DNA from: Alloalcanivorax mobilis
GTDB taxonomy: Bacteria; Pseudomonadota; Gammaproteobacteria; Pseudomonadales; Alcanivoracaceae
Direction of reading: 5' to 3'
DNA length: 64,000 nucleotides
NCBI RefSeq assembly: GCF_002864685.1
Contig: NZ_NMQZ01000030.1
Coordinates: 1 to 64,000, forward strand
In this document: positions 1 to 64,000 of the stretch, piece after piece
Layout of the letters: the number at the start of each line of letters is the position of its first letter
How positions within the stretch are numbered: the stretch's first letter is position 1
Made by a program: the position numbers and the translations under genes
The notes under the pieces: generated by a model
The model's input: the letters and a program-made list of their open reading frames with translations, nothing else
What the model was told of the DNA's origin: nothing
Databases searched by the model: none

Positions 1-133
1 GCGAGGACCAGCCTGGCAGAACCCTTTCACGGTCGAGGACCGCTCCCACCTCAGCGCCGCGCCAAGCGCGCAAGCGCGCGCCCCCCGTTTCATGCTAGCC
101 TCAAACGCCGAGCGCGCAATCGGACACGACGCC

Positions 134-880
134 ATGCAAACCATCGCCTTTTACAACCTGAAAGGAGGGGTGGGCAAAACCGCCACGGCCGTCAATATGG
201 CCTGGCACGCGGCCCGCTGGAAATATCGCACCCTGCTGTGGGATCTGGACCCACAGGGCGCGGCAAGCTTTTACCTGGGCGCCGACGACAGCCCCGGCTA
301 CAAAGCCGGCAGTCTGCTCAAGGGGCGCCAAACCCTGGCCAGCCTCAAGCAACAGACGCGCTGGCCCAACCTGGAAGTGATCCCCGCCGATCTGAGCATG
401 CGCAATGCGGACATCAAACTGGCCGAGGACGGCGGCGGCAAAGCGCGGCTTAAGGAGCTGGTGGCGCCGTTCGGCGAGAGCTACCCGCTGGTGATGCTGG
501 ATTGCCCGCCCACGCTCAGCCCGGTGGCGGAAAGCATTTTCGCCGCCGCCGACTGGCTGATCGTGCCGGTGATCCCCACCCACCTTTCCCTGCGCGCCTT
601 CGAGCAAGTGCTGGAATGGCTCGACGGCAAGAAATTCAAGCACCTCAAGGTGGTGCCCTTCTTCAATATGGTGGACCGCCGCCGGGACCTGCACGTGGAA
701 ATGCTGGTCAAGCGCCCAGCGGCCATGAAAAACGGCCTGAAAACCTGGATTCCCTACTCCACCCACGTCGAACAAATGGGCGACCACCGCGCCCCGGTCG
801 GCGAGTTCGCCCCCTACACCCCCGCCGCCCAGGCCTACCGGGCGATGTGGTTTGAGTTGGCGGAGCGGTTGAAGCTTTGA
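134..880 (+). CDS. ParA/Soj-family ATPase, solo
   Basis: This is a 248-residue deviant-Walker P-loop ATPase of the ParA/MinD superfamily. The signature KGGVGKT is at residues 10-16, the LDPQG loop near residue 40 and a Walker B strand LVMLDCPP near residue 117. Family members use ATP-dependent DNA binding to position chromosomes, plasmids or large complexes. No parB, parS-like cluster or chemotaxis gene is nearby, so the cargo is unknown. I start at the ATG 14 codons into the open frame because the conserved fold begins there (MQTIAFYNLKGG). An ATG at 92 is possible, but its extra residues look non-conserved. A heptamer array begins 15 nt after the stop. Confidence 0.85.
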   Translation: MQTIAFYNLKGGVGKTATAVNMAWHAARWKYRTLLWDLDPQGAASFYLGADDSPGYKAGSLLKGRQTLASLKQQTRWPNLEVIPADLSMRNADIKLAEDGGGKARLKELVAPFGESYPLVMLDCPPTLSPVAESIFAAADWLIVPVIPTHLSLRAFEQVLEWLDGKKFKHLKVVPFFNMVDRRRDLHVEMLVKRPAAMKNGLKTWIPYSTHVEQMGDHRAPVGEFAPYTPAAQAYRAMWFELAERLKL

Positions 881-895
881 TAGAACAAAAGGCGA

Positions 896-1098
896 GTTGA
901 AAGTTAAAGGTTAAAAGTTAAAACGCGGGTGGGGCCAAGCGAGCCGGCCAGGCCGTGCCCGCGTTCTATGGGCTACAAGCTGCAAGCCTTAAACCAGGCC
1001 GGCCGCAGGCCGCGGCAGGGTCCCTCCGCCACGACCTTTCAACTTTTCACTTTTAACTTTGAACTGACCCTTTCCTGGCTTATAGCTTGCAGCTTGCC
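896..1098. repeat. Heptamer-array element, TTAAAAG type with nested GCTTGCA arms
   Basis: The left arm at 896-924 is made of GTTGAAAG and TTAAAAG words. The inverse right arm at 1035-1064 is made of CTTTTAA and CTTTCAAC words. A second nested pair, ACAAGCTGCAAGCC (974-987) and GCTTGCAGCTTGCC (1085-1098), is also built on a 7-nt period. The core between the arms closely resembles that of the element at 43282-43514. It fills the gap between two convergent genes and ends 4 nt from the stop of the acyl-CoA dehydrogenase. It may act as a bidirectional 3' end structure, which is an inference. Confidence 0.85.
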
Positions 1099-1102
1099 GC
1101 CC

Positions 1103-2782
1103 TCAAACCTCCAGCGGATTCGCCCGCCGTACCAACCCATCCACATCCACGCCGCGCGGCAGGCTGCCGTAGTTGCGGGCGTGGCCGCTGTCCAGGCGGG
1201 CGGTGATGAAGGCGTCGCTGACGGCGCTGTTGCCGGCTTTCACCAGTTGCGCGGCCTGCATGGTGAGCGCCATGCGATCCACCAGATCGCGGGCCCGGTA
1301 GGGCATGGCGTCGGAGTCCGCCAGTTCCTTTTTGAGCGCATTGATGGCTTTGTCGAGCACCGCGTTGCCGCCCTGGGCGCCGGCCAGCTCGGCGAACCAG
1401 GCGTCCAGCACTTTCGGGCTCTTGCCCATGGCGCGCAGCAGATCCAGCGCCTGGACATTGCCGGAGCCTTCCCAGATGGCGTTGATCGGCGCATCCCGGT
1501 ACAGCCGCGCGAGGATAAAGTTTTCGGTGACGCCGTTGCCGCCCAGGCACTCCATGCTTTCGTAGGCGTGGTGCGGGGTGCGTTTGCAGATCCAGTATTT
1601 GCCGACGGCGGCGCCCAGGCGCGCGAACAGTTTTTCGTGTTCGTCGTCCTGATGGTCCAGGGCCCGGGCCATGCGCCAGGTCATCGCCACCGAGCCTTCC
1701 ACTTCCAGTTGCAGGTCGGCGATCACGTTGCGCATCAGCGGCTGGTCCAGCAGGGTTTCGCCGAAGGCGGCGCGGTGCGCCACGTGGTGCACCGCCTGGG
1801 CCATCACCTGGCGCTGCCCGGACGACGAGCCGATCATGCAATCAAAGCGGGTCATCGCCACCATCTCGATGATCGCAGGCACGCCACGACCCTCTTCGCC
1901 CACCATCCAGCCGTGGGCGCCGCGCAGCTCCACCTCGGAAGAGGCGTTGGAGACATTGCCCACCTTGTTCTTCAGGCGTTGCACCTGCAGCGGGTTCTTG
2001 CTGCCGTCCTCGCGCCAGCGCGGCACCAGGAAGCAGCTCAGGCCGCCGGGAGTCTGCGCCAGCATCAGGAAGGCATCGCACATGGGCGCCGACATGAACC
2101 ACTTGTGACCGACCAGCTCATAGAGCTCACCGGGGCCCTCGGCGCCCACCGGGTAGGCGCGCGTGGTGTTGGCGCGCACATCCGAGCCGCCCTGCTTTTC
2201 GGTCATGCCCATGCCGATGGTCAGAGCCGGCTTGTCGTTATGGCTGACGTTGCGCGAATCGTAATCGCGGGCGGTGACCTTGGGCAGCCAGCGCTCGGCG
2301 ATGGCCGGGGTCAGTTTGAGGCTGGGCACGGCGGCGAAGGTCATGGTGATCGGGCAGCAGTGGCCGCCCTCCACCTGGGAGTGCAAAAAGTACTTGGCGG
2401 CCCGCGCCACCTGAGCGCCCGGGCCCGGGTCGGTCCAGGGCGAGGAGTGCAGCCCCTCGCGCAGGGCCATGTCCATCAGGTGGTGGTAGGCCGGGTGGTA
2501 GTTGACCCGATCCACACGGTGCCCATAGCGATCGTGGGATTCGAACTCGGGCTTATTGGCGTTGGCCTGGAAGCCCCACTCGATCACCTCCGGGCGGGTG
2601 GTTTCACGGCCATAACGGCTCAGCTCGTCGAGCGCCCAATCACCGCCTTCGCGGACCACCGCTTCCTTGAGCGCGGTGTCGCCGGTGAAGGCGTCGTAAT
2701 TTTCCAGCGGCGTGGCCTGGTTGAACACCTCGTGGGTGCTGGCCAGGGGCTCCAGATTCAGGTCGTCGTGCTTGGCGTTCAT
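1103..2782 (-). CDS. Acyl-CoA dehydrogenase, AidB type
   Basis: This 559-residue flavoprotein belongs to the AidB-like branch of acyl-CoA dehydrogenases; E. coli AidB has 541 residues. Visible family features are an N-terminal segment with DRYGHRVDRVNYHPAYH, the flavin-binding MTEKQGGSDVRAN motif, and a C-terminal LGGNGV with WEGSGNVQALDLLRA. AidB binds DNA and is induced by alkylation in E. coli, but many homologues sit in lipid-metabolism contexts. Here the gene overlaps the upstream DUF4442 gene by 4 nt and forms a three-gene operon with that gene and a TetR regulator, which favours a metabolic role. The substrate is unknown. Confidence 0.85.
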   Translation of the reverse strand: MNAKHDDLNLEPLASTHEVFNQATPLENYDAFTGDTALKEAVVREGGDWALDELSRYGRETTRPEVIEWGFQANANKPEFESHDRYGHRVDRVNYHPAYHHLMDMALREGLHSSPWTDPGPGAQVARAAKYFLHSQVEGGHCCPITMTFAAVPSLKLTPAIAERWLPKVTARDYDSRNVSHNDKPALTIGMGMTEKQGGSDVRANTTRAYPVGAEGPGELYELVGHKWFMSAPMCDAFLMLAQTPGGLSCFLVPRWREDGSKNPLQVQRLKNKVGNVSNASSEVELRGAHGWMVGEEGRGVPAIIEMVAMTRFDCMIGSSSGQRQVMAQAVHHVAHRAAFGETLLDQPLMRNVIADLQLEVEGSVAMTWRMARALDHQDDEHEKLFARLGAAVGKYWICKRTPHHAYESMECLGGNGVTENFILARLYRDAPINAIWEGSGNVQALDLLRAMGKSPKVLDAWFAELAGAQGGNAVLDKAINALKKELADSDAMPYRARDLVDRMALTMQAAQLVKAGNSAVSDAFITARLDSGHARNYGSLPRGVDVDGLVRRANPLEV

Positions 2783-3288
2783 GGTGCGCTCCTCCCCGAA
2801 GCGGGTGTGTGGTGGTCGCGTTTCTTACGGACGTACAGGGTTTTGCTCACCTCGGCCACGGTGTTACCGGCGCCATCACGCACCGTCACCGGCCAGGTGG
2901 GCAGGTACTTGTCGCCGCCAGCGGTGGCGGCTCTCACCTCGTTGAGCATCGCGTCGGTGAGTTCGAATTCGGCGAACACCCGGCCCTTGCCGGGGCTCAC
3001 GAAATCAATGCGGGCGCTCTGGTCCCAGACGATGTAATCGCCGCCCAGGTTGTTGATCAGCATCAGCATATAAAAGGGGTCGGTCATGCTGTACAGGCTG
3101 CCGCCGAAGTGGGTGCCCACATAGTTGCGGTTGTACCAGTGCATGCCCATGGAGACCCGCACGTAGCGGAAATCCTTGCTGAGCGTGTCGACGCGCACGC
3201 CGGCGCCCAGGAAAGGGCCGTACAACAACAGACCACGGCGCAGACCGGCGGCGCCGGAAAACAGTTTCCTCAGTGGATTGCCCATCAC
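2779..3288 (-). CDS. DUF4442 hotdog-fold protein, putative thioesterase
   Basis: This 169-residue protein has the DUF4442 pattern: a hydrophobic N-terminus, a central NRNYVGTHFGGSLYSMTDPFYMLM segment resembling the long helix of the hotdog fold, and a strand-rich second half. Relatives are grouped with PaaI-like acyl-CoA thioesterases. It sits between a TetR gene and an AidB-type dehydrogenase with 4-nt overlaps on both sides, so the three are almost certainly cotranscribed and translationally coupled. The inferred job is releasing or editing acyl-CoA intermediates of the dehydrogenase. Starts at Met1 and Met2 are equally possible. Confidence 0.75.
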   Translation of the reverse strand: MMGNPLRKLFSGAAGLRRGLLLYGPFLGAGVRVDTLSKDFRYVRVSMGMHWYNRNYVGTHFGGSLYSMTDPFYMLMLINNLGGDYIVWDQSARIDFVSPGKGRVFAEFELTDAMLNEVRAATAGGDKYLPTWPVTVRDGAGNTVAEVSKTLYVRKKRDHHTPASGRSAP

Positions 3289-3902
3289 AGCGTCTCCTTG
3301 AGCGTCGCCGGCGCGCCCACCGCGCGCAGGCCAAAAGCCACCAGATGATCGGCCAGCCGGGCATCCGCCAGCGGTGCCGCCAGCGGCCCCACCAGCGCCT
3401 CGGCCACCGCGCCCACCAGGGCGGCGGCGCCCAGAGCGGTGGACTGGGGCGGCAGCTCGCCCGCCGCCACGCCCTGTTCCAGCACCCGCTTATACAGATC
3501 CCCGTAAGCGGCGCGATAACGCAGCCGCTCGGCGTCCACTTCCGGCTCCACCGGCTCGGCGATCAGCGCCCAGGCCAGCCGCGGTGCCGCCAGCGCGCGC
3601 CGGGCGAACAGCCGCAGCGCCGCTTCCAGCCGCGCGGCGCTGCCGCCGGGGCCGCTCAGGGCATCGGCCACCGCCGCCACCTCACGTTCGGTGGCCCGCT
3701 GAAACACCGCCGCCGCCAGCGTCGCTTTGTTGTCGAAGTATCGGTACAGCGTGCCCACGCCCACTCCAGCGCGCGCCGCCACCGCCTGCATGGTCATGGC
3801 GGCGAAGCCACCTTCACGCACCAGGATTTCGGCGGTGGCCAGCAGGCTTTCACGCTGGGCGGCCTTGCGGGCTTTGATCTGCGCGGTTTCCCGGTATGCC
3901 AT
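3285..3902 (-). CDS. TetR/AcrR-family transcriptional regulator
   Basis: This 205-residue regulator has a TetR helix-turn-helix at about residues 15-65, with RAGVGVGTLYRYFDNKATL as the recognition region. The alpha-helical C-terminal half is typical of ligand-binding domains. It heads the operon with the DUF4442 protein and the AidB-type dehydrogenase. A 26-nt palindrome lies directly upstream of its start, so autorepression is likely. The effector may be an acyl-CoA or a related lipid, by analogy with TetR regulators that sit beside fatty-acid genes. Confidence 0.88.
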   Translation of the reverse strand: MAYRETAQIKARKAAQRESLLATAEILVREGGFAAMTMQAVAARAGVGVGTLYRYFDNKATLAAAVFQRATEREVAAVADALSGPGGSAARLEAALRLFARRALAAPRLAWALIAEPVEPEVDAERLRYRAAYGDLYKRVLEQGVAAGELPPQSTALGAAALVGAVAEALVGPLAAPLADARLADHLVAFGLRAVGAPATLKETL

Positions 3903-3914
3903 GGTATGAACTCT

Positions 3915-3940
3915 GGTTCCATTCTTTAAAGAATTGAACC
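3915..3940. promoter_or_regulatory. Probable TetR operator
   Basis: A near-perfect palindrome, GGTTCCATTCTT followed by TA and AAGAATTGAACC, has one mismatched pair. It lies 13 nt upstream of the TetR start codon. A GGTTCC half-site repeats just beside it at 3943-3948. The position suits autorepression of the three-gene operon. Confidence 0.65.
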
Positions 3941-4021
3941 ATGGTTCCGATCTTCAGGCAACCGCCGCCGCGCCCGTCCGGCGTCGGGAGCGGACGAGCC
4001 GGCGTAACCGGCAACCGGCGT

Positions 4022-4732
4022 TCAGCCAGGCAGGGAGGTCGGCGATCCGGGTGGGTTGTCGGCGGCCAGCACCAGGGCGGCCATCGCCTCGCCGCCGGCA
4101 TTGATGTGCGCGCGCATGGCGTCACCGGCGGCGGCCCCGTCGCCATCACAAATCGCACGCACGATCGCCGCGTGTTCATCGGCGGACACCGCCAGCCGGC
4201 CCGGTCGGTCAAAACCTCGCGCGCGATAGGCCGCCAGTTTGCGCCGTATGCGCCGCACCTGTTCCACCAGCACCGGATTGCCGCTGGCATCGTAGATCAG
4301 TTCGTGCAGTTCCGCATTGGCGGTTCGATAGCCCTTCGAGTCGTTGGCATCCGCCAGCCGGCCGGTCTTGCGGCACGCTTTTTTCATCGCTTCGCACTGC
4401 TCGACACTGGCACGCTGGGCGGCCAGCCGGGCCAGCGCCGCTTCCAATTCGCAGAGCGCCTCCAGGGTGGACACCAGCTCGGCGGCGCCGGCTTTATGAA
4501 CGAAAATTCCGGCGCGCGGCACAATCCTCACCAGCCCCTGCCCGGCCAGCAGCAACAAGGCTTCGCGCACCGGCGTGCGCGACGCGTCGAAGGCCTGGGC
4601 CAGGGCCTTTTCATCGATGGCGCTGCCCGGCGGCCGGGCACCGGAAACAATTTCCCCTTCCACGGCGCGGCGGATGCGCTCTTGCAGGCTGGCGGCGCCC
4701 GGGCCGGGCTGGCGTGACAGAATCGAATCCAT
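4022..4732 (-). CDS. GntR-family regulator with FCD domain
   Basis: This 236-residue regulator has an N-terminal winged helix with the GntR signature FDASRTPVREALLLLAGQGL at about residues 47-66. An all-helical FCD effector domain fills residues 85-225, including the histidine and asparagine positions that usually bind a metal and a carboxylate ligand. It is divergent from a quinone oxidoreductase and begins the catabolic block that ends with a carboxylesterase. The 12-nt motif GATATATCAATT occurs upstream of this gene and again upstream of the carboxylesterase, so it probably controls both ends of the block. Confidence 0.88.
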   Translation of the reverse strand: MDSILSRQPGPGAASLQERIRRAVEGEIVSGARPPGSAIDEKALAQAFDASRTPVREALLLLAGQGLVRIVPRAGIFVHKAGAAELVSTLEALCELEAALARLAAQRASVEQCEAMKKACRKTGRLADANDSKGYRTANAELHELIYDASGNPVLVEQVRRIRRKLAAYRARGFDRPGRLAVSADEHAAIVRAICDGDGAAAGDAMRAHINAGGEAMAALVLAADNPPGSPTSLPG

Positions 4733-4755
4733 AATTTAGTATATTAAATCGCTTT

Positions 4756-4771
4756 TCTGATATATCAATTG
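4756..4771. promoter_or_regulatory. Putative FCD-regulator operator, copy 1
   Basis: The sequence TCTGATATATCAATTG contains the palindrome TGATATATCA. Twelve bases (GATATATCAATT) recur exactly at 10275-10286 in front of the carboxylesterase. It lies in the divergent promoter region of the GntR regulator and the quinone oxidoreductase, in a locally AT-rich stretch. The link to the regulator is inferred. Confidence 0.55.
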
Positions 4772-4870
4772 TCGGGATCGTTCCTGAAAGCTTCTCCGTG
4801 CCACCCTGGAAAAGCAATCAAAAAACAACCATGCCGCCGGCTTAACGCCGCCTTCAAGAGGTGACCCCGC

Positions 4871-5860
4871 GTGTCCACCCTGCACCGTACCCTGATCCGT
4901 TTCGACCAGCATGGCGATCCTTCCGTGCTGAGCCTTCACCACGATGAGCTGGCCGCCCCCGGCGCCGGCGAGTTGCGCATCGTGCAGCACGCCATCGGCC
5001 TGAATTACGCCGACGTCTATCAGCGCCAGGGCGCCGCCGGGCCTCATCAGGACACCGCGTTTCCGGTGATTCCCGGCTCCCAGGGGGCTGGCCTGGTGGA
5101 AGCGGTGGGCGCCGGCGTGACCGACTTTAAAGTCGGCCAGGCGGTCACCTATTTGTATCCCGGCGCCTACGCCAGCGCCCGTCTGGTGCCGGCGCAGCGG
5201 GCCCTGCCGATTCCCGAAGGGCTGACCATGGAAACCGCCGCCGCTCTGTTGCTGCGCGGCATGACCGCGGAATACCTGCTGCATCGTTTGTACCCGGTGC
5301 AGCCCGGTGATCGGCTGCTGGTGCACGCCGCCGCCGGCGGCATGGGCCAGTTACTGGCGGCCTGGGGGCGGGCGCTGGGTGCCGAGGTGATCGGCACCGT
5401 CGGTTCGCCGGAGAAAGCGGAGATCGCCCGCCAGTGCGGCTGCCACCATGTGATCGACTACCGCCGCGAGGATTTCGTCGCCCGGGTCCAGCAGATCACC
5501 GCCGGCGAAGGAGTGCATGTAGTCTACGACGCGGTCGGCAAGGACGTTTTCGTGCCCTCGCTGGATTGCCTGCGCCCGCGCGGCATGGCGATCAATTACG
5601 GCACCGCCTCCGGCGACGTCCAGGGCTTTGATCTGCAACGCCTGCACGCGCGCTCGTTGACCGTGTGCCGACCGACGCTGCGCACCTTTGTCGATACGCC
5701 GGAAGCACTGCGGCGCTCGGCGGAAATGTTCGCCGCCGCGGTGCGACGCGGCGATGTGCCGGCGCGCATCGCCCGGCGTTATCCGCTGGCCCAGGCACGC
5801 CAGGCCCACGAAGATCTGGAAAGCCGCCGCACCACCGGCGCCGCGGTGCTGCTGCCCTGA
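4871..5860 (+). CDS. NADPH:quinone oxidoreductase, zinc-independent MDR family
   Basis: This 329-residue protein is a medium-chain dehydrogenase/reductase of the QorA/zeta-crystallin type. It has an N-terminal GroES-like domain with GLNYADVYQRQG near residue 45. The Rossmann domain has the nucleotide loop HAAAGGMGQLLAAW near residue 150. It lacks the zinc-binding cysteine set. Such enzymes reduce quinones or 2-enoyl compounds with NADPH. The start is a GTG behind AGAGGTGA. It is divergent from the FCD regulator and probably responds to it. It could supply enoyl or quinone reduction to the adjacent CoA pathway; that role is an inference. Confidence 0.88.
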   Translation: MSTLHRTLIRFDQHGDPSVLSLHHDELAAPGAGELRIVQHAIGLNYADVYQRQGAAGPHQDTAFPVIPGSQGAGLVEAVGAGVTDFKVGQAVTYLYPGAYASARLVPAQRALPIPEGLTMETAAALLLRGMTAEYLLHRLYPVQPGDRLLVHAAAGGMGQLLAAWGRALGAEVIGTVGSPEKAEIARQCGCHHVIDYRREDFVARVQQITAGEGVHVVYDAVGKDVFVPSLDCLRPRGMAINYGTASGDVQGFDLQRLHARSLTVCRPTLRTFVDTPEALRRSAEMFAAAVRRGDVPARIARRYPLAQARQAHEDLESRRTTGAAVLLP

Positions 5861-5891
5861 GCGCGGACACCGCTGGGGGCGATCTGAAAAT

Positions 5892-6638
5892 TTAACGCCC
5901 GCTAAAGCGCGGGGGGCGTTTTTCCAACCACGCCGCCTGTCCCTCGCGCAGATCCTCGGACTGAAACGCGCGTTGCACATCCTGTTGCAGCGCCTGTGCA
6001 TCCAGCGTGCCCCGGGCGATGTGGTTGAGGTGATTTTTCATTCCCAACAGCGCCATCGGCGCCTGCCCGGCCAGGGTATCGCACAGTTGATCCGCGCGGC
6101 TTTCCAGGGCGTCACCGGCACACAGCTCGGTCAAAAAACCGATGCGCAGCAGCGCCTCCGCGCCCAGCCGGTCGGCGGTCAGGAACAGGCGCTTGGCGTT
6201 ATCCAGACCCAGCCGGGTCACGTAGCGCTCCAGGCCGCCGCGATAAAAGTGCAGCCCCAACCGCACCGCCGGCATGAACATATCGGTGGCCTGCCCTCCC
6301 AACCGGAAATCACAGGCCAAGGCCAGGTCAGTGGCACCGCCGTAAACGCCGCCCTGCAACACCGCCACGGTCACCGGCCGCGCCTGCTCCAGGGCATTGG
6401 CGACCTGCTCGAAATCGACCCGGCGCGCGCCACCGATGGCGCCAATGTTGTAGCCGCTGCAAAAGTACTTGCCGGTCGCCCGCAAGCACAGCACCAGTAT
6501 GGTCGGATCAGCGTTGACGGTATCCAGATGCGCCAGCAGGGTTTCCAGATCCTCGGGTTCCAGCCGGTTGGCCTGCTCCGGGCGGCGCAGGGTGATCGTC
6601 GCGACCGCGCTCTCCACACTCAACTCCGGTGTGCTCAT
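5892..6638 (-). CDS. Enoyl-CoA hydratase/isomerase (crotonase) family protein, atypical active site
   Basis: This 248-residue crotonase-fold protein is the last gene of the four-gene minus-strand operon. The oxyanion-hole region (CSGYNIGAIGG and QGGVYGGATDLA) is recognisable. The first catalytic glutamate of classical hydratases (GGGxE) is an aspartate here, and the second (FGxPE) is an alanine, so simple hydration is doubtful. The ATG at 6638 follows AAGGGGAATG and starts 1 nt after the upstream gene's stop, so the two are coupled. It ends in a PPRFSGR tail like its neighbour's TPRFKGE tail, suggesting the two are paralogues. Confidence 0.82.
   Translation of the reverse strand: MSTPELSVESAVATITLRRPEQANRLEPEDLETLLAHLDTVNADPTILVLCLRATGKYFCSGYNIGAIGGARRVDFEQVANALEQARPVTVAVLQGGVYGGATDLALACDFRLGGQATDMFMPAVRLGLHFYRGGLERYVTRLGLDNAKRLFLTADRLGAEALLRIGFLTELCAGDALESRADQLCDTLAGQAPMALLGMKNHLNHIARGTLDAQALQQDVQRAFQSEDLREGQAAWLEKRPPRFSGR
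5894..5923 (+). terminator. Possible terminator of the quinone oxidoreductase gene
   Basis: AACGCCC and GGGCGTT form a 7-bp stem with a GC-rich loop, followed by TTT. It lies 33 nt past the quinone oxidoreductase stop and overlaps the last codons of the convergent crotonase gene. The U-tract is short, so the call is tentative. Confidence 0.45.
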
Positions 6639-6639
6639 C

Positions 6640-7449
6640 TCATTCCCCTTTGAATCGCGGCGTGCGTTTTTCCATAAAGGCGCGCCGGCCTTCGCGATAG
6701 TCGTTGCTGTCAAAACAGCGGTCCACCAGCGTGGCGATATCGGCGGCGCCGGCCTGGTCGGTGTAACGTTCAAACATTTTCAACGCGGCCTTGGCGGTGG
6801 CCACCGTCAGCGGCGCATTCTCGGCAACGCCTTCCACATACTCACGGGTGGTGGCCTCGATCGCGGTGGGCTCAACAATGCGATTGATCAAACCGATGCG
6901 CAGCGCCTCTTCGGCGTCCAACTGACGGGCGCTGAACAGCATGTCCTTGGCGCAGGACGGGCCGACCAGGCGCGCCAGCGCGGCCACGCCCGGATAATCA
7001 TAGCCCAGCCCGAGGCGGGCGGCGGGAATGCCGAAGCGGGCGTCCGGGGTGGCGAAACGCAGATCCGCGGTGAGCGCGATGGCCAGCCCGCCGCCGATAC
7101 AATAACCACGAATCATCGCCACCAGCGGCTTGTCCAGCGCCGCCAGCGCTTTGTGGCCCCGAGCAGCGATCTCGCCATAGCGTCTTTTCTGGTCGGCGTT
7201 GGCGCGCTGCTGTTCGAACTCGGAAATATCCGCGCCGGCCGCGAACGATTGCTCGCCGGCCCCCTGGATCACCACCGCGCGTACCGTCGAGTCGTTCTGA
7301 AACACGGCGCAGGCGTCCGCCAGCCCCTGCCACATTTCCAGCGATACGGCGTTACGTCTGGCCGGCTGATTGATGGTCAGCCAGCCGACGCCCTGGTCGA
7401 TGCCGGCGATCATTTTTTCCGTGCCCAGAGGCACCGCTGTCATGGTCAT
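6640..7449 (-). CDS. Enoyl-CoA hydratase/isomerase (crotonase) family protein
   Basis: This is a 269-residue crotonase. The A-x-A-D-I oxyanion motif appears as FAAGADISEF near residue 70, and the second oxyanion strand is RGYCIGGGLAIAL near residue 115. Both catalytic glutamate positions of rat mitochondrial hydratase are alanine here (GGGLA and FGIPA). The protein may therefore be an isomerase, hydrolase or thioesterase variant rather than a hydratase. It lies between a CoA-transferase gene, overlapping by 4 nt, and a second crotonase, in an apparent operon under the FCD regulator. A second ATG at 7443 is possible. Confidence 0.85.
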   Translation of the reverse strand: MTMTAVPLGTEKMIAGIDQGVGWLTINQPARRNAVSLEMWQGLADACAVFQNDSTVRAVVIQGAGEQSFAAGADISEFEQQRANADQKRRYGEIAARGHKALAALDKPLVAMIRGYCIGGGLAIALTADLRFATPDARFGIPAARLGLGYDYPGVAALARLVGPSCAKDMLFSARQLDAEEALRIGLINRIVEPTAIEATTREYVEGVAENAPLTVATAKAALKMFERYTDQAGAADIATLVDRCFDSNDYREGRRAFMEKRTPRFKGE

Positions 7450-8645
7450 ACCACCACCTCTTGATTGATCAATTCCCGTACCGTTGATTCGTCGTAGCCC
7501 AGTTCACGCAACAAGTCGGCACTGTGCTCACCGGGATCGGGGCCGGCGTGATGAAACCGGGCCGGATGGGGAAACGCGGACAGGTTAATCGGCGAGCGCA
7601 ACAGATCCAGCTCGCCGAGCACCGGATGGTGCGCCGGCCGGGTCATGCGCAGGTGCCGGGTTTGTACATCCTCGAAGGCTTCACCGATATTGTAGATCGG
7701 CCCACAGGGCACGCCGACCTTGTTCAATCGCGCCACCAACTCGTCACAGGTAAACCCGGCCGTGAACGCATTGACCTGCGCATCAAGTTGATAGCGGTGG
7801 CTGATCCGCGAACCGACACTGGCGTAATCCGGGTTGGCAAGCAGCGCCTCGGCACCGAGCACGGCGCACAGGTTTTGCCACATGCGCTCGGTGCTGGCGG
7901 CCAGGTTCACCTGGCCGTCGCGGGCCTGAAAGGTGCCCATCGGCACCAGGGTCGGGTGGCTGTTGCCCTGGGCGCTGGCCACTTCGTTATCAACGGTGTA
8001 GCGGGCGGCCTGGAAATCCAGCTTGGCGAGCATGCCCTCCAGCAACGAGGTGTGTACCCACTGGCCCTCGCCGGTACGCTCCCGGTGCAGCAGCGCCAGC
8101 AGGATACCCTGGCCGAGGAACATGCCCGCCGTGGTGTCGGAAATGGCGATGCCGGCCCGCGTCGGGCCACCGCCGCGTTCGCCGGTCACCGACATCAGGC
8201 CGCTCATGCCCTGCATGATCTGATCCACCCCGGGGCGGTCGCTGTAAGGGCCGTCCTGCCCGAAGCCGGAAATACTGGCGAGAATAATGCCCGGGTGAAG
8301 TGCCTTGAGCTGGCCGTAATCGAGACCCAGCCGCTGCTTCACATCGGCGCGAAAATTCTCCACCACCACATCGCAGCGCGTCACCAGACGCGCCAGCAGT
8401 TCGCGGCCACGTTCCGATTTCAGATCCACACACAAGCTGCGCTTATTGCGATGCATATTCTGTTCATCCGAGCCGCGCCGGCGGCCGGTCACCGACCCCC
8501 GATCACGCGGCGGCGGCGGCTCGATACGAATCACGTTGGCGCCCCAATCCGCCAGCAACCGCACCGCCGTTGGGCCGGCCCGCGCAATAGTGAAATCCAG
8601 CACGGTGCAATGGGAAAGAGGCAGGGAGGATGACGGTTCGGACAT
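7446..8645 (-). CDS. CaiB/BaiF (family III) CoA-transferase
   Basis: This protein of about 399 residues belongs to the family III CoA-transferases, which move CoA between carboxylic acids through an aspartyl anhydride. The N-terminal LDFTIARAGPTAVRLLADWG and the segment RPGVDQIMQGMSGLM are family signatures. The expected catalytic aspartate is in GIAISDTTAGMFLG. It probably activates the substrate for the two crotonases encoded directly downstream. I use the ATG at 8645 because conserved sequence begins just after it; an ATG at 8675 is also open. Confidence 0.87.
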   Translation of the reverse strand: MSEPSSSLPLSHCTVLDFTIARAGPTAVRLLADWGANVIRIEPPPPRDRGSVTGRRRGSDEQNMHRNKRSLCVDLKSERGRELLARLVTRCDVVVENFRADVKQRLGLDYGQLKALHPGIILASISGFGQDGPYSDRPGVDQIMQGMSGLMSVTGERGGGPTRAGIAISDTTAGMFLGQGILLALLHRERTGEGQWVHTSLLEGMLAKLDFQAARYTVDNEVASAQGNSHPTLVPMGTFQARDGQVNLAASTERMWQNLCAVLGAEALLANPDYASVGSRISHRYQLDAQVNAFTAGFTCDELVARLNKVGVPCGPIYNIGEAFEDVQTRHLRMTRPAHHPVLGELDLLRSPINLSAFPHPARFHHAGPDPGEHSADLLRELGYDESTVRELINQEVVV

Positions 8646-8682
8646 GGTGGCACTCTCAACTCTCGGATCAGACATGAAGGGA

Positions 8683-10245
8683 TCAGTCGCTGCGGTACGT
8701 AACACTGGAACCGGGCACGAAACGCCGGTACCCGGCCATCAGGGCCAGGGTTGCCCCGGCCGGGTCGTTTTCCATCCGCGACCCGCCGCCGTCCGGGGCA
8801 TCCAACACCATGGTTTGCCGCTCTCCGGCACTGAACGGCGTCCAGGCGGGTAACCCCGGGCCGTTGGGATCACCGCCGCGGGCAAAGCGCACCCAGGCGT
8901 CCATGATGCCAACACTGAATGCCCGCGCCTGCGGATCGCCGCCAGTGAATTCACCGGCCAGTTCGGTGTGGCCAAACACAAAGGGAATCTCGGCGGTGTG
9001 CGGGGCGCGCAGAAAACCGTTCATGGCCTGGCTGTGCCAGGCAAACCGGTACATATACACCGGCGCACCCTGGCTGGCAGCCCGTTCGGCCCCTTCCACG
9101 GCGGTCAGGCGGTACATGTGATCGGTGGCGATGTGCACCAGCAAATCGGCGGGCGCGGCACCGGGATGATGATGCGCGTACCCGCGCAGCAGTGTTTGCG
9201 CATCGGTCTCATCGATTTTCATGAAGCGCGCGACCCGGCGCAGAACCTGGGCCGGGGACAACCGTTCCCGTTGCGGGTCCAGGGCAAGAAAGAAACTGGC
9301 TTCGGTGGCGGTATAGCCCACCATCATCGGAATCCCGGCGGCGCTGTCCGGCGCTTGCGGATGAAACGGGTGAGCCCGCAGCGAGCGGCCATCGATCACC
9401 GGCCGGAACGCGTCGTCACCGCCATGCGCGGCGTTCACCGCGCGCATGCCGTCAAGCAGGGCCGGCGCCGGTACTCGCTGCAACGCCGCCCGCTCCGTTT
9501 CCCGGAGATCGAAATGGCTCAGCAACTCACGGGTATACGCCGCGCCGCTGCCCTGCTCCTGCACCCGGAACCCGGACGAAGGGCTCTGCACGATGGCCCG
9601 GTGCACCAATCCCCGTGCCGCCTCCATCGCCAGCAGAATGGCCACCTTGGCGCCGCCGCCGGATTGGCCAAACAGGGTCACGCAATCCGGATCGCCGCCG
9701 AACGCGGCAATGTTATCGCGCACCCAACGCAGCGCGGCGACCAGATCCAGCATGCCGGCGTTGCCGCTGTCGGCGAACTCGCCGTCGTCGTTATCCAGGG
9801 GCGGCAGGTAACCAAACACATTGAGACGATGATTTACCGTCACCACCACCACATCGCCGTGGGCGGAAAGCGGGCCGCCGTCCAACACCGGCACGTCGGC
9901 GGAGCCAAACGCGAAAGCGCCACCGTGTAACCACACCATCACCGGCCGCCGCCCTTCCAGGGAAGGGGTATAGACATTCAGAACCAGACAGTTCTCGGCG
10001 CTATCCTGACGCGAAAACAGCCAGTCAAACACCGGTGGGCGGGCCACATCGAATTGTGGCGCGCGCGGCCCGAACGCCCTCGCCTCACGCACGCCAGACC
10101 AGGGCACCACCGGTGCCGGCGGCAGGAAGCGACCAGCCCCACCGGTATCCGCCCCGTAGGGTAGCCCCCGGAACGCCAGACCAGAGGCTCCGCGCTCGCC
10201 ACGCACACGACCATCACGGATTGTAGCGATCACACTCCCCTCCAT
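8683..10245 (-). CDS. Type B carboxylesterase
   Basis: This 520-residue alpha/beta hydrolase is of the para-nitrobenzyl esterase/cholinesterase family. It has the oxyanion segment VWLHGGAFAFGSAD and a nucleophile elbow FGQSGGGAKVA in place of the canonical GESAGG. A catalytic histidine is likely in the C-terminal third (APHTAEIPFVFGH region). No signal peptide is evident, so it is probably cytoplasmic. It leads the minus-strand catabolic operon, suggesting that an ester is hydrolysed and the freed acid is then CoA-activated by the next gene product. The start at 10245 is chosen over an upstream in-frame ATG with non-conserved residues. Confidence 0.86.
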   Translation of the reverse strand: MEGSVIATIRDGRVRGERGASGLAFRGLPYGADTGGAGRFLPPAPVVPWSGVREARAFGPRAPQFDVARPPVFDWLFSRQDSAENCLVLNVYTPSLEGRRPVMVWLHGGAFAFGSADVPVLDGGPLSAHGDVVVVTVNHRLNVFGYLPPLDNDDGEFADSGNAGMLDLVAALRWVRDNIAAFGGDPDCVTLFGQSGGGAKVAILLAMEAARGLVHRAIVQSPSSGFRVQEQGSGAAYTRELLSHFDLRETERAALQRVPAPALLDGMRAVNAAHGGDDAFRPVIDGRSLRAHPFHPQAPDSAAGIPMMVGYTATEASFFLALDPQRERLSPAQVLRRVARFMKIDETDAQTLLRGYAHHHPGAAPADLLVHIATDHMYRLTAVEGAERAASQGAPVYMYRFAWHSQAMNGFLRAPHTAEIPFVFGHTELAGEFTGGDPQARAFSVGIMDAWVRFARGGDPNGPGLPAWTPFSAGERQTMVLDAPDGGGSRMENDPAGATLALMAGYRRFVPGSSVTYRSD

Positions 10246-10272
10246 CGCGATATGCTCCCATGGCCACCAAAT

Positions 10273-10287
10273 CAGATATATCAATTA
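10273..10287. promoter_or_regulatory. Putative FCD-regulator operator, copy 2
   Basis: CAGATATATCAATTA contains the same GATATATCAATT found at 4759-4770. It lies 28 nt upstream of the carboxylesterase start in a strongly AT-rich patch (10270-10305) likely to hold the promoter. The shared site suggests coordinated control of the two ends of the catabolic block. Confidence 0.55.
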
Positions 10288-10350
10288 ATATAATTAATAT
10301 TTAATGCAGGTACAACTGACCCATCCGAAAGCGGTTAACGGCGACTCGCG

Positions 10351-10450
10351 GATGCCAGAGAGGGGGGTTTGTGGTGCTGTTAGAAGGGGCTCTGGCATCC
10401 TGCCGGGAGCTTCGCCCCCTTTCGCGGGCGGGGCCCGCCCGCACAAACCC
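10351..10450. repeat. Interleaved inverted repeats between esterase and chrA
   Basis: GATGCCAGAG (10351-10360) is complementary to CTCTGGCATC (10390-10399). GGGTTTGTG (10365-10373) is complementary to CACAAACCC (10442-10450). The region also holds GC-rich hairpins such as GGGCGGGGCCCGCCC. I see no gene here. It lies between two minus-strand genes, downstream of the esterase promoter and after no obvious U-tract. Confidence 0.5.
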
Positions 10451-10514
10451 GCTTCGTAGCGCCGCTCCGCGGCGGGCTCCCAAGGGAGGTCGGGCTACCG
10501 ACCCACAGCGATCG

Positions 10515-11660
10515 CTAGTACAACACCAGGCCAAGAATGGCCATCGCCATCACCAGGGCAAGCAGCGGCACCCGCCCCGACCGCAACGCCGCGAACCCCA
10601 GCACCACCAGGGCCAGATCCCGGGGCCCAGCCACCGCCGACAGGAACACTGGCTGATACAGCGCCGCCAGCAGCAACCCCACCACTGCCGCGTTGATGCC
10701 GGCCACCGCCCCGGCCATGGCGGGCCGCGTCGCCAGGGTGCGCCAAGCGTCGCTGAAGGCCAGCACCAGCAGAAAGCCGGGCGAGAAGATCGCCAAAATA
10801 GCCACGCCAGCGCCCAGCCAAGGCGTGGCCGGAGCCAGCTGCGCGCCCAAATAGGCGGCCAGGGAGAACATCGGCCCGGGCACCGCCTGGGCGGTGGCGT
10901 AACCGGTCAGGAACGGGTCCTGCCCGATGGCACCACCGACAAAACCTTCCAGCAACGGCAGCACCACATGGCCACCGCCGAACACCAGCGCCCCGGCGCT
11001 GTAAAAGTCCCGGGCCAGCCCGCCCATCACGCCGCCGTCGACCAGCCACAACAGAATCCAGGTGGCGGCGAACAGGCCGACCGGCAGCCAGCCGACCCGG
11101 CCGCCGCCGGCGTCCGCCTCGGTCGGCGGCGCCGACGGTTTCAGCCAGCGCCGGCCGATCAGTGCCGCCACCACCATCGCCAGCAGTTGCACGCCGATGC
11201 CGGGGAACAGCCACAGAGCCAGTGCCGTCGCCAGGGCCAGCCCGCGGGTGAAGCGGCCACGGCAGAACTTGCCGCCCAGGGTGCACACCGCATCGGCCAC
11301 CACCACCACCGCTAGCCATTTCAGCCCGGTGACCAGGCCGTTCAGCCAGGTGTCCGGCAGCCGGGTGGCGTACAGGGCCACCATCACCATGATCAGGAAG
11401 GACGGAAGAGTGAATCCCAGGAAGGCCGCCACGCCCCCGGCCAGCCCGCTCCGGTGCCGGCCGATGGCGAATCCGAGCTGGCTGGAGGCCGGCCCGGGCA
11501 GGAATTGGGTGAGCGCCAGCAGTCGGGCAAAAGCGGCCTCATCCAACCAGCCCATCCGCACCACGAAGCGTCGATGAAAATAGCCCACATGGGCGGCGGG
11601 GCCGCCGAAGCTGACGCAGCCCAGCCACAGGAATTCCCAGAACACCTTCCAAAATCCCAT
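10515..11660 (-). CDS. chrA: Chromate transporter ChrA (CHR family)
   Basis: This 381-residue membrane protein has two homologous CHR halves, each beginning with a glycine-rich motif: CVSFGGPAAHVGYF near residue 15 and VFGGGHVVLPLLEGF in the second half. About ten to twelve hydrophobic segments are visible. Long-chain ChrA proteins export chromate, driven by the membrane potential, and some homologues act on related oxyanions. No chrB regulator is adjacent. The start at 11660 is chosen because the conserved GFWKVFWEFLWLG begins there. Confidence 0.88.
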   Translation of the reverse strand: MGFWKVFWEFLWLGCVSFGGPAAHVGYFHRRFVVRMGWLDEAAFARLLALTQFLPGPASSQLGFAIGRHRSGLAGGVAAFLGFTLPSFLIMVMVALYATRLPDTWLNGLVTGLKWLAVVVVADAVCTLGGKFCRGRFTRGLALATALALWLFPGIGVQLLAMVVAALIGRRWLKPSAPPTEADAGGGRVGWLPVGLFAATWILLWLVDGGVMGGLARDFYSAGALVFGGGHVVLPLLEGFVGGAIGQDPFLTGYATAQAVPGPMFSLAAYLGAQLAPATPWLGAGVAILAIFSPGFLLVLAFSDAWRTLATRPAMAGAVAGINAAVVGLLLAALYQPVFLSAVAGPRDLALVVLGFAALRSGRVPLLALVMAMAILGLVLY

Positions 11661-11768
11661 CGCGGTACTCTTAAACGCACGTGAGCCGGGTCTTAAAAAC
11701 GGCGACAATGACGGAAAACGGTGTCAGCCGGATGTCAGTGTCGGCGGTGGGCGGGTATACTCGCCGCC

Positions 11769-13931
11769 ATGCAACGCGACGCCCTTTCTGTTTTACAGCA
11801 CGTCTTCGGTTATCACGACTTTCGTGGCGAGCAACGCGCCATTATCGACCGCCTGATCGACGGCGACGACGCCCTGGTGCTGATGCCCACCGGCGGCGGC
11901 AAATCCCTGTGCTATCAGATCCCATCGCTGGTACGCGAAGGCGTGGGCGTGGTGGTCAGCCCGTTGATCGCCCTGATGCAGGATCAGGTCAGCGCACTCA
12001 ATGCGTTGGGGGTGCGTGCCGCCTTTCTCAATTCCACGCTCAGCGCCGAACAAAGCCAGGCGCTGCAGCAGCAGGTGCGCAGCGGCGAGCTGGATCTGCT
12101 CTATGTGGCGCCAGAGCGGCTGATTCAGCCGCGCACCCTGGAGCTGTTGCATCAGTCGCCGCTGGCGCTGTTCGCCATTGATGAGGCCCACTGCGTATCG
12201 CAATGGGGGCACGATTTCCGCAGTGATTATCTGCAGCTCTCGCTGCTGCACCGCGAATTCCCCGAGGTGCCGCGCATCGCGCTGACCGCCACCGCGGACC
12301 CGCGCACCCGCACGGAAATCGCCGAACGCCTGGACCTCACCGGCGCGCGCCACTATGTGTCCAGCTTCGATCGCCCCAACATCCAATACCGCATCGAACG
12401 CAAGGACGGCGCCCGCAAGCAACTGCTGCGGCTGCTGCGCACCGAACACCAGGGCGAGGCCGGCATCGTCTATTGTTTGTCACGCAACAAGGTGGAACAG
12501 ACCGCCGAATGGCTGACCCGCGAGGGCATCCCGGCGCTGCCCTACCACGCCGGCCTACCCGCCGGGACCCGGCTTAAGCACCAACAACGCTTCCTGCGCG
12601 AAGACGGCCTTACCATTGTCGCCACGGTGGCGTTTGGCATGGGCATCGACAAGCCGGATGTGCGCTTTGTCGCGCACCTGGATCTGCCCAAGAGCATCGA
12701 GGCCTATTACCAGGAAACCGGCCGCGCCGGCCGCGACGGCGAGCCCGCCACCGCGTGGATGGCCTATGGCCTGGAAGACGCCATCCGCCATAAACAGATG
12801 CTTGCGCAATCGGAAGGCAACGAGCAATTCAAGCGCCATGAACAGCAGCGCCTGGAAGCCATGCTCGGCCTGTGCGAGGTCACCCACTGCCGCCGCCAGG
12901 CGTTGCTGCACTATTTTGGCGAAACCCTGGAACAGCCCTGCGGCAACTGCGACACCTGCCTCAACCCGCCGCAGACCTTCGACGCCACCCAGGCGGCGCA
13001 AAAGGCCCTGAGTTGTGTGTTCCGCACCGGCCAGCGCTATGGGGTCAGTCATCTGGTGGACGTGATCACCGGCAACCGCAGCGACAAAGTCGCCTCCGCC
13101 GGCCACGACCACGTCTCCACCTGGAACATCGGCGGCGAGTTTTCCGCCACCCAGTGGCGCGCCATCTACCGGCAACTGGTGGCGCGCGGCCTGCTCGCCG
13201 TGGACGCCGACGGCTACGGCGCCCTGAAACTCACCGAAACCTGCCGCCCCTACCTGCGCGGCGAAATCCCCCTGCATCTGCGCAAGGACGCCGCCAGCGC
13301 CACCGACCGCTCACGCCGCCGTGGCAGTGCCGCCGCCGGCAAAGCGGCGGAACTGGCCCAGGGCGACCGGGCCCTCTGGGAAGCGCTGCGCGCCTGCCGA
13401 AAACGGCTGGCCGAGGAAGAAGGCGTGCCGCCCTACGTGATTTTCCACGACGCCACCCTGATGGACATGATCAGCCTGCACCCGCGCAACCATCGCGAAA
13501 TGGCCGCCGTCAGCGGCGTCGGCGACCGCAAACTGGCCGCCTACGGCGACGCTTTCCTGGCGGTGTTCGCCGAACACGGCGGCGAACAGACCGCCGAGCC
13601 CACCACCACCGACTCGGGCGAGCGCAACGAACTGATCGCCCTGGCCCGCGCCGGCATGGCCCCGGACGCCATCGCCCGCCAGCGCGGCATCGGCGAACCG
13701 GAGATCTACCGGGGGCTGGCGGAACTGGTGGTGGAACGGGAACTGACCCTGGAACAGGCTCTGGCCTTGCCGGAAGCGGAGCTGGCGATCATCCAGGATG
13801 CGCTGCTCTCGCAACCCAATCTCGCCGAAGACACCTTCAGCTACCGCCAGGTGCGCGAGTTTCTCAGCGACGATTATCCCACCGGCGTATTGCACTGCGT
13901 GCGCCAGGCGATTCTGGCCAGCGTGTCCTGA
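11769..13931 (+). CDS. recQ: ATP-dependent DNA helicase RecQ
   Basis: This 720-residue superfamily 2 helicase unwinds DNA 3' to 5' in recombination and fork repair. Walker A is TGGGKS at residues 41-46, and the DEAH box is in [15 protein letters not shown]. The helicase C domain has the arginine-finger region [11 protein letters not shown] zinc-binding module has four cysteines (CEVTHC, CGNCDTC). A winged-helix RQC domain and an HRDC domain (about residues 535-610) follow. About 100 further residues contain an HTH-like [17 protein letters not shown]. It is therefore longer than E. coli RecQ (about 610 residues). The ATG at 11769 fits the family N-terminus. Confidence 0.95.
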
Positions 13932-13979
13932 TCGGCTCCCCCGCCAAGCGCGATGAAGCGAACATTTTTCAGAGGCTCC

Positions 13980-14447
13980 CTAGCCGGCCTCGGCACGAAA
14001 CCGCAAAGCCAGACCTTTTAGAAACTGGCGCAGCAGCTGATCACCACAGGCGCGGTAATTGCTGCTGCTTTCTTTTCTGAATAGCGCGCTGAGCTCCGGC
14101 CTGGCCACCCTGGATTCCACCGATGCGAAAATGTCGATCAGATCGGCCTCATGCAGGTTAAAGGCCACCCGCAGTTTCTTTAACACGGTGTTGTTGGTCA
14201 GCGGCAAGGCGGTGGCGGGCGCGGGCCCCGGGGCCGGCCCTCGGCGGAGAACGATCAGATTATCCAGGAAGCCGGCCAACAGCTCATCGTTCATGGGCAC
14301 GAAGAACGCATCGTCTTCGCCGGCCAGATAACCGCGCAAGGTCGCCAGATCCAGTTCCGGCGCCACGTCGCGCAGCAGCGCCAGCAGAGCGTTGTCACTC
14401 ATATTCAGTGTATAGCGAACACTGCGCAGTACGTCGTTATTAAGCAT
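13980..14447 (-). CDS. yehS: DUF1456 (YehS) family protein
   Basis: This 155-residue protein matches the length of E. coli YehS. It has two tandem copies of the DUF1456 repeat, beginning NNDVLRSVRYTLNMSDNALL at residue 3 and NNTVLKKLRVAFNLHEADLI near residue 80. The function is unknown. The start at 14447 follows a GGAAAAA ribosome site and matches the first repeat. It is 38 nt downstream of the pseudouridine synthase on the same strand, so the two may be cotranscribed. Confidence 0.85.
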   Translation of the reverse strand: MLNNDVLRSVRYTLNMSDNALLALLRDVAPELDLATLRGYLAGEDDAFFVPMNDELLAGFLDNLIVLRRGPAPGPAPATALPLTNNTVLKKLRVAFNLHEADLIDIFASVESRVARPELSALFRKESSSNYRACGDQLLRQFLKGLALRFRAEAG

Positions 14448-14485
14448 GCATTTTTTCCGGTTAACGGCCTGATGTGAAAAGACGA

Positions 14486-15202
14486 TCAGAATTTCTGCGT
14501 GGCGGCGAGATAACGCCATTGACCCGGGGGCAATTTACCCATGGACACCGCACCGATACGCAGGCGTTTCATGGACAACACTTCAAGGTCAATGCTCGCG
14601 CATAAACGCTCGACAACACCCGGCGGCGGCCCTTTCAGTACCATGCGAAGATGCCGCTCGCTTTGCAGGCTGGCTTTGCAGCCGGGTAAGGCCAGGCCAT
14701 CGAGCGTTTGCGCGTGCTCAAGGGACTTCAATTTGTGGGCGTTGATTGCGCCAGCGACTTGCACCACATACTCCTGCTCCAGGCGCGCCCGGGCATCGGT
14801 CAGCTTACGCAGAATGCGCCAGTCCTGTGTAAACACCTGCAACCCCGTGGCCTTGTCCTGCAAGGGCAGCTCACTGCTCAAGCGGGCAAAGTGGCCTTTA
14901 AGATGCACCAGAGGGCTCGGGTCTTCCGGCCAACGGGTCTCCACGCGCAGTAGTGCCCGTTGTGGCTCGAGCGTGGCATTGTCCATCAGCGGCTGGTTGA
15001 GCAACAGCGTGACCGGCGGCAAGGGTTGCGCAACGGCATTGGCGCGCAACTCAACCCGCTGGCCGGTGATCGGGAACTGTGGCGCATCGACGACGGCGCC
15101 ATCCACCAGCACCCAGCCGCCTTCAATATAGAGCTGTGCTTCACGGCGCGAACAGCCGGTAAGGTCGATGACGCGTTTGGAAAGCCGAACGGAATCGGTC
15201 AT
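14486..15202 (-). CDS. S4-domain RNA pseudouridine synthase, RsuA/RluB/E/F family
   Basis: This 238-residue protein converts a uridine in rRNA or tRNA to pseudouridine. An N-terminal S4 RNA-binding domain (residues 4-55: LSKRVIDLTGCSRREAQLYI) precedes the catalytic domain. The active-site aspartate lies in LPLQDKATGLQVFT, the equivalent of the RLDxxTxGL motif in the family. The C-terminal CKASLQSERHLRMVLKG segment matches the conserved RNA-contacting region. RluF is the closest E. coli type by my recognition, but the target nucleotide cannot be assigned. The long upstream open frame is non-conserved, so I use the ATG at 15202. Confidence 0.85.
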   Translation of the reverse strand: MTDSVRLSKRVIDLTGCSRREAQLYIEGGWVLVDGAVVDAPQFPITGQRVELRANAVAQPLPPVTLLLNQPLMDNATLEPQRALLRVETRWPEDPSPLVHLKGHFARLSSELPLQDKATGLQVFTQDWRILRKLTDARARLEQEYVVQVAGAINAHKLKSLEHAQTLDGLALPGCKASLQSERHLRMVLKGPPPGVVERLCASIDLEVLSMKRLRIGAVSMGKLPPGQWRYLAATQKF

Positions 15203-15333
15203 GGGAAAAGGCCAGCAGAGAAGAGCGCAGTATACCGCACTCGTGATCATTAAAGGATCGGACCGGCGGCTTTGAGAGAAACCGACCATACAGTAAACTG
15301 CCGGGTCGTTATGAATCGATATAGGCATTGGCC

Positions 15334-16254
15334 GTGAATGAGATGATCGAGGTTGCCCGAAACAGTGTCCAGACCTGGGAAATCGACCAGATGGGGCATA
15401 TGAATGTTCAGTTCTATCTGGACCGGGCCATGGATGGGCTGGCCGCCCTGGGAATACACCTCGGCATCGGCCGTGAGTACGTACACCGCCACGGCCAGTA
15501 TCTGGCCGCGCTTGAATCGCACATCCGCTTTCTGCGTGAGCGGCGCAGCGGATCGCCGTTTTTTCTGCGCGCCGGCGTTCTCGATGTTGGCGAGAAAACA
15601 CTGAAGGTCTACCAGGAAATGGTGGAGACGACCTCCGGCGACGTGGCGGCCACCTTCACGGTGGATCTGGCGCTGCGCGAGACGGCGACACACACCACCG
15701 CCGTGTTGCCACCGGCGGTACGGGAGAAGGCACTGGCGCGGGTTATCGAGCAGCCCGAGCATGGGCGGCCAAGAGGGCTTGATATGGCGCCGCCGCGCCC
15801 GGCCTTGACGCTTGCCGAAGCCGAATCAATGGGCTTGATGCCGACCTTTCAGGGGCTGATTCGCCTGGATCAGTGCGACCGCGCCGGCCGGTTGAACCTG
15901 CGTCATTTCATGGGACTGGTTTCCAACGCGGTGCCCAACCTGCTGGTGCAGGCCGGAGCCGAAGATCGCGGCCGCACACCCAATATCGGTGGCGCCGCCC
16001 TGGAGTACCGGTTCGTCTATCGGCGTTATCCCCAGGTCGACGATGTCGTGGCGTTACGCAGTGGGCTCCGGCAGGTCGGTGACAAAACCTTTGTGTGGAG
16101 CCACTGGTTGTTTGATCTGGAAACCGGCGAAGCGTTGGCAAGCGCGGAAACCGTGGCGATCTCCCTGGATCTGGAAACCCGCAAAGTGATCTCGATTCCC
16201 CCCGCCCGACGCGCGCACCTGGAATCAATGGTCATAGAAGGGTTGATGGCGTAA
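15334..16254 (+). CDS. Acyl-CoA thioesterase, double hotdog
   Basis: This protein of about 306 residues contains two 4HBT-like hotdog halves. The first has TWEIDQMGHMNVQFYLDRAMD near residue 15, with the catalytic-type aspartate in the DxMGHMN motif. The second has IRLDQCDRAGRLNLRHFMGLV near residue 175. Double-hotdog enzymes hydrolyse acyl-CoA or act as acyl-acceptor thioesterases. The start is uncertain: TTG at 15328, GTG at 15334 and ATG at 15343 are all in frame, and no ribosome site clearly decides. It is divergent from the pseudouridine synthase gene. Confidence 0.78.
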   Translation: MNEMIEVARNSVQTWEIDQMGHMNVQFYLDRAMDGLAALGIHLGIGREYVHRHGQYLAALESHIRFLRERRSGSPFFLRAGVLDVGEKTLKVYQEMVETTSGDVAATFTVDLALRETATHTTAVLPPAVREKALARVIEQPEHGRPRGLDMAPPRPALTLAEAESMGLMPTFQGLIRLDQCDRAGRLNLRHFMGLVSNAVPNLLVQAGAEDRGRTPNIGGAALEYRFVYRRYPQVDDVVALRSGLRQVGDKTFVWSHWLFDLETGEALASAETVAISLDLETRKVISIPPARRAHLESMVIEGLMA

Positions 16255-16303
16255 CCCGCCACGCGGCCGGACTTTTACATCCGCTCTTTTGCTCCCGACC
16301 ATT

Positions 16304-16328
16304 GACTATGATGTAATACATTGTAGTC
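16304..16328. promoter_or_regulatory. Probable toxin-antitoxin operator
   Basis: A 25-nt imperfect palindrome has outer arms GACTA and TAGTC and a central TGTAATACA. It lies 21 nt upstream of the antitoxin start. Autorepression by the antitoxin and the toxin-antitoxin complex at such a site is the rule for this class. Confidence 0.6.
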
Positions 16329-16349
16329 ATCGCATTTGAGAGGTTGTTC

Positions 16350-16634
16350 ATGGGCGTTACCACGGTCCGCCTCCAGGCGGAGATCGAGCGACATTTGGAT
16401 GCTATCGCCAACCGGCTTCATCGCAGCAAAGGCTGGGTGATCAATCAGGCCCTGGCCGAATACATTGAAAAGGAACAGCGCGAGCAGGAACGCTGGCGGC
16501 AAACCCTGGATGCCATGGAATCCGCCACCCGGGGTAATGTGGTCGATGGCGAAAAAGTGCATGAGTGGCTGGAAAGCTGGGGGACCGAGAACGAGCAAGA
16601 GGCGCCCGGCGCGGGTAAAAAGGCGAAGGAATGA
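16350..16634 (+). CDS. Ribbon-helix-helix antitoxin, CopG/ParD-like
   Basis: This 94-residue protein has an N-terminal ribbon-helix-helix DNA-binding fold: strand TTVRLQAEI, then helices around ANRLHRSKGWVINQALAEYIEKEQ. A charged C-terminal tail probably wraps the toxin. Its last 4 nt overlap the toxin start, the classic coupled arrangement. The start at 16350 has a GAGAGG ribosome site. By family it neutralises the toxin and represses the operon. Confidence 0.88.
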   Translation: MGVTTVRLQAEIERHLDAIANRLHRSKGWVINQALAEYIEKEQREQERWRQTLDAMESATRGNVVDGEKVHEWLESWGTENEQEAPGAGKKAKE

Positions 16635-16912
16635 AACTGGTTTACACGGACGTAGCCATTGATGATTTAAAGCGTCTCCGAGAGTTCATTGAAGCCCACG
16701 ACCCTACAGCAGCGGCCCGGGTGGCCGCTGGCCTTGTTGAGATAATCCGCCGGCTACCTGACTTTCCTAAGGTCGGAGCGCCAGTCCCGCTGGCGCCGGA
16801 CCCGGATTCCATCCGCGACATGGTGTTCGGCAAATACGTGGTTCGCTATTCCGTTCACCCAAGCACCGTGATTGTTCTTCGGATATGGCATGGCCTGGAG
16901 GGTGAGCGCTAA
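16631..16912 (+). CDS. RelE/ParE-family toxin
   Basis: This 93-residue protein has the ParE/RelE pattern: MKLVYTDVAIDDLKRLREFI at the start, a central LPDFPKVGAPV turn, and a C-terminal GKYVVRYSVHPSTVIVLRIWHGLEG. RelE-type toxins cleave mRNA at the ribosome and ParE-type toxins poison gyrase; sequence inspection does not settle which. The terminal IWHGLEGER resembles ParE-type plasmid stabilisation proteins. It is translationally coupled to its antitoxin. Confidence 0.88.
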   Translation: MKLVYTDVAIDDLKRLREFIEAHDPTAAARVAAGLVEIIRRLPDFPKVGAPVPLAPDPDSIRDMVFGKYVVRYSVHPSTVIVLRIWHGLEGER

Positions 16913-16958
16913 CTCTCCCGAAGGCAGGGCCTGGCCAATGGCGAGGCTGAACCCCAGT

Positions 16959-17139
16959 CGCCGGACGCTAAGATCAAAATCAAAACCGTCGCTGGCTGGA
17001 GCCGCTCCTACAAAAAGAACGATAACCGCTCTACAGGTCCGCTGTGGGAGTGGTCCTTGATCGCGAAATGTTTGGCCGGATCGCACGGTGCTTTTTGGCC
17101 TGAACCTGGTTATTTCGGCGTCCGGCGTCTGGCGTCTGG
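16959..17139. repeat. GCGTCTG-type heptamer element with leader and REP-like core
   Basis: CGCCGGACGC (16959-16968) is inverse to GCGTCCGGCG (17118-17127), which begins a run of three heptamers (GCGTCCG, GCGTCTG, GCGTCTG) ending 5 nt before the panB stop. Reading on the minus strand, the left arm is preceded by the leader GGTTTTGATTTTGATCTTA (16969-16987). That leader is also found before arrays at 21742, 29974 and 62653. Adjacent is a REP-like GTAGGAGCGGCTCCAGCC hairpin, and then CCTTGATCGCGAAATGTTT, found inverted at 21864-21882. Confidence 0.8.
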
Positions 17140-17143
17140 CCGA

Positions 17144-17929
17144 TCAACCGCGCGATCCGGTCATCCGAATAATGTTATTGGGAAACTCACGGGTCTCCAC
17201 TTCACGGCTGAACGCCTTGGCCACATCCGCAATCGAATCACTGACCCGGGCATACTGCTTCGAGAACGGTGGCCAGTAATCGCCCAGCCCGAGCGCGTCG
17301 TTGATCACCAGCACCTGGCCATCGCAGTCCGGGCCGGCACCAATGCCGATGGTGGGGATGCGCAGCGCGGCAGTGATCTCGCCAGCCAGATCGTAGGGCA
17401 TGTGCTCCATTACCAGCATAAAGGCACCGGCGCCCTGAATGCCTTGCGCTTCCTCGCGAATGCGTTGCGCGTCCTCCGCTCTGCGGCCCACCTTGGCGAA
17501 ACCCTTGGCGGTTTGCGGAAGCAAGCCGGTGTGTCCGACCACGTCGATGCCGTTGGCCACCAGGTGGGCGATCACCGCGTATTTATCGCCTTCCAGTTTG
17601 ACGCTGTCGGCGCCTGCCGCCAGCAGCCGCCGGGCGCTGGCCAGGGCGGTGTCCGGGTCGCGGTCGGTGCGGTACGGCAGATCGCCAATAATATGCGTGT
17701 CCGGCGCGCCCCGGCGTACCGCGCCGATGTGATACTCCATGTGCTCCAGGGTCACCTGGCGGGTGCTGTCGAAGCCCATCTCGACCATGCCCACGGTGTC
17801 GCCCACCAGCAGCACCGGCACGCCGGCCTGTTGCAGGCCGCGCGCCACCGGGCAGGTGTAGGCGGTCAGCATGGTGATCGGTTGCGAGCCTTTCATCATG
17901 GTGAAATCGGAAACCTGTTTTTTCGTCAT
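17144..17929 (-). CDS. panB: 3-methyl-2-oxobutanoate hydroxymethyltransferase (PanB)
   Basis: This 261-residue enzyme makes ketopantoate from 2-oxoisovalerate and methylene-tetrahydrofolate, the first committed step to pantothenate and CoA. The TIM-barrel metal ligands are visible as LLVGDTVGM, IIGDLPYRTD and SVKLEGD. Substrate-binding GHTGLLPQ and the C-terminal TIGIGAGPDCDGQVLV are also present. The length matches the family (about 263). panC and panD are not adjacent, so it may be a second panB copy; the TAYT and DLPY variants differ slightly from typical TAYD and DLPF. Confidence 0.93.
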   Translation of the reverse strand: MTKKQVSDFTMMKGSQPITMLTAYTCPVARGLQQAGVPVLLVGDTVGMVEMGFDSTRQVTLEHMEYHIGAVRRGAPDTHIIGDLPYRTDRDPDTALASARRLLAAGADSVKLEGDKYAVIAHLVANGIDVVGHTGLLPQTAKGFAKVGRRAEDAQRIREEAQGIQGAGAFMLVMEHMPYDLAGEITAALRIPTIGIGAGPDCDGQVLVINDALGLGDYWPPFSKQYARVSDSIADVAKAFSREVETREFPNNIIRMTGSRG

Positions 17930-18079
17930 CGCCTCACTCTCCGAAATGAATCGCCGCCACGGATAACACGTTTATCGCGATCAGGGAATTGACTCTTGCG
18001 CCAGGAGATTTCATTAAACCGTCGCCGAACCATCATCTTCGCCGTTCATCATCCCAGCGCTTTTCTACTTTATTAGGGG

Positions 18080-20032
18080 ATGACAATGAAACAATCCACA
18101 CTCTGGGCCGTGGCGCTGGCCACTGCCCTGCTCTCCGGCTGTGGCGGCGATTCGTCCAGCGATCACGACAACGATAATGGCGGCGGCGGCGAACCGCCGG
18201 CCAGCGCCTCCCGAGTCAGCATCGGCCTGCTGCCCGACACCCAGGGCGGCGGCGACAACGTCGCCATGCACCCGATGAAAGCGGTGCTCGACAAAGAAAA
18301 GGAACTGGGCGTCAACATCGTGATCCCGGTCGGCGATCTCACTGATCACGGCACCACCGGCGAATTCCAGCAATGGACCTCGGTGGCGCAAAGCTACCGC
18401 GATGCCGGCATTGAATTTCTGCCGCTGATGGGCAACCACGAAGACAGCTACGCCTATTCGGTGGAATGGATCGAGAACATGAAGCACTACATCCCCAAGG
18501 ATGCGGTGCACATGAGCGGCGCGCAGTACCTGAACTATTACGTGATTCGCGACAATGTGATGATCTTCCTGCTCAAGTACTACAACCTGCCGGTGGCGTT
18601 CGACTGGATCAAACAGGAGGTGGCCGCCCACGAAGGCGAGTTCGATCACCTGGTGATCGCCAGCCACGACGGCCTGATCGGCGCCAAGTACGGCGAAACC
18701 CGCGAGATGATCGTGGAAGGCGTGGCCGGCGACAACCATCTGATGAACCAGTGGGACGACATCCGCGCGTTCTTCGCCAAATACGATGTGATCTGGGTGC
18801 AGGGCCATGAGCACATGTATCAGCGCTCGGTGATCCAGGCGCCGATCTGGGTGGACCCGACCTCCTGGACCGAAGAGGACGGCAACTACCGCCTGCCGCA
18901 GTACACCCAGATCATGTCCGGCAACGCCTCCTATAAAGGCTACGAGTTCCGCTATGGCGAGCGCGAACTGGTGCAGCGCATCGTGGCGCAGAAGATGAAC
19001 ACTCTGGACAACGGCTCCACCGGCTACGATGTCAACGCTTCGGTACTCAGCTTCGACGGCGACCGGGTGGACTATCAATCCTGGTACACCGAGCACACCA
19101 TCGGCGCCAACGAGGAGGGCGAAAAGGAACTGGCCGAGCCGCAATGGAAACTGTTGGACCGCTTTTCGCGCACCAAAAACCGCTGCGAACGGATCGTCTA
19201 TCCGAACTCCATTCCGGAAGACACCCGCCCGGTGATGTACCTGGACAGCCAGTACATCAGCAACGATTGCCGCGCCCATGACGGCAGCGTGGCGCGCATG
19301 GTGGGCGGCACCAACGACACCTTCAACCGTGTCGAAAGCCGCACCCGTGACATGGAAGTCACGCCTGGCTTCAGCCGCGCCAGCACCGTCACCGAACTGG
19401 CGCGCCTGGCCTACCAGTTCCTGTTCCAGTACAACGAAGACTGGACACCGAACCTGAACGGCGAAAACCGCGTGGTGCCCAACGCCGACGACCAGAACGT
19501 GCTCGACATTCCGGAGACCACCATTGATCTGAAAGAAGACGTGGCGATGAGCTGGCAGGCCGCCGGCGGCGACACCGCCTCGGACATCCTGATCGTTAGC
19601 GGCACTCAGAATCAGACCGGCACCTACTCCAGCGCCTATGGCGCCACCAAGGACCTGGAAGCGGACACCGGCCTGCCCGGCAGCCAACCCGACGGCACCG
19701 CCAAACAGGCGCACCCGCTGCCGGCCAGCGCCAGCAAGAACTGGGATCTGGCCAGCGCCGTCTCCGACGCCTACGCGGTCACCTTCGACGCCCCACAAAG
19801 CCTGGACCCGGCCAGCGTGACCCTGGGCTGGCGCATCGATGACGGTTGGCAAGCGCTGGCCAACGGCGACTGCGTGGTGGCCGGGCCCTTTGACAACGCC
19901 TTCCTGACCAGCGCCCCGACCCGCCCGGCGGCCTGCGCCGACCAGCCTATGGTCGGTTTCGACGCCGATCACGGCCGCCGCTGGTGGGCGGTGCTGCAAC
20001 AGGACGCGGAACTGGCGCTGATCCAACGCTGA
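18080..20032 (+). CDS. Calcineurin-like metallophosphoesterase lipoprotein
   Basis: This protein of about 650 residues starts with a lipoprotein signal (ALLSGC lipobox near residue 20) and a Gly/Asp-rich linker, so it is probably membrane-anchored in the periplasm. The phosphoesterase core spans about residues 45-330 with VGDLTDHG, MGNHED, ASHDG and QGHEHMYQR, the dinuclear metal motifs. The first metal motif, usually DxH, reads DTQ here. A long C-terminal region with four or more cysteines and a strand-rich end has no clear family. It may hydrolyse nucleotides or phosphoesters outside the cytoplasm. Starts at 18080 and 18086 are both possible. Confidence 0.8.
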   Translation: MTMKQSTLWAVALATALLSGCGGDSSSDHDNDNGGGGEPPASASRVSIGLLPDTQGGGDNVAMHPMKAVLDKEKELGVNIVIPVGDLTDHGTTGEFQQWTSVAQSYRDAGIEFLPLMGNHEDSYAYSVEWIENMKHYIPKDAVHMSGAQYLNYYVIRDNVMIFLLKYYNLPVAFDWIKQEVAAHEGEFDHLVIASHDGLIGAKYGETREMIVEGVAGDNHLMNQWDDIRAFFAKYDVIWVQGHEHMYQRSVIQAPIWVDPTSWTEEDGNYRLPQYTQIMSGNASYKGYEFRYGERELVQRIVAQKMNTLDNGSTGYDVNASVLSFDGDRVDYQSWYTEHTIGANEEGEKELAEPQWKLLDRFSRTKNRCERIVYPNSIPEDTRPVMYLDSQYISNDCRAHDGSVARMVGGTNDTFNRVESRTRDMEVTPGFSRASTVTELARLAYQFLFQYNEDWTPNLNGENRVVPNADDQNVLDIPETTIDLKEDVAMSWQAAGGDTASDILIVSGTQNQTGTYSSAYGATKDLEADTGLPGSQPDGTAKQAHPLPASASKNWDLASAVSDAYAVTFDAPQSLDPASVTLGWRIDDGWQALANGDCVVAGPFDNAFLTSAPTRPAACADQPMVGFDADHGRRWWAVLQQDAELALIQR

Positions 20033-20040
20033 ACCGCTGC

Positions 20041-20077
20041 CGGTCGCGGCGGGCCGCCCCGCCGCGACCGGATTTTA
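20041..20077 (+). terminator. Intrinsic terminator after the metallophosphoesterase gene
   Basis: CGGTCGCGGCGGG (20041-20053) and CCCGCCGCGACCG (20058-20070) form a perfect 13-bp stem with a 4-nt loop, followed by GATTTTA. It lies 8 nt past the stop codon. Confidence 0.85.
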
Positions 20078-20202
20078 CTTTGGCGACAACGAAAACACTC
20101 GTACTCTCCGCCCCGATCCGGTAGGCTTCACCGCCCTCTGGGGTTCCCTTTTTTTCGGGGACCCGCCAAATCTGCCCTCCCCCGCTTCTGAAAGACACCT
20201 TT

Positions 20203-21555
20203 ATGGATTTTGCTTCCCTCGGATTGATCGATCCCCTGTTGCGTGCCGTGGCCGAAAAAGGCTACAGCTCACCCTCGCCCATTCAGGCCAAGGCGATTGC
20301 GCCAGTGCTGGAAGGTCGCGATGTGATGGCCGCCGCCCAAACCGGCACCGGCAAGACCGCCGGCTTTACCCTGCCGCTGCTGCAGCGGCTCAACGGCGGC
20401 CAGCGCCGGCCCAAGCAGGTGCGCGCGCTGGTGCTCACCCCGACCCGCGAACTGGCCGCCCAGGTGGCGGAAAGCGTGGTCACCTACGGCCGCCATCTGG
20501 ATCTGCGCTCAGCGGTGGTGTTCGGCGGCGTCGGCATCAACCCGCAAATCCAGGCCCTGCGTGGCGGCCTCGACGTACTGGTGGCCACCCCGGGGCGTCT
20601 GCTCGATCTGTTCGGCCAGCAGGCGGTGCGTTTCGACGATCTGGAAGTGCTGGTGCTGGATGAAGCCGATCGCATGCTCGACATGGGCTTTATTCACGAC
20701 ATCCGCCGCATTCTCAAAGTGCTGCCGGCGAAGCGGCAAACGCTGATGTTCTCCGCCACCTTCTCGGACGAGATTCGCGGGCTTGCCAAAGGGCTGGTCA
20801 ACGACCCGGTGGAAGTGGACGTGAGCCCGCGCAACAGCACCGCCGAGCGCGTCACCCAGTGGGTCGTGCCGGTGGACAAAACCCGCAAGCCGGCCGTGCT
20901 GACCAAGCTCATCGAAGACGAGCAGTGGTACCAGGTGCTGGTGTTCAGCCGCACCAAACACGGCGCCAACCGGCTCGCCAAGCAACTGCAAAGCGCCGGC
21001 ATCGAATCCGCCGCGATCCACGGCAACAAAAGCCAGGGCGCGCGCACCCGGGCGCTGTCGGACTTCAAAAGCGGCTCGGTGCGCGTGCTGGTCGCCACCG
21101 ACATCGCCGCCCGCGGGCTGGACATCGATCAACTGCCCCAGGTGGTCAACTTCGACCTGCCCAACGTGGCCGAGGACTACGTGCACCGCATCGGCCGCAC
21201 CGGCCGCGCCGGCGCCTCCGGCCAGGCGGTATCGCTGGTCAGCGCCGACGAGAGCAAACAACTGGCCGACATCGAACGGCTGATTCGCAAGCCCCTTGAG
21301 CGGCGCGTTCTGGCCGGCTTCGAACCCAGCGAAAAAGTGCCCGAGGGCCGCCCCTCCAGCGGCGCCGGCCCGCGCCGCGGCGGCGCGGGCCGCAGTGGCG
21401 GTGGCGGTGGCGGTGGCAACCGTGGCAACGGCGGCGGTCGTGGCAATGGTGGCCGCCCTGGCGGCAACCGCGCAGGCGGCGGCAGCCAGGGCGACAACAA
21501 CCGCCCCGCCGGCAACCGTCGTTCGCGCCCGCGCCGCACCAGCGGGAACAGCTGA
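20203..21555 (+). CDS. rhlE: DEAD-box RNA helicase RhlE
   Basis: This 450-residue ATP-dependent RNA helicase is of the RhlE type. The Q motif ([12 protein letters not shown]), motif I AQTGTGKT at residues 45-52, the DEAD box in [14 protein letters not shown] and [10 protein letters not shown] are all present. From about residue 390 a Gly/Arg/Asn-rich tail of RGG-like repeats follows, typical of RNA-binding extensions. The family remodels rRNA and mRNA structures, often at low temperature. The 170-nt upstream region holds the previous gene's terminator and then its own promoter region. Confidence 0.93.
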
Positions 21556-21585
21556 GGGGGCGCTTTCACGCAGCACGCTTGCACG

Positions 21586-21954
21586 CTGAAACCCTCAGGT
21601 GCGGGGCAGAAGCGCCTTGCCATTCGGCCAAAAGACGTCGCTGGCACGGCGGAACGCCGCCCGGCCTCTCCTACGCGGCCCTGTAGGAGGGGTTGGGTTT
21701 CTGTAGGAAAGGCTGGGCGGCACCCCGCCCAGCCAGCGACGGGTTTGATTTTGATTTTTGCGTCTGGCGTCTGGCGTCTGGCGTCTGGCGTCTGGCGTCT
21801 GGCGTCTGGCGCCCAGCCCTGAAACCCTCAGGTGCGGGGCAAAGACACCGTGCCATTCGACCAAAACATTTCGCGATCAAGGATCGCTCCCACGCGGCAA
21901 ACCCGGGTTTTGACTTTAGCGTGTTGCGTGTTGCGTGTTGCGTGCTGCGTGCAA
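21586..21954. repeat. Composite intergenic repeat region with two heptamer arrays
   Basis: This gene-free stretch between convergent rhlE and the transporter is almost all repeats. A 48-nt unit beginning CTGAAACCCTCAGGTGCGGG occurs at 21586-21633 and again at 21819-21866 with six mismatches. A perfect hairpin GGCTGGGCGG-CACC-CCGCCCAGCC lies at 21711-21734. The leader GGTTTGATTTTGATTTTTG precedes seven perfect GCGTCTG copies at 21760-21808. A second leader-like GGGTTTTGACTTTA precedes three GCGTGTT copies plus variants at 21919-21950. Two GTAGGAGG/GTAGGAAAG REP-like motifs are also present. Confidence 0.9.
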
Positions 21955-21962
21955 GCACGCCC

Positions 21963-23258
21963 CTACTCCCCGTAATCCCGATCCTTCGTTTCGCGGCTCA
22001 GCAACAGCGCGCCCAGCGTCAGCAAGGCGGCGGCGCTGAGGTAGTAGCCCACCGCTTGCAGGCCGTAGCGGGTGGCCAGCCAGGTGGCGATGTAGGGCGC
22101 CAGAGAGGCGCCGAAAATGCCGGCCAGATTGAAGGTCAGCGAGGCGCCGGTGTAGCGCACCGTGGTGGGAAAGTGCTCCGAAAGCACCGTACCCAGCGGC
22201 CCGTAGGTCATGCCCATCAGACCCAGCCCAAGCGCCAGAAACACCATTACCCCCAACAACGAACCGCCGCCGAACAAGGGCTGGAACAATAACCCGAACA
22301 CGGCGATGGCGGCGCTCACCCAGATCAGCGTGCGGCGGCGCCCATGGCGGTCGGCGAACACCGCCGAGAACGGAATGGTGGCGGCGAAAAACAGCACCGC
22401 CACCAGTTGGATCACCAAAAACGTCTCGCGGGAGTAACCCAGCGCGGTGGTGCCCCAGGTGAGCGCGAACACCGTGGTCAGGTAAAACAGCACGAAGGTG
22501 GCGATGGCGATGACGGTGCCCAGCACCAGAGCCCGGGTGTGGTGGGTGAACACCCGCGCCATCGGCACCTTGACGCGCTCCTGGCTGTCCAGCGCGTGCT
22601 TGAACACCGGCGTCTCCTCGATTTTCAGCCGCACATAGAGCCCCATCAACACCAGCACCGCGCTGATCAGAAAGGGAATGCGCCAGCCCCAGGCGAAGAA
22701 CTGCTCGTCGGTGACCAGCTCGGTGAGCACCAGAAACGAGGTGCCCGAGAGCAGAAAACCCAGCGGCGCGCCCAGTTGCGGAAACATGCCGTACCAGGCG
22801 CGCTTGCCCGGCGGCGCGTTCTCGGTGGCGAGCAGCACCGCCCCGCCCCATTCACCGCCCAGCCCCAGGCCCTGGCCGAAACGGCACAGCGCCAGCAACA
22901 GCGGCGCCGCCACGCCGATCTGCGCGTAGGTGGGCAGCAGGCCGATTGCCACCGTGGACAGCCCCATGGTCAGCAGCGCCGCCACCAGCGTCACCTTGCG
23001 GCCGACCCGGTCACCGAAATGGCCGAACAAGGCCGAGCCGAACGGCCGCGCGAAGAAGGCAATGGCGAACGTGGCCAGCGATTGCAGCACCGCGGTGGCG
23101 TCATCGCCGCCCGGGAAGAACAGCACCGGAAACACCAGCACCGCGGCGGTGGCATAAATATAAAAATCGAAGAACTCAATCGTCGTGCCGACCAGGCTGG
23201 CGAACAGAACGCGGGCGGGGGAATTGCCCGAGGCAGGGGCAGAGGCATTCGCGGACAT
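21963..23258 (-). CDS. MFS transporter, metabolite:H+ symporter (MHS) family
   Basis: This 431-residue permease has twelve predicted membrane segments. The MHS signatures are SLVGTTIEFFDFYIYATAA at residues 21-39, GHFGDRVGRK in loop 2-3, and RFGQGLGLGGEWGGAVLLATE near residue 135. The family includes ProP, ShiA and KgtP, which import compatible solutes or organic acids with protons. The substrate cannot be told. It is divergent from prpE, so a short-chain organic acid is an attractive but unproven substrate. Confidence 0.88.
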   Translation of the reverse strand: MSANASAPASGNSPARVLFASLVGTTIEFFDFYIYATAAVLVFPVLFFPGGDDATAVLQSLATFAIAFFARPFGSALFGHFGDRVGRKVTLVAALLTMGLSTVAIGLLPTYAQIGVAAPLLLALCRFGQGLGLGGEWGGAVLLATENAPPGKRAWYGMFPQLGAPLGFLLSGTSFLVLTELVTDEQFFAWGWRIPFLISAVLVLMGLYVRLKIEETPVFKHALDSQERVKVPMARVFTHHTRALVLGTVIAIATFVLFYLTTVFALTWGTTALGYSRETFLVIQLVAVLFFAATIPFSAVFADRHGRRRTLIWVSAAIAVFGLLFQPLFGGGSLLGVMVFLALGLGLMGMTYGPLGTVLSEHFPTTVRYTGASLTFNLAGIFGASLAPYIATWLATRYGLQAVGYYLSAAALLTLGALLLSRETKDRDYGE

Positions 23259-23451
23259 CGTGGCTCCTATGGCGAGGGGCTTGCGGTCACTTGCAAGAAG
23301 TCGTCAGGCGGGCAAGAGTACTCCTACCGGCCCTGGCCGACCATGGTCTAGTGGCACTCCGGCGCCGGCAATGATTGGATAGAGAATGGGATAATCAGTG
23401 AAATAAAGCGTCACGCCCCCGACGGCGGACACAACAACAAAGGAGCGGGCA

Positions 23452-25371
23452 ATGAATTACCGGACCGCCTTTCAACAGGCTCTGGACACCCCCGAAACCT
23501 TCTGGGCGGAGCAAGCCCGGGACCTGGCCTGGTTCCAACCGCCTTCGCGCATCCTCGACCACCTGGACGATGGCACCCACCGCTGGTTCGCCGACGGCAC
23601 GCTCAACACCTGCTATCTGGCCCTGGATCATCAGATCGAACAGGGTCGCGGCGATCAGCCGGCATTGATCTACGATTCCCCGGTCACCGACACCCGCGCC
23701 GTTTTCACCTTCCACGAGTTGCTGGCCCGGGTCGAGGAACTGGCCGGCGCCTTGAGCCGCCTGGGCGTGGCCAAAGGCGACGGCGTGGTGATTTACCTGC
23801 CCATGGTGCCCGAAGCGGCCATCGCCATGCTTGCCTGCGCGCGGCTGGGCGCGGTGCATTCGGTGGTGTTCGGCGGCTTCGCCGCCCATGAACTGGCGAT
23901 CCGCGTGGACGACGCCAAGCCCAAGGTGGTGCTCACCGCCTCCTGTGGCATCGAAGTGGACCGGGTGATCGACTACACACCGTTAGTGGACGGTGCGCTG
24001 AAGCGAGCCAACCACAAAGTCGATCACGTTCTGCTGCTGCAGCGTGAGCAAAAGCCGGCGGACCTGGACACGCTGGGTTTTCTCGACTGGCAAAGCACCG
24101 TGGCCGGCAGCGAACCGGCGCCGCCGGTGGCGGTGGCCGCCACCGACCCGCTGTACATCATGTACACCTCCGGCACCACCGGCAAACCCAAGGGCATTGT
24201 GCGCGACAACGGCGGCCACGCGGTGGCGATGCGCTACGTGTGCCGCGAAGCGCTCGGGCTGAAAGCCGGCGATGTCTGGTGGGCGAGCTCCGACGTGGGC
24301 TGGGTGGTGGGCCACTCCCTGATCGTTTACGGGCCGCTGCTGAGTGGCTGCACCACCGTGCTGTACGAAGGCAAACCGGTGAAAACCCCGGACGCCGGCG
24401 CCTTCTGGCGGGTGGTCGAGGATTACGGCGTCAACGCATTGTTCGCCGCGCCCACCGCGTTCCGCGCGATTCGCAAGGAAGACCCGGACGGTAAGCTGTT
24501 CGCCCGCTATGACACCGCCAGCCTGAAGTGCATTTTCGTGGCCGGCGAAAAACTGGATACCCCCACCTACACCTGGCTCAATCAGCTCACCGGGCGGCCG
24601 GTGTTCGACAACTGGTGGCAAACCGAAACCGGCTGGCCGGTGACCGCGCCCTGCACCGGCATGGGCGAGACCGAGGTGCGCATGGGCTCCACCAACCGCG
24701 CCGTGCCCGGCTATCAGGTGGTGGTGCTCAGCCCCGAGGGCGAGCCTCTGCCCGCCAACACCGAAGGCGACATCGCCCTGCGCCTGCCGCTGCCGCCGGG
24801 CTGCGCGCAAACCCTGTGGAACGACCATGAGCGTTATCTGAGCGCCTATCTGCAAACCCACCCGGGCTACTACCACAGTGGCGACGGTGGTTATCTGGAT
24901 GAAGACGGCTTTGTCTACATCATGGGCCGCACCGACGACGTCATTAACGTCTCCGGGCACCGCCTCTCCACCGGCATCATGGAGGAACACATCGCCACCC
25001 ACCCGGCGGTGGCGGAATCCGCCGTGGTCGGCATGCACGACGAGGTCTGCGGCGAGGTACCGGTGGGTCTGTTCGTGATCAAGGACGGCGCCTTCGACGA
25101 CACCGACGACCCGGCGCCGGCCCTGGAAAAAGAGCTGGTGGCGTTGATCCGCGAGCAGGTCGGCGCGGTGGCGCGTTTCCGGCGGGCGCTGCTGGTCAAG
25201 CGGCTGCCCAAAACCCGCTCGGGCAAAACCCTGCGCGCCGCCCTGCGCAAAATGGTCAACGGCCAGGATTTCCCTCTGCCATCGACTATCGATGACCCCG
25301 CCATTCTCGACGAGATCGCCACCACTTTGGTGGCGGAAAACCTGATCACCCGCCCCGGGAGGCCCCAATGA
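23452..25371 (+). CDS. prpE: Propionyl-CoA synthetase PrpE-type acyl-CoA ligase
   Basis: This 639-residue AMP-forming ligase belongs to the acetyl/propionyl-CoA synthetase family; E. coli PrpE has 628. The ATP loop YTSGTTGKPKG is near residue 240, the WWQTETGWP motif near residue 385, and the catalytic lysine is in KTRSGKTLRAAL near residue 585. It activates propionate or another short acid to CoA. prpB/C/D are not adjacent. The ribosome site AAGGAGCGGG is 7 nt upstream. The next gene, a rhodanese, overlaps by 4 nt. Confidence 0.88.
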   Translation: MNYRTAFQQALDTPETFWAEQARDLAWFQPPSRILDHLDDGTHRWFADGTLNTCYLALDHQIEQGRGDQPALIYDSPVTDTRAVFTFHELLARVEELAGALSRLGVAKGDGVVIYLPMVPEAAIAMLACARLGAVHSVVFGGFAAHELAIRVDDAKPKVVLTASCGIEVDRVIDYTPLVDGALKRANHKVDHVLLLQREQKPADLDTLGFLDWQSTVAGSEPAPPVAVAATDPLYIMYTSGTTGKPKGIVRDNGGHAVAMRYVCREALGLKAGDVWWASSDVGWVVGHSLIVYGPLLSGCTTVLYEGKPVKTPDAGAFWRVVEDYGVNALFAAPTAFRAIRKEDPDGKLFARYDTASLKCIFVAGEKLDTPTYTWLNQLTGRPVFDNWWQTETGWPVTAPCTGMGETEVRMGSTNRAVPGYQVVVLSPEGEPLPANTEGDIALRLPLPPGCAQTLWNDHERYLSAYLQTHPGYYHSGDGGYLDEDGFVYIMGRTDDVINVSGHRLSTGIMEEHIATHPAVAESAVVGMHDEVCGEVPVGLFVIKDGAFDDTDDPAPALEKELVALIREQVGAVARFRRALLVKRLPKTRSGKTLRAALRKMVNGQDFPLPSTIDDPAILDEIATTLVAENLITRPGRPQ

Positions 25372-25763
25372 GCCTGACTTTGAGCGTCGCCGAACTGGTC
25401 AACCGCGCCCAAGCGAAAATTGAATCGATCAGCGCCGACCAGGCGCGTGCTCTGATCGACGACGACAACGTTCGCTTCGTTGACCTGCGCGACGTGCGCG
25501 AACTGAAGCGCGAAGGCACCATCCCCGGCGCGCTGCACGCGCCCCGCGGCATGCTCGAATTCTGGGTCGACCCCGACTCCCCCTACCACAAACCCGACTT
25601 CGCCAGCGGCCAGCGCTTCATCCTGTTCTGCGCCCTCGGCCACCGCTCCGCCCTCGCCACCGCGCAACTCCAGGACATGGGCTTCGGCCCGGTGTGCGAC
25701 ATCGACGGCGGTTTCAAAGCCTGGCGGGAAGCGGGGGGTGAAACGCAAGAAAAGAGCGGTTGA
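25368..25763 (+). CDS. Single-domain rhodanese-like sulfurtransferase
   Basis: This 131-residue rhodanese-fold protein has VRFVDLRDVRELKREGTIPGALH and an active-site loop CALGHRS, where the cysteine near residue 88 would carry persulfide. Single-domain members donate sulfur or buffer thiols. Its 4-nt overlap with prpE means the two are translated together. The functional link is unclear and may relate to CoA or thiol handling. A heptamer array begins 23 nt after its stop. Confidence 0.85.
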   Translation: MSLTLSVAELVNRAQAKIESISADQARALIDDDNVRFVDLRDVRELKREGTIPGALHAPRGMLEFWVDPDSPYHKPDFASGQRFILFCALGHRSALATAQLQDMGFGPVCDIDGGFKAWREAGGETQEKSG

Positions 25764-25785
25764 GGATGATCGCTGGGGATTATAG

Positions 25786-25934
25786 TTGAAAGTTAAAAGT
25801 TAAAAGTTGAACGCGACAAAGGCTACCGATGATTCACCGCCCTGACCCGCGATCAAGACGCCGCGAACGCGGCGATAACCTCTCGGCAGGCACAACCTGG
25901 TCCGCGTTTTAACTTTTAACCTTTAACTTTCAAC
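25786..25934. repeat. Inverted heptamer arrays, TTAAAAG type
   Basis: The left arm at 25786-25816 reads GTTGAAAG, TTAAAAG, TTAAAAG, TTGAACGCG. The right arm at 25903-25934 is its inverse (CGCGTTTTAA to CTTTCAAC). About 86 nt separate them. The element fills the gap between convergent genes and ends 3 nt from the phosphatase stop codon. Confidence 0.88.
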
Positions 25935-25937
25935 CTT

Positions 25938-27077
25938 CTAAGTCACCGTCCGCCGGCTTTCTTCGCGCACTTCGCCCAGCGCCTGCTCGCTGATAAAGCC
26001 CCGCTGGAAAGCGTGTTCGGCCATTGCCAGGCTGTCTTCGGCGAGCACCATTTCGCAATCGCTGGCGGCGACCTGTTCGGCCAGGGTTTGGATGTCGGTA
26101 TCGCGGTCCGGCCGGCTGTGCACGTGACGAATGTAGATGGCGCGAATGCGTCCCGGGTGTTCGGCGACGATCCGCGCGTACACTTCCGGGTCCTGTTGGC
26201 CGGAATCGCCGATCAGAATAAACGGCAACTGATCGTAGAGCGCCAGCATGCGCCGGATCAGCATCGCCTTGTGATCCTTGGCGCGGCGCGGCAGCGGCCG
26301 TTGCAGGGTGGCCCCCCATTCGCGCAGGAACAGGATCGGGCCATAGGGGATGCGTTGCAGATGGAAAAACTCCCCGAGCATTTCGTAAATGCTCCAGGGG
26401 CCCCGGGAGACGTAAAGAAGCGGCCGCCGGGCCTGGCCATCACCGCCATGAAACAGCCCTCGATAGAGCGCGGACACGCCGGGAAAGGCGGTGCGATGGC
26501 GGGCCTTTTGCACGAACAGGCGATACATCATTTTCAGTTTACTGGCCACGCCGGTGTAAATGACGGTGTCGTCGATGTCACTGATGACGCCCAGGTCCAC
26601 CTCTTCAGCGGGAATAAAGATCTGCGCCGACGCCCACGGCAACGAGTGTGACGCCGGCGGCGGCTGGCCCCGAGGGTGCCCGGCGGGCAGCAGGGTCAGC
26701 TCGGCGCGCTGCCAGAACGCGCCCGCCGGCAGTTGGCTTTCGATGTCCAGGTGCACGCTGAAATAGCCGTCCGAATCGGTGACCACTTCGGTTTCGACCC
26801 GCCCTACCCGCACCCACACGCGCTGGTCCCGCACGCCCCAGCGCACCGTGCGGCGCACGATATTGACCAGATCGTCCACCGGCCCGGGCAGCTTCAAGCC
26901 GAGGCCCGGCTGCAGAAACACCCGTCCCATCAAAAAGCATTCCGAGCGTGAGCCGTAACCCCGATAGGTATGAATAACCCGGCCGCCACCCCGGCCACCG
27001 CGCCGCGCCGGCGCGGCCAGAAAACGAAGCAACTTCCGCAAACCGCGATACAAGGCTCGCGGGGTTGGCAGCATCAT
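25938..27077 (-). CDS. App1-like phosphatidate phosphatase domain protein (DUF2183)
   Basis: This 379-residue protein carries a DUF2183 domain in its C-terminal half with the HAD-like motif SDIDDTVIYTG near residue 180, then YVSRGPWSIYEML and the GDSGQQDPE motif. Yeast App1 with this domain dephosphorylates phosphatidate. An N-terminal basic, Gly-rich region precedes a beta-rich domain. Bacterial members are uncharacterised, but lipid phosphatase activity is likely. I choose the ATG at 27077 because GGAG lies 5 nt upstream. A TTG further upstream runs into a repeat array. Confidence 0.8.
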   Translation of the reverse strand: MMLPTPRALYRGLRKLLRFLAAPARRGGRGGGRVIHTYRGYGSRSECFLMGRVFLQPGLGLKLPGPVDDLVNIVRRTVRWGVRDQRVWVRVGRVETEVVTDSDGYFSVHLDIESQLPAGAFWQRAELTLLPAGHPRGQPPPASHSLPWASAQIFIPAEEVDLGVISDIDDTVIYTGVASKLKMMYRLFVQKARHRTAFPGVSALYRGLFHGGDGQARRPLLYVSRGPWSIYEMLGEFFHLQRIPYGPILFLREWGATLQRPLPRRAKDHKAMLIRRMLALYDQLPFILIGDSGQQDPEVYARIVAEHPGRIRAIYIRHVHSRPDRDTDIQTLAEQVAASDCEMVLAEDSLAMAEHAFQRGFISEQALGEVREESRRTVT

Positions 27078-27095
27078 CGGGACTCCATAAGCCAA

Positions 27096-27272
27096 GTTGA
27101 AAGTTACAGGTTAAAAGTTAAAACGCGGTTCGAGTCAGTGCCTGCTAATGGGCCTTCAGCCGCGCCGCCACCGAAGCGTAATGACCGCGGGCACGGCGAT
27201 CAATTCAGCCCCACCTATGCCTCGTTCAACTTTTAACTTTTAACTTTTTTCTTCTAACCTTTAACTTTTCCG
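27096..27272. repeat. Inverted heptamer arrays, TTAAAAG type
   Basis: The left arm at 27096-27126 is GTTGAAAG, TTACAGG, TTAAAAG, TTAAAACGCGG. The longer right arm at 27224-27272 repeats AACTTTT with variants. The unit sits between two minus-strand genes, 12 nt from the stop of the AstE-like gene and 19 nt upstream of the App1-like start. It would be transcribed as a long imperfect hairpin. Confidence 0.85.
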
Positions 27273-27283
27273 CCCGCGAGCTG

Positions 27284-28357
27284 CTAAACAATCGGTGGCT
27301 CGCCGGCGGTGCTGGGGCCGCGTTCAATGTCGGAAGTAAACACTTCCAGATTTTGCTCCACCTCGCCCACTTCTTCGAAACGGGCGATGTGATACAGCGC
27401 TTCCCCTTCGTTGACCAACGGCAGGTTGTTGCGGCCCACCAGGATGCCGGCGCAGGGAGACTCAATGGCCACGTCCTCGCCGCCGAACGGGCTGGAGATG
27501 CGGCCGATCAACTGGCCCCTGCGCACTCGGGCGCCCAGCGCCACGGTGGGCAGGAACACGCCGTCGCGTTCGGCGCGCACCCAGCTTGAGGAACGCGCGA
27601 TGTGCGGCTCCAGGGGGCTGCGGGTCTTGCGCGGCCCGGTCATGTTCAGGTGGTGCATGATGTTCAGCACCCCCTTCACACCGGCGCGAATGCACGCCTC
27701 CTCGAAACGCAGCGCCTCACCCGCCTCATAGGTAATCACCGGAATGCCCTGGGCCTCGGCCACCTCGCGCAGGGTGCCCTCACCCAACACCGAATTGATC
27801 ACCACCGGCACGCCAAAGGCGTTGGCCATCTCGGCGGTGGCCGGGTTGGAAAGATCAGCACGGATTTGCGGCAAATTAGCGCGGTGAATGGCGCCGGTGT
27901 GCAGATCCACCGCGTGGGTGGCGCGATCCAGCACCTGGGTCTTGAACTGCCAGGCCATGCGCGCGCCCAGGCTGCCGGTCTCGGAACCGGGGAAGCAGCG
28001 ATTGAGATCACGTCGGTCGGGCAAATAACGGGTCTTATGAATAAAGCCGAACACGTTCACCACCGGCACCGCCAGCAAGGTGCCATTGAGACGCTTCAGT
28101 GACGAGTGACGCAGCAGCCGGCGAATGATTTCCACGCCATTGAGTTCGTCGCCGTGAATGGCGGCACTGACCATCAGCACTGGCCCAGGATGGCGGCCGT
28201 GGATCACATGAATCGGCACGTTCAATGGCGTCTGGGTATAGAGCTGCGCCAACGGCAACTCCACCTTGACCCGGGTGCCCGGCTGCACGACGGTACCGTT
28301 AATCCGAAAAGGCGCCGCTTTTTCGTTGTGTCCGCTGTTTCGCTTACTGTTCGCCAT
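27284..28357 (-). CDS. Succinylglutamate desuccinylase/aspartoacylase-family (AstE/AspA) zinc hydrolase
   Basis: This 357-residue M14-like metallohydrolase has the zinc motif IHGDELNG (HxxE) near residue 65 and a third ligand in HAVDLHTG. A lipoyl/biotinyl-like C-terminal domain (LGARVRRGQLIGRI, ESPCAGILVG) follows. The family cleaves N-acyl amino acids or amide-linked acidic groups. It is third in an operon with a RimB-like protease and RimK, which adds glutamates to proteins. The inferred role is trimming or processing the amide-linked glutamates; the substrate is unproven. The ATG at 28357 is chosen. Confidence 0.85.
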   Translation of the reverse strand: MANSKRNSGHNEKAAPFRINGTVVQPGTRVKVELPLAQLYTQTPLNVPIHVIHGRHPGPVLMVSAAIHGDELNGVEIIRRLLRHSSLKRLNGTLLAVPVVNVFGFIHKTRYLPDRRDLNRCFPGSETGSLGARMAWQFKTQVLDRATHAVDLHTGAIHRANLPQIRADLSNPATAEMANAFGVPVVINSVLGEGTLREVAEAQGIPVITYEAGEALRFEEACIRAGVKGVLNIMHHLNMTGPRKTRSPLEPHIARSSSWVRAERDGVFLPTVALGARVRRGQLIGRISSPFGGEDVAIESPCAGILVGRNNLPLVNEGEALYHIARFEEVGEVEQNLEVFTSDIERGPSTAGEPPIV

Positions 28358-28401
28358 CGACTGCCCACGACTCATGTTTTCGCTGTTTTTCGTTTTTCGC
28401 T

Positions 28402-28423
28402 ATCAACTGTCAACTGCTAACCG
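28402..28423. repeat. Short TCAACTG heptamer array, single arm
   Basis: TATCAACTGTCAACTGCTAAC contains TCAACTG, TCAACTG and a degenerate third word on a 7-nt period. It is the same word family as the array at 45010-45118. It lies 2 nt from the rimK stop codon, and I see no inverse arm. Confidence 0.6.
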
Positions 28424-28424
28424 C

Positions 28425-29333
28425 CTACCCCTTGGCCCCTTTGGTCTGGGTGCGGTGCGGCCGGGCGTGTGTCTCGATGAATTTCACCACCATGCCGGCC
28501 ACGTCCTTGCTGGTGGCCTGCTCGATGCCTTCCAGACCCGGCGAGGAATTCACCTCCATCACCAGCGGCCCGTGGTTGGAGCGCAGAATATCCACACCGG
28601 CCACGTTCAGCCCCATGATGCGCGCCGCGCGCACCGCGGTGGCCCGTTCTTCGGGGGTAATGCGGATCAGGCTGGCGGTGCCACCACGGTGCAGGTTGGA
28701 GCGGAACTCGCCGGGCAGAGCCTGACGCTTCATGGCGGCGATCACCTTGCCGCCCACCACGAAACAGCGAATGTCCGCGCCGCCCGCTTCCTTGATGTAT
28801 TCCTGCACCATCACCGAGACGTTCAGGCCCATAAAGGCCTCGATCACCGATTCCGCCGCCTTGCGGGTTTCCGCCAGCACCACGCCAATGCCCTGGGTGC
28901 CTTCCAGCATTTTGATCACCAGCGGCGCGCCACGCACCATGTTGATCAGATCGGGAATGTCGTCCGGCGAGTGGGCAAAACCGGTCACCGGCAGGCCGAC
29001 GCCCTTGCGCGAGAGCAATTGCAGCGAGCGCAGTTTGTCCCGCGAGCGCGAAATCGCCACCGATTCATTGACCGGGAACACCCCCATCATCTCGAACTGG
29101 CGCAATACCGCGGTGCCGTACTGGGTAATCGAGGCGCCGATCCGGGGAATCACCGCGTCGAAGCCTTCCAGCACTTCGCCTTTGAAGTGGATCTCGGGCT
29201 TGTGCGACACCATGCTCATGTAACAGCGCAGGGTGTCGATCACGTGCATCTCATGGCCAGCGGCCTCGCCGGCCTCCATCAGACGACGGGTGGAGTAGAG
29301 GCGCTTATTGCGGGAAAGAATGGCTATTTTCAT
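28425..29333 (-). CDS. rimK: RimK, ATP-grasp alpha-L-glutamate ligase
   Basis: This 302-residue ATP-grasp ligase closely matches E. coli RimK in length (300) and start ([18 protein letters not shown]). RimK adds glutamates to the C-terminus of ribosomal protein S6 and also makes poly-alpha-glutamate. ATP-grasp elements include [20 protein letters not shown] and the metal-binding [24 protein letters not shown]. It overlaps the RimB-like gene upstream by 4 nt. In Pseudomonas, RimK with RimA and RimB tunes translation and motility. Confidence 0.94.
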
Positions 29334-29764
29334 GGTTGACGCTCATCTCCTCCGAGGAGAAAGGATGCCTTGGGATGCACCACGATACGATCCATGGCGG
29401 TTCGCCCCAGCAGCATGCGGAATTTCATCGTGTCACGGTCGGTCAGGGTAATTTCGATCTGCCAGCGGCCCTCGCCCATCACGATCGGCGTCCTGATCAC
29501 CGGACGCCGCTCCCGGTGGCCGCCGGAATCGGACACCACCCGGTACTCCAGCACCGGCGCCTCGCATTCACGGATTTCGTCGCTGTCCTGGTAAGGATGA
29601 ATCTGGAAGCGCACCCAATCGCGGCCGTCCCGCTCGAACGGCTCAACACGGAAAGCGTGCAACGCCGAGGTTCGCGCGCCGGTATCCACCTTGACCTTGA
29701 TGGCCCTGATCTCAAGCTCCGGCAAGCAAGCCCACTCCCGCCAGCCGACGGTCATTGTCTTCAT
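29330..29764 (-). CDS. RimB-type retropepsin-like protease (PF05618, 'ATP-dependent zinc protease')
   Basis: This 144-residue protein has the retropepsin-like motif [13 protein letters not shown] near residue 26, where DTG carries the catalytic aspartate, and a second conserved [14 protein letters not shown] near the C-terminus. The domain was historically called an ATP-dependent zinc protease and corresponds to RimB in Pseudomonas rim operons. It heads the operon with rimK and an AstE-like hydrolase. An internal start at Met4 (29755) is possible. Confidence 0.85.
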
Positions 29765-29870
29765 CGAGGATTCCTGTCTCGCCTTAGGTCAGCGAAAAAC
29801 CACTTTCAAGCAGACTACACAGCCCCAGTGACAGGAACCAGACGCTTCAACGGGATTTTATAAAGGGGAA

Positions 29871-30025
29871 CGCTGGACGCTGGACGCTAGACGCCGGACG
29901 CTGAAAAAAACGCGAACATCGAGCGTTGCGGCTCCGCAAGTGCGTTTTGCGCAGCCGCAAGGCCAGCAGGCCCGGGTTTTGATCTTAGCGTCCGGCGTCC
30001 GGCGTCCGGCGTCTAGCGTCCAGCG
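29871..30025. repeat. Inverted heptamer arrays, GCGTCCG type, mirrored irregular words
   Basis: The left arm (29871-29905) is CGCTGGACGCTGGACGC followed by TAGACGCCGGACGCTGAA. The right arm (29987-30025) is four to five GCGTCCG/GCGTCTA/GCGTCCA words. The order of variant words, including the rare TAG-containing one, is preserved in mirror image. The right arm is preceded by the leader GGTTTTGATCTTA (29975-29987) and ends 4 nt from the argG stop. The core also holds GTTGCGGCTCCGCAA. Confidence 0.88.
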
Positions 30026-30029
30026 CCCC

Positions 30030-31253
<1,224 letters not shown>

Positions 31254-31370
31254 GAAACACTCCACGACTGAAAAACACCGGCCCCGCCCCCAAACGCACG
31301 GGGGGCGGCGAACTGGCGATGAATTGAAGACCGCGTATTCTACCCGCGCCGGTCCGCCGGCGTCACCTCC

Positions 31371-31443
31371 GCCGGCCCATGCCAATGCAAGCGCCGGCCA
31401 ACGGAATAGGAATTGGCCGGCGCTTGCATTAGCATGGGCCGGC
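31371..31443. repeat. Large palindrome between divergent argG and rnt
   Basis: Two 31-nt arms (31371-31401 and 31413-31443) are inverse complements with one mismatch, around an 11-nt loop CGGAATAGGAA. The arms begin GCCGGCCCATGC and end GCGCCGGCCAA. The right arm ends 17 nt upstream of the rnt start, so the structure would form in the rnt 5' leader if transcription starts upstream of it. It is unlike the heptamer arrays and may be a REPIN-like insertion or an attenuator. Confidence 0.85.
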
Positions 31444-31460
31444 CTTTGACTGGAGACTTC

Positions 31461-32129
31461 ATGAGCGACAAGCATCCCTCCCTCGCCCTGCGCTTCCGGG
31501 GTTTCCTGCCGGTCGTGGTGGATGTGGAGACCGGCGGCTTCGACGCGCGCAACGACGCGCTGCTGGAAATCGCCGCGGTTCTCATCGACATGGACGCCAA
31601 CGGCCGCCTGCGCCCCTCGACCCGGGTGCACTTTCACGTCGACCCGTTCCCCGGCGCCAACCTGGAGCAGGCGGCGCTGGATTTCACCGGCATCGATCCG
31701 CACAACCCGCTGCGCGGCGCGGTCAGCGAGGAAACCGCCTTGCGCGGCGTGTTCGAGCCGGTGCGCAAGGCGGTCAAGGCACATGGCTGCAACCGCGCCG
31801 TGCTGGTCGGCCACAACAGCTTCTTCGACCAGGGCTTTCTCAACGCCGCCGCCGAGCGCGTCGAGGTCAAGCGCAACCCGTTTCACCCATTCTCAAGCTT
31901 CGACACCGCCACCCTGGCCGGGCTGGTGTACGGCCAGACCGTGCTGGCCAAGGCCTGCGAGGCCGCCGCCATTCCGTTCAACCAGCGCGATGCCCACTCG
32001 GCGCTGTACGACGCCACCCGCACCGCCGAGCTGTTCTGCTCAATGGTCAACCGCTTCCGCGATCTGGGCGGCTGGCCGCCGCCACCGGCCAGCACCATGC
32101 CACCCACCCTGGCCAACGCACTGGACTAA
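31461..32129 (+). CDS. rnt: Ribonuclease T
   Basis: This 222-residue DEDDh exonuclease trims 3' ends of tRNAs and other stable RNAs. The four acidic ligands and general base are visible in [23 protein letters not shown] and [15 protein letters not shown]. Length and order match Pseudomonas RNase T. The start at 31461 follows GACTGGAGAC. The argG-rnt-peroxiredoxin-grxD order is shared with Pseudomonas. Confidence 0.94.
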
Positions 32130-32138
32130 ACGTCCGCC

Positions 32139-33902
32139 TCAGAGCGTGGCCGCCTCGGCCACCAAACCGGCCACCGCGCTCTCCCAATGGCCGTCAACGC
32201 GCTCGCCGGGCAACGGCGTTTCCGCCAGCAGATCGGCGATCAGTGCCGGGTCACCAGCGTCCGGCAATAACGGGTCGCGAGGCATCAGCTTGTGCTGCAT
32301 CACCTGCTTGGCCAGCGCCAGGCGGCGAGAATCGTCGCCGATGCGCGCCGCTTCCCACGCCATCAATACCGCCGAGGTGCAATGGTACAAGGCACTGGCC
32401 AGGCGCCGCGCCTCCGCCTCCAGGCCCTCGCCGTCGTCAGCGATGCGGCTGGCGGCCCGGGTCACCTTGCCGAGCACCGCGCGAAACACCGCCTGGTCCC
32501 GCTCACCCAGCTTCGCCTGGCCGATGCAGTCGTCCAGGTAGTCGTGCAACACCGGCAAGGTCTGTTCCCGGCGCATGGAACGGAACACGTCCAGGGCAAC
32601 GATGTTGCTGGTGCCTTCCCAGATTGAACCGAGATGGGCATCGCGCAGCACCCGCGCGTCGGACCATTCCTCGATGTAGCCGCAACCGCCGCGCACCTCC
32701 ATGCCATCGCCGGTGACCTTGCGGGCATCGCGGGTGGTGCGGAATTTGATCAGCGGCGTGAGAATGCGCAGCAGTTTTGCCGCCTGGCGATCGCCGTGGT
32801 CGGCGCGGCGCAGGCAATCGGCGGTGTGCAACACCATGCTGCGGCCCTGTTCCGCGCTCACCATCATCTTGATCAGGGTGCGCTGCAGCAGCGGCAGATC
32901 GATCAGAGTGCGGCCGAAGGCCACCCGGTTGCGGGCGATGAACAACGCCTCGTTGAGCGCCCGGCGCATCAGCCCGGCGGAGCGCACGCCGTTGGACAAC
33001 CGCGACATATTGATCATATCGGTCATCTGCTTGAAGCCGTTGCCGGGCTCGCCCACCACGTAGGCCTCGGCGCCTTCCAGGATGATCTCGCCGCTGGCCA
33101 TGGATTTGGTGCCCATCTTGTCCTTGAGGCGCACGATCCGGTACTGGTTGAGGTTGCCGTCCGGCAGGCGGCGCGGCAGCAGGAACAGGGTCAAACCGCG
33201 GGTGCCGCTGTCGCCGCCTTGCGGGCGCGCCAGCACCATCGCCAGATCGGCGTCCGCGTTGGAGCAGAACCATTTGTCCCCGTACAGCCGCCAGACACCC
33301 TCTTCCAGCCGCGCTTCGGTGGTGATCACCCCAACGTCGGAGCCGGCGTCCTGCTCGGTCATGAACATGGCGCCCTGGAACAGGCGATTCTCGTCCTGGG
33401 AGGTGAGCGCATCGATGTAGCGGTCGATCAGCGCCCGGTCACCGAATTTGCTGAGAGTGCGGGTCAGCGCATCGGTCATGCTGAGCGGGCAACACAGGCC
33501 GAATTCCGCCTGCACGAACAGATAGGTGAGCCCGTATTTGACCACCGGCGGCAGTGTTTCCGGCCAATCGAACACGCCAGCGCGATGGGACATCGCCGCC
33601 AGCCCATAACGGCAAAAGGCGAACTGCTCCAAGCGCCGGTACGAAGGATGTTTGTCCACGCTCATCGCCGGGCTGCCGTCGCGATGGCGCGGCTTTAAGG
33701 TGGGCGGGTTGCGGTCCGCCTCGCGGGCCAGCTGATCCAGCTCATCGCCGACCAGCGCGCCCAGTTCCTCGAACACCGGCGTCACGTGATCGCGCAGTGG
33801 CGCCGGCAGATACACCTTCAGCAACGACGCGAAATCCGGATCACCGTGATAGACATTGTTGCCACGGCTGTCCGGAATATTGCGGTAAACCGGCTGTGCC
33901 AT
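32139..33902 (-). CDS. Acyl-CoA dehydrogenase family protein
   Basis: This 587-residue enzyme has a long N-terminal region followed by the flavin motif FMTEQDAGSDVGVI near residue 185, the arginine segment RNRVAFGRTLIDLPL, and the C-terminal RGGCGYIEEWSDARVLRDAHLGSIWEGTSNI. It resembles the long AidB/medium-chain type rather than the 380-residue mitochondrial type. The electron acceptor is probably electron-transfer flavoprotein. It is convergent with rnt only 9 nt away. The substrate is unknown. Confidence 0.85.
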   Translation of the reverse strand: MAQPVYRNIPDSRGNNVYHGDPDFASLLKVYLPAPLRDHVTPVFEELGALVGDELDQLAREADRNPPTLKPRHRDGSPAMSVDKHPSYRRLEQFAFCRYGLAAMSHRAGVFDWPETLPPVVKYGLTYLFVQAEFGLCCPLSMTDALTRTLSKFGDRALIDRYIDALTSQDENRLFQGAMFMTEQDAGSDVGVITTEARLEEGVWRLYGDKWFCSNADADLAMVLARPQGGDSGTRGLTLFLLPRRLPDGNLNQYRIVRLKDKMGTKSMASGEIILEGAEAYVVGEPGNGFKQMTDMINMSRLSNGVRSAGLMRRALNEALFIARNRVAFGRTLIDLPLLQRTLIKMMVSAEQGRSMVLHTADCLRRADHGDRQAAKLLRILTPLIKFRTTRDARKVTGDGMEVRGGCGYIEEWSDARVLRDAHLGSIWEGTSNIVALDVFRSMRREQTLPVLHDYLDDCIGQAKLGERDQAVFRAVLGKVTRAASRIADDGEGLEAEARRLASALYHCTSAVLMAWEAARIGDDSRRLALAKQVMQHKLMPRDPLLPDAGDPALIADLLAETPLPGERVDGHWESAVAGLVAEAATL

Positions 33903-34001
33903 ACTGAAAACCCCGCGTTATGAATAGTGTTTTCAAAATCCTATAGCGGATTTTTTCCTCTGGCCAATCGTGTTTCTGGATGCTTTGGTACAGTAGGCTT
34001 C

Positions 34002-34066
34002 AAGCCTCAAGCCTCAAGCCTCAAGCGTCTGGCGTCTGGCGTCTGGCGTCTGGCGTCTGGCGTCCA
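34002..34066. repeat. Adjacent heptamer arrays: AAGCCTC then GCGTCTG
   Basis: Three AAGCCTC copies (34002-34022) run directly into five perfect GCGTCTG copies and a GCGTCCA variant (34025-34066). Two unrelated words are joined on the same 7-nt phase except for a 2-nt junction. No inverse arm is present. It lies just downstream of the peroxiredoxin terminator. Confidence 0.88.
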
Positions 34067-34094
34067 CCAGACTCCCCCATCCGTGAACAACCAT

Positions 34095-34123
34095 AAAAAA
34101 AGGCGCCCGAAAGCGCCTTTTTT
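34095..34123. terminator. Bidirectional intrinsic terminator of the peroxiredoxin gene
   Basis: A seven-A run and GGCGC pair with GCGCC and a six-T run around the loop CCGAAA. On the minus strand it follows the peroxiredoxin stop by about 18 nt and ends in a U-tract. Confidence 0.88.
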
Positions 34124-34140
34124 CTCGAACCGGGAAGCGA

Positions 34141-34743
34141 TCAGAGCTTGCCGTGGTTCTCGGACAGGTAGGAGGCCACGCCTTCCGGGCTGTCTTTCAT
34201 GCCCTGGTCGCCTTTCTGCCAGCCGGCCGGGCACACTTCGCCGTGCTCTTCGTGGAACTGGATAGCATCCACCAGACGCACCAGCTCATCGATGTTACGG
34301 CCCAGCGGCAGGTCGTTAACGATCTGGCTGCGCACCACGCCGTTGTTGTCGATCAGGAAAGCACCACGGAACGCCATGCCGCCTTCGGATTCCACATCAT
34401 AGGCCTGGGAGATCTGGTGGTTCAGATCCGCCGCCATGGTGTAGGTGACCGGGCCAATGCCGCCATCGTTGATGGCGGTGTTGCGCCATGCGTTGTGGGT
34501 AAAGTGGCTGTCGATGGACACGCTGATCACTTCCACGCCGCGCTCTTTGAATGCGTCCATACGGTGATCCAGGGCGATCAGCTCGGAGGGGCACACAAAG
34601 GTGAAATCCAGCGGGTAGAAGAAGACCAGACCGTACTTGCCTTTGATCGCTTCGGACAGGGTGAATTCATCCACGATGGACCCGTCGCCGAGCACCGCGG
34701 GCACTGTAAAGTCGGGTGCGGGTTTACCTACCAGTACGCCCAT
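34141..34743 (-). CDS. Typical 2-Cys peroxiredoxin, AhpC/TSA family
   Basis: This 200-residue thiol peroxidase reduces hydrogen peroxide and organic peroxides. The peroxidatic cysteine is in DFTFVCPSEL near residue 50 and the resolving cysteine in HGEVCPAGW near residue 170. The ATG at 34743 is preceded by GGAGAG at good spacing, so I reject the ATG five codons upstream, which contains that ribosome site. It is followed by a monothiol glutaredoxin gene upstream on the same strand, and has its own strong terminator. Confidence 0.93.
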   Translation of the reverse strand: MGVLVGKPAPDFTVPAVLGDGSIVDEFTLSEAIKGKYGLVFFYPLDFTFVCPSELIALDHRMDAFKERGVEVISVSIDSHFTHNAWRNTAINDGGIGPVTYTMAADLNHQISQAYDVESEGGMAFRGAFLIDNNGVVRSQIVNDLPLGRNIDELVRLVDAIQFHEEHGEVCPAGWQKGDQGMKDSPEGVASYLSENHGKL

Positions 34744-34928
34744 GTCGTTACTCTCCATTTAATCCATGAAATCGGTTTAGAAGACATTTTCGCCGTTCGG
34801 CGGGCAACGCTTCAGCGTCGCCGTCGCGCGATCAATGTTGGCGAAAATGACATTGGATTCAACAGGCCCGCCCATTGGCCCCGATTGGCAAAAACAATCG
34901 AAGCCCGGGCGATCATACCCTGTCGTTG

Positions 34929-35255
34929 TCAGGCATCGCTTTCGGTAGCGGCGCTTTCCACCAGCTCTTTGAGCTGGCCGGAGCGGAACATCTCCATAAT
35001 GATGTCGCAACCGCCCACCAGCTCACCGCTGACCCACAATTGCGGGTAGGTCGGCCAATTGGCGTATTCCTTCAACGCCTGGCGGATTTCCGGCGCTTCG
35101 AGAATGTTCACATAGGCAAACGGCTTGCCCACGTTGGTCATCGCTTCCACCACCTGGGCGGAAAATCCGCATTGGGGAAACTGCGGCGTGCCTTTGATGT
35201 ACACCAGCACCGGGTTGTTCGCGATCTGGTCCTTAATGACCTGAATCACATCCAT
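34929..35255 (-). CDS. grxD: Monothiol glutaredoxin (Grx4 type)
   Basis: This 108-residue CGFS-type glutaredoxin binds a [2Fe-2S] cluster with glutathione and carries it to target proteins. The motif FPQCGFSAQVVEAM sits near residue 27, and the C-terminal LVGGCDIIMEMFRSGQL is typical. The ATG at 35255 follows AGGTGG; a GTG three codons upstream is less likely. It precedes the peroxiredoxin gene by 186 nt on the same strand. Confidence 0.94.
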   Translation of the reverse strand: MDVIQVIKDQIANNPVLVYIKGTPQFPQCGFSAQVVEAMTNVGKPFAYVNILEAPEIRQALKEYANWPTYPQLWVSGELVGGCDIIMEMFRSGQLKELVESAATESDA

Positions 35256-35353
35256 AGCAACCACCTGGGTCAGGAAAATGAATGGGGGCGGCAGTTTAAC
35301 ACTTCCGCCGCCGTTACAGCAGTGCAGGCAAGAGTGGGGCCCGGGCAGCGGCT

Positions 35354-36925
35354 TTACAAGGGGGTGTCCTGATCGCCGGGCGCGCCGTAGCCGCCACCGC
35401 CGGGCGAGGCGATCAGCAGGCGGTCGCCGGCGCCCGCCCGGGCGCTGATCTTGGGCCCCAGCAGGGTACCATTGAGGCGGTTCTCTCCGGCGGCGCCGGG
35501 CTCACCGCCGGCCAGCCCCCAAGGGCGATGGGCGCGCCGCTCGGTGAGCAGGGTAAAGCGCGCCGGCGCCAGAAACTCCAGCTCCCGCTCGATGCCATCG
35601 CCACCGCGATGGCGCCCCGCCCCGCCGCTGCCCCGGCGCAACGCGTAGCGCAACACGCGCAGTGGATAGTGCTCTTCCAGGCTTTCAATCGGCGTGTTCA
35701 GGGTGTTGGTCATATGGCTGTGCACCGCCGAGAGACCCGGTCCGCCAGCGTGGGCGCCGGTGCCGCCGGCCATGGTCTCGTAATAGTCCCAGCGCCGCTC
35801 GCCGTCATCGCCCATCGCCAGGTTGTTCATGGTGCCCTGGCTGGCGGCGGGAATGCCCCCGGGCAACGCCTGCGCCAAGGCGCCCAGCACTACGTCCACG
35901 ATCCGTGAGCTGGTTTCCACGTTGCCGGCGGCCACCGCCCCCGGCCGGCGGGCATTGACCAGGCTGCCCGGCGGCGCGGCCAGCGTGATCGGCCGGAACA
36001 GGCCCGCGCAGGACGGCGCGTCGTCCGGCAGCAAACAACGGAAGCAGTAATACACCGCCGCCGCCGCCACCGACAGCGGGCAATTAATGTTGCCCGCCAC
36101 CTGGGCGGCACTGGCGGAAAAATCCAGGTGCGCCCGGTCACCGGTGATCTCCAGGGTCACCGCGATGACGATGTCCCGCTGGCCCTGGCCATCGTCGTCC
36201 ATTACGTCGGTGAAGCGATAGCGGCCATCGGCGAGGTCCGCCAGGCGTTGTCGCATGCGCCGCTCACCGTACTCGTTGAGGGCATCCAGGGCGTCGTTCA
36301 GCGCCGCCAGGCCGCGCTCTTCGATCAGCGCCGCCAGCCGCCGGGCGCCGGCCTCGCAGGCGCTCGCCTGGGCGGCGAAATCGGCGAACCGGGGCACGTC
36401 CAACGGCAAGGCGGTGCCCTCCTCCTCAAGCCCGGCCAGGCGCCGGCACAACGCCACCCGCCACTGGCCTTCGCGTTTCAACCACTGCGGGGCGATCACC
36501 AGCCCCTCTTCATCCAGGGTGCGCGACACCGGCATGGACCCCGGGCTGTGGGCGCCGATGTTGGCGTGATGGGCCCGGGTCACGGTGAACGCCGCCAGCC
36601 GCGCGCCGCAAAACACCGGCGCCACCACCGTCACATCCGGCAGGTGGGTGCCGCCCAGATAGGGATCATTGACCACCAGCAAATCACCGGCGCGCCACTC
36701 GCGGCCTTCCACCAGGTCCGCCATCGCGTACGCCATCGAGCCCAGATGCACGGGAATGTGCGCCGCCTGGGCGCACAGGCCGCCGCCGGCGTCGAAAATG
36801 GCGCAGGAAAAATCCAGCCGGTCCTTGATGTTGGGCGACAAGGCGCTGGCGCGCAGCAGCGCGCCCATCTCATCGCAGATGCCGGACAACCGATTGGCGA
36901 AGATGCTTAATTGAACGGGATTCAT
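35354..36925 (-). CDS. Hydantoinase B/5-oxoprolinase beta-subunit family protein, orphan
   Basis: This 523-residue protein matches HyuB (ATP-dependent hydantoin or oxoproline hydrolysis), with FDAGGGLCAQAAHIPVHLG near residue 45, DLLVVNDPYLGGTHLPDV near residue 80, and a glycine-rich C-terminus. HyuB normally works with an ATP-binding HyuA that is either fused or adjacent. No HyuA lies next to it in this window, so it may pair with a distant partner. It could also act on a different cyclic amide. Confidence 0.85.
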   Translation of the reverse strand: MNPVQLSIFANRLSGICDEMGALLRASALSPNIKDRLDFSCAIFDAGGGLCAQAAHIPVHLGSMAYAMADLVEGREWRAGDLLVVNDPYLGGTHLPDVTVVAPVFCGARLAAFTVTRAHHANIGAHSPGSMPVSRTLDEEGLVIAPQWLKREGQWRVALCRRLAGLEEEGTALPLDVPRFADFAAQASACEAGARRLAALIEERGLAALNDALDALNEYGERRMRQRLADLADGRYRFTDVMDDDGQGQRDIVIAVTLEITGDRAHLDFSASAAQVAGNINCPLSVAAAAVYYCFRCLLPDDAPSCAGLFRPITLAAPPGSLVNARRPGAVAAGNVETSSRIVDVVLGALAQALPGGIPAASQGTMNNLAMGDDGERRWDYYETMAGGTGAHAGGPGLSAVHSHMTNTLNTPIESLEEHYPLRVLRYALRRGSGGAGRHRGGDGIERELEFLAPARFTLLTERRAHRPWGLAGGEPGAAGENRLNGTLLGPKISARAGAGDRLLIASPGGGGYGAPGDQDTPL

Positions 36926-37182
36926 GGTGGCAATTTAGCAGGGAACAGGATCAGGGGAACAGGGCGCATTGAATGCCGCCCCCATAAGAAGCCAACCATC
37001 TCAAGCCAGAAACGCGGTTCCCACGCCTCGCCGGCGGCGGCAATTTGCCTCGCCAGAGCACCGCAACTGTCGTAAGGTTTTCACCGCCCCACAGCCACCC
37101 CGGCCAGGCCCGCGGGCGCGTTCGAACACGCCCGCCATTAACGGCCGCCCCGCTCAAAATCAGACTTCAGGATGCCCCAGCA

Positions 37183-38412
37183 ATGCTGAAAAAAAACGCG
37201 CCCGAAAAGCACGGCTTCGACGCCAAGCGGCTAAACCGCCTGGATGCCTTTTTAAAGGAACGGTATCTGGATTCCGGCAAGCTGCCCAATGCCCAGATTC
37301 TGGTCAGCCGCAACGGCGAGATCGTCCATTTCAGCAGCCAGGGGCCGGCGCGCGAAGGCTCGAGCACGCCCATCGATGAGGGCTCGATCTTCCGCATCGC
37401 CAGCATGACCAAGCCGGTCACCTCGGTGGCGTTCATGATGCTGGTGGAAGAGGGCAAGGTGGCCGTCGACACCCCGGTTCATCATGTGCTGCCGGAATTC
37501 AAGGACATCGGCGTTTATAGCGGTGGCGGCGCCGGGGTACCCTTCGTGACCCGCCCCACCTCGGAACCGATGCGCATGCTCGACCTGCTGCGTCACACCT
37601 CGGGGCTGACCTACGGCTTCCAGAACCGCGGCAACGTGGACGCCGCCTATCGCGCCGGCCGCATCGAGGATTGGCACGGCGGCTACGATCTGGACGGCTT
37701 CGTCGGCGAGCTCGGCAAGCTGCCCCTGGAATTCTCCCCTGGAGAGGCGTGGAACTATTCGGTTTCCACCGATGTGCTCGGGGCGGTGGTCCAGCGCGTC
37801 TCCGGCATGCCGCTGGATCGCTATTTCGAAGAGAAGATCTTCGCGCCCCTGAAGATGCACGACACCGGCTTCACGGTGCCGGAAAGCAAAGCCGACCGGC
37901 TCACCGACTGCTACCGCTGGGCCGGCCCCGCCGAAGGGCGCGTGATGCTCGACCGTGCCGAGGACAGCGCCTGGCGGCGCCCGCCCAAATTGCTGTCCGG
38001 CGGTGGCGGCCTGGTGTCCACCGCCCTGGACTACCACCGCTTCTGCCTGATGTGCGCCAATGGCGGCGAACTGGACGGCGCCCGCCTGCTCGGCCGCAAA
38101 ACACTGGAACTGATGACCCTGAACCACCTGCCCGGCCAGTCGGACCTGGCCAGCCTGTCGCAATCCCTGTTCAGCGAAACGCAGAACGCGGGCATTGGCT
38201 TCGGCTTGGGGTTCGCGGTCACCCGGGACGTGGCCAAGGCCATGATTCCCGGCTCGGCGGGCGAATATTACTGGGGCGGCATGTTCTCGACCGCGTTCTT
38301 CATCGACCCGGTGGAAAAACTGCACGCGGTGTTCATGACGCAAACCAGCCCGTCGTGGCTGCATCCGATCCGCCGTGAACTCAAAACCCTGATCTATTCA
38401 TCGCTGGTCTGA
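37183..38412 (+). CDS. Serine hydrolase, class C beta-lactamase/EstB family
   Basis: This 409-residue protein has the SxxK motif SMTK near residue 72 (the nucleophile serine and lysine), the tyrosine motif NYSVSTDVLG near residue 195, and a GGMFST segment near the C-terminus in place of KTG. Relatives are esterases (EstB, LipL-like) acting on short-chain esters rather than true beta-lactamases. No signal peptide is visible, so a cytoplasmic esterase is likely. The start at 37183 follows CAGGATG-like sequence. Confidence 0.85.
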   Translation: MLKKNAPEKHGFDAKRLNRLDAFLKERYLDSGKLPNAQILVSRNGEIVHFSSQGPAREGSSTPIDEGSIFRIASMTKPVTSVAFMMLVEEGKVAVDTPVHHVLPEFKDIGVYSGGGAGVPFVTRPTSEPMRMLDLLRHTSGLTYGFQNRGNVDAAYRAGRIEDWHGGYDLDGFVGELGKLPLEFSPGEAWNYSVSTDVLGAVVQRVSGMPLDRYFEEKIFAPLKMHDTGFTVPESKADRLTDCYRWAGPAEGRVMLDRAEDSAWRRPPKLLSGGGGLVSTALDYHRFCLMCANGGELDGARLLGRKTLELMTLNHLPGQSDLASLSQSLFSETQNAGIGFGLGFAVTRDVAKAMIPGSAGEYYWGGMFSTAFFIDPVEKLHAVFMTQTSPSWLHPIRRELKTLIYSSLV

Positions 38413-38535
38413 CCGGCGCCCTCACCGCGCCCCCTGGCCCGGGCCGCATTGCGCCGCCACCGCCGGGCCAGTATTATTCGGGGTCCACTCGGCAGCTCCG
38501 GCTGCCGTTTTTTGTTTCTGCCAATGTTGGAAGAC

Positions 38536-39717
38536 ATGAGCGATCAGTTCCTGATCCCCACCTACGCCCGTCAACCGGTCAGCTTCGAGCGTGGCGAAGG
38601 TGTGTGGTTGTACGATCCGGCGGGCAAACGCTACCTGGACGCGGTGTCCGGGGTCGGCGTTTGCAATCTAGGCCATGCCCACCCGGCGGTGGTGCGCGCG
38701 CTCGGCGAACAGGCCGCGCGAGTCATGCACACCTCCAACCTGTATCGCATCCCCGGCCAGGAAAAACTGGCGGCCCGGCTGTGCGAAGTGAGCGGCATGG
38801 AGAAGGCGTTCTTCGGCAACTCCGGTGCCGAAGCCAACGAGGCGGCGATCAAGCTGGCGCGTCTGCATGGCCGCCGCCGGGGCGTGGAAAAGCCAGTCAC
38901 CCTGGTGATGAGCGGCAGCTTTCACGGCCGCACCATGGCGACCCTCTCGGCCACCGCCAACCGCAAGGTTCAGGAAGGGTACGCGCCCCTGCTGGAGGGC
39001 TTCCGGCAGCTTCCCTATAACGACCTGCCGGCGGTGGAACAGGCGGTCAGCGATGACGTGGTCGCGATTCTGGTGGAACCGGTGCAGGGCGAAGGCGGCG
39101 TGATCGTGCCGGACGCCGGCTATCTGGCCGGTTTGCGCGCGCTCTGCGACCGCCACGGCTGGCTGCTGATGCTCGACGAAGTGCAAAGCGGCAATGGCCG
39201 CACCGGCAGCTACTTCGCGTGTCTCGCCGAGGGCGTGCGCCCGGACGTGCTGACCACCGCCAAGGGCCTGGGCAACGGCTTTCCCATCGGCGCCTGCCTG
39301 GTCAGCGGCCCGGCCGCCGACCTGTTCGGCCCGGGCAGCCACGGCAGCACCTACGGCGGCAATCCGCTCGGCGCGGCCGCCGCCCTGGCGGTGATGGACA
39401 CGCTCACCGGCGGCGTCATCGACGCGGTCGACGCGCGCGGCGAGGCCCTGCGTGCCGCCCTGCAACAAAAGCTCTCCGACATTGATCTGGTGCGCGGCGT
39501 GCGCGGCCGTGGCCTGATGATTGGCATCCAACTGGACCGTGACTGCGGCGAACTGGTTGGCCGCGCCCGCGAAGCGGGCCTGCTGATCAACGTCACCGCC
39601 GGCTCGGTGGTGCGCCTGCTGCCACCGCTGATTATCAGCGACGATGAAATCCGTTTCCTCGCCGACACCCTTTCGGCGGTGATCCGCGAGTACGCCCGCG
39701 ACCAGGAGGCCGCATGA
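38536..39717 (+). CDS. argD: Acetylornithine/succinyldiaminopimelate aminotransferase
   Basis: This 393-residue PLP enzyme makes N-acetylornithine in arginine synthesis and often also serves lysine synthesis. Conserved are [16 protein letters not shown] near residue 95, [12 protein letters not shown] near residue 215, and the Schiff-base lysine in [14 protein letters not shown] near residue 240. The ATG at 38536 follows GGAAG; another ATG at 38524 is possible. It overlaps argF by 4 nt, forming an argDF operon. Confidence 0.92.
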
Positions 39718-40634
39718 GCCACACCAGCACCCGCCATTTTCTGACCTTGCTCGACCTGTCCCCGAAGGAGCTTGGTTATTTGATTCAGCGCGCGGTGGAA
39801 TTGAAAACCATGCAGCACACCGGCCAGTTCCATGAGCCGCTGCGTGGCCAGACGCTGGGCATGATTTTCGAAAAGTCCTCCACCCGCACCCGGGTCTCGT
39901 TCGAAGTGGCGATGACCCAGTTTGGTGGCGCTAGCATTTTTCTCTCCACCCGCGACACCCAGTTGGGTCGCGGCGAGCCGGTGGAAGACTCCGCCCGGGT
40001 GCTCTCGCGCATGGTCGACGCGGTGATGATCCGCACCTTCGACCACGCCGTGGTCGAAGCCTTCGCCCAGTACTCCCGGGTGCCGGTGATCAACGCCCTC
40101 ACCGATCAGTTCCACCCCTGCCAGCTGCTCGCCGACATGCAGACCTTCGTCGAGCATCGTGGCAGCATCCAGGGCCGCAAAGTGGCCTGGGTAGGCGACG
40201 GCAACAACATGTGCGCCAGCTACATCAACGCTGCCCGCCAGTTTGATTTCGAGCTGCTGATCGCCTGCCCGGACGGCTTCGAGCCGCCCGCCGATCTGGT
40301 CGCCGGCGACAGCGACCGGGTCACCCTGGTGCGCGACCCCCGCGCCGCCGTGGAAGGCGCCCACCTGGTGGTCACCGACGTCTGGGCCTCGATGGGGCAA
40401 GAGGAAGAGCAAGCGGAGAGAATTCGCAAGTTCACCGACTATCAGGTCAACCCGGCCCTGATGGACCTGGCCGACCCCGAGGCCCTGTTCATGCACTGCC
40501 TGCCCGCGCACCGCGGCGAGGAAGTCAGCACCGAAATGATGGACGACCCCAGATCGGTGGTCTGGGACGAAGCCGAAAACCGCCTGCACGCCCAGAAAGC
40601 GCTGCTCGAGTTTTTGCTCGCCGGGCAGCATTGA
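39714..40634 (+). CDS. argF: Ornithine carbamoyltransferase
   Basis: This 306-residue enzyme makes citrulline from ornithine and carbamoyl phosphate. The carbamoyl phosphate loop [10 protein letters not shown] is near residue 54, HPCQLLAD near residue 135, and the ornithine motif HCLPAHRG near residue 260. It is translationally coupled to argD. Citrulline then feeds argG elsewhere in the window. Confidence 0.96.
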
Positions 40635-40686
40635 AGCCGGGGGAACGGATGCCGTGCCTGCAGGAAGGCTGAACTCCGTAGGCAGC

Positions 40687-40831
40687 GGCTGCAAGCTCCA
40701 AGCTTCAAGCTCCAAACTTCAGCCCGGGTTTAAGCTTGTAGCTTGCAGCTTGTCGCCCTTGTCAACGAAGCACGGCGTCCCCGCGCTGCACGGCCTAACC
40801 TGTTCCCTTCAACCTGTTGCCTGTTCCTGCG
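40687..40831. repeat. Heptamer arrays, GCAAGCTT type plus CCTGTTC type
   Basis: GGCTGCAAGCTCCAAGCTTC and following words (40687-40720) are inverse to TAAGCTTGTAGCTTGCAGC (40731-40757). A separate array of CCTGTTC/CCCTTCA/CCTGTTG words spans 40798-40828 and runs into the diguanylate cyclase gene. That gene's final residues QEQATG and its TGA are made of array words. It fills the convergent argF-cyclase gap. Confidence 0.85.
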
Positions 40832-41933
40832 CCAGACAAACCCGATTACGCCCACCGGATTTGGCCAGGTACAACGCCCGGTCGGCGCGGGCGATCAGTT
40901 GGTCGATGGTTTCGGCGCGCCGGTATTCGGCGACGCCGATGGAGAGGCTGACCGAAGGCGGGCCGTTGTCGGCGGCGAAACCGTGGGCCGCCCAGCTCTC
41001 GCGAAGCCGCTCGGCGACCCGTTGAGCGCCCTCGAGATGGCTTTGCGGCAGCACCAGAATGAATTCCTCGCCGCCCAGCCGCGCCAGATAATCCCCCTCA
41101 CGCAGGCCGCCCAAGGTGTGCGCGGCGAACTGTCTCAGCACCCGGTCGCCGCAATCATGCCCGTAGGCGTCGTTGATGCGCTTGAAGTAATCCAGGTCCA
41201 CGTAACAGACCGAAAACGGATAATCGCGGCTGTCCGCCAGCGCTTTCTGTCGGTCCAGCACTTCCATGATATGGCGGCGGTTAAACAGGCTGGTCAGATC
41301 ATCGCGGATCGCCAGGCTGCGCACCTGCTCCAGGGCGTCGGCGAGGGCGTGGTTTTTCACCGCCAGGCTGCGGCGCAGGCCGTTCACGCCGCTGCCGGTC
41401 ACCACGAAACTGAACCCCACCAGCGTGAACACCAGCCACTGCAACACCTCCAGGGTCACGTTGAGACGCACCCCATGATTGGCAATGGCCAGCGCCAATA
41501 TCAGCGCGTAACCGCCGCTGGCGAACACCGCCACCACGATCAACGCGCGAATACCCAGCCGGAACGACACCAGCAGCATCAATGGATAAAACAGCATCAT
41601 CGCGCCAATCCGGCCGCCTTCCATCGGGTAAGCGGTCGCCAACAGCACCGCCACCAGCCCCAGCGACATTGGCTTGGACAAACTCGGCTCACGCCAGCGC
41701 AACGTCACGCCAAGCTCGATCAGCACCGTGTAGAGAGCGGCCAGCACCACCAGCCCTGCCAGCAAAGACCGATAATACAGCGTTGATGCATTCAACAAGC
41801 CCAGCTCTTGGAAAATCACCAACAAGCTTGCCTGCAACAGCGACAGCGCCAGCACCGCGCGGGCGTGCCGGCGCAGCAGCCGGTGTTCACTGACCGCCAG
41901 CCGGCGCGCTTGTTGCCATTCGTCGGCGATCAC
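40809..41933 (-). CDS. Membrane diguanylate cyclase with intact I-site
   Basis: This 374-residue protein has about six hydrophobic N-terminal segments (residues 20-185) and a C-terminal GGDEF domain with signature ARLGGEEF near residue 285. The preceding REGD is spaced five residues before GGEEF, so the product-inhibition RxxD I-site is present. It makes cyclic di-GMP and should be feedback-inhibited. Its gene overlaps the next paralogue by 4 nt. The last residues come from a heptamer array. Confidence 0.9.
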   Translation of the reverse strand: MIADEWQQARRLAVSEHRLLRRHARAVLALSLLQASLLVIFQELGLLNASTLYYRSLLAGLVVLAALYTVLIELGVTLRWREPSLSKPMSLGLVAVLLATAYPMEGGRIGAMMLFYPLMLLVSFRLGIRALIVVAVFASGGYALILALAIANHGVRLNVTLEVLQWLVFTLVGFSFVVTGSGVNGLRRSLAVKNHALADALEQVRSLAIRDDLTSLFNRRHIMEVLDRQKALADSRDYPFSVCYVDLDYFKRINDAYGHDCGDRVLRQFAAHTLGGLREGDYLARLGGEEFILVLPQSHLEGAQRVAERLRESWAAHGFAADNGPPSVSLSIGVAEYRRAETIDQLIARADRALYLAKSGGRNRVCLAQEQATG

Positions 41934-43030
41934 GGCGGCGCCGCCACGATGCGATCCCGCCCCGCCGCCTTGGCTTCGTAGAGCAATCGGTCGGCGCGCA
42001 CCAGCACCGCGTCCGGGCCCTCGTCGGCGCCCACCACGGTGAGCCCGGCCGACGCGGTCACCTCCAGCGCCGGCGCGGCCATAAAGCGCTGCGCGCGCAA
42101 TGCGTCCATCAGGCCCGCCACGGTGGCGCGGGCCTCCGACAGATCGTTGACCGGCATAATCAGCAGAAACTCCTCGCCGCCCAGCCGCGCGGCCACATCC
42201 CGTTCGCTCAGATAACGGCGCGTCAGTTCAGCAAAGCGCACCAGAACCCGGTCGCCGAACAGATGGCCATGGCGGTCGTTGATGCGTTTGAAATGGTCCA
42301 GATCAACGAACGCCACCCCCAGGGTGAACGCGCCCCGGCGCGCCTGGCCACAGGTTTTGGCCAGCAGTTCCATGGCGTGGCGGCGGCCATAGAGCCCGGT
42401 GAGCTCATCACGTACCGCCAGGTTACGAATCCTCTCCAACAACTCGGTGAGCTGCTCATTGCGCTCGCCAAGCCGCAGGCGAATGGCGCCGATCTCCCCG
42501 GCCAGAACCACCATGGCGCCGGTGACCACCGCGAACAACAGCCATTGCGACCACTCCAGGCGCGCATCGAACAGACCGGTGTGAGTGGCATGCAGACCGG
42601 CCAGCACCAGCGCGTAACCGCCTACCGCCACGGTGCCCATGCGGATCACCTGAATCTGGCGAATGCGGAACACGCCCTGTTGAAGAATGGCGAAGAAGAA
42701 GCCCATCACGCACAGCCGGCCCTGCTCCAAAAACACCGTGGAGGCCAGCAACGCCAGCGTGGACCAGAGCATCAGCGGCTCCGTCATGGCCGGATCACGC
42801 AGGCGCCGATTGCCGCCCAATCGGACAAACAGCAAGAAAGCCGCGTGGCCACACCAGATCAACGCGAACAGCGGGTAAAAAACATCCTTGTCGCCGCGAA
42901 AGAAACCCCACTGCAGGACCAGCCAGCACACCAAAGTGTGGGCGGTCCCGCCGGCCAGCAAAGCAAACGCCAGCCGACTCAGACGCCGCGCCTGACGGCG
43001 ATCCAGCGTCAGCGAAAGCCATCCTTGCAT
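41930..43030 (-). CDS. Membrane diguanylate cyclase without I-site
   Basis: This 366-residue paralogue of the next gene has a similar multi-pass N-terminus and the GGDEF signature AARLGGEEFLLIMP near residue 280. The I-site position reads SERD, losing the arginine of RxxD, so product inhibition may be weaker. Tandem cyclases with a 4-nt overlap are likely a local duplication. The promoter region upstream holds two inverted repeats. Confidence 0.9.
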   Translation of the reverse strand: MQGWLSLTLDRRQARRLSRLAFALLAGGTAHTLVCWLVLQWGFFRGDKDVFYPLFALIWCGHAAFLLFVRLGGNRRLRDPAMTEPLMLWSTLALLASTVFLEQGRLCVMGFFFAILQQGVFRIRQIQVIRMGTVAVGGYALVLAGLHATHTGLFDARLEWSQWLLFAVVTGAMVVLAGEIGAIRLRLGERNEQLTELLERIRNLAVRDELTGLYGRRHAMELLAKTCGQARRGAFTLGVAFVDLDHFKRINDRHGHLFGDRVLVRFAELTRRYLSERDVAARLGGEEFLLIMPVNDLSEARATVAGLMDALRAQRFMAAPALEVTASAGLTVVGADEGPDAVLVRADRLLYEAKAAGRDRIVAAPP

Positions 43031-43281
43031 AAGGTTACTCTCAGGGCCGGTTCAAAATCGCGCTCACGTCCCCCACGCGAACGTCGATGCCGACCGCCCT
43101 TTGGTAATGTTATGGCTATTGCGCTGCAAAGCGGCGACGGCGGACGACCGGTCGTCGCTGAGATAATAATCAAAAATGTGCTTCAATTCACACTTTTGCC
43201 TGAATCGGCACGCCCAGCCCCCCGCTGCAAGCTGCAAACTGACTGTGCTGGAAGAAGCGCCGTGCCGTGGGCAAGGTGCTA
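43031..43281. promoter_or_regulatory. Promoter region of the tandem cyclases
   Basis: No gene is seen. Two symmetrical motifs stand out: a perfect 14-nt palindrome GACGACCGGTCGTC (43143-43156), and AAAAATGTG (43172-43180) opposite CACACTTTT (43189-43197), in an AT-rich patch that suits a promoter or operator. They are candidates for a regulator site. Heptamer repeats begin immediately after. Confidence 0.4.
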
Positions 43282-43514
43282 GTTGAAAGTTAAAAGTGAA
43301 AAGTGAAAACGCGGGCGGGGCCCACAAGACGGCAAGGCCGTGCCCGCGCTTCAGGGAGTTCAAACCCGCGTTGATCTTCCAAGGCCGTAGGCCGTGGGAA
43401 GGCGTTTCGGCTACGACCTTTTAACTTTTAGCCTTTAACTTTCAACGGGCTCTTGACCGGCACGGCCCCTCCGCCACGATGCCCTGGCTTGCAGCTTGCA
43501 GCTTGAAGCTTCAA
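43282..43514. repeat. Heptamer element, TTAAAAG type, homologous to 896-1098
   Basis: The left arm 43282-43312 (GTTGAAAG, TTAAAAG, TGAAAAG, TGAAAACGCGG) and right arm 43417-43446 (CCTTTTAACTTTTAGCC, CTTTCAAC) flank a core also found at 896-1064: CGCGGG-GGGGCC, AGGCCGTGCCCGCG and CGACCTTTT are shared. The array at 43486-43514 (GGCTTGCAGCTTGCAGC, then TTGAAGC) runs into glpK, whose TGA stop lies inside the word. Confidence 0.88.
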
Positions 43515-44992
43515 TCCGAACAAACCCGCTTCACCGCCGCCCGCCAGCCCTGATAACGGCGCTCGCGCTCGCTTTCCTGCAACGCCGGTTCGAAAGCCCG
43601 TTCACACAACCACTGGCCGGCGATGTCGTCCAGGCTCTGGTACAGGCCACAGCCGAGCCCGGCCAGATACGCCGCGCCCAGGGCGGTGGTTTCGGTGACG
43701 CCGGGGCGGTCCACGCGCACGCCCAGCACATCCGCCAGGGTCTGGCTGAGCCAGTTGTTGACCACCATGCCGCCGTCCACCCGCAACGTGGTCGGCCGTT
43801 GCTGGCAGTCCGCCGCCATCGCTTCCAGCAGATCACGGGATTGGTAACACACCGCTTCCAAACCGGCGGTGACCACCTCGGCGATGCCGGTGTCGCGGGT
43901 CAGCCCGAGCAGCGCACCGCGCGCGTTCGGGTCCCACCAGGGCGCGCCCAGCCCGGTGAAGGCGGGCACCAGATACACGCCCCCGGCGGAACCCACGCGC
44001 CGCGCCAGGGCCTCGGTTTCGCTGGCGTGGGAAATCAGATTGAGGCCATCGCGCAACCATTGAATGGCGGCGCCAGCGACGAAAATCGAACCCTCCAGCG
44101 CGTAGGTGGTGACGCCGTTCAGGCGATAGGCCACGGTGGTCAGCAGCCGATTCTCGGACACCACCGCCTCGCCGGTATTGATGATCATGAAACACCCGGT
44201 GCCGTAGGTGCTTTTCACCATCCCTGGCTGGAAACAGGCCTGGCCCACCAGCGCCGCCTGCTGATCGCCGGCGATGCCACACACCGGCACCGCCGCGCCC
44301 AGCAGCTCCGGCGCGCTGGCGCCGAAGCGCCCGGCGCTGTCGCGCACCTCCGGCAACAGCGATTCAGGAATGTCGAACAGCGTCAGCAGCTCCGCGTCCC
44401 ATTGCTGGCTGTGGATATTGAACAACAGCGTGCGCGAGGCGTTGGTGGCGTCGGTGGCGTGCACCCGGCCCTGGGTAAGCTTCCACAGCAGCCAGCAATC
44501 GATGGTGCCGAACGCCAGTTCACCAGCGTCGGCGCGGGCCCGCGCGCCGTCCACGTGATCCAGCAGCCAGGCCAGTTTGGTGGCGGAAAAATAAGGGTCC
44601 AGCAGCAGGCCGGTGCGCTCGCGCACGCGCTCCTCGTGGCCGTCCTCTTTCAGGCGCCGGCACAGTTCGGCGGTGCGACGGTCTTGCCAGACAATCGCCC
44701 GGGCCAGTGGTTCACCGGTGCGGCGGTCCCACAGCACCGTGGTTTCGCGCTGATTGGTAATGCCGATCGCCGCCAGTTGGTCGGCCTCCACATGGGCGTT
44801 GCGCAGCGCCTGGCGGCACACCGCCAGGGTGTCGTTCCAGATCTCCGAGGCATCGTGTTCCACCCAGCCATCGGCGGGAAAATGCTGACGGAATTCCTTC
44901 TGGGCCTGGCCCTGAGCCACCCCCGCCTGGTCGAACACAATGGCGCGGGAACTGGTGGTGCCCTGGTCGATGGCAAGAATGTAGGACGGCAT
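43511..44992 (-). CDS. glpK: Glycerol kinase
   Basis: This 493-residue FGGY-family kinase phosphorylates glycerol to glycerol 3-phosphate. [13 protein letters not shown] at residues 8-20 binds phosphate, and [12 protein letters not shown] with [12 protein letters not shown] is typical of GlpK. Its start is [11 protein letters not shown]; the open frame upstream of it is made of repeat words. No glpF or glpD is adjacent. The stop codon sits inside a heptamer array. Confidence 0.94.
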
Positions 44993-45009
44993 AAGAAACA
45001 CCAAATACA

Positions 45010-45118
45010 GTTGAGAGTTGACAATGGACAGTTGACAGCGGGCCCTCGAAGCAGTGGACAGAACGGCTTTCAAGCCGGCCCTCTTTTTGCTGTCAACTGT
45101 CCACTATCAACTGTCAAC
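45010..45118. repeat. Inverted heptamer arrays, TTGACAG type, mirrored irregular word
   Basis: The left arm (45010-45038) is GTTGAGA, GTTGACA, ATGGACA, GTTGACAG. The right arm (45090-45118) is CTGTCAA, CTGTCCA, CTATCAA, CTGTCAAC. The irregular CCA-containing word occupies the matching mirrored place in both. The core holds CGGCTTTCAAGCCG and a TTTTT run. The arm provides the last codons KVDS and the TGA of the histidine kinase. Confidence 0.9.
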
Positions 45119-46741
45119 TTTATATTTTCTTTCCCGCCCCAACACATGCGACTGGCGTTGTTCGCGGGGCAGAATGACACGAAACCGCGCGCCGCCCCAA
45201 TCGCTCTGTTCGACGCGGATTTCGCCGCCGTGCCAATCGACAATACGCTTGACGATGGACAAGCCCAAACCGTATCCGCCGCTGGCGCGGTGCCGGCTTT
45301 TATCGAGGCGCGCGAAGGGTTTGAATACCCGCTCGCGATGGTGCTCGGCGATGCCCGGGCCGTCGTCGTCCACGTCCAGCACCAACCGCCCCTGGTCTTC
45401 ACTGATCGTCATGCGCACCCGGCCCTTGGCGTAGCGCAACGCATTGGTGACCAGGTTCTGAAGCACTCGGTGCAGGTAACGCGGGTCTCCCTCCAGAGTA
45501 GCGCCACGGTCGCCGCGCGCATCGATCACGATGTCGCCGCGGATCGTCTCCAGCTCGCCAATCAGCTGTTCGCACACTTCGTACAGATAAACGTCCTGGA
45601 AATCGATATTCGGCGTGCCCTCTTCCAGGCGCGCATAGGTCAGGATCTCGTCGATCAGATGGTCGAGCTGCTCGATGTCGCGATCCAGATCATTGAGTTT
45701 GCCGCGCCGTTCGTCGGCGGATTCGCAGTCGGCGAGCATTTCCAGGCCAAAGCGCAGGCGCGCCACCGGCGTGCGTAATTCATGGGACACCGCCCGGGTC
45801 ATTTCACGCTGGGCTTCGATCAACCGGCGGATGTGCGCGGTCATGCCATTGAACGCGGCGCCCACCTGGCCAATCGGGTCACTGCCCGGGATGTCCGCGT
45901 GGGCGCTGAGATCACCGCTGCCAAGCCGGTTCACGGCATGGTCAAGACGGCGCAAACGCCGTTGCAGAGGGCGCACCTGCATATAGGTGGCCAGCGCCAC
46001 CAGCACCAACGCGGCGACGCCGGCAATGGCCAGTAATTGCCAGGGAAACTGATCGAACAGGTGCAACGGCCCCATCACCAGCACCCGGCCGCTGTCGCCC
46101 ATCGGCACGTACAGCAACACACTGGCGTCGCGGCGGGTGCTGTCGGTGAGGGTAAACACCATCTCCTGACGCTCCAGCCGCTGGCGCTGATCCAGATCGA
46201 GCATCAGTTGCCCGGCGCCGACCAGATCCAGAGGAAAACCGAACTCCTGCTTAAGCCGCTCGAGTGCGCGCTCCTGCTGCGCCGCCGGTCGGCGCGACAA
46301 ATACTCCAGCACCAGCGCTCCGGTGGCGCGCGCCTGCTGTTCCGAGAGCCGCGTCACCCGGGTGCTCAGATACAGCGGTTGGCCCTGCACGGCATAGAGC
46401 ACCTGGGTGGCGCCGCTGTCATTGGCCGGGCGCATCACCACCCGCCCCTCGTCCAGGTGCAGTTTTTCCCGGTAAGAGAGTTTCAGTGCGTCTTTATCGA
46501 GCAGTTCCACGGCGGCGCCCATCATGCGGCTGAGCAGCCGGGTCCAGGCGTCCCGGTCGGCGGCACTGGCGCGGTCCTGGTAGCCTTCCGCCAACAGATA
46601 GAAAGTGCCGCGGGCCATGCGCTCGCGGTAAAGCTGGGAACGGTAGTCGTTGACCAGTTCAACGCCGGCATAGGTGAGCGCGCCGATCACCAGCAAGGCC
46701 ACCAGAATGCCGCCGTAAATGCGGATGAAGATGCTGTTCAC
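45107..46741 (-). CDS. Sensor histidine kinase, RstB-like
   Basis: This 544-residue sensor has a membrane segment at residues 5-25, a periplasmic domain to about 225, a second membrane segment and a HAMP domain. The H-box AVSHELRTPVARLRF has the phosphorylated histidine. The ATP-binding domain has LQNLVTNALRYA (N box), DDDGPGI (G1) and GGYGLGLSI (G2). The start is a GTG after GGAGAGG. The response regulator lies 46 nt upstream. Its last four residues and stop are in a heptamer array. Confidence 0.9.
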   Translation of the reverse strand: MNSIFIRIYGGILVALLVIGALTYAGVELVNDYRSQLYRERMARGTFYLLAEGYQDRASAADRDAWTRLLSRMMGAAVELLDKDALKLSYREKLHLDEGRVVMRPANDSGATQVLYAVQGQPLYLSTRVTRLSEQQARATGALVLEYLSRRPAAQQERALERLKQEFGFPLDLVGAGQLMLDLDQRQRLERQEMVFTLTDSTRRDASVLLYVPMGDSGRVLVMGPLHLFDQFPWQLLAIAGVAALVLVALATYMQVRPLQRRLRRLDHAVNRLGSGDLSAHADIPGSDPIGQVGAAFNGMTAHIRRLIEAQREMTRAVSHELRTPVARLRFGLEMLADCESADERRGKLNDLDRDIEQLDHLIDEILTYARLEEGTPNIDFQDVYLYEVCEQLIGELETIRGDIVIDARGDRGATLEGDPRYLHRVLQNLVTNALRYAKGRVRMTISEDQGRLVLDVDDDGPGIAEHHRERVFKPFARLDKSRHRASGGYGLGLSIVKRIVDWHGGEIRVEQSDWGGARFRVILPREQRQSHVLGRERKYKVDS

Positions 46742-46787
46742 GTGACCTCTCCGGCCGGCGCCGTCCGGGCCTGAGCGGCGGCCGCCA

Positions 46788-47510
46788 TCAGACGGAGCTG
46801 ATCTCCTTGACGAACAGATAGCCCTTGGAGCGCACCGTCTTGATACGCTTGGGGTTGTCCGGATCATCACCGACTTTGGGGCGAATGCGCGAAATGCGCA
46901 CGTCGATGGAGCGATCCTGGCCGTCGTATTGAATGCCGCGCAGCTTCTCGAAGATGGTTTCCCGGGAAAGCACCGTGCCGGCGTTGGAGGCCAGCAACCA
47001 GAGCAGATCGTATTCAGCGCTGGTCAGATCCACCGACTCGCCGCGCAGGGAGACCTCGCGGGCGGAATTGTCGATCACCAACACGCCGAATTCCAAACGC
47101 GCCGGCGAGCTGTCACGCTCGCTGTCGGTCTCGACCCGGCGCAGCAAGGCGCGAATGCGCGCCAGCAGCACCCGTGGCTTGACCGGCTTGGCGACGTAAT
47201 CGTCGGCGCCCATTTCCAGCCCCAGCACCTGATCCATGTCGTCGGTGCGGGCAGTGAGCATGAGAATCGGATTCTTGAAGGTGCCACGCACCTCGCGGCA
47301 TACGGTCAGGCCATCGGCCCCCGGCAGCATCAGATCCAATACCACCAGATCGGGCTGCTCGGCGCGGATCCGGCGAATCGCCTCTTCGCCGTCCCCGACC
47401 ACGGTGACCACAAGGCCGTTGGATTCAAGATATTCACAGGTGAGATCGGCCAGACGTTCGTCGTCTTCGACGATCATGATAGTCGGCGGGTTATCCTGCA
47501 CGGTTGTCAT
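46788..47510 (-). CDS. OmpR-family response regulator, RstA-like
   Basis: This 240-residue regulator has a receiver domain (residues 10-125) with acidic pocket VEDDER, phospho-acceptor aspartate in VVLDLMLP, and lysine in YVAKPVKP. A C-terminal winged helix follows (LTSAEYDLLWLLASNAG, RSIDVRISRIRPKVGD). It is paired with the kinase downstream. The RstBA-like assignment is by overall similarity; in Escherichia this system responds to Mg and acid stress, but here the stimulus is unknown. Confidence 0.9.
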   Translation of the reverse strand: MTTVQDNPPTIMIVEDDERLADLTCEYLESNGLVVTVVGDGEEAIRRIRAEQPDLVVLDLMLPGADGLTVCREVRGTFKNPILMLTARTDDMDQVLGLEMGADDYVAKPVKPRVLLARIRALLRRVETDSERDSSPARLEFGVLVIDNSAREVSLRGESVDLTSAEYDLLWLLASNAGTVLSRETIFEKLRGIQYDGQDRSIDVRISRIRPKVGDDPDNPKRIKTVRSKGYLFVKEISSV

Positions 47511-47684
47511 CCCGTCGTTGTCCTTATCGATGCGTTTTTGTACGGGCCGGCATGCCCCCGCGAAAAATGCGCTTTGCGCCACCGGCGTGCCCAGGCCCCT
47601 TCCAACCCCGAAAGATGGGCGGCCCGTGCGTCCTTTTATACGCATACCGGTGCGCTTGGGCAACAGGAATGCAGCTCTTACACA

Positions 47685-47700
47685 GCACTATATATGGGGG
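47685..47700. promoter_or_regulatory. Partial NrdR-like box
   Basis: GCACTATATATGGGGG resembles one half of the NrdR consensus ACAcwATATwTwGTGT but the right side is degenerate. It sits about 500 nt upstream of the nrdA start and just beside the response regulator's promoter side, so its role is uncertain. Confidence 0.35.
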
Positions 47701-47762
47701 CCGGGGGTCAGCGCCATGGCGCCGCCAGCGCAGGCCGCTTTCCTGCACAACCCACCCACAAA

Positions 47763-47771
47763 TTATCCACA
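47763..47771 (+). promoter_or_regulatory. DnaA box upstream of nrdA
   Basis: TTATCCACA is a perfect consensus DnaA box. DnaA binds upstream of nrd genes in E. coli. Here it is about 430 nt upstream of the nrdA start. It may link nrd expression to replication. Confidence 0.6.
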
Positions 47772-47975
47772 GGATTTCCCCAGTCGACGGGCTTGCAAAA
47801 GCACCAGGGCACCTATAACTTGTAGCAATGTCGGGCAGCGACCCCTACATGTTGGGTTTTTGTAAAATTTTCCGCATCATCGGGCACATTCTCTTCCGCC
47901 CCCTGGAAAACGCCGCCGATTCAACCATTTACGGTTTCCGACGACGAACCCGGCCGCCGCCCCCGATAAGGCAAA

Positions 47976-47991
47976 CCACAATATATGGTGT
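47976..47991. promoter_or_regulatory. NrdR box upstream of nrdA
   Basis: CCACAATATATGGTGT matches the NrdR palindrome well. NrdR represses ribonucleotide reductase genes. It lies 208 nt upstream of the nrdA start, suggesting a long leader. Decamer-like repeats of GAATGGATC occur at 48105-48122 in that leader. Confidence 0.65.
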
Positions 47992-48199
47992 TTTTACCTG
48001 GAACAGACACTGTTCCGGGTATCGCGCCTTCCGCCACCGGCCGCACCCGCCGGATGCCCACGGAAAGCGGGCACGTCGGATCGATCGAGTGAATCGGACA
48101 GGTCGAATGGATCGAATGGATCAAATCAAAAGCACTGCTCAAGAATTGCACAGCGCAGTCAGCACAGACTCAGTCAGCACAAACAACGGAGAGGGCATC

Positions 48200-51124
48200 A
48201 TGCATACGGATACCAGTCGCGAACAGGCGCGCCCCGGTGGCCGCGATACCGGCGTGAGCGCGGAACAGGACGTCACCAGCACGGCTCCCGGCCAATTGCG
48301 CGTGATCAAGCGCAACGGCAAGGTGCTCGCCTACGATGACGACAAGATCACCGTGGCGATCACCAAGGCCTTTCTGGCCGTGGAAGGCGGCACCGCCGCC
48401 GCCAGTTCGCGCATTCACGAAACCGTGGAGCGTCTGACCGAACAGGTCAGCGCCACCTTTAAGCGCCGTATGCCCTCCGGCGGCACCATTCACATCGAAG
48501 AGATCCAGGACCAGGTGGAACTGGCTCTGATGCGCAATGGCGAGCACAAGGTGGCCCGCGATTACGTGCTCTACCGCGAGCAGCAGGCGCGCAAACGCGC
48601 CGAACGCAGCGATGGCCTGCGCGAGCCCAAGCACAAGGTGGACATGAGCGTGACCATGGAAGACGGCAGCCGCGCGCCGCTGGACATGGCCCGCCTGGAA
48701 CACCTGATCCACGAAGCCTGCCGCGGGCTGGAGCAGGTGCACCCGGACAAAATCATCGCCGAGACCGTCAAGAATCTGTACGACGGCGTCTCCATCAAGG
48801 ACGTCAACACCTCCATGGTGATGACCGCCCGCACCATGATCGAGATGGAGCCCAACTACTCCCAGGTCACCGCCCGGCTGCTGATGGACAAGATCCGCGC
48901 CGAGGCATTGCAATACCTGGGCGTGGCGGAGCGCGCCAACCAGCAGGAAATGGAAAGCCTCTACGGCGAAGCGCTGGCCGCCTATGTGCACAAGGGCATC
49001 GAGTTCGAGCTGTTGAGCCCGGAACTGGCCGAGTACGACCTGGCGAAGCTGGGCGCCGCGATCCAGGGCGAGCGCGATCTGCAGTTCTCTTACCTGGGCC
49101 TGCAGACCCTCTACGACCGTTACTTCATTCACCACAACGACACTCGCATCGAACTGCCGCAGTGCTTCTTCATGCGCGTGGCGATGGGGCTGGCGATCCG
49201 TGAAGACCAACATGAAGGGAAGCGTGAAGAGCGCGCCATCGAGTTCTACAATCTGCTCTCCAGCTTCGATTACATGAGCTCCACGCCGACCCTGTTCAAC
49301 GCCGGCACCCTGCGTCCGCAGCTCTCAAGCTGCTACCTGACCACGGTGCCCGATGATCTGTCCGGCATTTACAGCGCCATCCACGACAACGCCATGCTCA
49401 GCAAATTCGCCGGCGGCCTGGGCAACGACTGGACCCCGGTGCGCGCGCTGGGCGCCTACATCAAAGGCACCAACGGCAAATCCCAGGGCGTGGTGCCGTT
49501 TTTGAAAGTGGTCAACGACACCGCCGTGGCGGTCAACCAGGGCGGCAAGCGCAAGGGCGCGGTCTGTGCCTACCTGGAAACCTGGCACATGGACATCGAA
49601 GAGTTCATCGAGCTGCGCAAGAACACCGGCGACGACCGCCGCCGCACCCACGACATGAACTCCGCCAACTGGATTCCGGACCTGTTCATGAAGCGCGTGG
49701 TCAACGAACAGGACTGGACCCTGTTCAGCCCCAACGACACCCCGGACCTGCATGACCTGTACGGCGAGGCGTTCGAAAAGCGCTATGAAGAATACGAGGC
49801 GATGACCCGCGACGGCCGCATGAAGCTGTATAAGCGCCTGCCGGCCATCAACCTGTGGCGCAAAATGCTCTCCATGCTGTTCGAAACCGGCCACCCCTGG
49901 TTCACCTTCAAGGACCCGTGCAACCTGCGCAGCCCGCAGCAGCACGTCGGCGTGGTGCATTCGTCCAACCTGTGCACCGAGATCACCCTGAACACCAACC
50001 GCGAGGAAATCGCGGTGTGCAACCTGGGTTCGGTGAACCTGGCCCAGCACGTGGACGGCAATGGTCTGGACCGGGAAAAACTCGCCCGCACGGTGAAAAC
50101 CGCGGTGCGCATGCTCGACAACGTGATCGACATCAACTACTACAGCGTGCCCCAGGCGGAGCGTTCCAACATGAAGCACCGGCCGGTGGGCCTGGGCATC
50201 ATGGGCTTCCAGGACGCGCTCTACCGCCAGGGCCTGAGCTACGCCTCCCGTGACGCGGTCGACTTCGCCGACCAGTCCATGGAAGCGGTCAGCTATTACG
50301 CGATCCAGGCTTCCGCCAAACTGGCCGAGGAACGCGGCGCCTACCAGACCTTCGACGGTTCACTGTGGAGCCAGGGCATTCTGCCGATCGACTCCATCGA
50401 TATCCTGGTCAAACAGCGCGGCGAGGAATACTGCCAGGTGGACCGCAGCCAGACCCTGGATTGGGAGAGCGTGCGCGCCATGGCCAAAAAAGGCATGCGC
50501 AACTCCAACGTGATGGCGATCGCGCCGACCGCCACCATCGCCAACATCACCGGGGTGTCGCAATCCATCGAGCCCACCTACCAGAACCTGTACGTGAAAT
50601 CGAACCTGTCCGGCGAGTTCACCGTGGTCAATCCCTACCTGGTCAACGCCTTGAAAGAGCGCGGCCTGTGGGACAACGTGATGGTCAACGACCTCAAGTA
50701 CTACGACGGTTCGGTGCTGCCCATCGAGCGGGTGCCGGCGGATCTCAAAGAGCAGTTCCGCACCGCCTTCGAGGTGGAACCACGCTGGATGGTGGAAGCC
50801 GCCAGCCGCCGCCAGAAGTGGATCGATCAGGCGCAGTCGCTGAACCTCTACATCGCCGACGCCAACGGCAAGAAGCTGGACGTGACCTACAAGATGGCCT
50901 GGCTGCTGGGTCTGAAAACGACCTACTACCTGCGCGCCATCAGCGCCACGCAAACGGAGAAATCCACCGTCAACGACACCAAGCTCAACCGGGTTTCGTC
51001 TGGCGGTGGTGACGCCTCCTTCAGCGGCGGCGAAACCGCCGCCCCGGAAGCGGAGTTCGGCCAGGCCGCGGACGTACCCCAGGCCTGCTCCCTCGACGAC
51101 CCGGATTGCGAGGCGTGCCAATAA
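48200..51124 (+). CDS. nrdA: Ribonucleoside-diphosphate reductase class Ia, alpha subunit
   Basis: This 974-residue large subunit reduces ribonucleoside diphosphates. An N-terminal ATP-cone (about residues 32-135: VIKRNGKVLAYDDDKITVA) and a second, degenerate cone-like segment follow, as in Pseudomonas NrdA. The radical-site cysteines are in NLCTEITLN and VCNLGSVNL. C-terminal CEAC near the end carries the redox pair. The start at 48200 has CGGAGAGGG upstream. The open frame extends 372 nt further upstream without homology. A heptamer array follows directly after the TAA. Confidence 0.95.
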   Translation: MHTDTSREQARPGGRDTGVSAEQDVTSTAPGQLRVIKRNGKVLAYDDDKITVAITKAFLAVEGGTAAASSRIHETVERLTEQVSATFKRRMPSGGTIHIEEIQDQVELALMRNGEHKVARDYVLYREQQARKRAERSDGLREPKHKVDMSVTMEDGSRAPLDMARLEHLIHEACRGLEQVHPDKIIAETVKNLYDGVSIKDVNTSMVMTARTMIEMEPNYSQVTARLLMDKIRAEALQYLGVAERANQQEMESLYGEALAAYVHKGIEFELLSPELAEYDLAKLGAAIQGERDLQFSYLGLQTLYDRYFIHHNDTRIELPQCFFMRVAMGLAIREDQHEGKREERAIEFYNLLSSFDYMSSTPTLFNAGTLRPQLSSCYLTTVPDDLSGIYSAIHDNAMLSKFAGGLGNDWTPVRALGAYIKGTNGKSQGVVPFLKVVNDTAVAVNQGGKRKGAVCAYLETWHMDIEEFIELRKNTGDDRRRTHDMNSANWIPDLFMKRVVNEQDWTLFSPNDTPDLHDLYGEAFEKRYEEYEAMTRDGRMKLYKRLPAINLWRKMLSMLFETGHPWFTFKDPCNLRSPQQHVGVVHSSNLCTEITLNTNREEIAVCNLGSVNLAQHVDGNGLDREKLARTVKTAVRMLDNVIDINYYSVPQAERSNMKHRPVGLGIMGFQDALYRQGLSYASRDAVDFADQSMEAVSYYAIQASAKLAEERGAYQTFDGSLWSQGILPIDSIDILVKQRGEEYCQVDRSQTLDWESVRAMAKKGMRNSNVMAIAPTATIANITGVSQSIEPTYQNLYVKSNLSGEFTVVNPYLVNALKERGLWDNVMVNDLKYYDGSVLPIERVPADLKEQFRTAFEVEPRWMVEAASRRQKWIDQAQSLNLYIADANGKKLDVTYKMAWLLGLKTTYYLRAISATQTEKSTVNDTKLNRVSSGGGDASFSGGETAAPEAEFGQAADVPQACSLDDPDCEACQ

Positions 51125-51204
51125 AGACGCCGGACGCTTGACGCCAGACGCGAGACGCCAAACCCGCTTTTAAAGCGTCCGGCGTCAGGCGTCCAGCGTC
51201 AGGC
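51125..51204. repeat. Inverted heptamer arrays, GCGTCNG type, between nrdA and nrdB
   Basis: The left arm (51125-51159) is built of GACGCCG/GACGCTT/GACGCCA-like words, and the right arm (51172-51204) is GCGTCCG, GCGTCAG, GCGTCCA, GCGTCAG. The core has CCCGCTTTTAA. It starts directly after the nrdA stop and ends 62 nt before nrdB, so it could form a hairpin in the nrdAB transcript and alter the ratio of the subunits. Confidence 0.85.
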
Positions 51205-51265
51205 CACTTGAGGAATGCACCACCGGTGACGCCAAGGCGCCACCCTGAAAGAATGGAGAAGACAC

Positions 51266-52558
51266 ATGCTGAGCTGGGACGATTTTCATGCGCAAGAGAC
51301 GCCCATCCACAAGCAGCCCGGCGGCGCGCAACCAACGCCACCGCAATCTGAGCCGCTATCTGAGAAAGCGGCACCTGCACCTCAAGCACCGGCAGCGGGA
51401 AGTGCAGCGGATGATCAATCTGGACGAGGACAATCACCCGGACGATCCAACGCCGCCGTGACCGACGCCGTGGTGCGCGCCCAGCAGGCGGTCGCGGAGA
51501 TGGACATCAGCGAAGGGGTGGCGGAGCTGGAAGGCACCGCCGGCCGCGTCGAGGTGGACGACAAGCGCATGATCAACTGCCGCGCCGACCTCAACCAACT
51601 GGTGCCCTTCAAATACGACTGGGCCTGGCAGAAATACCTGGACGGCTGCGCCAACCACTGGATGCCCCAGGAAGTAAACATGAACGCCGATCTGGCGTTG
51701 TGGAAAAAAGAAGACGGCCTCACCGACGACGAACGCCGCATCGTCAAGCGCAACCTGGGCTTCTTCTCCACCGCCGACTCCCTGGTCGCCAACAACCTGG
51801 TGCTGGCCATCTACCGGCTGATCACCAATCCAGAGTGCCGCCAGTACATTCTGCGTCAGTCCTTCGAAGAGGCGATCCACACCCACGCCTACCAGTACTG
51901 CATCGAATCCCTGGGCATGGACGAAGGCGAGATCTTCAACATGTACCAGGAGATCCCCTCGGTGGCCAAGAAAGCCCAGTGGGGCATTGAGTACACCCGC
52001 GAGATTTCCGACCCGGCTTTCACCACCGGCACCCCGGAAACCGACAAAGCGCTGTTGCAGAACCTGATCGCGTTCTACTGCGTGCTGGAAGGGATTTTCT
52101 TCTACTGTGGCTTCACCCAGATTCTCTCCATGGGCCGCCGCAACAAAATGACCGGCGTCGCCGAGCAGTTCCAGTACATCCTGCGCGACGAATCCATGCA
52201 CGTGAACTTCGGCGTCGACGTGATCAACCAGATCAAACTGGAAAACCCGCAACTGTGGGACCAGCAAATGCGCGACAAAGCCACCCAGATGATCCTGGAA
52301 GGCACCGAGCTGGAAATCCAATACGCCCGCGACACCATGCCGCGCGGCGTGCTCGGCATGAACGCCGCGATGATGGAAGAATACCTGCAGTTCATCGCCA
52401 ACCGCCGCCTCACCCAGCTCGGCCTGCCCGAGCAATTCAAGGGCGTCACCAACCCCTTCCCCTGGATGAGCGAGATCATGGATCTGCGCAAAGAGAAAAA
52501 CTTCTTTGAAACCCGGGTCACCGAATACCAGGTCGGCGGCGCGCTGAGCTGGGATTAA
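51266..52558 (+). CDS. nrdB: Ribonucleoside-diphosphate reductase class Ia, beta subunit
   Basis: This 430-residue subunit carries the di-iron tyrosyl radical. The iron ligands fall in [11 protein letters not shown] and DESMHVNFG, and the C-terminal tail is ...[11 protein letters not shown], which docks into NrdA. An unusual, low-complexity N-terminal tail of about 65 residues rich in Ala, Pro, Ser and Gln ([20 protein letters not shown]) precedes the core. The ribosome site is GGAGAAG. NrdA and NrdB are separated by a heptamer array. Confidence 0.95.
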
Positions 52559-52565
52559 AGCACCA

Positions 52566-52638
52566 GGCTACAAGCGACAAGCTGCAAGCGGGACCACCTC
52601 TCTGGAAGTGCTTCACTTGCGGCTTGCGACTTGCGGCC
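52566..52638. repeat. Inverted heptamer arrays, CAAGCNN type
   Basis: GGCTACAAGCGACAAGCTGC (from 52566) is inverse to GCTTCACTTGCGGCTTGCG (52610-52638). Repeat words CAAGCGA, CAAGCTG, CAAGCGG occur on a 7-nt period. It lies 8 nt after nrdB and 67 nt before the next gene. Confidence 0.78.
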
Positions 52639-52704
52639 CCCCTTGGGGGTTTGTCCTCACCGCTATCCTTTGGCACCATACCGGCATCACCCCCGGAGGC
52701 CTTG

Positions 52705-52938
52705 ATGAGCGACCACAACGACGATTTCCGCGACGACTACCGAGAGGAAGCGCGCGAGCTGCTCTCCACCATTGAACAGGTGGAAGAGACGCTGTCGGTG
52801 ATGACCACGGTGGTCAGCCAGCTCAAGGAACAGGTGGCCACCCACCTGGACGACGAAGACGACGAGCTGCGCACCGTGGAAATGAGCGCCGAGGAATTCC
52901 TGGAGCAGTGCGAGAACCTGGAAGGGACCTGGCACTGA
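52705..52938 (+). CDS. Small acidic hypothetical protein
   Basis: This 77-residue protein is very acidic (many Asp/Glu) and helical, starting SDHNDDFRDDYREEARELLSTIEQ and ending FLEQCENLEGTWH. It could form a coiled coil. I do not recognise a family. GGAGG lies at good spacing before its ATG, supporting translation. It sits between repeats downstream of nrdB and upstream of an AlsS-like gene. No function is inferred. Confidence 0.65.
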   Translation: MSDHNDDFRDDYREEARELLSTIEQVEETLSVMTTVVSQLKEQVATHLDDEDDELRTVEMSAEEFLEQCENLEGTWH

Positions 52939-52942
52939 GAAA

Positions 52943-53107
52943 GCGCTGGCGCGCGCTTCAAGCTTCAAGCTTCAAGCTTAAGTCAAAACCCGCCTCTGAC
53001 AGCTTTGCGGCTACGCATAAGCCAGTTTGCGTGAGTCCCAGGATGAAAAGGCCGGCACGCTTGAAGCTTGAAACCTGAAGCTTGAAGCGCGCTGCGCGCC
53101 AGCGCCA
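52943..53107. repeat. Inverted heptamer arrays, TTCAAGC type
   Basis: The left arm has GCGCTGGCGCGCGC followed by three perfect TTCAAGC copies (52957-52977). The right arm (53059-53107) is the inverse: CGCTTGAAGCTTGAA, then GAAGCTTGAAGCGCGC and GCGCGCCAGCGC. Outer GC-rich arms are also complementary. About 76 nt separate the arms. Nothing coding is seen between this element and the next gene; 53170-53180 (TTATAG) may be a -10 site. Confidence 0.88.
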
Positions 53108-53259
53108 GCGCCCCCACAGGCATTCCCAATGCCACGCATCAGTATTCACCATACCGCCCCGCCCCGCCGGCGCGTTATAGTATCCGCCAACGTCACTACC
53201 CCCCATGCGCACAGAGCATCGTCATGGCGCGACCACCGGCGCCGGAAGGAGAAGGTTGA

Positions 53260-54903
53260 ATGAAAGCTTCGGATTTATTCGTTCGCGCCCTGGAAGCCGA
53301 AGGCGTTGAGTATGTGTTCGCCATTCCCGGCGAAGAGAACCTGGACCTGCTGGAATCCCTGCGTGGCTCCAAGCAGATCAAGCTGGTGGTGACCCGCCAC
53401 GAACAGGGCGCCGGGTTCATGGCCGCCACCTACGGCCGGCTCACCGGCCGCGCCAGCGTGTGTCTCTCCACGCTCGGCCCCGGCGCCACCAACCTGGTGA
53501 CGCCCGCCGCCTACGCCCAGCTCGGCGCCATGCCGATGGTGGTAATCACCGGCCAGAAGCCGATCAAATCCAGCAAGCAGGGCCAGTTCCAGATCATCGA
53601 TGTGGTCGACATGATGCGGCCGATCACCAAGTTCACCAAGACCGTGGTCAGCGGCGACACCATTCCGGCGCGCATCCGCGAAGCGTTTCGCCGCGCCCAG
53701 GAAGAGCGGCCCGGCGCCACCCACCTGGAGCTGCCCGAGGACATCGCCCGCGAGCATTCCTCCATGCCGGTGCTTGAGCCCAGCCTGACCCGCCGTCCGA
53801 TCGCCGAAGACAAAGCCATCTGCCGCGCCGTGGAAGCCATCCAGGGCGCGCGCAAGCCGCTGTTGCTGGTGGGCGCCGGCGCCAACCGCAAGCTGACCAG
53901 CAAAATGTTGCGCCAGTTCATTGAGAAACTGGGCATCCCGGTGATCACCACCCAGATGGGCAAGGGCGTGGTCGATGAAACCGGCCCGCACTTTCTCGGC
54001 AACACCGCGCTCTCCGATGGCGACTTCGTGCACCGTGCCATCAGCGCCGCCGATCTGATCATTAACGTCGGCCACGACGTGGTGGAAAAGCCGCCGTTCT
54101 TCATGCGTCCCGGCGGCGCCGAAGTGGTGCACATTAACTTCAGCTCCGCCGAGGTCGACCCGGTCTACTTTCCGCAAATTGAAGTAGTCGGCGACATCGC
54201 CAACAGCCTGTGGCAACTCAAGGAGCGGCTCGAACCCCAGGAGCACTGGAGCTTCGCCGACTTCCACCGGGTGCGCGACGCCCTGCAGGCGCACATCAGC
54301 GAAGGCATCCGCGATGACCGCTTCCCGATTCTGCCGCAACGGCTGGTGCACGAAGTGCGCAAGGTAATGCCCGACGACAGCACCATCGCGCTGGACAACG
54401 GCATGTACAAAATCTGGTTCGCGCGCAACTACCCGGCCACCCACCCCAACACCGTGCTGCTGGACAACGCCCTGGCCAGCATGGGCGCCGGCCTGCCCTC
54501 GGCGATGGCGGCGAAAATGGTGCACCCGGACCGCCGCGTGATGGCGGTGTGCGGCGACGGCGGCTTCATGATGAACTCCCAGGAGCTGGAAACCGCGGTG
54601 CGCATGCGCCTGGATCTGGTGGTGCTGATTCTGCGCGACGACGGCTACGGCATGATCAAGTGGAAGCAGGCGCAAATGGAGTTCCACGACTTTGGCCTGG
54701 ATTTCCACAACCCGGACTTCGTCGCCTACGCCAAAGCCTACGGCGCCCAGGGCCACCGGGTGGAAAGCACCGACGGCCTCGGCCCCCTGATCGAGGAATG
54801 CTTCGCCGCCGGCGGCGTGCACGTGATCGACCTGCCAGTGGATTACTCTGACAACGATCGCGTTCTCAACCAGGAAATCCGCGAGCTCAGTAGTAAGGTC
54901 TGA
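53260..54903 (+). CDS. Acetolactate synthase large-subunit-like ThDP enzyme
   Basis: This 547-residue enzyme resembles catabolic AlsS and IlvB-type acetolactate synthases. The N-terminal GPGATNLVTPAA and HEQGAGFMAA (with the catalytic glutamate) and the ThDP-binding GDGGFMMNSQELETA region near residue 430 are present. It condenses two 2-oxoacids, likely pyruvate to acetolactate. No small subunit gene (ilvN) or alsD is adjacent, so it may be a catabolic or stand-alone form, or act on another 2-oxoacid. AAGGAG precedes the start. Confidence 0.85.
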   Translation: MKASDLFVRALEAEGVEYVFAIPGEENLDLLESLRGSKQIKLVVTRHEQGAGFMAATYGRLTGRASVCLSTLGPGATNLVTPAAYAQLGAMPMVVITGQKPIKSSKQGQFQIIDVVDMMRPITKFTKTVVSGDTIPARIREAFRRAQEERPGATHLELPEDIAREHSSMPVLEPSLTRRPIAEDKAICRAVEAIQGARKPLLLVGAGANRKLTSKMLRQFIEKLGIPVITTQMGKGVVDETGPHFLGNTALSDGDFVHRAISAADLIINVGHDVVEKPPFFMRPGGAEVVHINFSSAEVDPVYFPQIEVVGDIANSLWQLKERLEPQEHWSFADFHRVRDALQAHISEGIRDDRFPILPQRLVHEVRKVMPDDSTIALDNGMYKIWFARNYPATHPNTVLLDNALASMGAGLPSAMAAKMVHPDRRVMAVCGDGGFMMNSQELETAVRMRLDLVVLILRDDGYGMIKWKQAQMEFHDFGLDFHNPDFVAYAKAYGAQGHRVESTDGLGPLIEECFAAGGVHVIDLPVDYSDNDRVLNQEIRELSSKV

Positions 54904-54908
54904 GGCGG

Positions 54909-55021
54909 GTGTTCAGTGTTCAGTGTTCGCGGGTACCGCCTTTCGGCGGTACCCGCGCCCGCCGCAACTCACCCGATACCGTGGCCTCCGCGAACGCGCA
55001 CTGAACACTGAAAACTGAAAA
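54909..55021. repeat. Inverted heptamer arrays, GTGTTCA type, with strong hairpin
   Basis: GTGTTCA, GTGTTCA, GTGTTC (54909-54928) is inverse to TGAACAC and ACTGAAA words (55002-55021). GCGGGTACCGCC and GGCGGTACCCGC (54929-54956) form a perfect 12-bp stem with loop TTTC just inside. It lies in the convergent gap and ends 3 nt from the next gene's stop. No U-tract follows the hairpin. Confidence 0.88.
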
Positions 55022-55024
55022 CCC

Positions 55025-55918
55025 CTACCTCCTCATCCTTTCCCAATCCGCCCCCGGATATGGCGCCACGAACGATTCCACCGCGCCCCGTTTGTCCAGG
55101 GTCACGAACACCCGCCGGCCGTCCTCGCCACCGAAGGTGAGATTGGTGGGATAGCGCCCTTTCAGGGGCACGCTGCGCAGCCATTTGCCCCGCGGCGACA
55201 CCACCGCCAGCTCCCCGGCGCCGTAGCGCGCCACGTAAAGATTGCCGCGCACGTCGGCGCGCAGGCCATCCAGGCCGTGCCCTTTGAATTCAATCAGCAC
55301 CCGGCCACCGCTGAGGCCGGCATCGGCGCCCACATCAAACACCCGTATGCGGCGTTGGCGGGTCTCCGCCACATAGAGCCGGCGGCCATCCGGGCTCAGG
55401 GCAATGCCATTGGCGGTGCCCAAACCGTCGGCCACCACCCGCGTCCGGCCGTCCGCGCTCACGTACCAGACGCGGCCGCTGCCGCTGCGCCAGTCGGGGT
55501 CGCTGGCGTACACGCCGCCGTCGGCGGCCAGGGTGAGATCGTTGGGCTGGTGCATGCGCGGTTCATGCACCCAGACACTCACCGATTGGTCCGCCGGGTC
55601 GATGCGCAGAATATTGTGGCCACGGTGGTCGGCGGCGTACAACCGGCCATCCCGGCCAAAGCGCAAACCGCTGGCCACGCTGCCCGCCGGCAGCGTCAGG
55701 AACAGGCGCGCCTTGCCCTGGCCAGAGACCCGGCCGATGGTGCCCGGCCGGGCAAAGTTGACCACGTAAAGCGCACCGTCCGGGCCCACCGCCGGCCCTT
55801 CGATGCCCCTCGGAAAGACCCCCTCACCGACCCAGTCGCGGCTCGCCGGTGGCGCCGCCTGGCCGGCGCCGGCCGCCAGCATCAACACCACCACGCACCC
55901 GCGTTCAACCCTGCCCAT
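55025..55918 (-). CDS. SMP-30/gluconolactonase-like beta-propeller, secreted
   Basis: This 297-residue protein starts with a signal peptide (GCVVVLMLAAGAGQAA, cleavage likely near residue 22) and has six-bladed propeller repeats typical of SMP-30/Gnl and NHL families, such as IEGPAVGPDGALYVVNFA and HQPNDLTLAADGGVYASDPDW. It is likely periplasmic and may hydrolyse a lactone. The substrate is unknown. It converges with the AlsS-like gene. Confidence 0.85.
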   Translation of the reverse strand: MGRVERGCVVVLMLAAGAGQAAPPASRDWVGEGVFPRGIEGPAVGPDGALYVVNFARPGTIGRVSGQGKARLFLTLPAGSVASGLRFGRDGRLYAADHRGHNILRIDPADQSVSVWVHEPRMHQPNDLTLAADGGVYASDPDWRSGSGRVWYVSADGRTRVVADGLGTANGIALSPDGRRLYVAETRQRRIRVFDVGADAGLSGGRVLIEFKGHGLDGLRADVRGNLYVARYGAGELAVVSPRGKWLRSVPLKGRYPTNLTFGGEDGRRVFVTLDKRGAVESFVAPYPGADWERMRR

Positions 55919-56109
55919 GCCTTTGCTCCCATCGTCGGCGCAACACCGTGGTCATTCTCCACATCGATAATGCCAGGGTCCGCGCCGCCTGGCCTGTTTA
56001 TCCAAGCCCGCGCCACCGGCCTTTCCTCTTGGCCCGGGGCTGTATTACATTCAACTGCCCTTGACCCTGTGTTTTCAGGGGCACCACCGCGCGCCCCACG
56101 GAGGCCACC

Positions 56110-56610
56110 ATGTGGCGAGATCATTACCACCGCCTGACACGCTATAACCGTTGGCAGAACGAGCACATCTACCGGCTCTGCGAACAACTCGACGACAGCC
56201 AGCGCAAGGCCATGCGCGGCCTGTTTTTCCATTCCATCCACGGCACTCTCAATCATCTGCTGCTCACCGACCGGCTCTGGCTGGGCCGCTTTACCGGCCA
56301 GCCGTTCGAGGTCGACGGGCTCGATCAGGAGCTGTACCAGGATTTCGGCACTCTGCGGAACCAGCGGGCGCTGACCGACGCGCACCTGGCCGACTACGCC
56401 GCCACCCTGGACGACACCCGGCTCGCCGAGGCCACCCTCGGTTATACCTCCGCCTCCACCGGCCGGGCCCGTGAGTTCCCGCTGACGCTGTGCCTCACCC
56501 ATCTGTTCAATCATCAGACCCACCACCGCGGCCAGATCACCACCGCGCTGTGCCAGCTTGGTCTGGACGTCGGCGTCACCGATCTGATTTTCATGCCCGA
56601 GCACGCCTGA
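56110..56610 (+). CDS. DinB family protein
   Basis: This 166-residue four-helix bundle has the metal-binding histidines in NHLLLTDRLW and HQTHHRGQITTAL typical of DinB/YfiT-like proteins. Members act in thiol-dependent detoxification or damage response. The function is unknown. It precedes the antiporter by 50 nt on the same strand, so the two may be cotranscribed. Confidence 0.85.
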   Translation: MWRDHYHRLTRYNRWQNEHIYRLCEQLDDSQRKAMRGLFFHSIHGTLNHLLLTDRLWLGRFTGQPFEVDGLDQELYQDFGTLRNQRALTDAHLADYAATLDDTRLAEATLGYTSASTGRAREFPLTLCLTHLFNHQTHHRGQITTALCQLGLDVGVTDLIFMPEHA

Positions 56611-56660
56611 ACGCCCCGAGCGCGCTACCCTCAAGTCAGCCAACGGAGATCGAAAAACTC

Positions 56661-58619
56661 ATGCACGACACGCTGACGCTGGTGGTGGTACTGCTTGGCC
56701 TGGCCGTGGCCGCGGTGGTGGTGTTCCGCCGCCTGTATCTGCCGCCGATTCTTGCCTACCTGTGCGCCGGCGTGCTGGCCGGCCCTGGCGGCTTCGGCTG
56801 GGTGGCGGACATCACGCCGGTTCAGCATCTCGCCGAGTTCGGCATTGTGTTCCTGATGTTTTCCCTGGGGCTGGAATTCTCCATGCCGCGACTGCTGGCG
56901 CTGCGCCGGGTGGTGTTTGGCGCCGGGCCGTTGCAGGTGCTGTGCACCGCGCTGCCGGTGTTCCTGGTGATGCGCCTGCTCGGTTTCGACACCGCCATCG
57001 CGCTGATCGGCGCCGGCGCGCTGGCGCTCTCTTCCACCGCCATCGTGATCCGCGATTTGATCAGCCGTGGCGCGGTCAATACCAGCTACGGCCGCGCCGC
57101 CACCGGCGTGCTGCTGTTTCAGGATCTCGCCGCGGTGGTGATGCTGGTGTTGCTGCCGGTGTTCGCCGACCCCGCCGGCGGCTCGCCGTTGCCGATGGCG
57201 GCTCTGACCCTGTTCAAGGCGCTGCTGCTGTTCGCCGGCATCTACGTGATCGGCAAGTGGGTGCTGCCCCGCGCCCTGGACGAAACCGGCCGCGCCCGCT
57301 CCGACGAGGTGTTCGTGATGACCGCCCTGCTGTTGGCGCTGGTGGCCGCCTGGGTGACTCATCTGCTGGGCCTGTCCATGGCTCTGGGCGCCTTTCTGGC
57401 GGGCATGATGCTCGGCGAGAGCCACTTCCGCCACCAGATCGAGGCGGACATCCGGCCGTTTCGCGATCTGCTGCTGGGGCTGTTTTTCATGGGCGTGGGC
57501 ATGCTGGTGTCGCCAGCGCTGCTGCTCAGCCAGTGGCATTGGATTCTGCTCGCCGCCGCCTCGCTGATGCTGCTGAAAAGCACCTTGCTGGCCGGCCTGT
57601 TGAAACTGCTCGGCGAACGGGCGGAAACCGCCCTGCGCACCGGCCTGATGCTCGCCCAGGGCGGCGAGTTCGGCTTCGTGCTGGTGGCCCTGGCGGTGGC
57701 CTACCAACTGATGAGCGCCGAACAGGCCGGGCTGCTGGTTTCGATAGCGGTGCTGACGATGGCGGCGACGCCGGCGCTGCTCAGCCAAAGCGATCCGCTC
57801 ACCCGCAAACTTCTGGCGCGCTGGGAACAGGCCCCGGACAACCCGATGATCGACGAACACACCCGCGGCCACGTGCTGTTGTGCGGCTATGGGCGGGTGG
57901 GTCAGAACCTGATGCGCTATTTAAAGCGCTTTCACATCGAAGCGGTGGCCATCGACACCGATCTGGTGCGCATCCGCGAAGCCGGGCAAAGCGGCGAACG
58001 GCTGCTCTACGGCGACGCCACCCGCAAGGACCTGCTGGAGCGCGCCGGCATCCACCGCGCCAGCCTGCTGGTGGTGACCTTCGACGACGCCCGCCTGGCC
58101 GAACGCATCCTGCACACCGCCCATCAACTTTGCCCGGACCTGCGCGTGCTGGTGCGCACCCGCGACGACACCCACCTGGACGAGTTACTCAGCGCCGGCG
58201 CCGCCGAGGTGGTGCCCGAGGTGTTGGAAGCGTCGCTGATGCTGGTCGCCCACGCGCTGATGATGCTTGATGTGCCGTTTGGCAAAGTGCTGGCGATGCT
58301 GCGCCAGAGCCGCCGCGAGCGCTACAAGCTGCTGCGCGGTTACTACCACGGCGAATCCCTGCCCACCAGCGACCGCGCCGGCAATCCGTATCGGCTGCTG
58401 CACGCCGTGACCCTGGGCCCACAAGCCGCCGCCATCGGCAAACGGCTCGACCAACTGGGGCTTGCCGAACGCCAGGTGGAGGTGCAATCGCTGCGCCGTG
58501 GCGAGCGCACCCTCAACCACCCGGGCGGCGACCAGCGCCTGGAAAACGGCGACATCCTGATTCTCTATGGGCCGCTGGAGGCGGTCGAGGCCAGCGAAGA
58601 GAAATTGCTCGGCGGCTGA
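56661..58619 (+). CDS. Kef-type cation:proton antiporter (CPA2 family)
   Basis: This 652-residue membrane protein has about 12 segments in its first 380 residues with PPILAYLCAGVLAGP and the FLMFSLGLEFSM motif near residue 65. A RCK/TrkA-N domain follows, with GYGRVGQNL near residue 410, then a TrkA-C domain. It likely exchanges K+ for H+ or Na+. The ATG at 56661 follows CGGAG. No KefF-like partner is adjacent. Confidence 0.92.
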   Translation: MHDTLTLVVVLLGLAVAAVVVFRRLYLPPILAYLCAGVLAGPGGFGWVADITPVQHLAEFGIVFLMFSLGLEFSMPRLLALRRVVFGAGPLQVLCTALPVFLVMRLLGFDTAIALIGAGALALSSTAIVIRDLISRGAVNTSYGRAATGVLLFQDLAAVVMLVLLPVFADPAGGSPLPMAALTLFKALLLFAGIYVIGKWVLPRALDETGRARSDEVFVMTALLLALVAAWVTHLLGLSMALGAFLAGMMLGESHFRHQIEADIRPFRDLLLGLFFMGVGMLVSPALLLSQWHWILLAAASLMLLKSTLLAGLLKLLGERAETALRTGLMLAQGGEFGFVLVALAVAYQLMSAEQAGLLVSIAVLTMAATPALLSQSDPLTRKLLARWEQAPDNPMIDEHTRGHVLLCGYGRVGQNLMRYLKRFHIEAVAIDTDLVRIREAGQSGERLLYGDATRKDLLERAGIHRASLLVVTFDDARLAERILHTAHQLCPDLRVLVRTRDDTHLDELLSAGAAEVVPEVLEASLMLVAHALMMLDVPFGKVLAMLRQSRRERYKLLRGYYHGESLPTSDRAGNPYRLLHAVTLGPQAAAIGKRLDQLGLAERQVEVQSLRRGERTLNHPGGDQRLENGDILILYGPLEAVEASEEKLLGG

Positions 58620-58631
58620 TCGGTGCCCGGC

Positions 58632-59657
58632 TCAGTGCGCCGCGCCGGTACGCCGCCACTGCGCCGGGCTCAGCCCGCTCCACAGCTTGAACGCCCGGGA
58701 AAACGCGCTGTGCTCGGAGTAGCCGAGCAGCGCCGCCACCTCCACCAGCTCCAGCCGCGAATCGCTCAGGTAAGCCCGCGCCAACCGATAACGGGTGCGC
58801 TCAAGCAGATCCTGGAAACGCTCGCCGCGTTGCTGCAACCGCCGTTGCAAGGTACGCACACTGACGTGATTGAGCGCCGCCAGCGCTTCCAGCGTCGGCC
58901 GGCGCTCACGCATCAGCCGCGCCAGCTGGGCGGCAAAGCGGTCCTCGCCTTCCCCATGCCGCGCCAGCAGCGCCTCCGCCTGGCCATCCAGAATCGCCAG
59001 CAGGTTCGGGTCGGGCGCCCGCAACGGCAAGGTCAGATAAGACATCGGCACCCGCAGGAATGTCTCCGCCTGCCCGAACAGCACCTCGCCGGCGAAATAC
59101 GCCTGGTAGGGCGCCAGATCGGCGGGTCGCGGATTCACGAACCCGACCCGTTCCACCGGCTTGGCCTCGCCCAGCACATCGCGCACGATCTGCACCACCG
59201 CCGCCACACCGGTCTCGTCCACCAACTGGCCGGACAGACCGCGCTCCACCCCCCAGCGAATTTCCACCCAGTCGCCATGCGTTTCCACGCGCGCCGGGTT
59301 CACGTCGTAGATCAGCCGGTGATAGCGCTCCATGCGCGCCAGGCCCTCGCCCAGATTGGCGCCGCTGAGCACCACATAACCGAGCAATCCGAAATGCCGT
59401 GGCGTAATGGTACGCCCCACCGCCAGCCCCAGCGCCGGCTCCTTCAACAAGGCGTTGGCCCGCGCCAACGCCCGCTCCCAGAACAGCAGCGGCACCCGCT
59501 CCAGGCCCGGCGCGATTTCCTCCACCGGCATCCGCCCCAGCAGCGCCAGCGCGTCCACCCCGCGGGCGTCCAGATAGTCGTACAAAAGCTGCGCGTAGGT
59601 CGCGGCCACGTAGTTATCGCCAGGCGGCCCGGCGTCGGGGTAAGCGGCATAAGTCAT
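58632..59657 (-). CDS. AraC-family regulator with arabinose-binding-like domain (OruR type)
   Basis: This 341-residue regulator has an N-terminal ligand domain (DUF4062-unlike; similar to OruR/ArgR AraC regulators) and a C-terminal AraC domain near residues 240-330 with RTLQRRLQQRGERFQDLLE and LLGYSEHSAFSRAFKLW. It is divergent from a sterol desaturase gene, which it probably regulates, using the direct repeats between them. The start at 59657 is chosen by homology. Confidence 0.87.
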   Translation of the reverse strand: MTYAAYPDAGPPGDNYVAATYAQLLYDYLDARGVDALALLGRMPVEEIAPGLERVPLLFWERALARANALLKEPALGLAVGRTITPRHFGLLGYVVLSGANLGEGLARMERYHRLIYDVNPARVETHGDWVEIRWGVERGLSGQLVDETGVAAVVQIVRDVLGEAKPVERVGFVNPRPADLAPYQAYFAGEVLFGQAETFLRVPMSYLTLPLRAPDPNLLAILDGQAEALLARHGEGEDRFAAQLARLMRERRPTLEALAALNHVSVRTLQRRLQQRGERFQDLLERTRYRLARAYLSDSRLELVEVAALLGYSEHSAFSRAFKLWSGLSPAQWRRTGAAH

Positions 59658-59665
59658 GGCGCTAT

Positions 59666-59694
59666 TTGTCAAAAAATAGGCCGGCGCTGTCAAG
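59666..59694. promoter_or_regulatory. Direct-repeat AraC-type site
   Basis: TGTCAA occurs at 59667-59672 and at 59688-59693, exactly 21 nt apart, two helical turns. That spacing is typical of AraC-family half-sites. It lies just upstream of the regulator start and 75 nt before the divergent gene. Confidence 0.5.
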
Positions 59695-59767
59695 CATGGA
59701 AACACCGGGCCTGGGACACTGCCTCTCTGTCACCCGCCTCTCTGTTCCCCCATCGTGGATCACCGTT

Positions 59768-60622
59768 ATGAACGACCTTTTCTCACAACTGGACTGGCGC
59801 GCCCTGGTGCTGCCCGCCATGGTGCCGCTGTTTCTCGCCGCCCTGCTCGCCGAGGCAGCGCGCTTTCGCGGGCGCGGGCGCTTTCTCGCCCGCGACTCCT
59901 TCGCCAGCATCGGTTTGGGCGCCCTGTACATGGTGTTCGACACCCTGGTCACCGTGACCCTGGTGGCGCTGGTGTTTCAGTGGGCCTGGCATCACCGCCT
60001 GTTCGACATCACCATGACACCGCTCACCGGCGTGCTGCTGTTCGCTCTGCTGGAGCTGTGCTACTACGCCTTCCACCGCGCCAGCCACCGTGTCCGCTGG
60101 TTCTGGAGCGCCCACGTGGCGCACCACTCCAGCACCTACATGAATTTCTCCACCGCCATGCGGCAAAGCGCGCTCTACGCCCTGGGTGGCAACTGGCTGT
60201 TCTACCTGCCCCTGGCGCTGCTCGGCTTTGAACCGGTGTGGATCTTCTTCATGCTCACGGTGAATCTGGCCTATCAATATTTCGTGCACACCCAATGGGT
60301 CGGCAAGCTGCACCCGGCCATCGAATTCATTTTCAACACCCCCAGCCACCACCGCGCCCACCACGGCCGCAACCCGGAATACATCGACCGCAACTACGGC
60401 GGCATCGTGATTCTTTACGATCGCCTGTTCGGCACCTTCGTGGAAGAGCAAGACCAGGTCCCGGTGCAATACGGCATCACCCGCCCGGTGAACAGCTTCA
60501 ACCCGCTGTGGCTGACGGTGCACGAATGGGTCGCCATGTTCCGCGACGCCGCCCGCCCCGGCCCGCTCAAACAGCGCCTCAAGCACTTCTGGGCGCCACC
60601 GGAATGGGAGCGCGACGACTAG
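59768..60622 (+). CDS. Sterol desaturase/fatty acid hydroxylase family membrane enzyme
   Basis: This 284-residue di-iron enzyme has three histidine boxes: HRASH, HVAHHSS and HHRAHHGRN, with several membrane segments. Related enzymes hydroxylate or desaturate lipids. The AraC gene upstream is divergent. Its substrate may be a fatty acid, sterol or alkane-derived lipid; not determinable here. Confidence 0.9.
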   Translation: MNDLFSQLDWRALVLPAMVPLFLAALLAEAARFRGRGRFLARDSFASIGLGALYMVFDTLVTVTLVALVFQWAWHHRLFDITMTPLTGVLLFALLELCYYAFHRASHRVRWFWSAHVAHHSSTYMNFSTAMRQSALYALGGNWLFYLPLALLGFEPVWIFFMLTVNLAYQYFVHTQWVGKLHPAIEFIFNTPSHHRAHHGRNPEYIDRNYGGIVILYDRLFGTFVEEQDQVPVQYGITRPVNSFNPLWLTVHEWVAMFRDAARPGPLKQRLKHFWAPPEWERDD

Positions 60623-60738
60623 CGCACACCGCCAACTGGCGGCGCCGGCGTTAACAACGGTATTCTTTGCCGGAAACGCCCGCCCCGATTGGCCGGCTCT
60701 CCCTCTGAACCGACCCAGCAAAAGGACACCCGCGCCGC

Positions 60739-61167
60739 ATGCCCGAACCGACGCCCTCCCTGACCCTGGCTCTGCTGCAAGGGCGCGAAGCCGCGATGGG
60801 TTTCTTCCGGCCCCTGCTCAATCAACACGGCATCACCGAACAGCAGTGGCGGGTCATCCGTATTCTCAAACAGGCCCCGGAATACACCCTGGAGAGCTAT
60901 CGCCTGGCCGAGCTGGCCTGCATTCCGCGCCCCAGCCTCACCGGCGTGCTGATGCGCCTGGAACGGGATGGCTACCTGCGCCGCTGGAAGCCCGAGAACG
61001 ACCAACGCCGCCTGTGCATCACCCTCGCCGACGAAGCCCACCAGCTGTTCGACGCCATGAGCGACGAAATCAATCGGCAGTACCGGACAATCCGCGAACA
61101 GCTCGGCGGCGAGGACTACCAGACCCTGATGGGCCTGCTGGAGCGCCTGCGGCGCATTCAGCCCTGA
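60739..61167 (+). CDS. MarR-family regulator, HpaR-like
   Basis: This 142-residue winged-helix regulator follows HpaR closely: GREAAMGFFRPLLNQHGITEQQWRVIRIL and ACIPRPSLTGVLMRLERDGYL as the DNA-recognition segment. HpaR represses homoprotocatechuate degradation. No hpa genes are adjacent, but a meta-cleavage operon ends the window 1.5 kb away. Its targets are unknown. Confidence 0.86.
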   Translation: MPEPTPSLTLALLQGREAAMGFFRPLLNQHGITEQQWRVIRILKQAPEYTLESYRLAELACIPRPSLTGVLMRLERDGYLRRWKPENDQRRLCITLADEAHQLFDAMSDEINRQYRTIREQLGGEDYQTLMGLLERLRRIQP

Positions 61168-61175
61168 GGCTCTGC

Positions 61176-61913
61176 TCAGCGCGCTTGCGCCGCCTTTTTG
61201 CGGCCCGCGCGCACGCGCAGATTGAGCATCTCCACGGCGAAACTGAACGCCATCGCGAAGTAGATGTAGCCCTTGGGAATATGGAACTCCAGGCCATCGG
61301 CGATCAACGCCGTGCCCACCAGCACCAGGAACGACAACGCCAGCATCTTCAGCGTCGGGTGCTCGGTGATAAAGCGGCCGATGGCATTGGCGAACACCAT
61401 CATAAAGCCCACCGCGATCACCACCGCGATCACCATTACCTCAAGGTGATTGGCCATGCCCACCGCGGTGATCACCGAATCCAGCGAGAACACCAGATCG
61501 AGCACCGCGATCTGCGCCAGAATCGCGAAAAAAGACGCCGTTGCGCCCTTGCGCACCGACGCCGGCGCCGCCTCGTCATCCTCAATGGAATGATGAATTT
61601 CCAACACCGATTTCGCCAACAGGAACAACCCGCCCACGATCAATACCAGATCGCGCCCGGAAATCCCCTGGCCCAGCACCACGAACAGATCGGCGGTGAG
61701 CTTGGTCAGCCAGGCCAGCGACGCCAGCAACCCCAGCCGCATCACCATCGCCAGCCCCAGCCCGATCAGCCGTGCCCGGGGGCGCTGCTTCTCCGGCAAC
61801 CGGTCCACCAGAATGGAGAGGAAAATAATGTTGTCGATGCCCAGCACGATTTCCAGGGCGGTCAGGGTGGCCAGGGCAATCCAGGCCTCGGGGGAGGTGA
61901 TCCATTCCAACAT
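61176..61913 (-). CDS. TerC/Alx-family membrane protein
   Basis: This 245-residue integral membrane protein has about seven segments. EIVLGIDNIIFLSIL near residue 22 and LDLVFSLDSVITAVGM near residue 140 are the paired acidic motifs of the TerC family, whose Alx and MeeF-type members export manganese. A yybP-ykoY riboswitch often controls such genes, but I cannot recognise one in the upstream 200 nt. It converges with the MarR gene. Confidence 0.88.
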   Translation of the reverse strand: MLEWITSPEAWIALATLTALEIVLGIDNIIFLSILVDRLPEKQRPRARLIGLGLAMVMRLGLLASLAWLTKLTADLFVVLGQGISGRDLVLIVGGLFLLAKSVLEIHHSIEDDEAAPASVRKGATASFFAILAQIAVLDLVFSLDSVITAVGMANHLEVMVIAVVIAVGFMMVFANAIGRFITEHPTLKMLALSFLVLVGTALIADGLEFHIPKGYIYFAMAFSFAVEMLNLRVRAGRKKAAQAR

Positions 61914-62112
61914 AGCGGGCTACCTGCAAAGGGCTTCACCCGTAGCGGGCGACGTTTCCCGCAGTATAGGGGTTGGCGCGCGCGGCGCCAGTGCACGGCT
62001 TGCCAACACCAGCGCCGACCGCGATAGTGGCCACTGAACCCGGACAGGCGCGCGCACGCCGCGCCCAGGCGAAGAGAAAGAAGCCCGCCACCCACCGACA
62101 AGGACTGCCGCC

Positions 62113-62544
62113 ATGACACCGAAATCGCTCGCCCTGCTGCTCAGCCTCGCCGCCCTGCCTGCCTTCGCCCAAGCCGACGACTACCTCGAACCGGGCCAAT
62201 GGAAACAAACCATCCAGGCCAGCCAGCCCGGCGGGCAAGCGATGCCGGCGCGCACCATGAACCGCTGCCTCAGCGCCGCCGACGTCGCCGACCTGCGCGG
62301 CGCCCTCACCAACAATCAGCAAAGTGGCTGCCAGGTGGACGACTACCAGCGCAACGGCAATCAAGTGAACTGGACGGTGAGCTGCAACGGCGAACCGGCC
62401 AGCGTCACCCACGGCGAAATGACCCGGCAAAGCCCACGCGCCTACCGCATCAACCTGGAGGTCGCCACTACCGTGCAAGGCGAAACCCGCACCACTCAAG
62501 TGCAAGGCCAGGCGGAACGGATTGGCGACTGTCCGAAAGAATAG
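62113..62544 (+). CDS. DUF3617 domain periplasmic protein
   Basis: This 143-residue protein has a signal peptide (LALLLSLAALPAFAQA, cleavage near residue 21) and a DUF3617 pattern: LEPGQWKQTI, a first cysteine in NRCLSA, SGCQVDDY, and a WTVSCNGEP segment, ending GDCPKE. Four cysteines may form two disulfides. The function is unknown. Confidence 0.8.
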   Translation: MTPKSLALLLSLAALPAFAQADDYLEPGQWKQTIQASQPGGQAMPARTMNRCLSAADVADLRGALTNNQQSGCQVDDYQRNGNQVNWTVSCNGEPASVTHGEMTRQSPRAYRINLEVATTVQGETRTTQVQGQAERIGDCPKE

Positions 62545-62548
62545 AGGT

Positions 62549-62698
62549 TCAGTTTTCAGTCGGGCCGCTGCCGGCCTGCCCTACGCGGCGCTGTAGAGGG
62601 AGCGTGTTTTTTTGTAGGAGAGGCAGGGCGGCGTTCCGCCCAGCCAGCAACAGGTTTGATTTTGATCTTGGCGTCCGACGTCCGACGTCCGACGTCCA
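62549..62698. repeat. Composite repeat region with CGTCCGA heptamers
   Basis: TTCAGTTTTCAGTC (62549-62562) is a 2-word array. A hairpin GGCAGGGCGG-CGTT-CCGCCCAGCC (62622-62645, one mismatch) precedes CAGCAACAGG and then the leader GGTTTGATTTTGATCTTGG (62653-62671). Three CGTCCGA copies and a CGTCCA (62672-62698) follow, ending 4 nt from the aldolase stop. The hairpin and leader closely match those at 21711-21760. Confidence 0.88.
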
Positions 62699-62702
62699 CC
62701 CT

Positions 62703-63707
62703 CTAGCCTTTCAACAAATCCAACGCCACATCGACAATCATGTCTTCCTGGCCACCCACCATCTTGCGCCGCCCCAGCTCCACCAGAATATCCACGGTCT
62801 TAAGATCGTAGCGCTTGGCGGCGGCTTCGGCGTGGCGCAGGAAACTGGAGTAAACACCGGCGTAGCCGAGCGCCAGGGTTTCGCGGTCCACTTGCACCGG
62901 CCGATCCTGCAGCGGCCGCACGATGTCGTCGGCGGCGTCCATTAATTTATACAGGTCGCAACCGTGCTCCCAGCCCAGCTTCTCGGCGGCGGCGATGAAC
63001 ACTTCCAGCGGCGCGTTGCCGGCGCCGGCGCCCATGCCCGCCAGGCTGGCGTCCACGCGATTCACGCCCTCTTCCACCGCGGCGATGGAATTGGCCACGC
63101 CCAGGCTCAGGTTATGGTGGGCGTGGATGCCCATGCCGGTGGCCGGGTCAAGCAGGTCCCGGCAAGCGCGCACCCGGGCGCGCACGTCGTTCATGTTCAT
63201 GGCGCCGCCGGAGTCCACCACGTACACGGTCTGCGCGCCGTAGCTTTCCATCAGTTTGGCCTGTTCGGCGAGGCCTTCGGGCGTGTTCATGTGGCTCATC
63301 ATCAGAAAGCCGACCGTGTCCATGCCCATCTCCCGCGCTTTCTCAATGTGCTGCCGGGAGACATCCGCCTCGGTGCAGTGAGTGGCGATGCGGGCGCCGC
63401 GGGCGCCGGCGGTGTAGGCGGCTTTCAGGTCATGAATGGTGGCGATGCCGGGCAGCAGCAGCGTAGTGATCATGGCGTGCTGGGTGACGTCCGCCACCGC
63501 TTCGATCCATTCCACGTCGCTGTGCGCGCCAAAGCCGTAGTTGAAGCTGGAGCCCTGGAGGCCATCGCCGTGGGCCACTTCAATGGAGTCCACTTTGGCG
63601 TCGTCGAGCGCCTTGGCGATCTGTCGCGCGTTATCCACGCTGTACTGATGGCGAATGGCGTGGCTGCCATCGCGCAGGGTGACATCGGAAATATACAGCT
63701 TGCTCAT
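62703..63707 (-). CDS. 4-hydroxy-2-oxovalerate aldolase
   Basis: This 334-residue TIM-barrel aldolase of the DmpG/MhpE/BphI family splits 4-hydroxy-2-oxovalerate to pyruvate and acetaldehyde in meta-cleavage of aromatics. It has [15 protein letters not shown] at residues 7-21, with the aspartate that binds metal, and [15 protein letters not shown] near residue 200 with the metal histidines. It pairs with the acylating aldehyde dehydrogenase, encoded just upstream with a 4-nt overlap, to channel acetaldehyde. Confidence 0.95.
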
Positions 63708-64000
63708 TGCCGGGCCTCCAGTTGAGTGAGCCGCGTCTCGGCCAGTCGTTCGGCGCAGGCCATCGCCGCCGAGGTCATGATGTCCAGGTTGCCGGCGTAG
63801 GCGGGCAGGTAGTGCGCGGCGCCTTCCACTTCCAGGAACACCGACACTTTCAAACCGCTGAGCTTACCCAGACCGGGCACGTTCACCGGCGCGTCGGCGG
63901 GGATCTCTTCGAACTGCACTTTCTGCTTGAGCCGATAGCCGGGCACGTAGCCGCGCACTGTGTCGGCCATCGCGTTGATCGACGCTTCGATCCGCTCGCG
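63704..64000 (-). CDS. Acetaldehyde dehydrogenase (acylating), C-terminal part
   Basis: The last 98 codons of a DmpF/MhpF-type enzyme are present, running off the window's end: [26 protein letters not shown], then [31 protein letters not shown], as in the family's C-terminus. It converts acetaldehyde to acetyl-CoA. Its 4-nt overlap with the aldolase is typical. The N-terminal two-thirds lie outside the window. Confidence 0.93.

What the first reader, a model, noticed from the sequence alone, without database searches (positions are those of the whole stretch)
896..62698. A family of 7-nt-word arrays at about sixteen intergenic sites
Sites at about 0.9, 17.1, 21.8, 25.8, 27.1, 28.4, 29.9, 34.0, 40.7, 43.3, 45.0, 51.1, 52.6, 53.0, 54.9 and 62.6 kb all use words with period exactly 7: TTAAAAG, GCGTCTG, GCGTGTT, AAGCCTC, TTCAAGC, TTGACAG, GTGTTCA, CGTCCGA. 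Aligned on one strand the words fit a loose pattern (KYRNNNK). The word changes from site to site, but period, intergenic placement and usual inverted layout stay the same. That argues for one process making arrays rather than chance low complexity. Cyanobacterial heptamer repeats (STRR) are an analogue, but I know of no described mechanism for a word-diverse inverted family like this.
Basis: partly seen in the sequence, partly recalled or inferred. Interest (0 to 1): 0.85.

Follow-up and report, generated by a model that had tools for sequence, protein, structure and literature searches.

The report
Palindromic intergenic elements with heptamer arms
The many 7-letter tandem arrays between genes of this bacterium are mostly the two inverted arms of small hairpin-shaped DNA elements that have been copied around the genome and sit just after genes; they resemble heptamer repeats already described in Xanthomonas, but here come in many related words.

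Summary
In detail: 957 kb of this Alloalcanivorax-like genome hold 131 intergenic period-7 arrays, against 5 of period 6 and 3 of period 8. They are not independent. Neighbouring arrays in one spacer face each other in 46 of 49 cases, never the reverse, with one word family in 42 of 46 (11.7 expected), mostly around a 36-119 bp core. Cores are dispersed copies: two loci share 181 bp at 95% without flanking match, and 17 of 19 GCGTC-class cores match another. Relatives show presence or absence of whole elements, different words in one slot, a core inverted in place, one arm longer alone, and 8-nt units on the same core. So these are palindromic interspersed repeats with slippage-prone heptamer arms, placed at gene ends. 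Signs of RNA-pairing selection were not found, and copies sit inside nrdA-nrdB and purH-purD pairs. The mobiliser is unknown. Closest known: inverted GGGAATC arrays of Xanthomonas (PMC4692102); the word-diverse, core-bearing form is a new variant.

The parts
894..925 (-). left arm, T-word (AAAGTTA) array, 3' of the + gene ending at 880
971..988 (-). short left-type CAAGC stretch between the T arms
   Evidence: read by eye; below the array threshold
1034..1066 (+). right arm, AACTTTT array
1076..1100 (+). right-type GCTTGCA array
17113..17144 (+). lone right-type GCGTC array against the stop of the minus gene 17144-17929
21755..21817 (+). right-type GCGTCTG array, about 7 perfect units
21914..21954 (+). 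right-type GCGTGTT array against the stop of the minus gene 21963-23258
25780..25814 (-). left arm, T-word; slot 174 bp here, 4 bp without array in G001 and G003
25905..25938 (+). right arm, T-word
27094..27124 (-). left arm, T-word; slot and word also in G001, G002, G003
27222..27269 (+). right arm, T-word
28400..28424 (+). lone right-type AACTGTC array (weak); the flanking genes overlap by 4 nt in G001, G003 and G012 by my gene calls
29865..29903 (-). left arm, GACGCTG (GCGTC family)
29904..29984 (.). core with inner TTGCGGCTCCGCAA palindrome and CCGGGTTTTGA end
29985..30029 (+). right arm GCGTCCG, ending at the stop of the argininosuccinate synthase gene; CAGGAT-word arrays in the same slot in G002 and G003
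33994..34068 (.). left-type AAGCCTC array fused in phase to right-type GCGTCTG array, no spacer
40687..40721 (-). left arm CAAGC; slot 174 bp here, -10 to 25 bp in G001, G003, G011, G012
40729..40756 (+). right arm GCTTG
43221..43241 (-). left-type CAAGC array (outer pair, weak)
43277..43312 (-). left arm, T-word (inner pair)
43416..43446 (+). right arm, T-word
43484..43516 (+). right-type GCTTGCA array (outer pair)
45007..45038 (-). left arm GTTGACA
45090..45121 (+). right arm AACTGTC
51125..51163 (-). left arm GACGC, immediately after the ribonucleotide reductase large-chain gene (nrdA-type, ends 51124)
51173..51204 (+). right arm GCGTC, before the small-chain gene 51458-52558
52567..52591 (-). 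left arm CAAGC (weak)
52614..52638 (+). right arm GCTTG
52951..52984 (-). left arm TTCAAGC
53057..53089 (+). right arm GCTTGAA
54906..54932 (-). left arm GTGTTCA, just after the stop at 54903
54996..55024 (+). right arm ACACTGA, against the stop of the minus gene 55025-55918
62668..62703 (+). lone right-type CGTCCGA array against the stop of the minus gene 62703-63707

Best explanation
The arrays are mostly the arms of a multi-family set of small (about 70-250 bp) non-coding palindromic interspersed elements: [array in L-form] - core - [array in R-form]. SHOWN: arms and core belong together, GCGTC-class cores are dispersed copies, whole elements are present in one species and absent at the same slot in another, arms differ in unit number independently, and a core can lie in either orientation between its arms at one locus. 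INFERRED: new copies arrive by duplicative insertion (mobiliser unknown) or by ectopic conversion into existing elements; copies survive mainly between a stop codon and the next RBS or stop, which puts arms against stop codons and keeps them out of divergent promoter regions; 7- or 8-nt replication slippage then lengthens, shortens and homogenises each arm, and point changes in the word spread within an array, giving diverse but linked words. Lone arrays are taken as remnants of such elements. Any effect on the host (mRNA 3' end protection, weak termination) would be secondary.
For: Polarity and pairing: 46 of 49 consecutive arrays L to R, 0 R to L; 42 of 46 of one family, 11.7 expected. Lone arrays within 30 nt of a stop: 22 L-form, 3 R-form; in IGRs with two or more arrays 55 to 0. 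Core motif GTGTTT[CTA]CTG in 464 kb: 18 copies, 17 intergenic, 17 within 100 bp of an array. Copies: L238 and L249 181 bp at 95%, no flanking match of 60 bp or more; 17 of 19 GCGTC and 8 of 23 T spacers match another spacer, 0 for shuffled or random segments; core pairs at 91-92% in inverted orientation. Presence/absence: one slot 174 and 4 bp, another 206, 145 and 6 bp; purH-purD slot 13 bp in G011 and three different word families in G012, G001 and G003/G002. In-place core inversion at an orthologous locus, G005 against G008, 92% over 129 bp. One-arm difference at an orthologous locus, G003 9 and G012 2 left units, right arms 4 and 4 (units counted by eye; orthology). Location: convergent 32 of 81, co-directional 43 of 320, divergent 7 of 132 IGRs of at least 40 bp hold arrays; in 464 kb the distance to a stop has medians 5-18 nt, to a start 50-92 nt.
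Against: No target-site duplication could be defined, because even the nearest 'empty' sites have diverged, hold remnants or hold other palindromes. No mobiliser: RAYT matches number 2-5 in each of 13 same-genus genomes whatever the array load; within 1.5 kb of the three G000 RAYT matches only one array was found; only two consecutive L-R arrays lie 300-4000 bp apart in 957 kb, around ribonucleotide reductase and FMN reductase genes. 15 of 23 T-class spacers match no other spacer, so copying is shown mainly for the GCGTC class. 36 of 83 array-bearing spacers hold a single array. Stop-codon contact and reuse of one slot by different words look tighter than random insertion plus purging would give; I did not compute that expectation.
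Confidence: 0.65

Rival explanations
1. Selected 3'-end RNA hairpins (bidirectional terminators or exonuclease barriers); the arrays are a cheap way to keep a long stem.
For: Convergent IGRs enriched, arms touch stop codons; 45 hand-picked pairs fold to -33 to -125.5 kcal/mol, no shuffle control made; at the argG slot and a convergent slot, relatives without the element have other palindromes.
Against: Stem mismatches read in the mRNA sense, 31 co-directional pairs: G.U 26, A.C 30 (p=0.69); 23 convergent pairs 13 and 24 (p=0.10), so no wobble excess (one search had pooled these two classes by a script slip: 39 and 54). Within a family, own arms match no better than other sites' arms for T words (p=0.69), weakly for GCGTC (0.08) and GCTTG (0.011). 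Elements sit inside nrdA-nrdB and purH-purD pairs. Strictly defined intrinsic terminators in 3 of 82 array IGRs and 20 of 451 others.
Confidence: 0.2
2. REP-type elements mobilised by the resident RAYT (Y1 transposase).
For: Palindromic, dispersed, extragenic; PF01797 matches in all 13 same-genus genomes searched.
Against: RAYT number does not follow array load; the G000 RAYT genes are not bracketed by elements. The GTAG foot of REPs (recalled) was not tested systematically.
Confidence: 0.12
3. Pure replication slippage favouring 7-nt units, as proposed for heptamer excess in other bacteria (Mrazek and colleagues, as told in the introduction of PMC4679880).
For: Period 7 dominates; unit-number differences between orthologues.
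Against: Does not explain inverted pairing, fixed polarity, shared cores or whole-element presence and absence; the same core class carries 8-nt units.
Confidence: 0.05

Closest known systems
GGGAATC heptamer arrays of Xanthomonas campestris/axonopodis (PMC4692102; abstract and sections 10, 13, 14, 16 read)
   Same: Heptamer arrays, 89-93% intergenic, many inverted pairs, close to stop codons, few between divergent ORFs, unit number variable between relatives.
   Different: One main word there, at least eight word families here; no conserved core is mentioned in the sections read; 83% of Xcc repeats keep their gene context in Xac, whereas here presence varies strongly within the genus; only 2 of 38 majority words here contain GGG on either strand, so quadruplexes are not the common feature.
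TAACTGA direct repeats of marine Beggiatoaceae (PMC4679880; abstract, introduction and section 8 read)
   Same: Intergenic heptamer arrays; AACTGA-type words also occur here.
   Different: One word, mostly just upstream of start codons, one indirect repeat only; here at stop codons and inverted.
Cyanobacterial STRR heptamer repeats (recalled; only a search listing seen)
   Same: Several heptamer words in one genome, intergenic (recalled).
   Different: Inverted core-bearing elements are not recalled for STRRs; not tested.
REP/BIME and MITE-like elements (recalled)
   Same: Small, palindromic, dispersed, non-coding, extragenic.
   Different: Arms are tandem heptamer arrays; no target duplication and no matching transposase found.

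Membership tests
Xanthomonas-type inverted heptamer arrays | tandem 7-nt units, intergenic | tested here: met
Xanthomonas-type inverted heptamer arrays | inverted pairs near stop codons, rare between divergent genes | tested here: met
Xanthomonas-type inverted heptamer arrays | GGGAATC word with G-tracts for quadruplexes | tested here: not met
   GGGAATC is not among the 38 words of 140 arrays; 2 words contain GGG
REP elements mobilised by RAYT | elements flank the cognate RAYT gene | tested here: not met
   within about 1.5 kb, L146 and L150 no array, L162 one array 5' of the gene
REP elements mobilised by RAYT | element load follows RAYT content | tested here: not met
MITE | dispersed copies with unrelated flanks | tested here: met
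   mainly for the GCGTC class
MITE | target-site duplication and an autonomous parent | tested here: inconclusive
   no clean empty site; no parent among consecutive L-R arrays in 957 kb
intrinsic terminators | GC stem followed by a U tract | tested here: not met
   3 of 82 array IGRs under a strict definition; (looser, window 25001-45000): 21 sites, shuffles mean 18.9, two of them inside elements (29926-29939, 43310-43326)
slippage-only simple repeats | arrays independent of each other and of flanking sequence | tested here: not met

The most novel reading that the evidence does not exclude
A new class of mobile palindrome whose ends are rebuilt by templated short-repeat addition (7 or 8 nt, word set by an enzyme or guide and changeable over evolution), so that word switching in one slot reflects re-templating of arms around a core rather than separate insertions.
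Probability: 0.07. Interest if true: 0.85.

Novelty: new variant of a known kind. Interest (0 to 1): 0.52.

Why it matters
Heptamer excess in bacteria has been noted in print without a settled mechanism (PMC4692102, PMC4679880). Here it is tied to a concrete unit (core plus inverted arms) whose presence, absence, orientation and arm length differ among species of one genus, so the origin of such arrays and their effect on gene ends become testable. It also warns that 'simple repeats' in bacteria can be the arms of dispersed elements.

Tried and rejected
Template-switch copying between arms (quasipalindrome correction) as the source of arm likeness: own arms hardly beat other sites' arms within a family, and arm lengths are not clearly correlated (rho 0.22, p=0.10). 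RNA-level selection by wobble bias: none (which corrects, where convergent pairs had been counted with the co-directional ones by a script slip). RAYT mobilisation: no support. Known RNA family: none in the window at gathering score. Plasmid or phage carriage of the GCGTC element L249:721-900: no match in either collection (BLAST's low-complexity filter was on, so this is weak). Autonomous parent between array arms: two candidates, both ordinary genes. Intrinsic terminators: not enriched. An attC-like reading of the GCTTAAC...GTTAAGC core ends was considered and dropped: most cores seen read GCTAAAC, which does not fit the recalled attC consensus; no integrase search was made.

Controls and limits: the pair set (59 pairs, used) required a complementarity score, so its family agreement is biased; the unbiased count is that. 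The family orientation label was set from observed right arms. Gene calls are from my own simple caller, not an annotation. The reference word was chosen from the data; the fairer test is the network test. In one search two spacers (window 43.2-43.4 kb) overlap each other. One search used 29 distinct cores found in G000 DNA held then, out of 34 genome sites; the sites fetched were not added. The reversed-pattern control is high (0-82 matches) because T-words are partly self-similar.

Literature: the listings of eight searches (Alcanivorax named in 43 and 74) showed no paper on these elements in Alcanivorax or relatives within that library.
Full report
What was checked. Tandem Repeats Finder lists period-7 arrays at every one of the sixteen named sites, and the printed sequence agrees. 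A plain lag detector gives 16 period-7 arrays in the window at 13/14 identity and none at periods 4, 5, 8, 10, 11 or 13; periods 6, 9, 12 and 15 give 1, 3, 1 and 1, and period 14, the double of 7, gives 7. In the window plus 400 kb of the same genome 101 intergenic and 4 coding period-7 arrays stand against 4/31 for period 6 and 2/1 for period 8, with a mean of 0.8 in first-order Markov versions. In 957 kb the counts are 131/9, 5/69 and 3/2.

Organism. The window is G000 contig C24. The nearest named relatives of one window protein are Alloalcanivorax and Alcanivorax records at 68-70% identity; twelve same-genus genomes were found. The name Alloalcanivorax-like rests on these calls, not on a species match.

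Anatomy. 11 of the 16 window sites show inverted pairs; 17.1, 28.4 and 62.6 kb are lone arms, 21.8 kb has two same-oriented arrays, and 34.0 kb is a fused left and right array. In the 957-kb sample 46 of 49 consecutive arrays in one intergenic region run L to R, 2 run L-L, 1 R-R and none R to L; 42 of 46 L-R neighbours share a word family, 11.7 expected. The orientation label of each family was set from observed right arms, so the meaning lies in its consistency over all sites. Lone arrays near stops keep the polarity, 22 L-form to 3 R-form. Of 83 array-bearing spacers 45 hold two arrays, 36 one and 2 three. In 59 pairs the distance between arms is 36-119 bp in 47, shorter in 8 and longer in 4. 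45 hand-picked pairs fold as hairpins of -33 to -125.5 kcal/mol; no shuffle control was made. The core has recurrent parts: TAAACCCG...CGGGTTTA ends with an inner GTGTTTNCTG...CAGNAAACAC palindrome, a TTGCGGCTNCGCA palindrome, or CGCGGGCACGG...CCCGCG. In 464 kb the motif GTGTTT[CTA]CTG occurs 18 times, 17 intergenic, 17 within 100 bp of an array. Genome-wide the palindrome pair occurs at 34 places in G000, 8 in G012, 3 in G003, 1 each in G005 and G008, and nowhere in the other 20 of 25 genomes tried.

Words. The 38 distinct majority words of 140 arrays are linked: 28 form one network of single substitutions, against a mean of 6.9 and a maximum of 17 in 100 letter-shuffled sets. Word load differs greatly between species. 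Four GCGTCNN units in a row: 486 matching places (overlaps counted) in G000 and at most 4 in any of the other 228 genomes drawn from the class, 5 of which have any; the same-genus genomes were not in that draw, and G012 does carry GCGTC-armed elements. AACTTTN three times with up to one mismatch: 187 in G000, 66 in G001, 176 in G002, 140 in G003, 12 in G011, 3 in G012, 35 in G019, 16 in G024 and 0 in the other 22 of 30; the reversed control pattern gives 49, 18, 82, 31, 7, 2, 22 and 6 in these eight, so the counts are inflated by partly self-similar words. In samples of other same-genus genomes at 13/14 identity arrays are few: G005 0 in 100 kb, G011 0 in 100 kb, G006 0 in 40 kb, G010 1 in 100 kb, G004 1 in 60 kb.

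Place. Of intergenic regions of at least 40 bp, 32 of 81 convergent, 43 of 320 co-directional and 7 of 132 divergent ones hold arrays (convergent against divergent p=6e-10, co-directional against divergent p=0.013). In the first 464 kb (62 regions) the array edge lies a median 5-5.5 nt from the stop codon in co-directional and 9-18 nt in convergent regions, and 50-92 nt from start codons.

Elements are copied. Among 29 distinct palindrome cores in G000 DNA one pair is 99% identical (L238, L249); the match covers 181 bp at 95%, arms included, with no flanking match of 60 bp or more. The next thirteen pairs are 85-92%, several in inverted orientation, two of them about 0.9-1.1 kb apart; the median over all pairs is 69%. 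17 of 19 GCGTC-class spacers, 8 of 23 T-class, 3 of 4 GCTTG and 1 of 3 ATCCTG spacers match another spacer at E up to 1e-3; shuffled and random genomic segments give none. A few cores match across word families (T with GCTTG, GCTTG with GCGTC, T with ATCCTG), so words and cores are not rigidly bound (one of these is an overlap of two listed spacers).

Presence and absence. In the syntenic block around the APP1-like and argG genes the 25.8-kb slot measures 174 bp with arrays in G000, 4 bp in G001 and G003 by my gene calls, and holds AACTATT/AACTATC-type arrays in G004, G009 and G010. The 27.1-kb slot holds T-words in G000, G001, G002 and G003, and is 6 bp in G012. The slot after argG holds GCGTC in G000, CAGGAT words in G002 and G003, and other sequence, partly palindromic, elsewhere. 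Short array-like remnants can be seen at some 'empty' sites, for example G011 and G001 at 25.8 kb, so some absences may be losses. In the nrdA-nrdB spacer G003 and G012 have GCGTG-type arms that G001 lacks. In a second block the purH-purD spacer (Pfam: AICARFT/IMPCHase and GARS) is 13 bp in G011 and holds a GCGTG-type hairpin in G012, CAGGAT words in G001 and T-words in G003 and G002. In another slot of G012 the element replaces the end of the upstream reading frame, whose stop now lies in the array (read by eye).

Arms and cores change separately. At the orthologous locus L222/L226 (about 91% identical on both sides) G003 has 9 left units and G012 2, while both right arms have 4 (counted by eye). 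At L215/L219 (88% overall) the core is inverted in place between G005 and G008: 129 bp match in reverse at 92%, flanks in the same orientation. The same core class carries 7-nt units in some loci and 8-nt units in L222, L226, L228 and L225.

Function. Three tests give no sign of selection for RNA pairing: sense-strand mismatches G.U 26 and A.C 30 in 31 co-directional pairs and 13 and 24 in 23 convergent pairs, arms hardly more similar to their own partner than to other arms of the family (T p=0.69, GCGTC 0.08, GCTTG 0.011), and no enrichment of strictly defined terminators. The 51.1-kb copy lies between the large- and small-chain genes of ribonucleotide reductase and another between purH and purD; a strong terminator there would be costly unless the second gene has its own promoter, which was not tested. 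What speaks for a function is the repeated use of the same slots and the presence of other hairpins at some slots where the element is missing. I therefore favour tolerated interspersed elements with at most secondary effects.

Known or new. The nearest described thing is the GGGAATC repeat of Xanthomonas: 186 and 183 arrays, 70 and 75 cases of inverted pairs, near stop codons, few between divergent ORFs, the majority transcribed in Xac (PMC4692102, abstract and sections 10, 13, 14, 16). TAACTGA repeats (PMC4679880) share the unit length but not the place or layout. What is added here is the variety of linked words, the shared and copied core, whole-element presence and absence, in-place inversion, and units of 8. 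Hence 'new variant of a known kind'.

Weak points. No mobiliser, no target duplication, copying shown well only for the GCGTC class, many lone arrays, own gene caller, unnamed relatives, about a quarter of the genome sampled, and no expression data.

Noticed in passing
window 894-1100 and 43221-43516; L265 8313-8570; G000 C56 14266-14434: T-word and GCTTG-word arrays recur together, interleaved (A B A' B') or nested, in G000 and in G002. Interleaved arms cannot all pair at once, so two exclusive hairpins are possible.
   Followed up: partly
L215 and L219: Core of an element inverted in place between two related genomes while the flanks keep their orientation.
   Followed up: yes
L222, L226, L228, L225: Same core class with arms of 8-nt units, CACGCTTG and relatives.
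   Followed up: partly
L267 19871-19933: About nine units of CGAGTTT in a genome of another genus of the family.
   Followed up: no
L276 2935-3285: In G011 (and alike in G003) a different large inverted repeat and a REP-like ATCGCGGCTGAAGCCGCTCCTACA palindrome occupy the convergent slot where G012 has the heptamer element.
   Followed up: no
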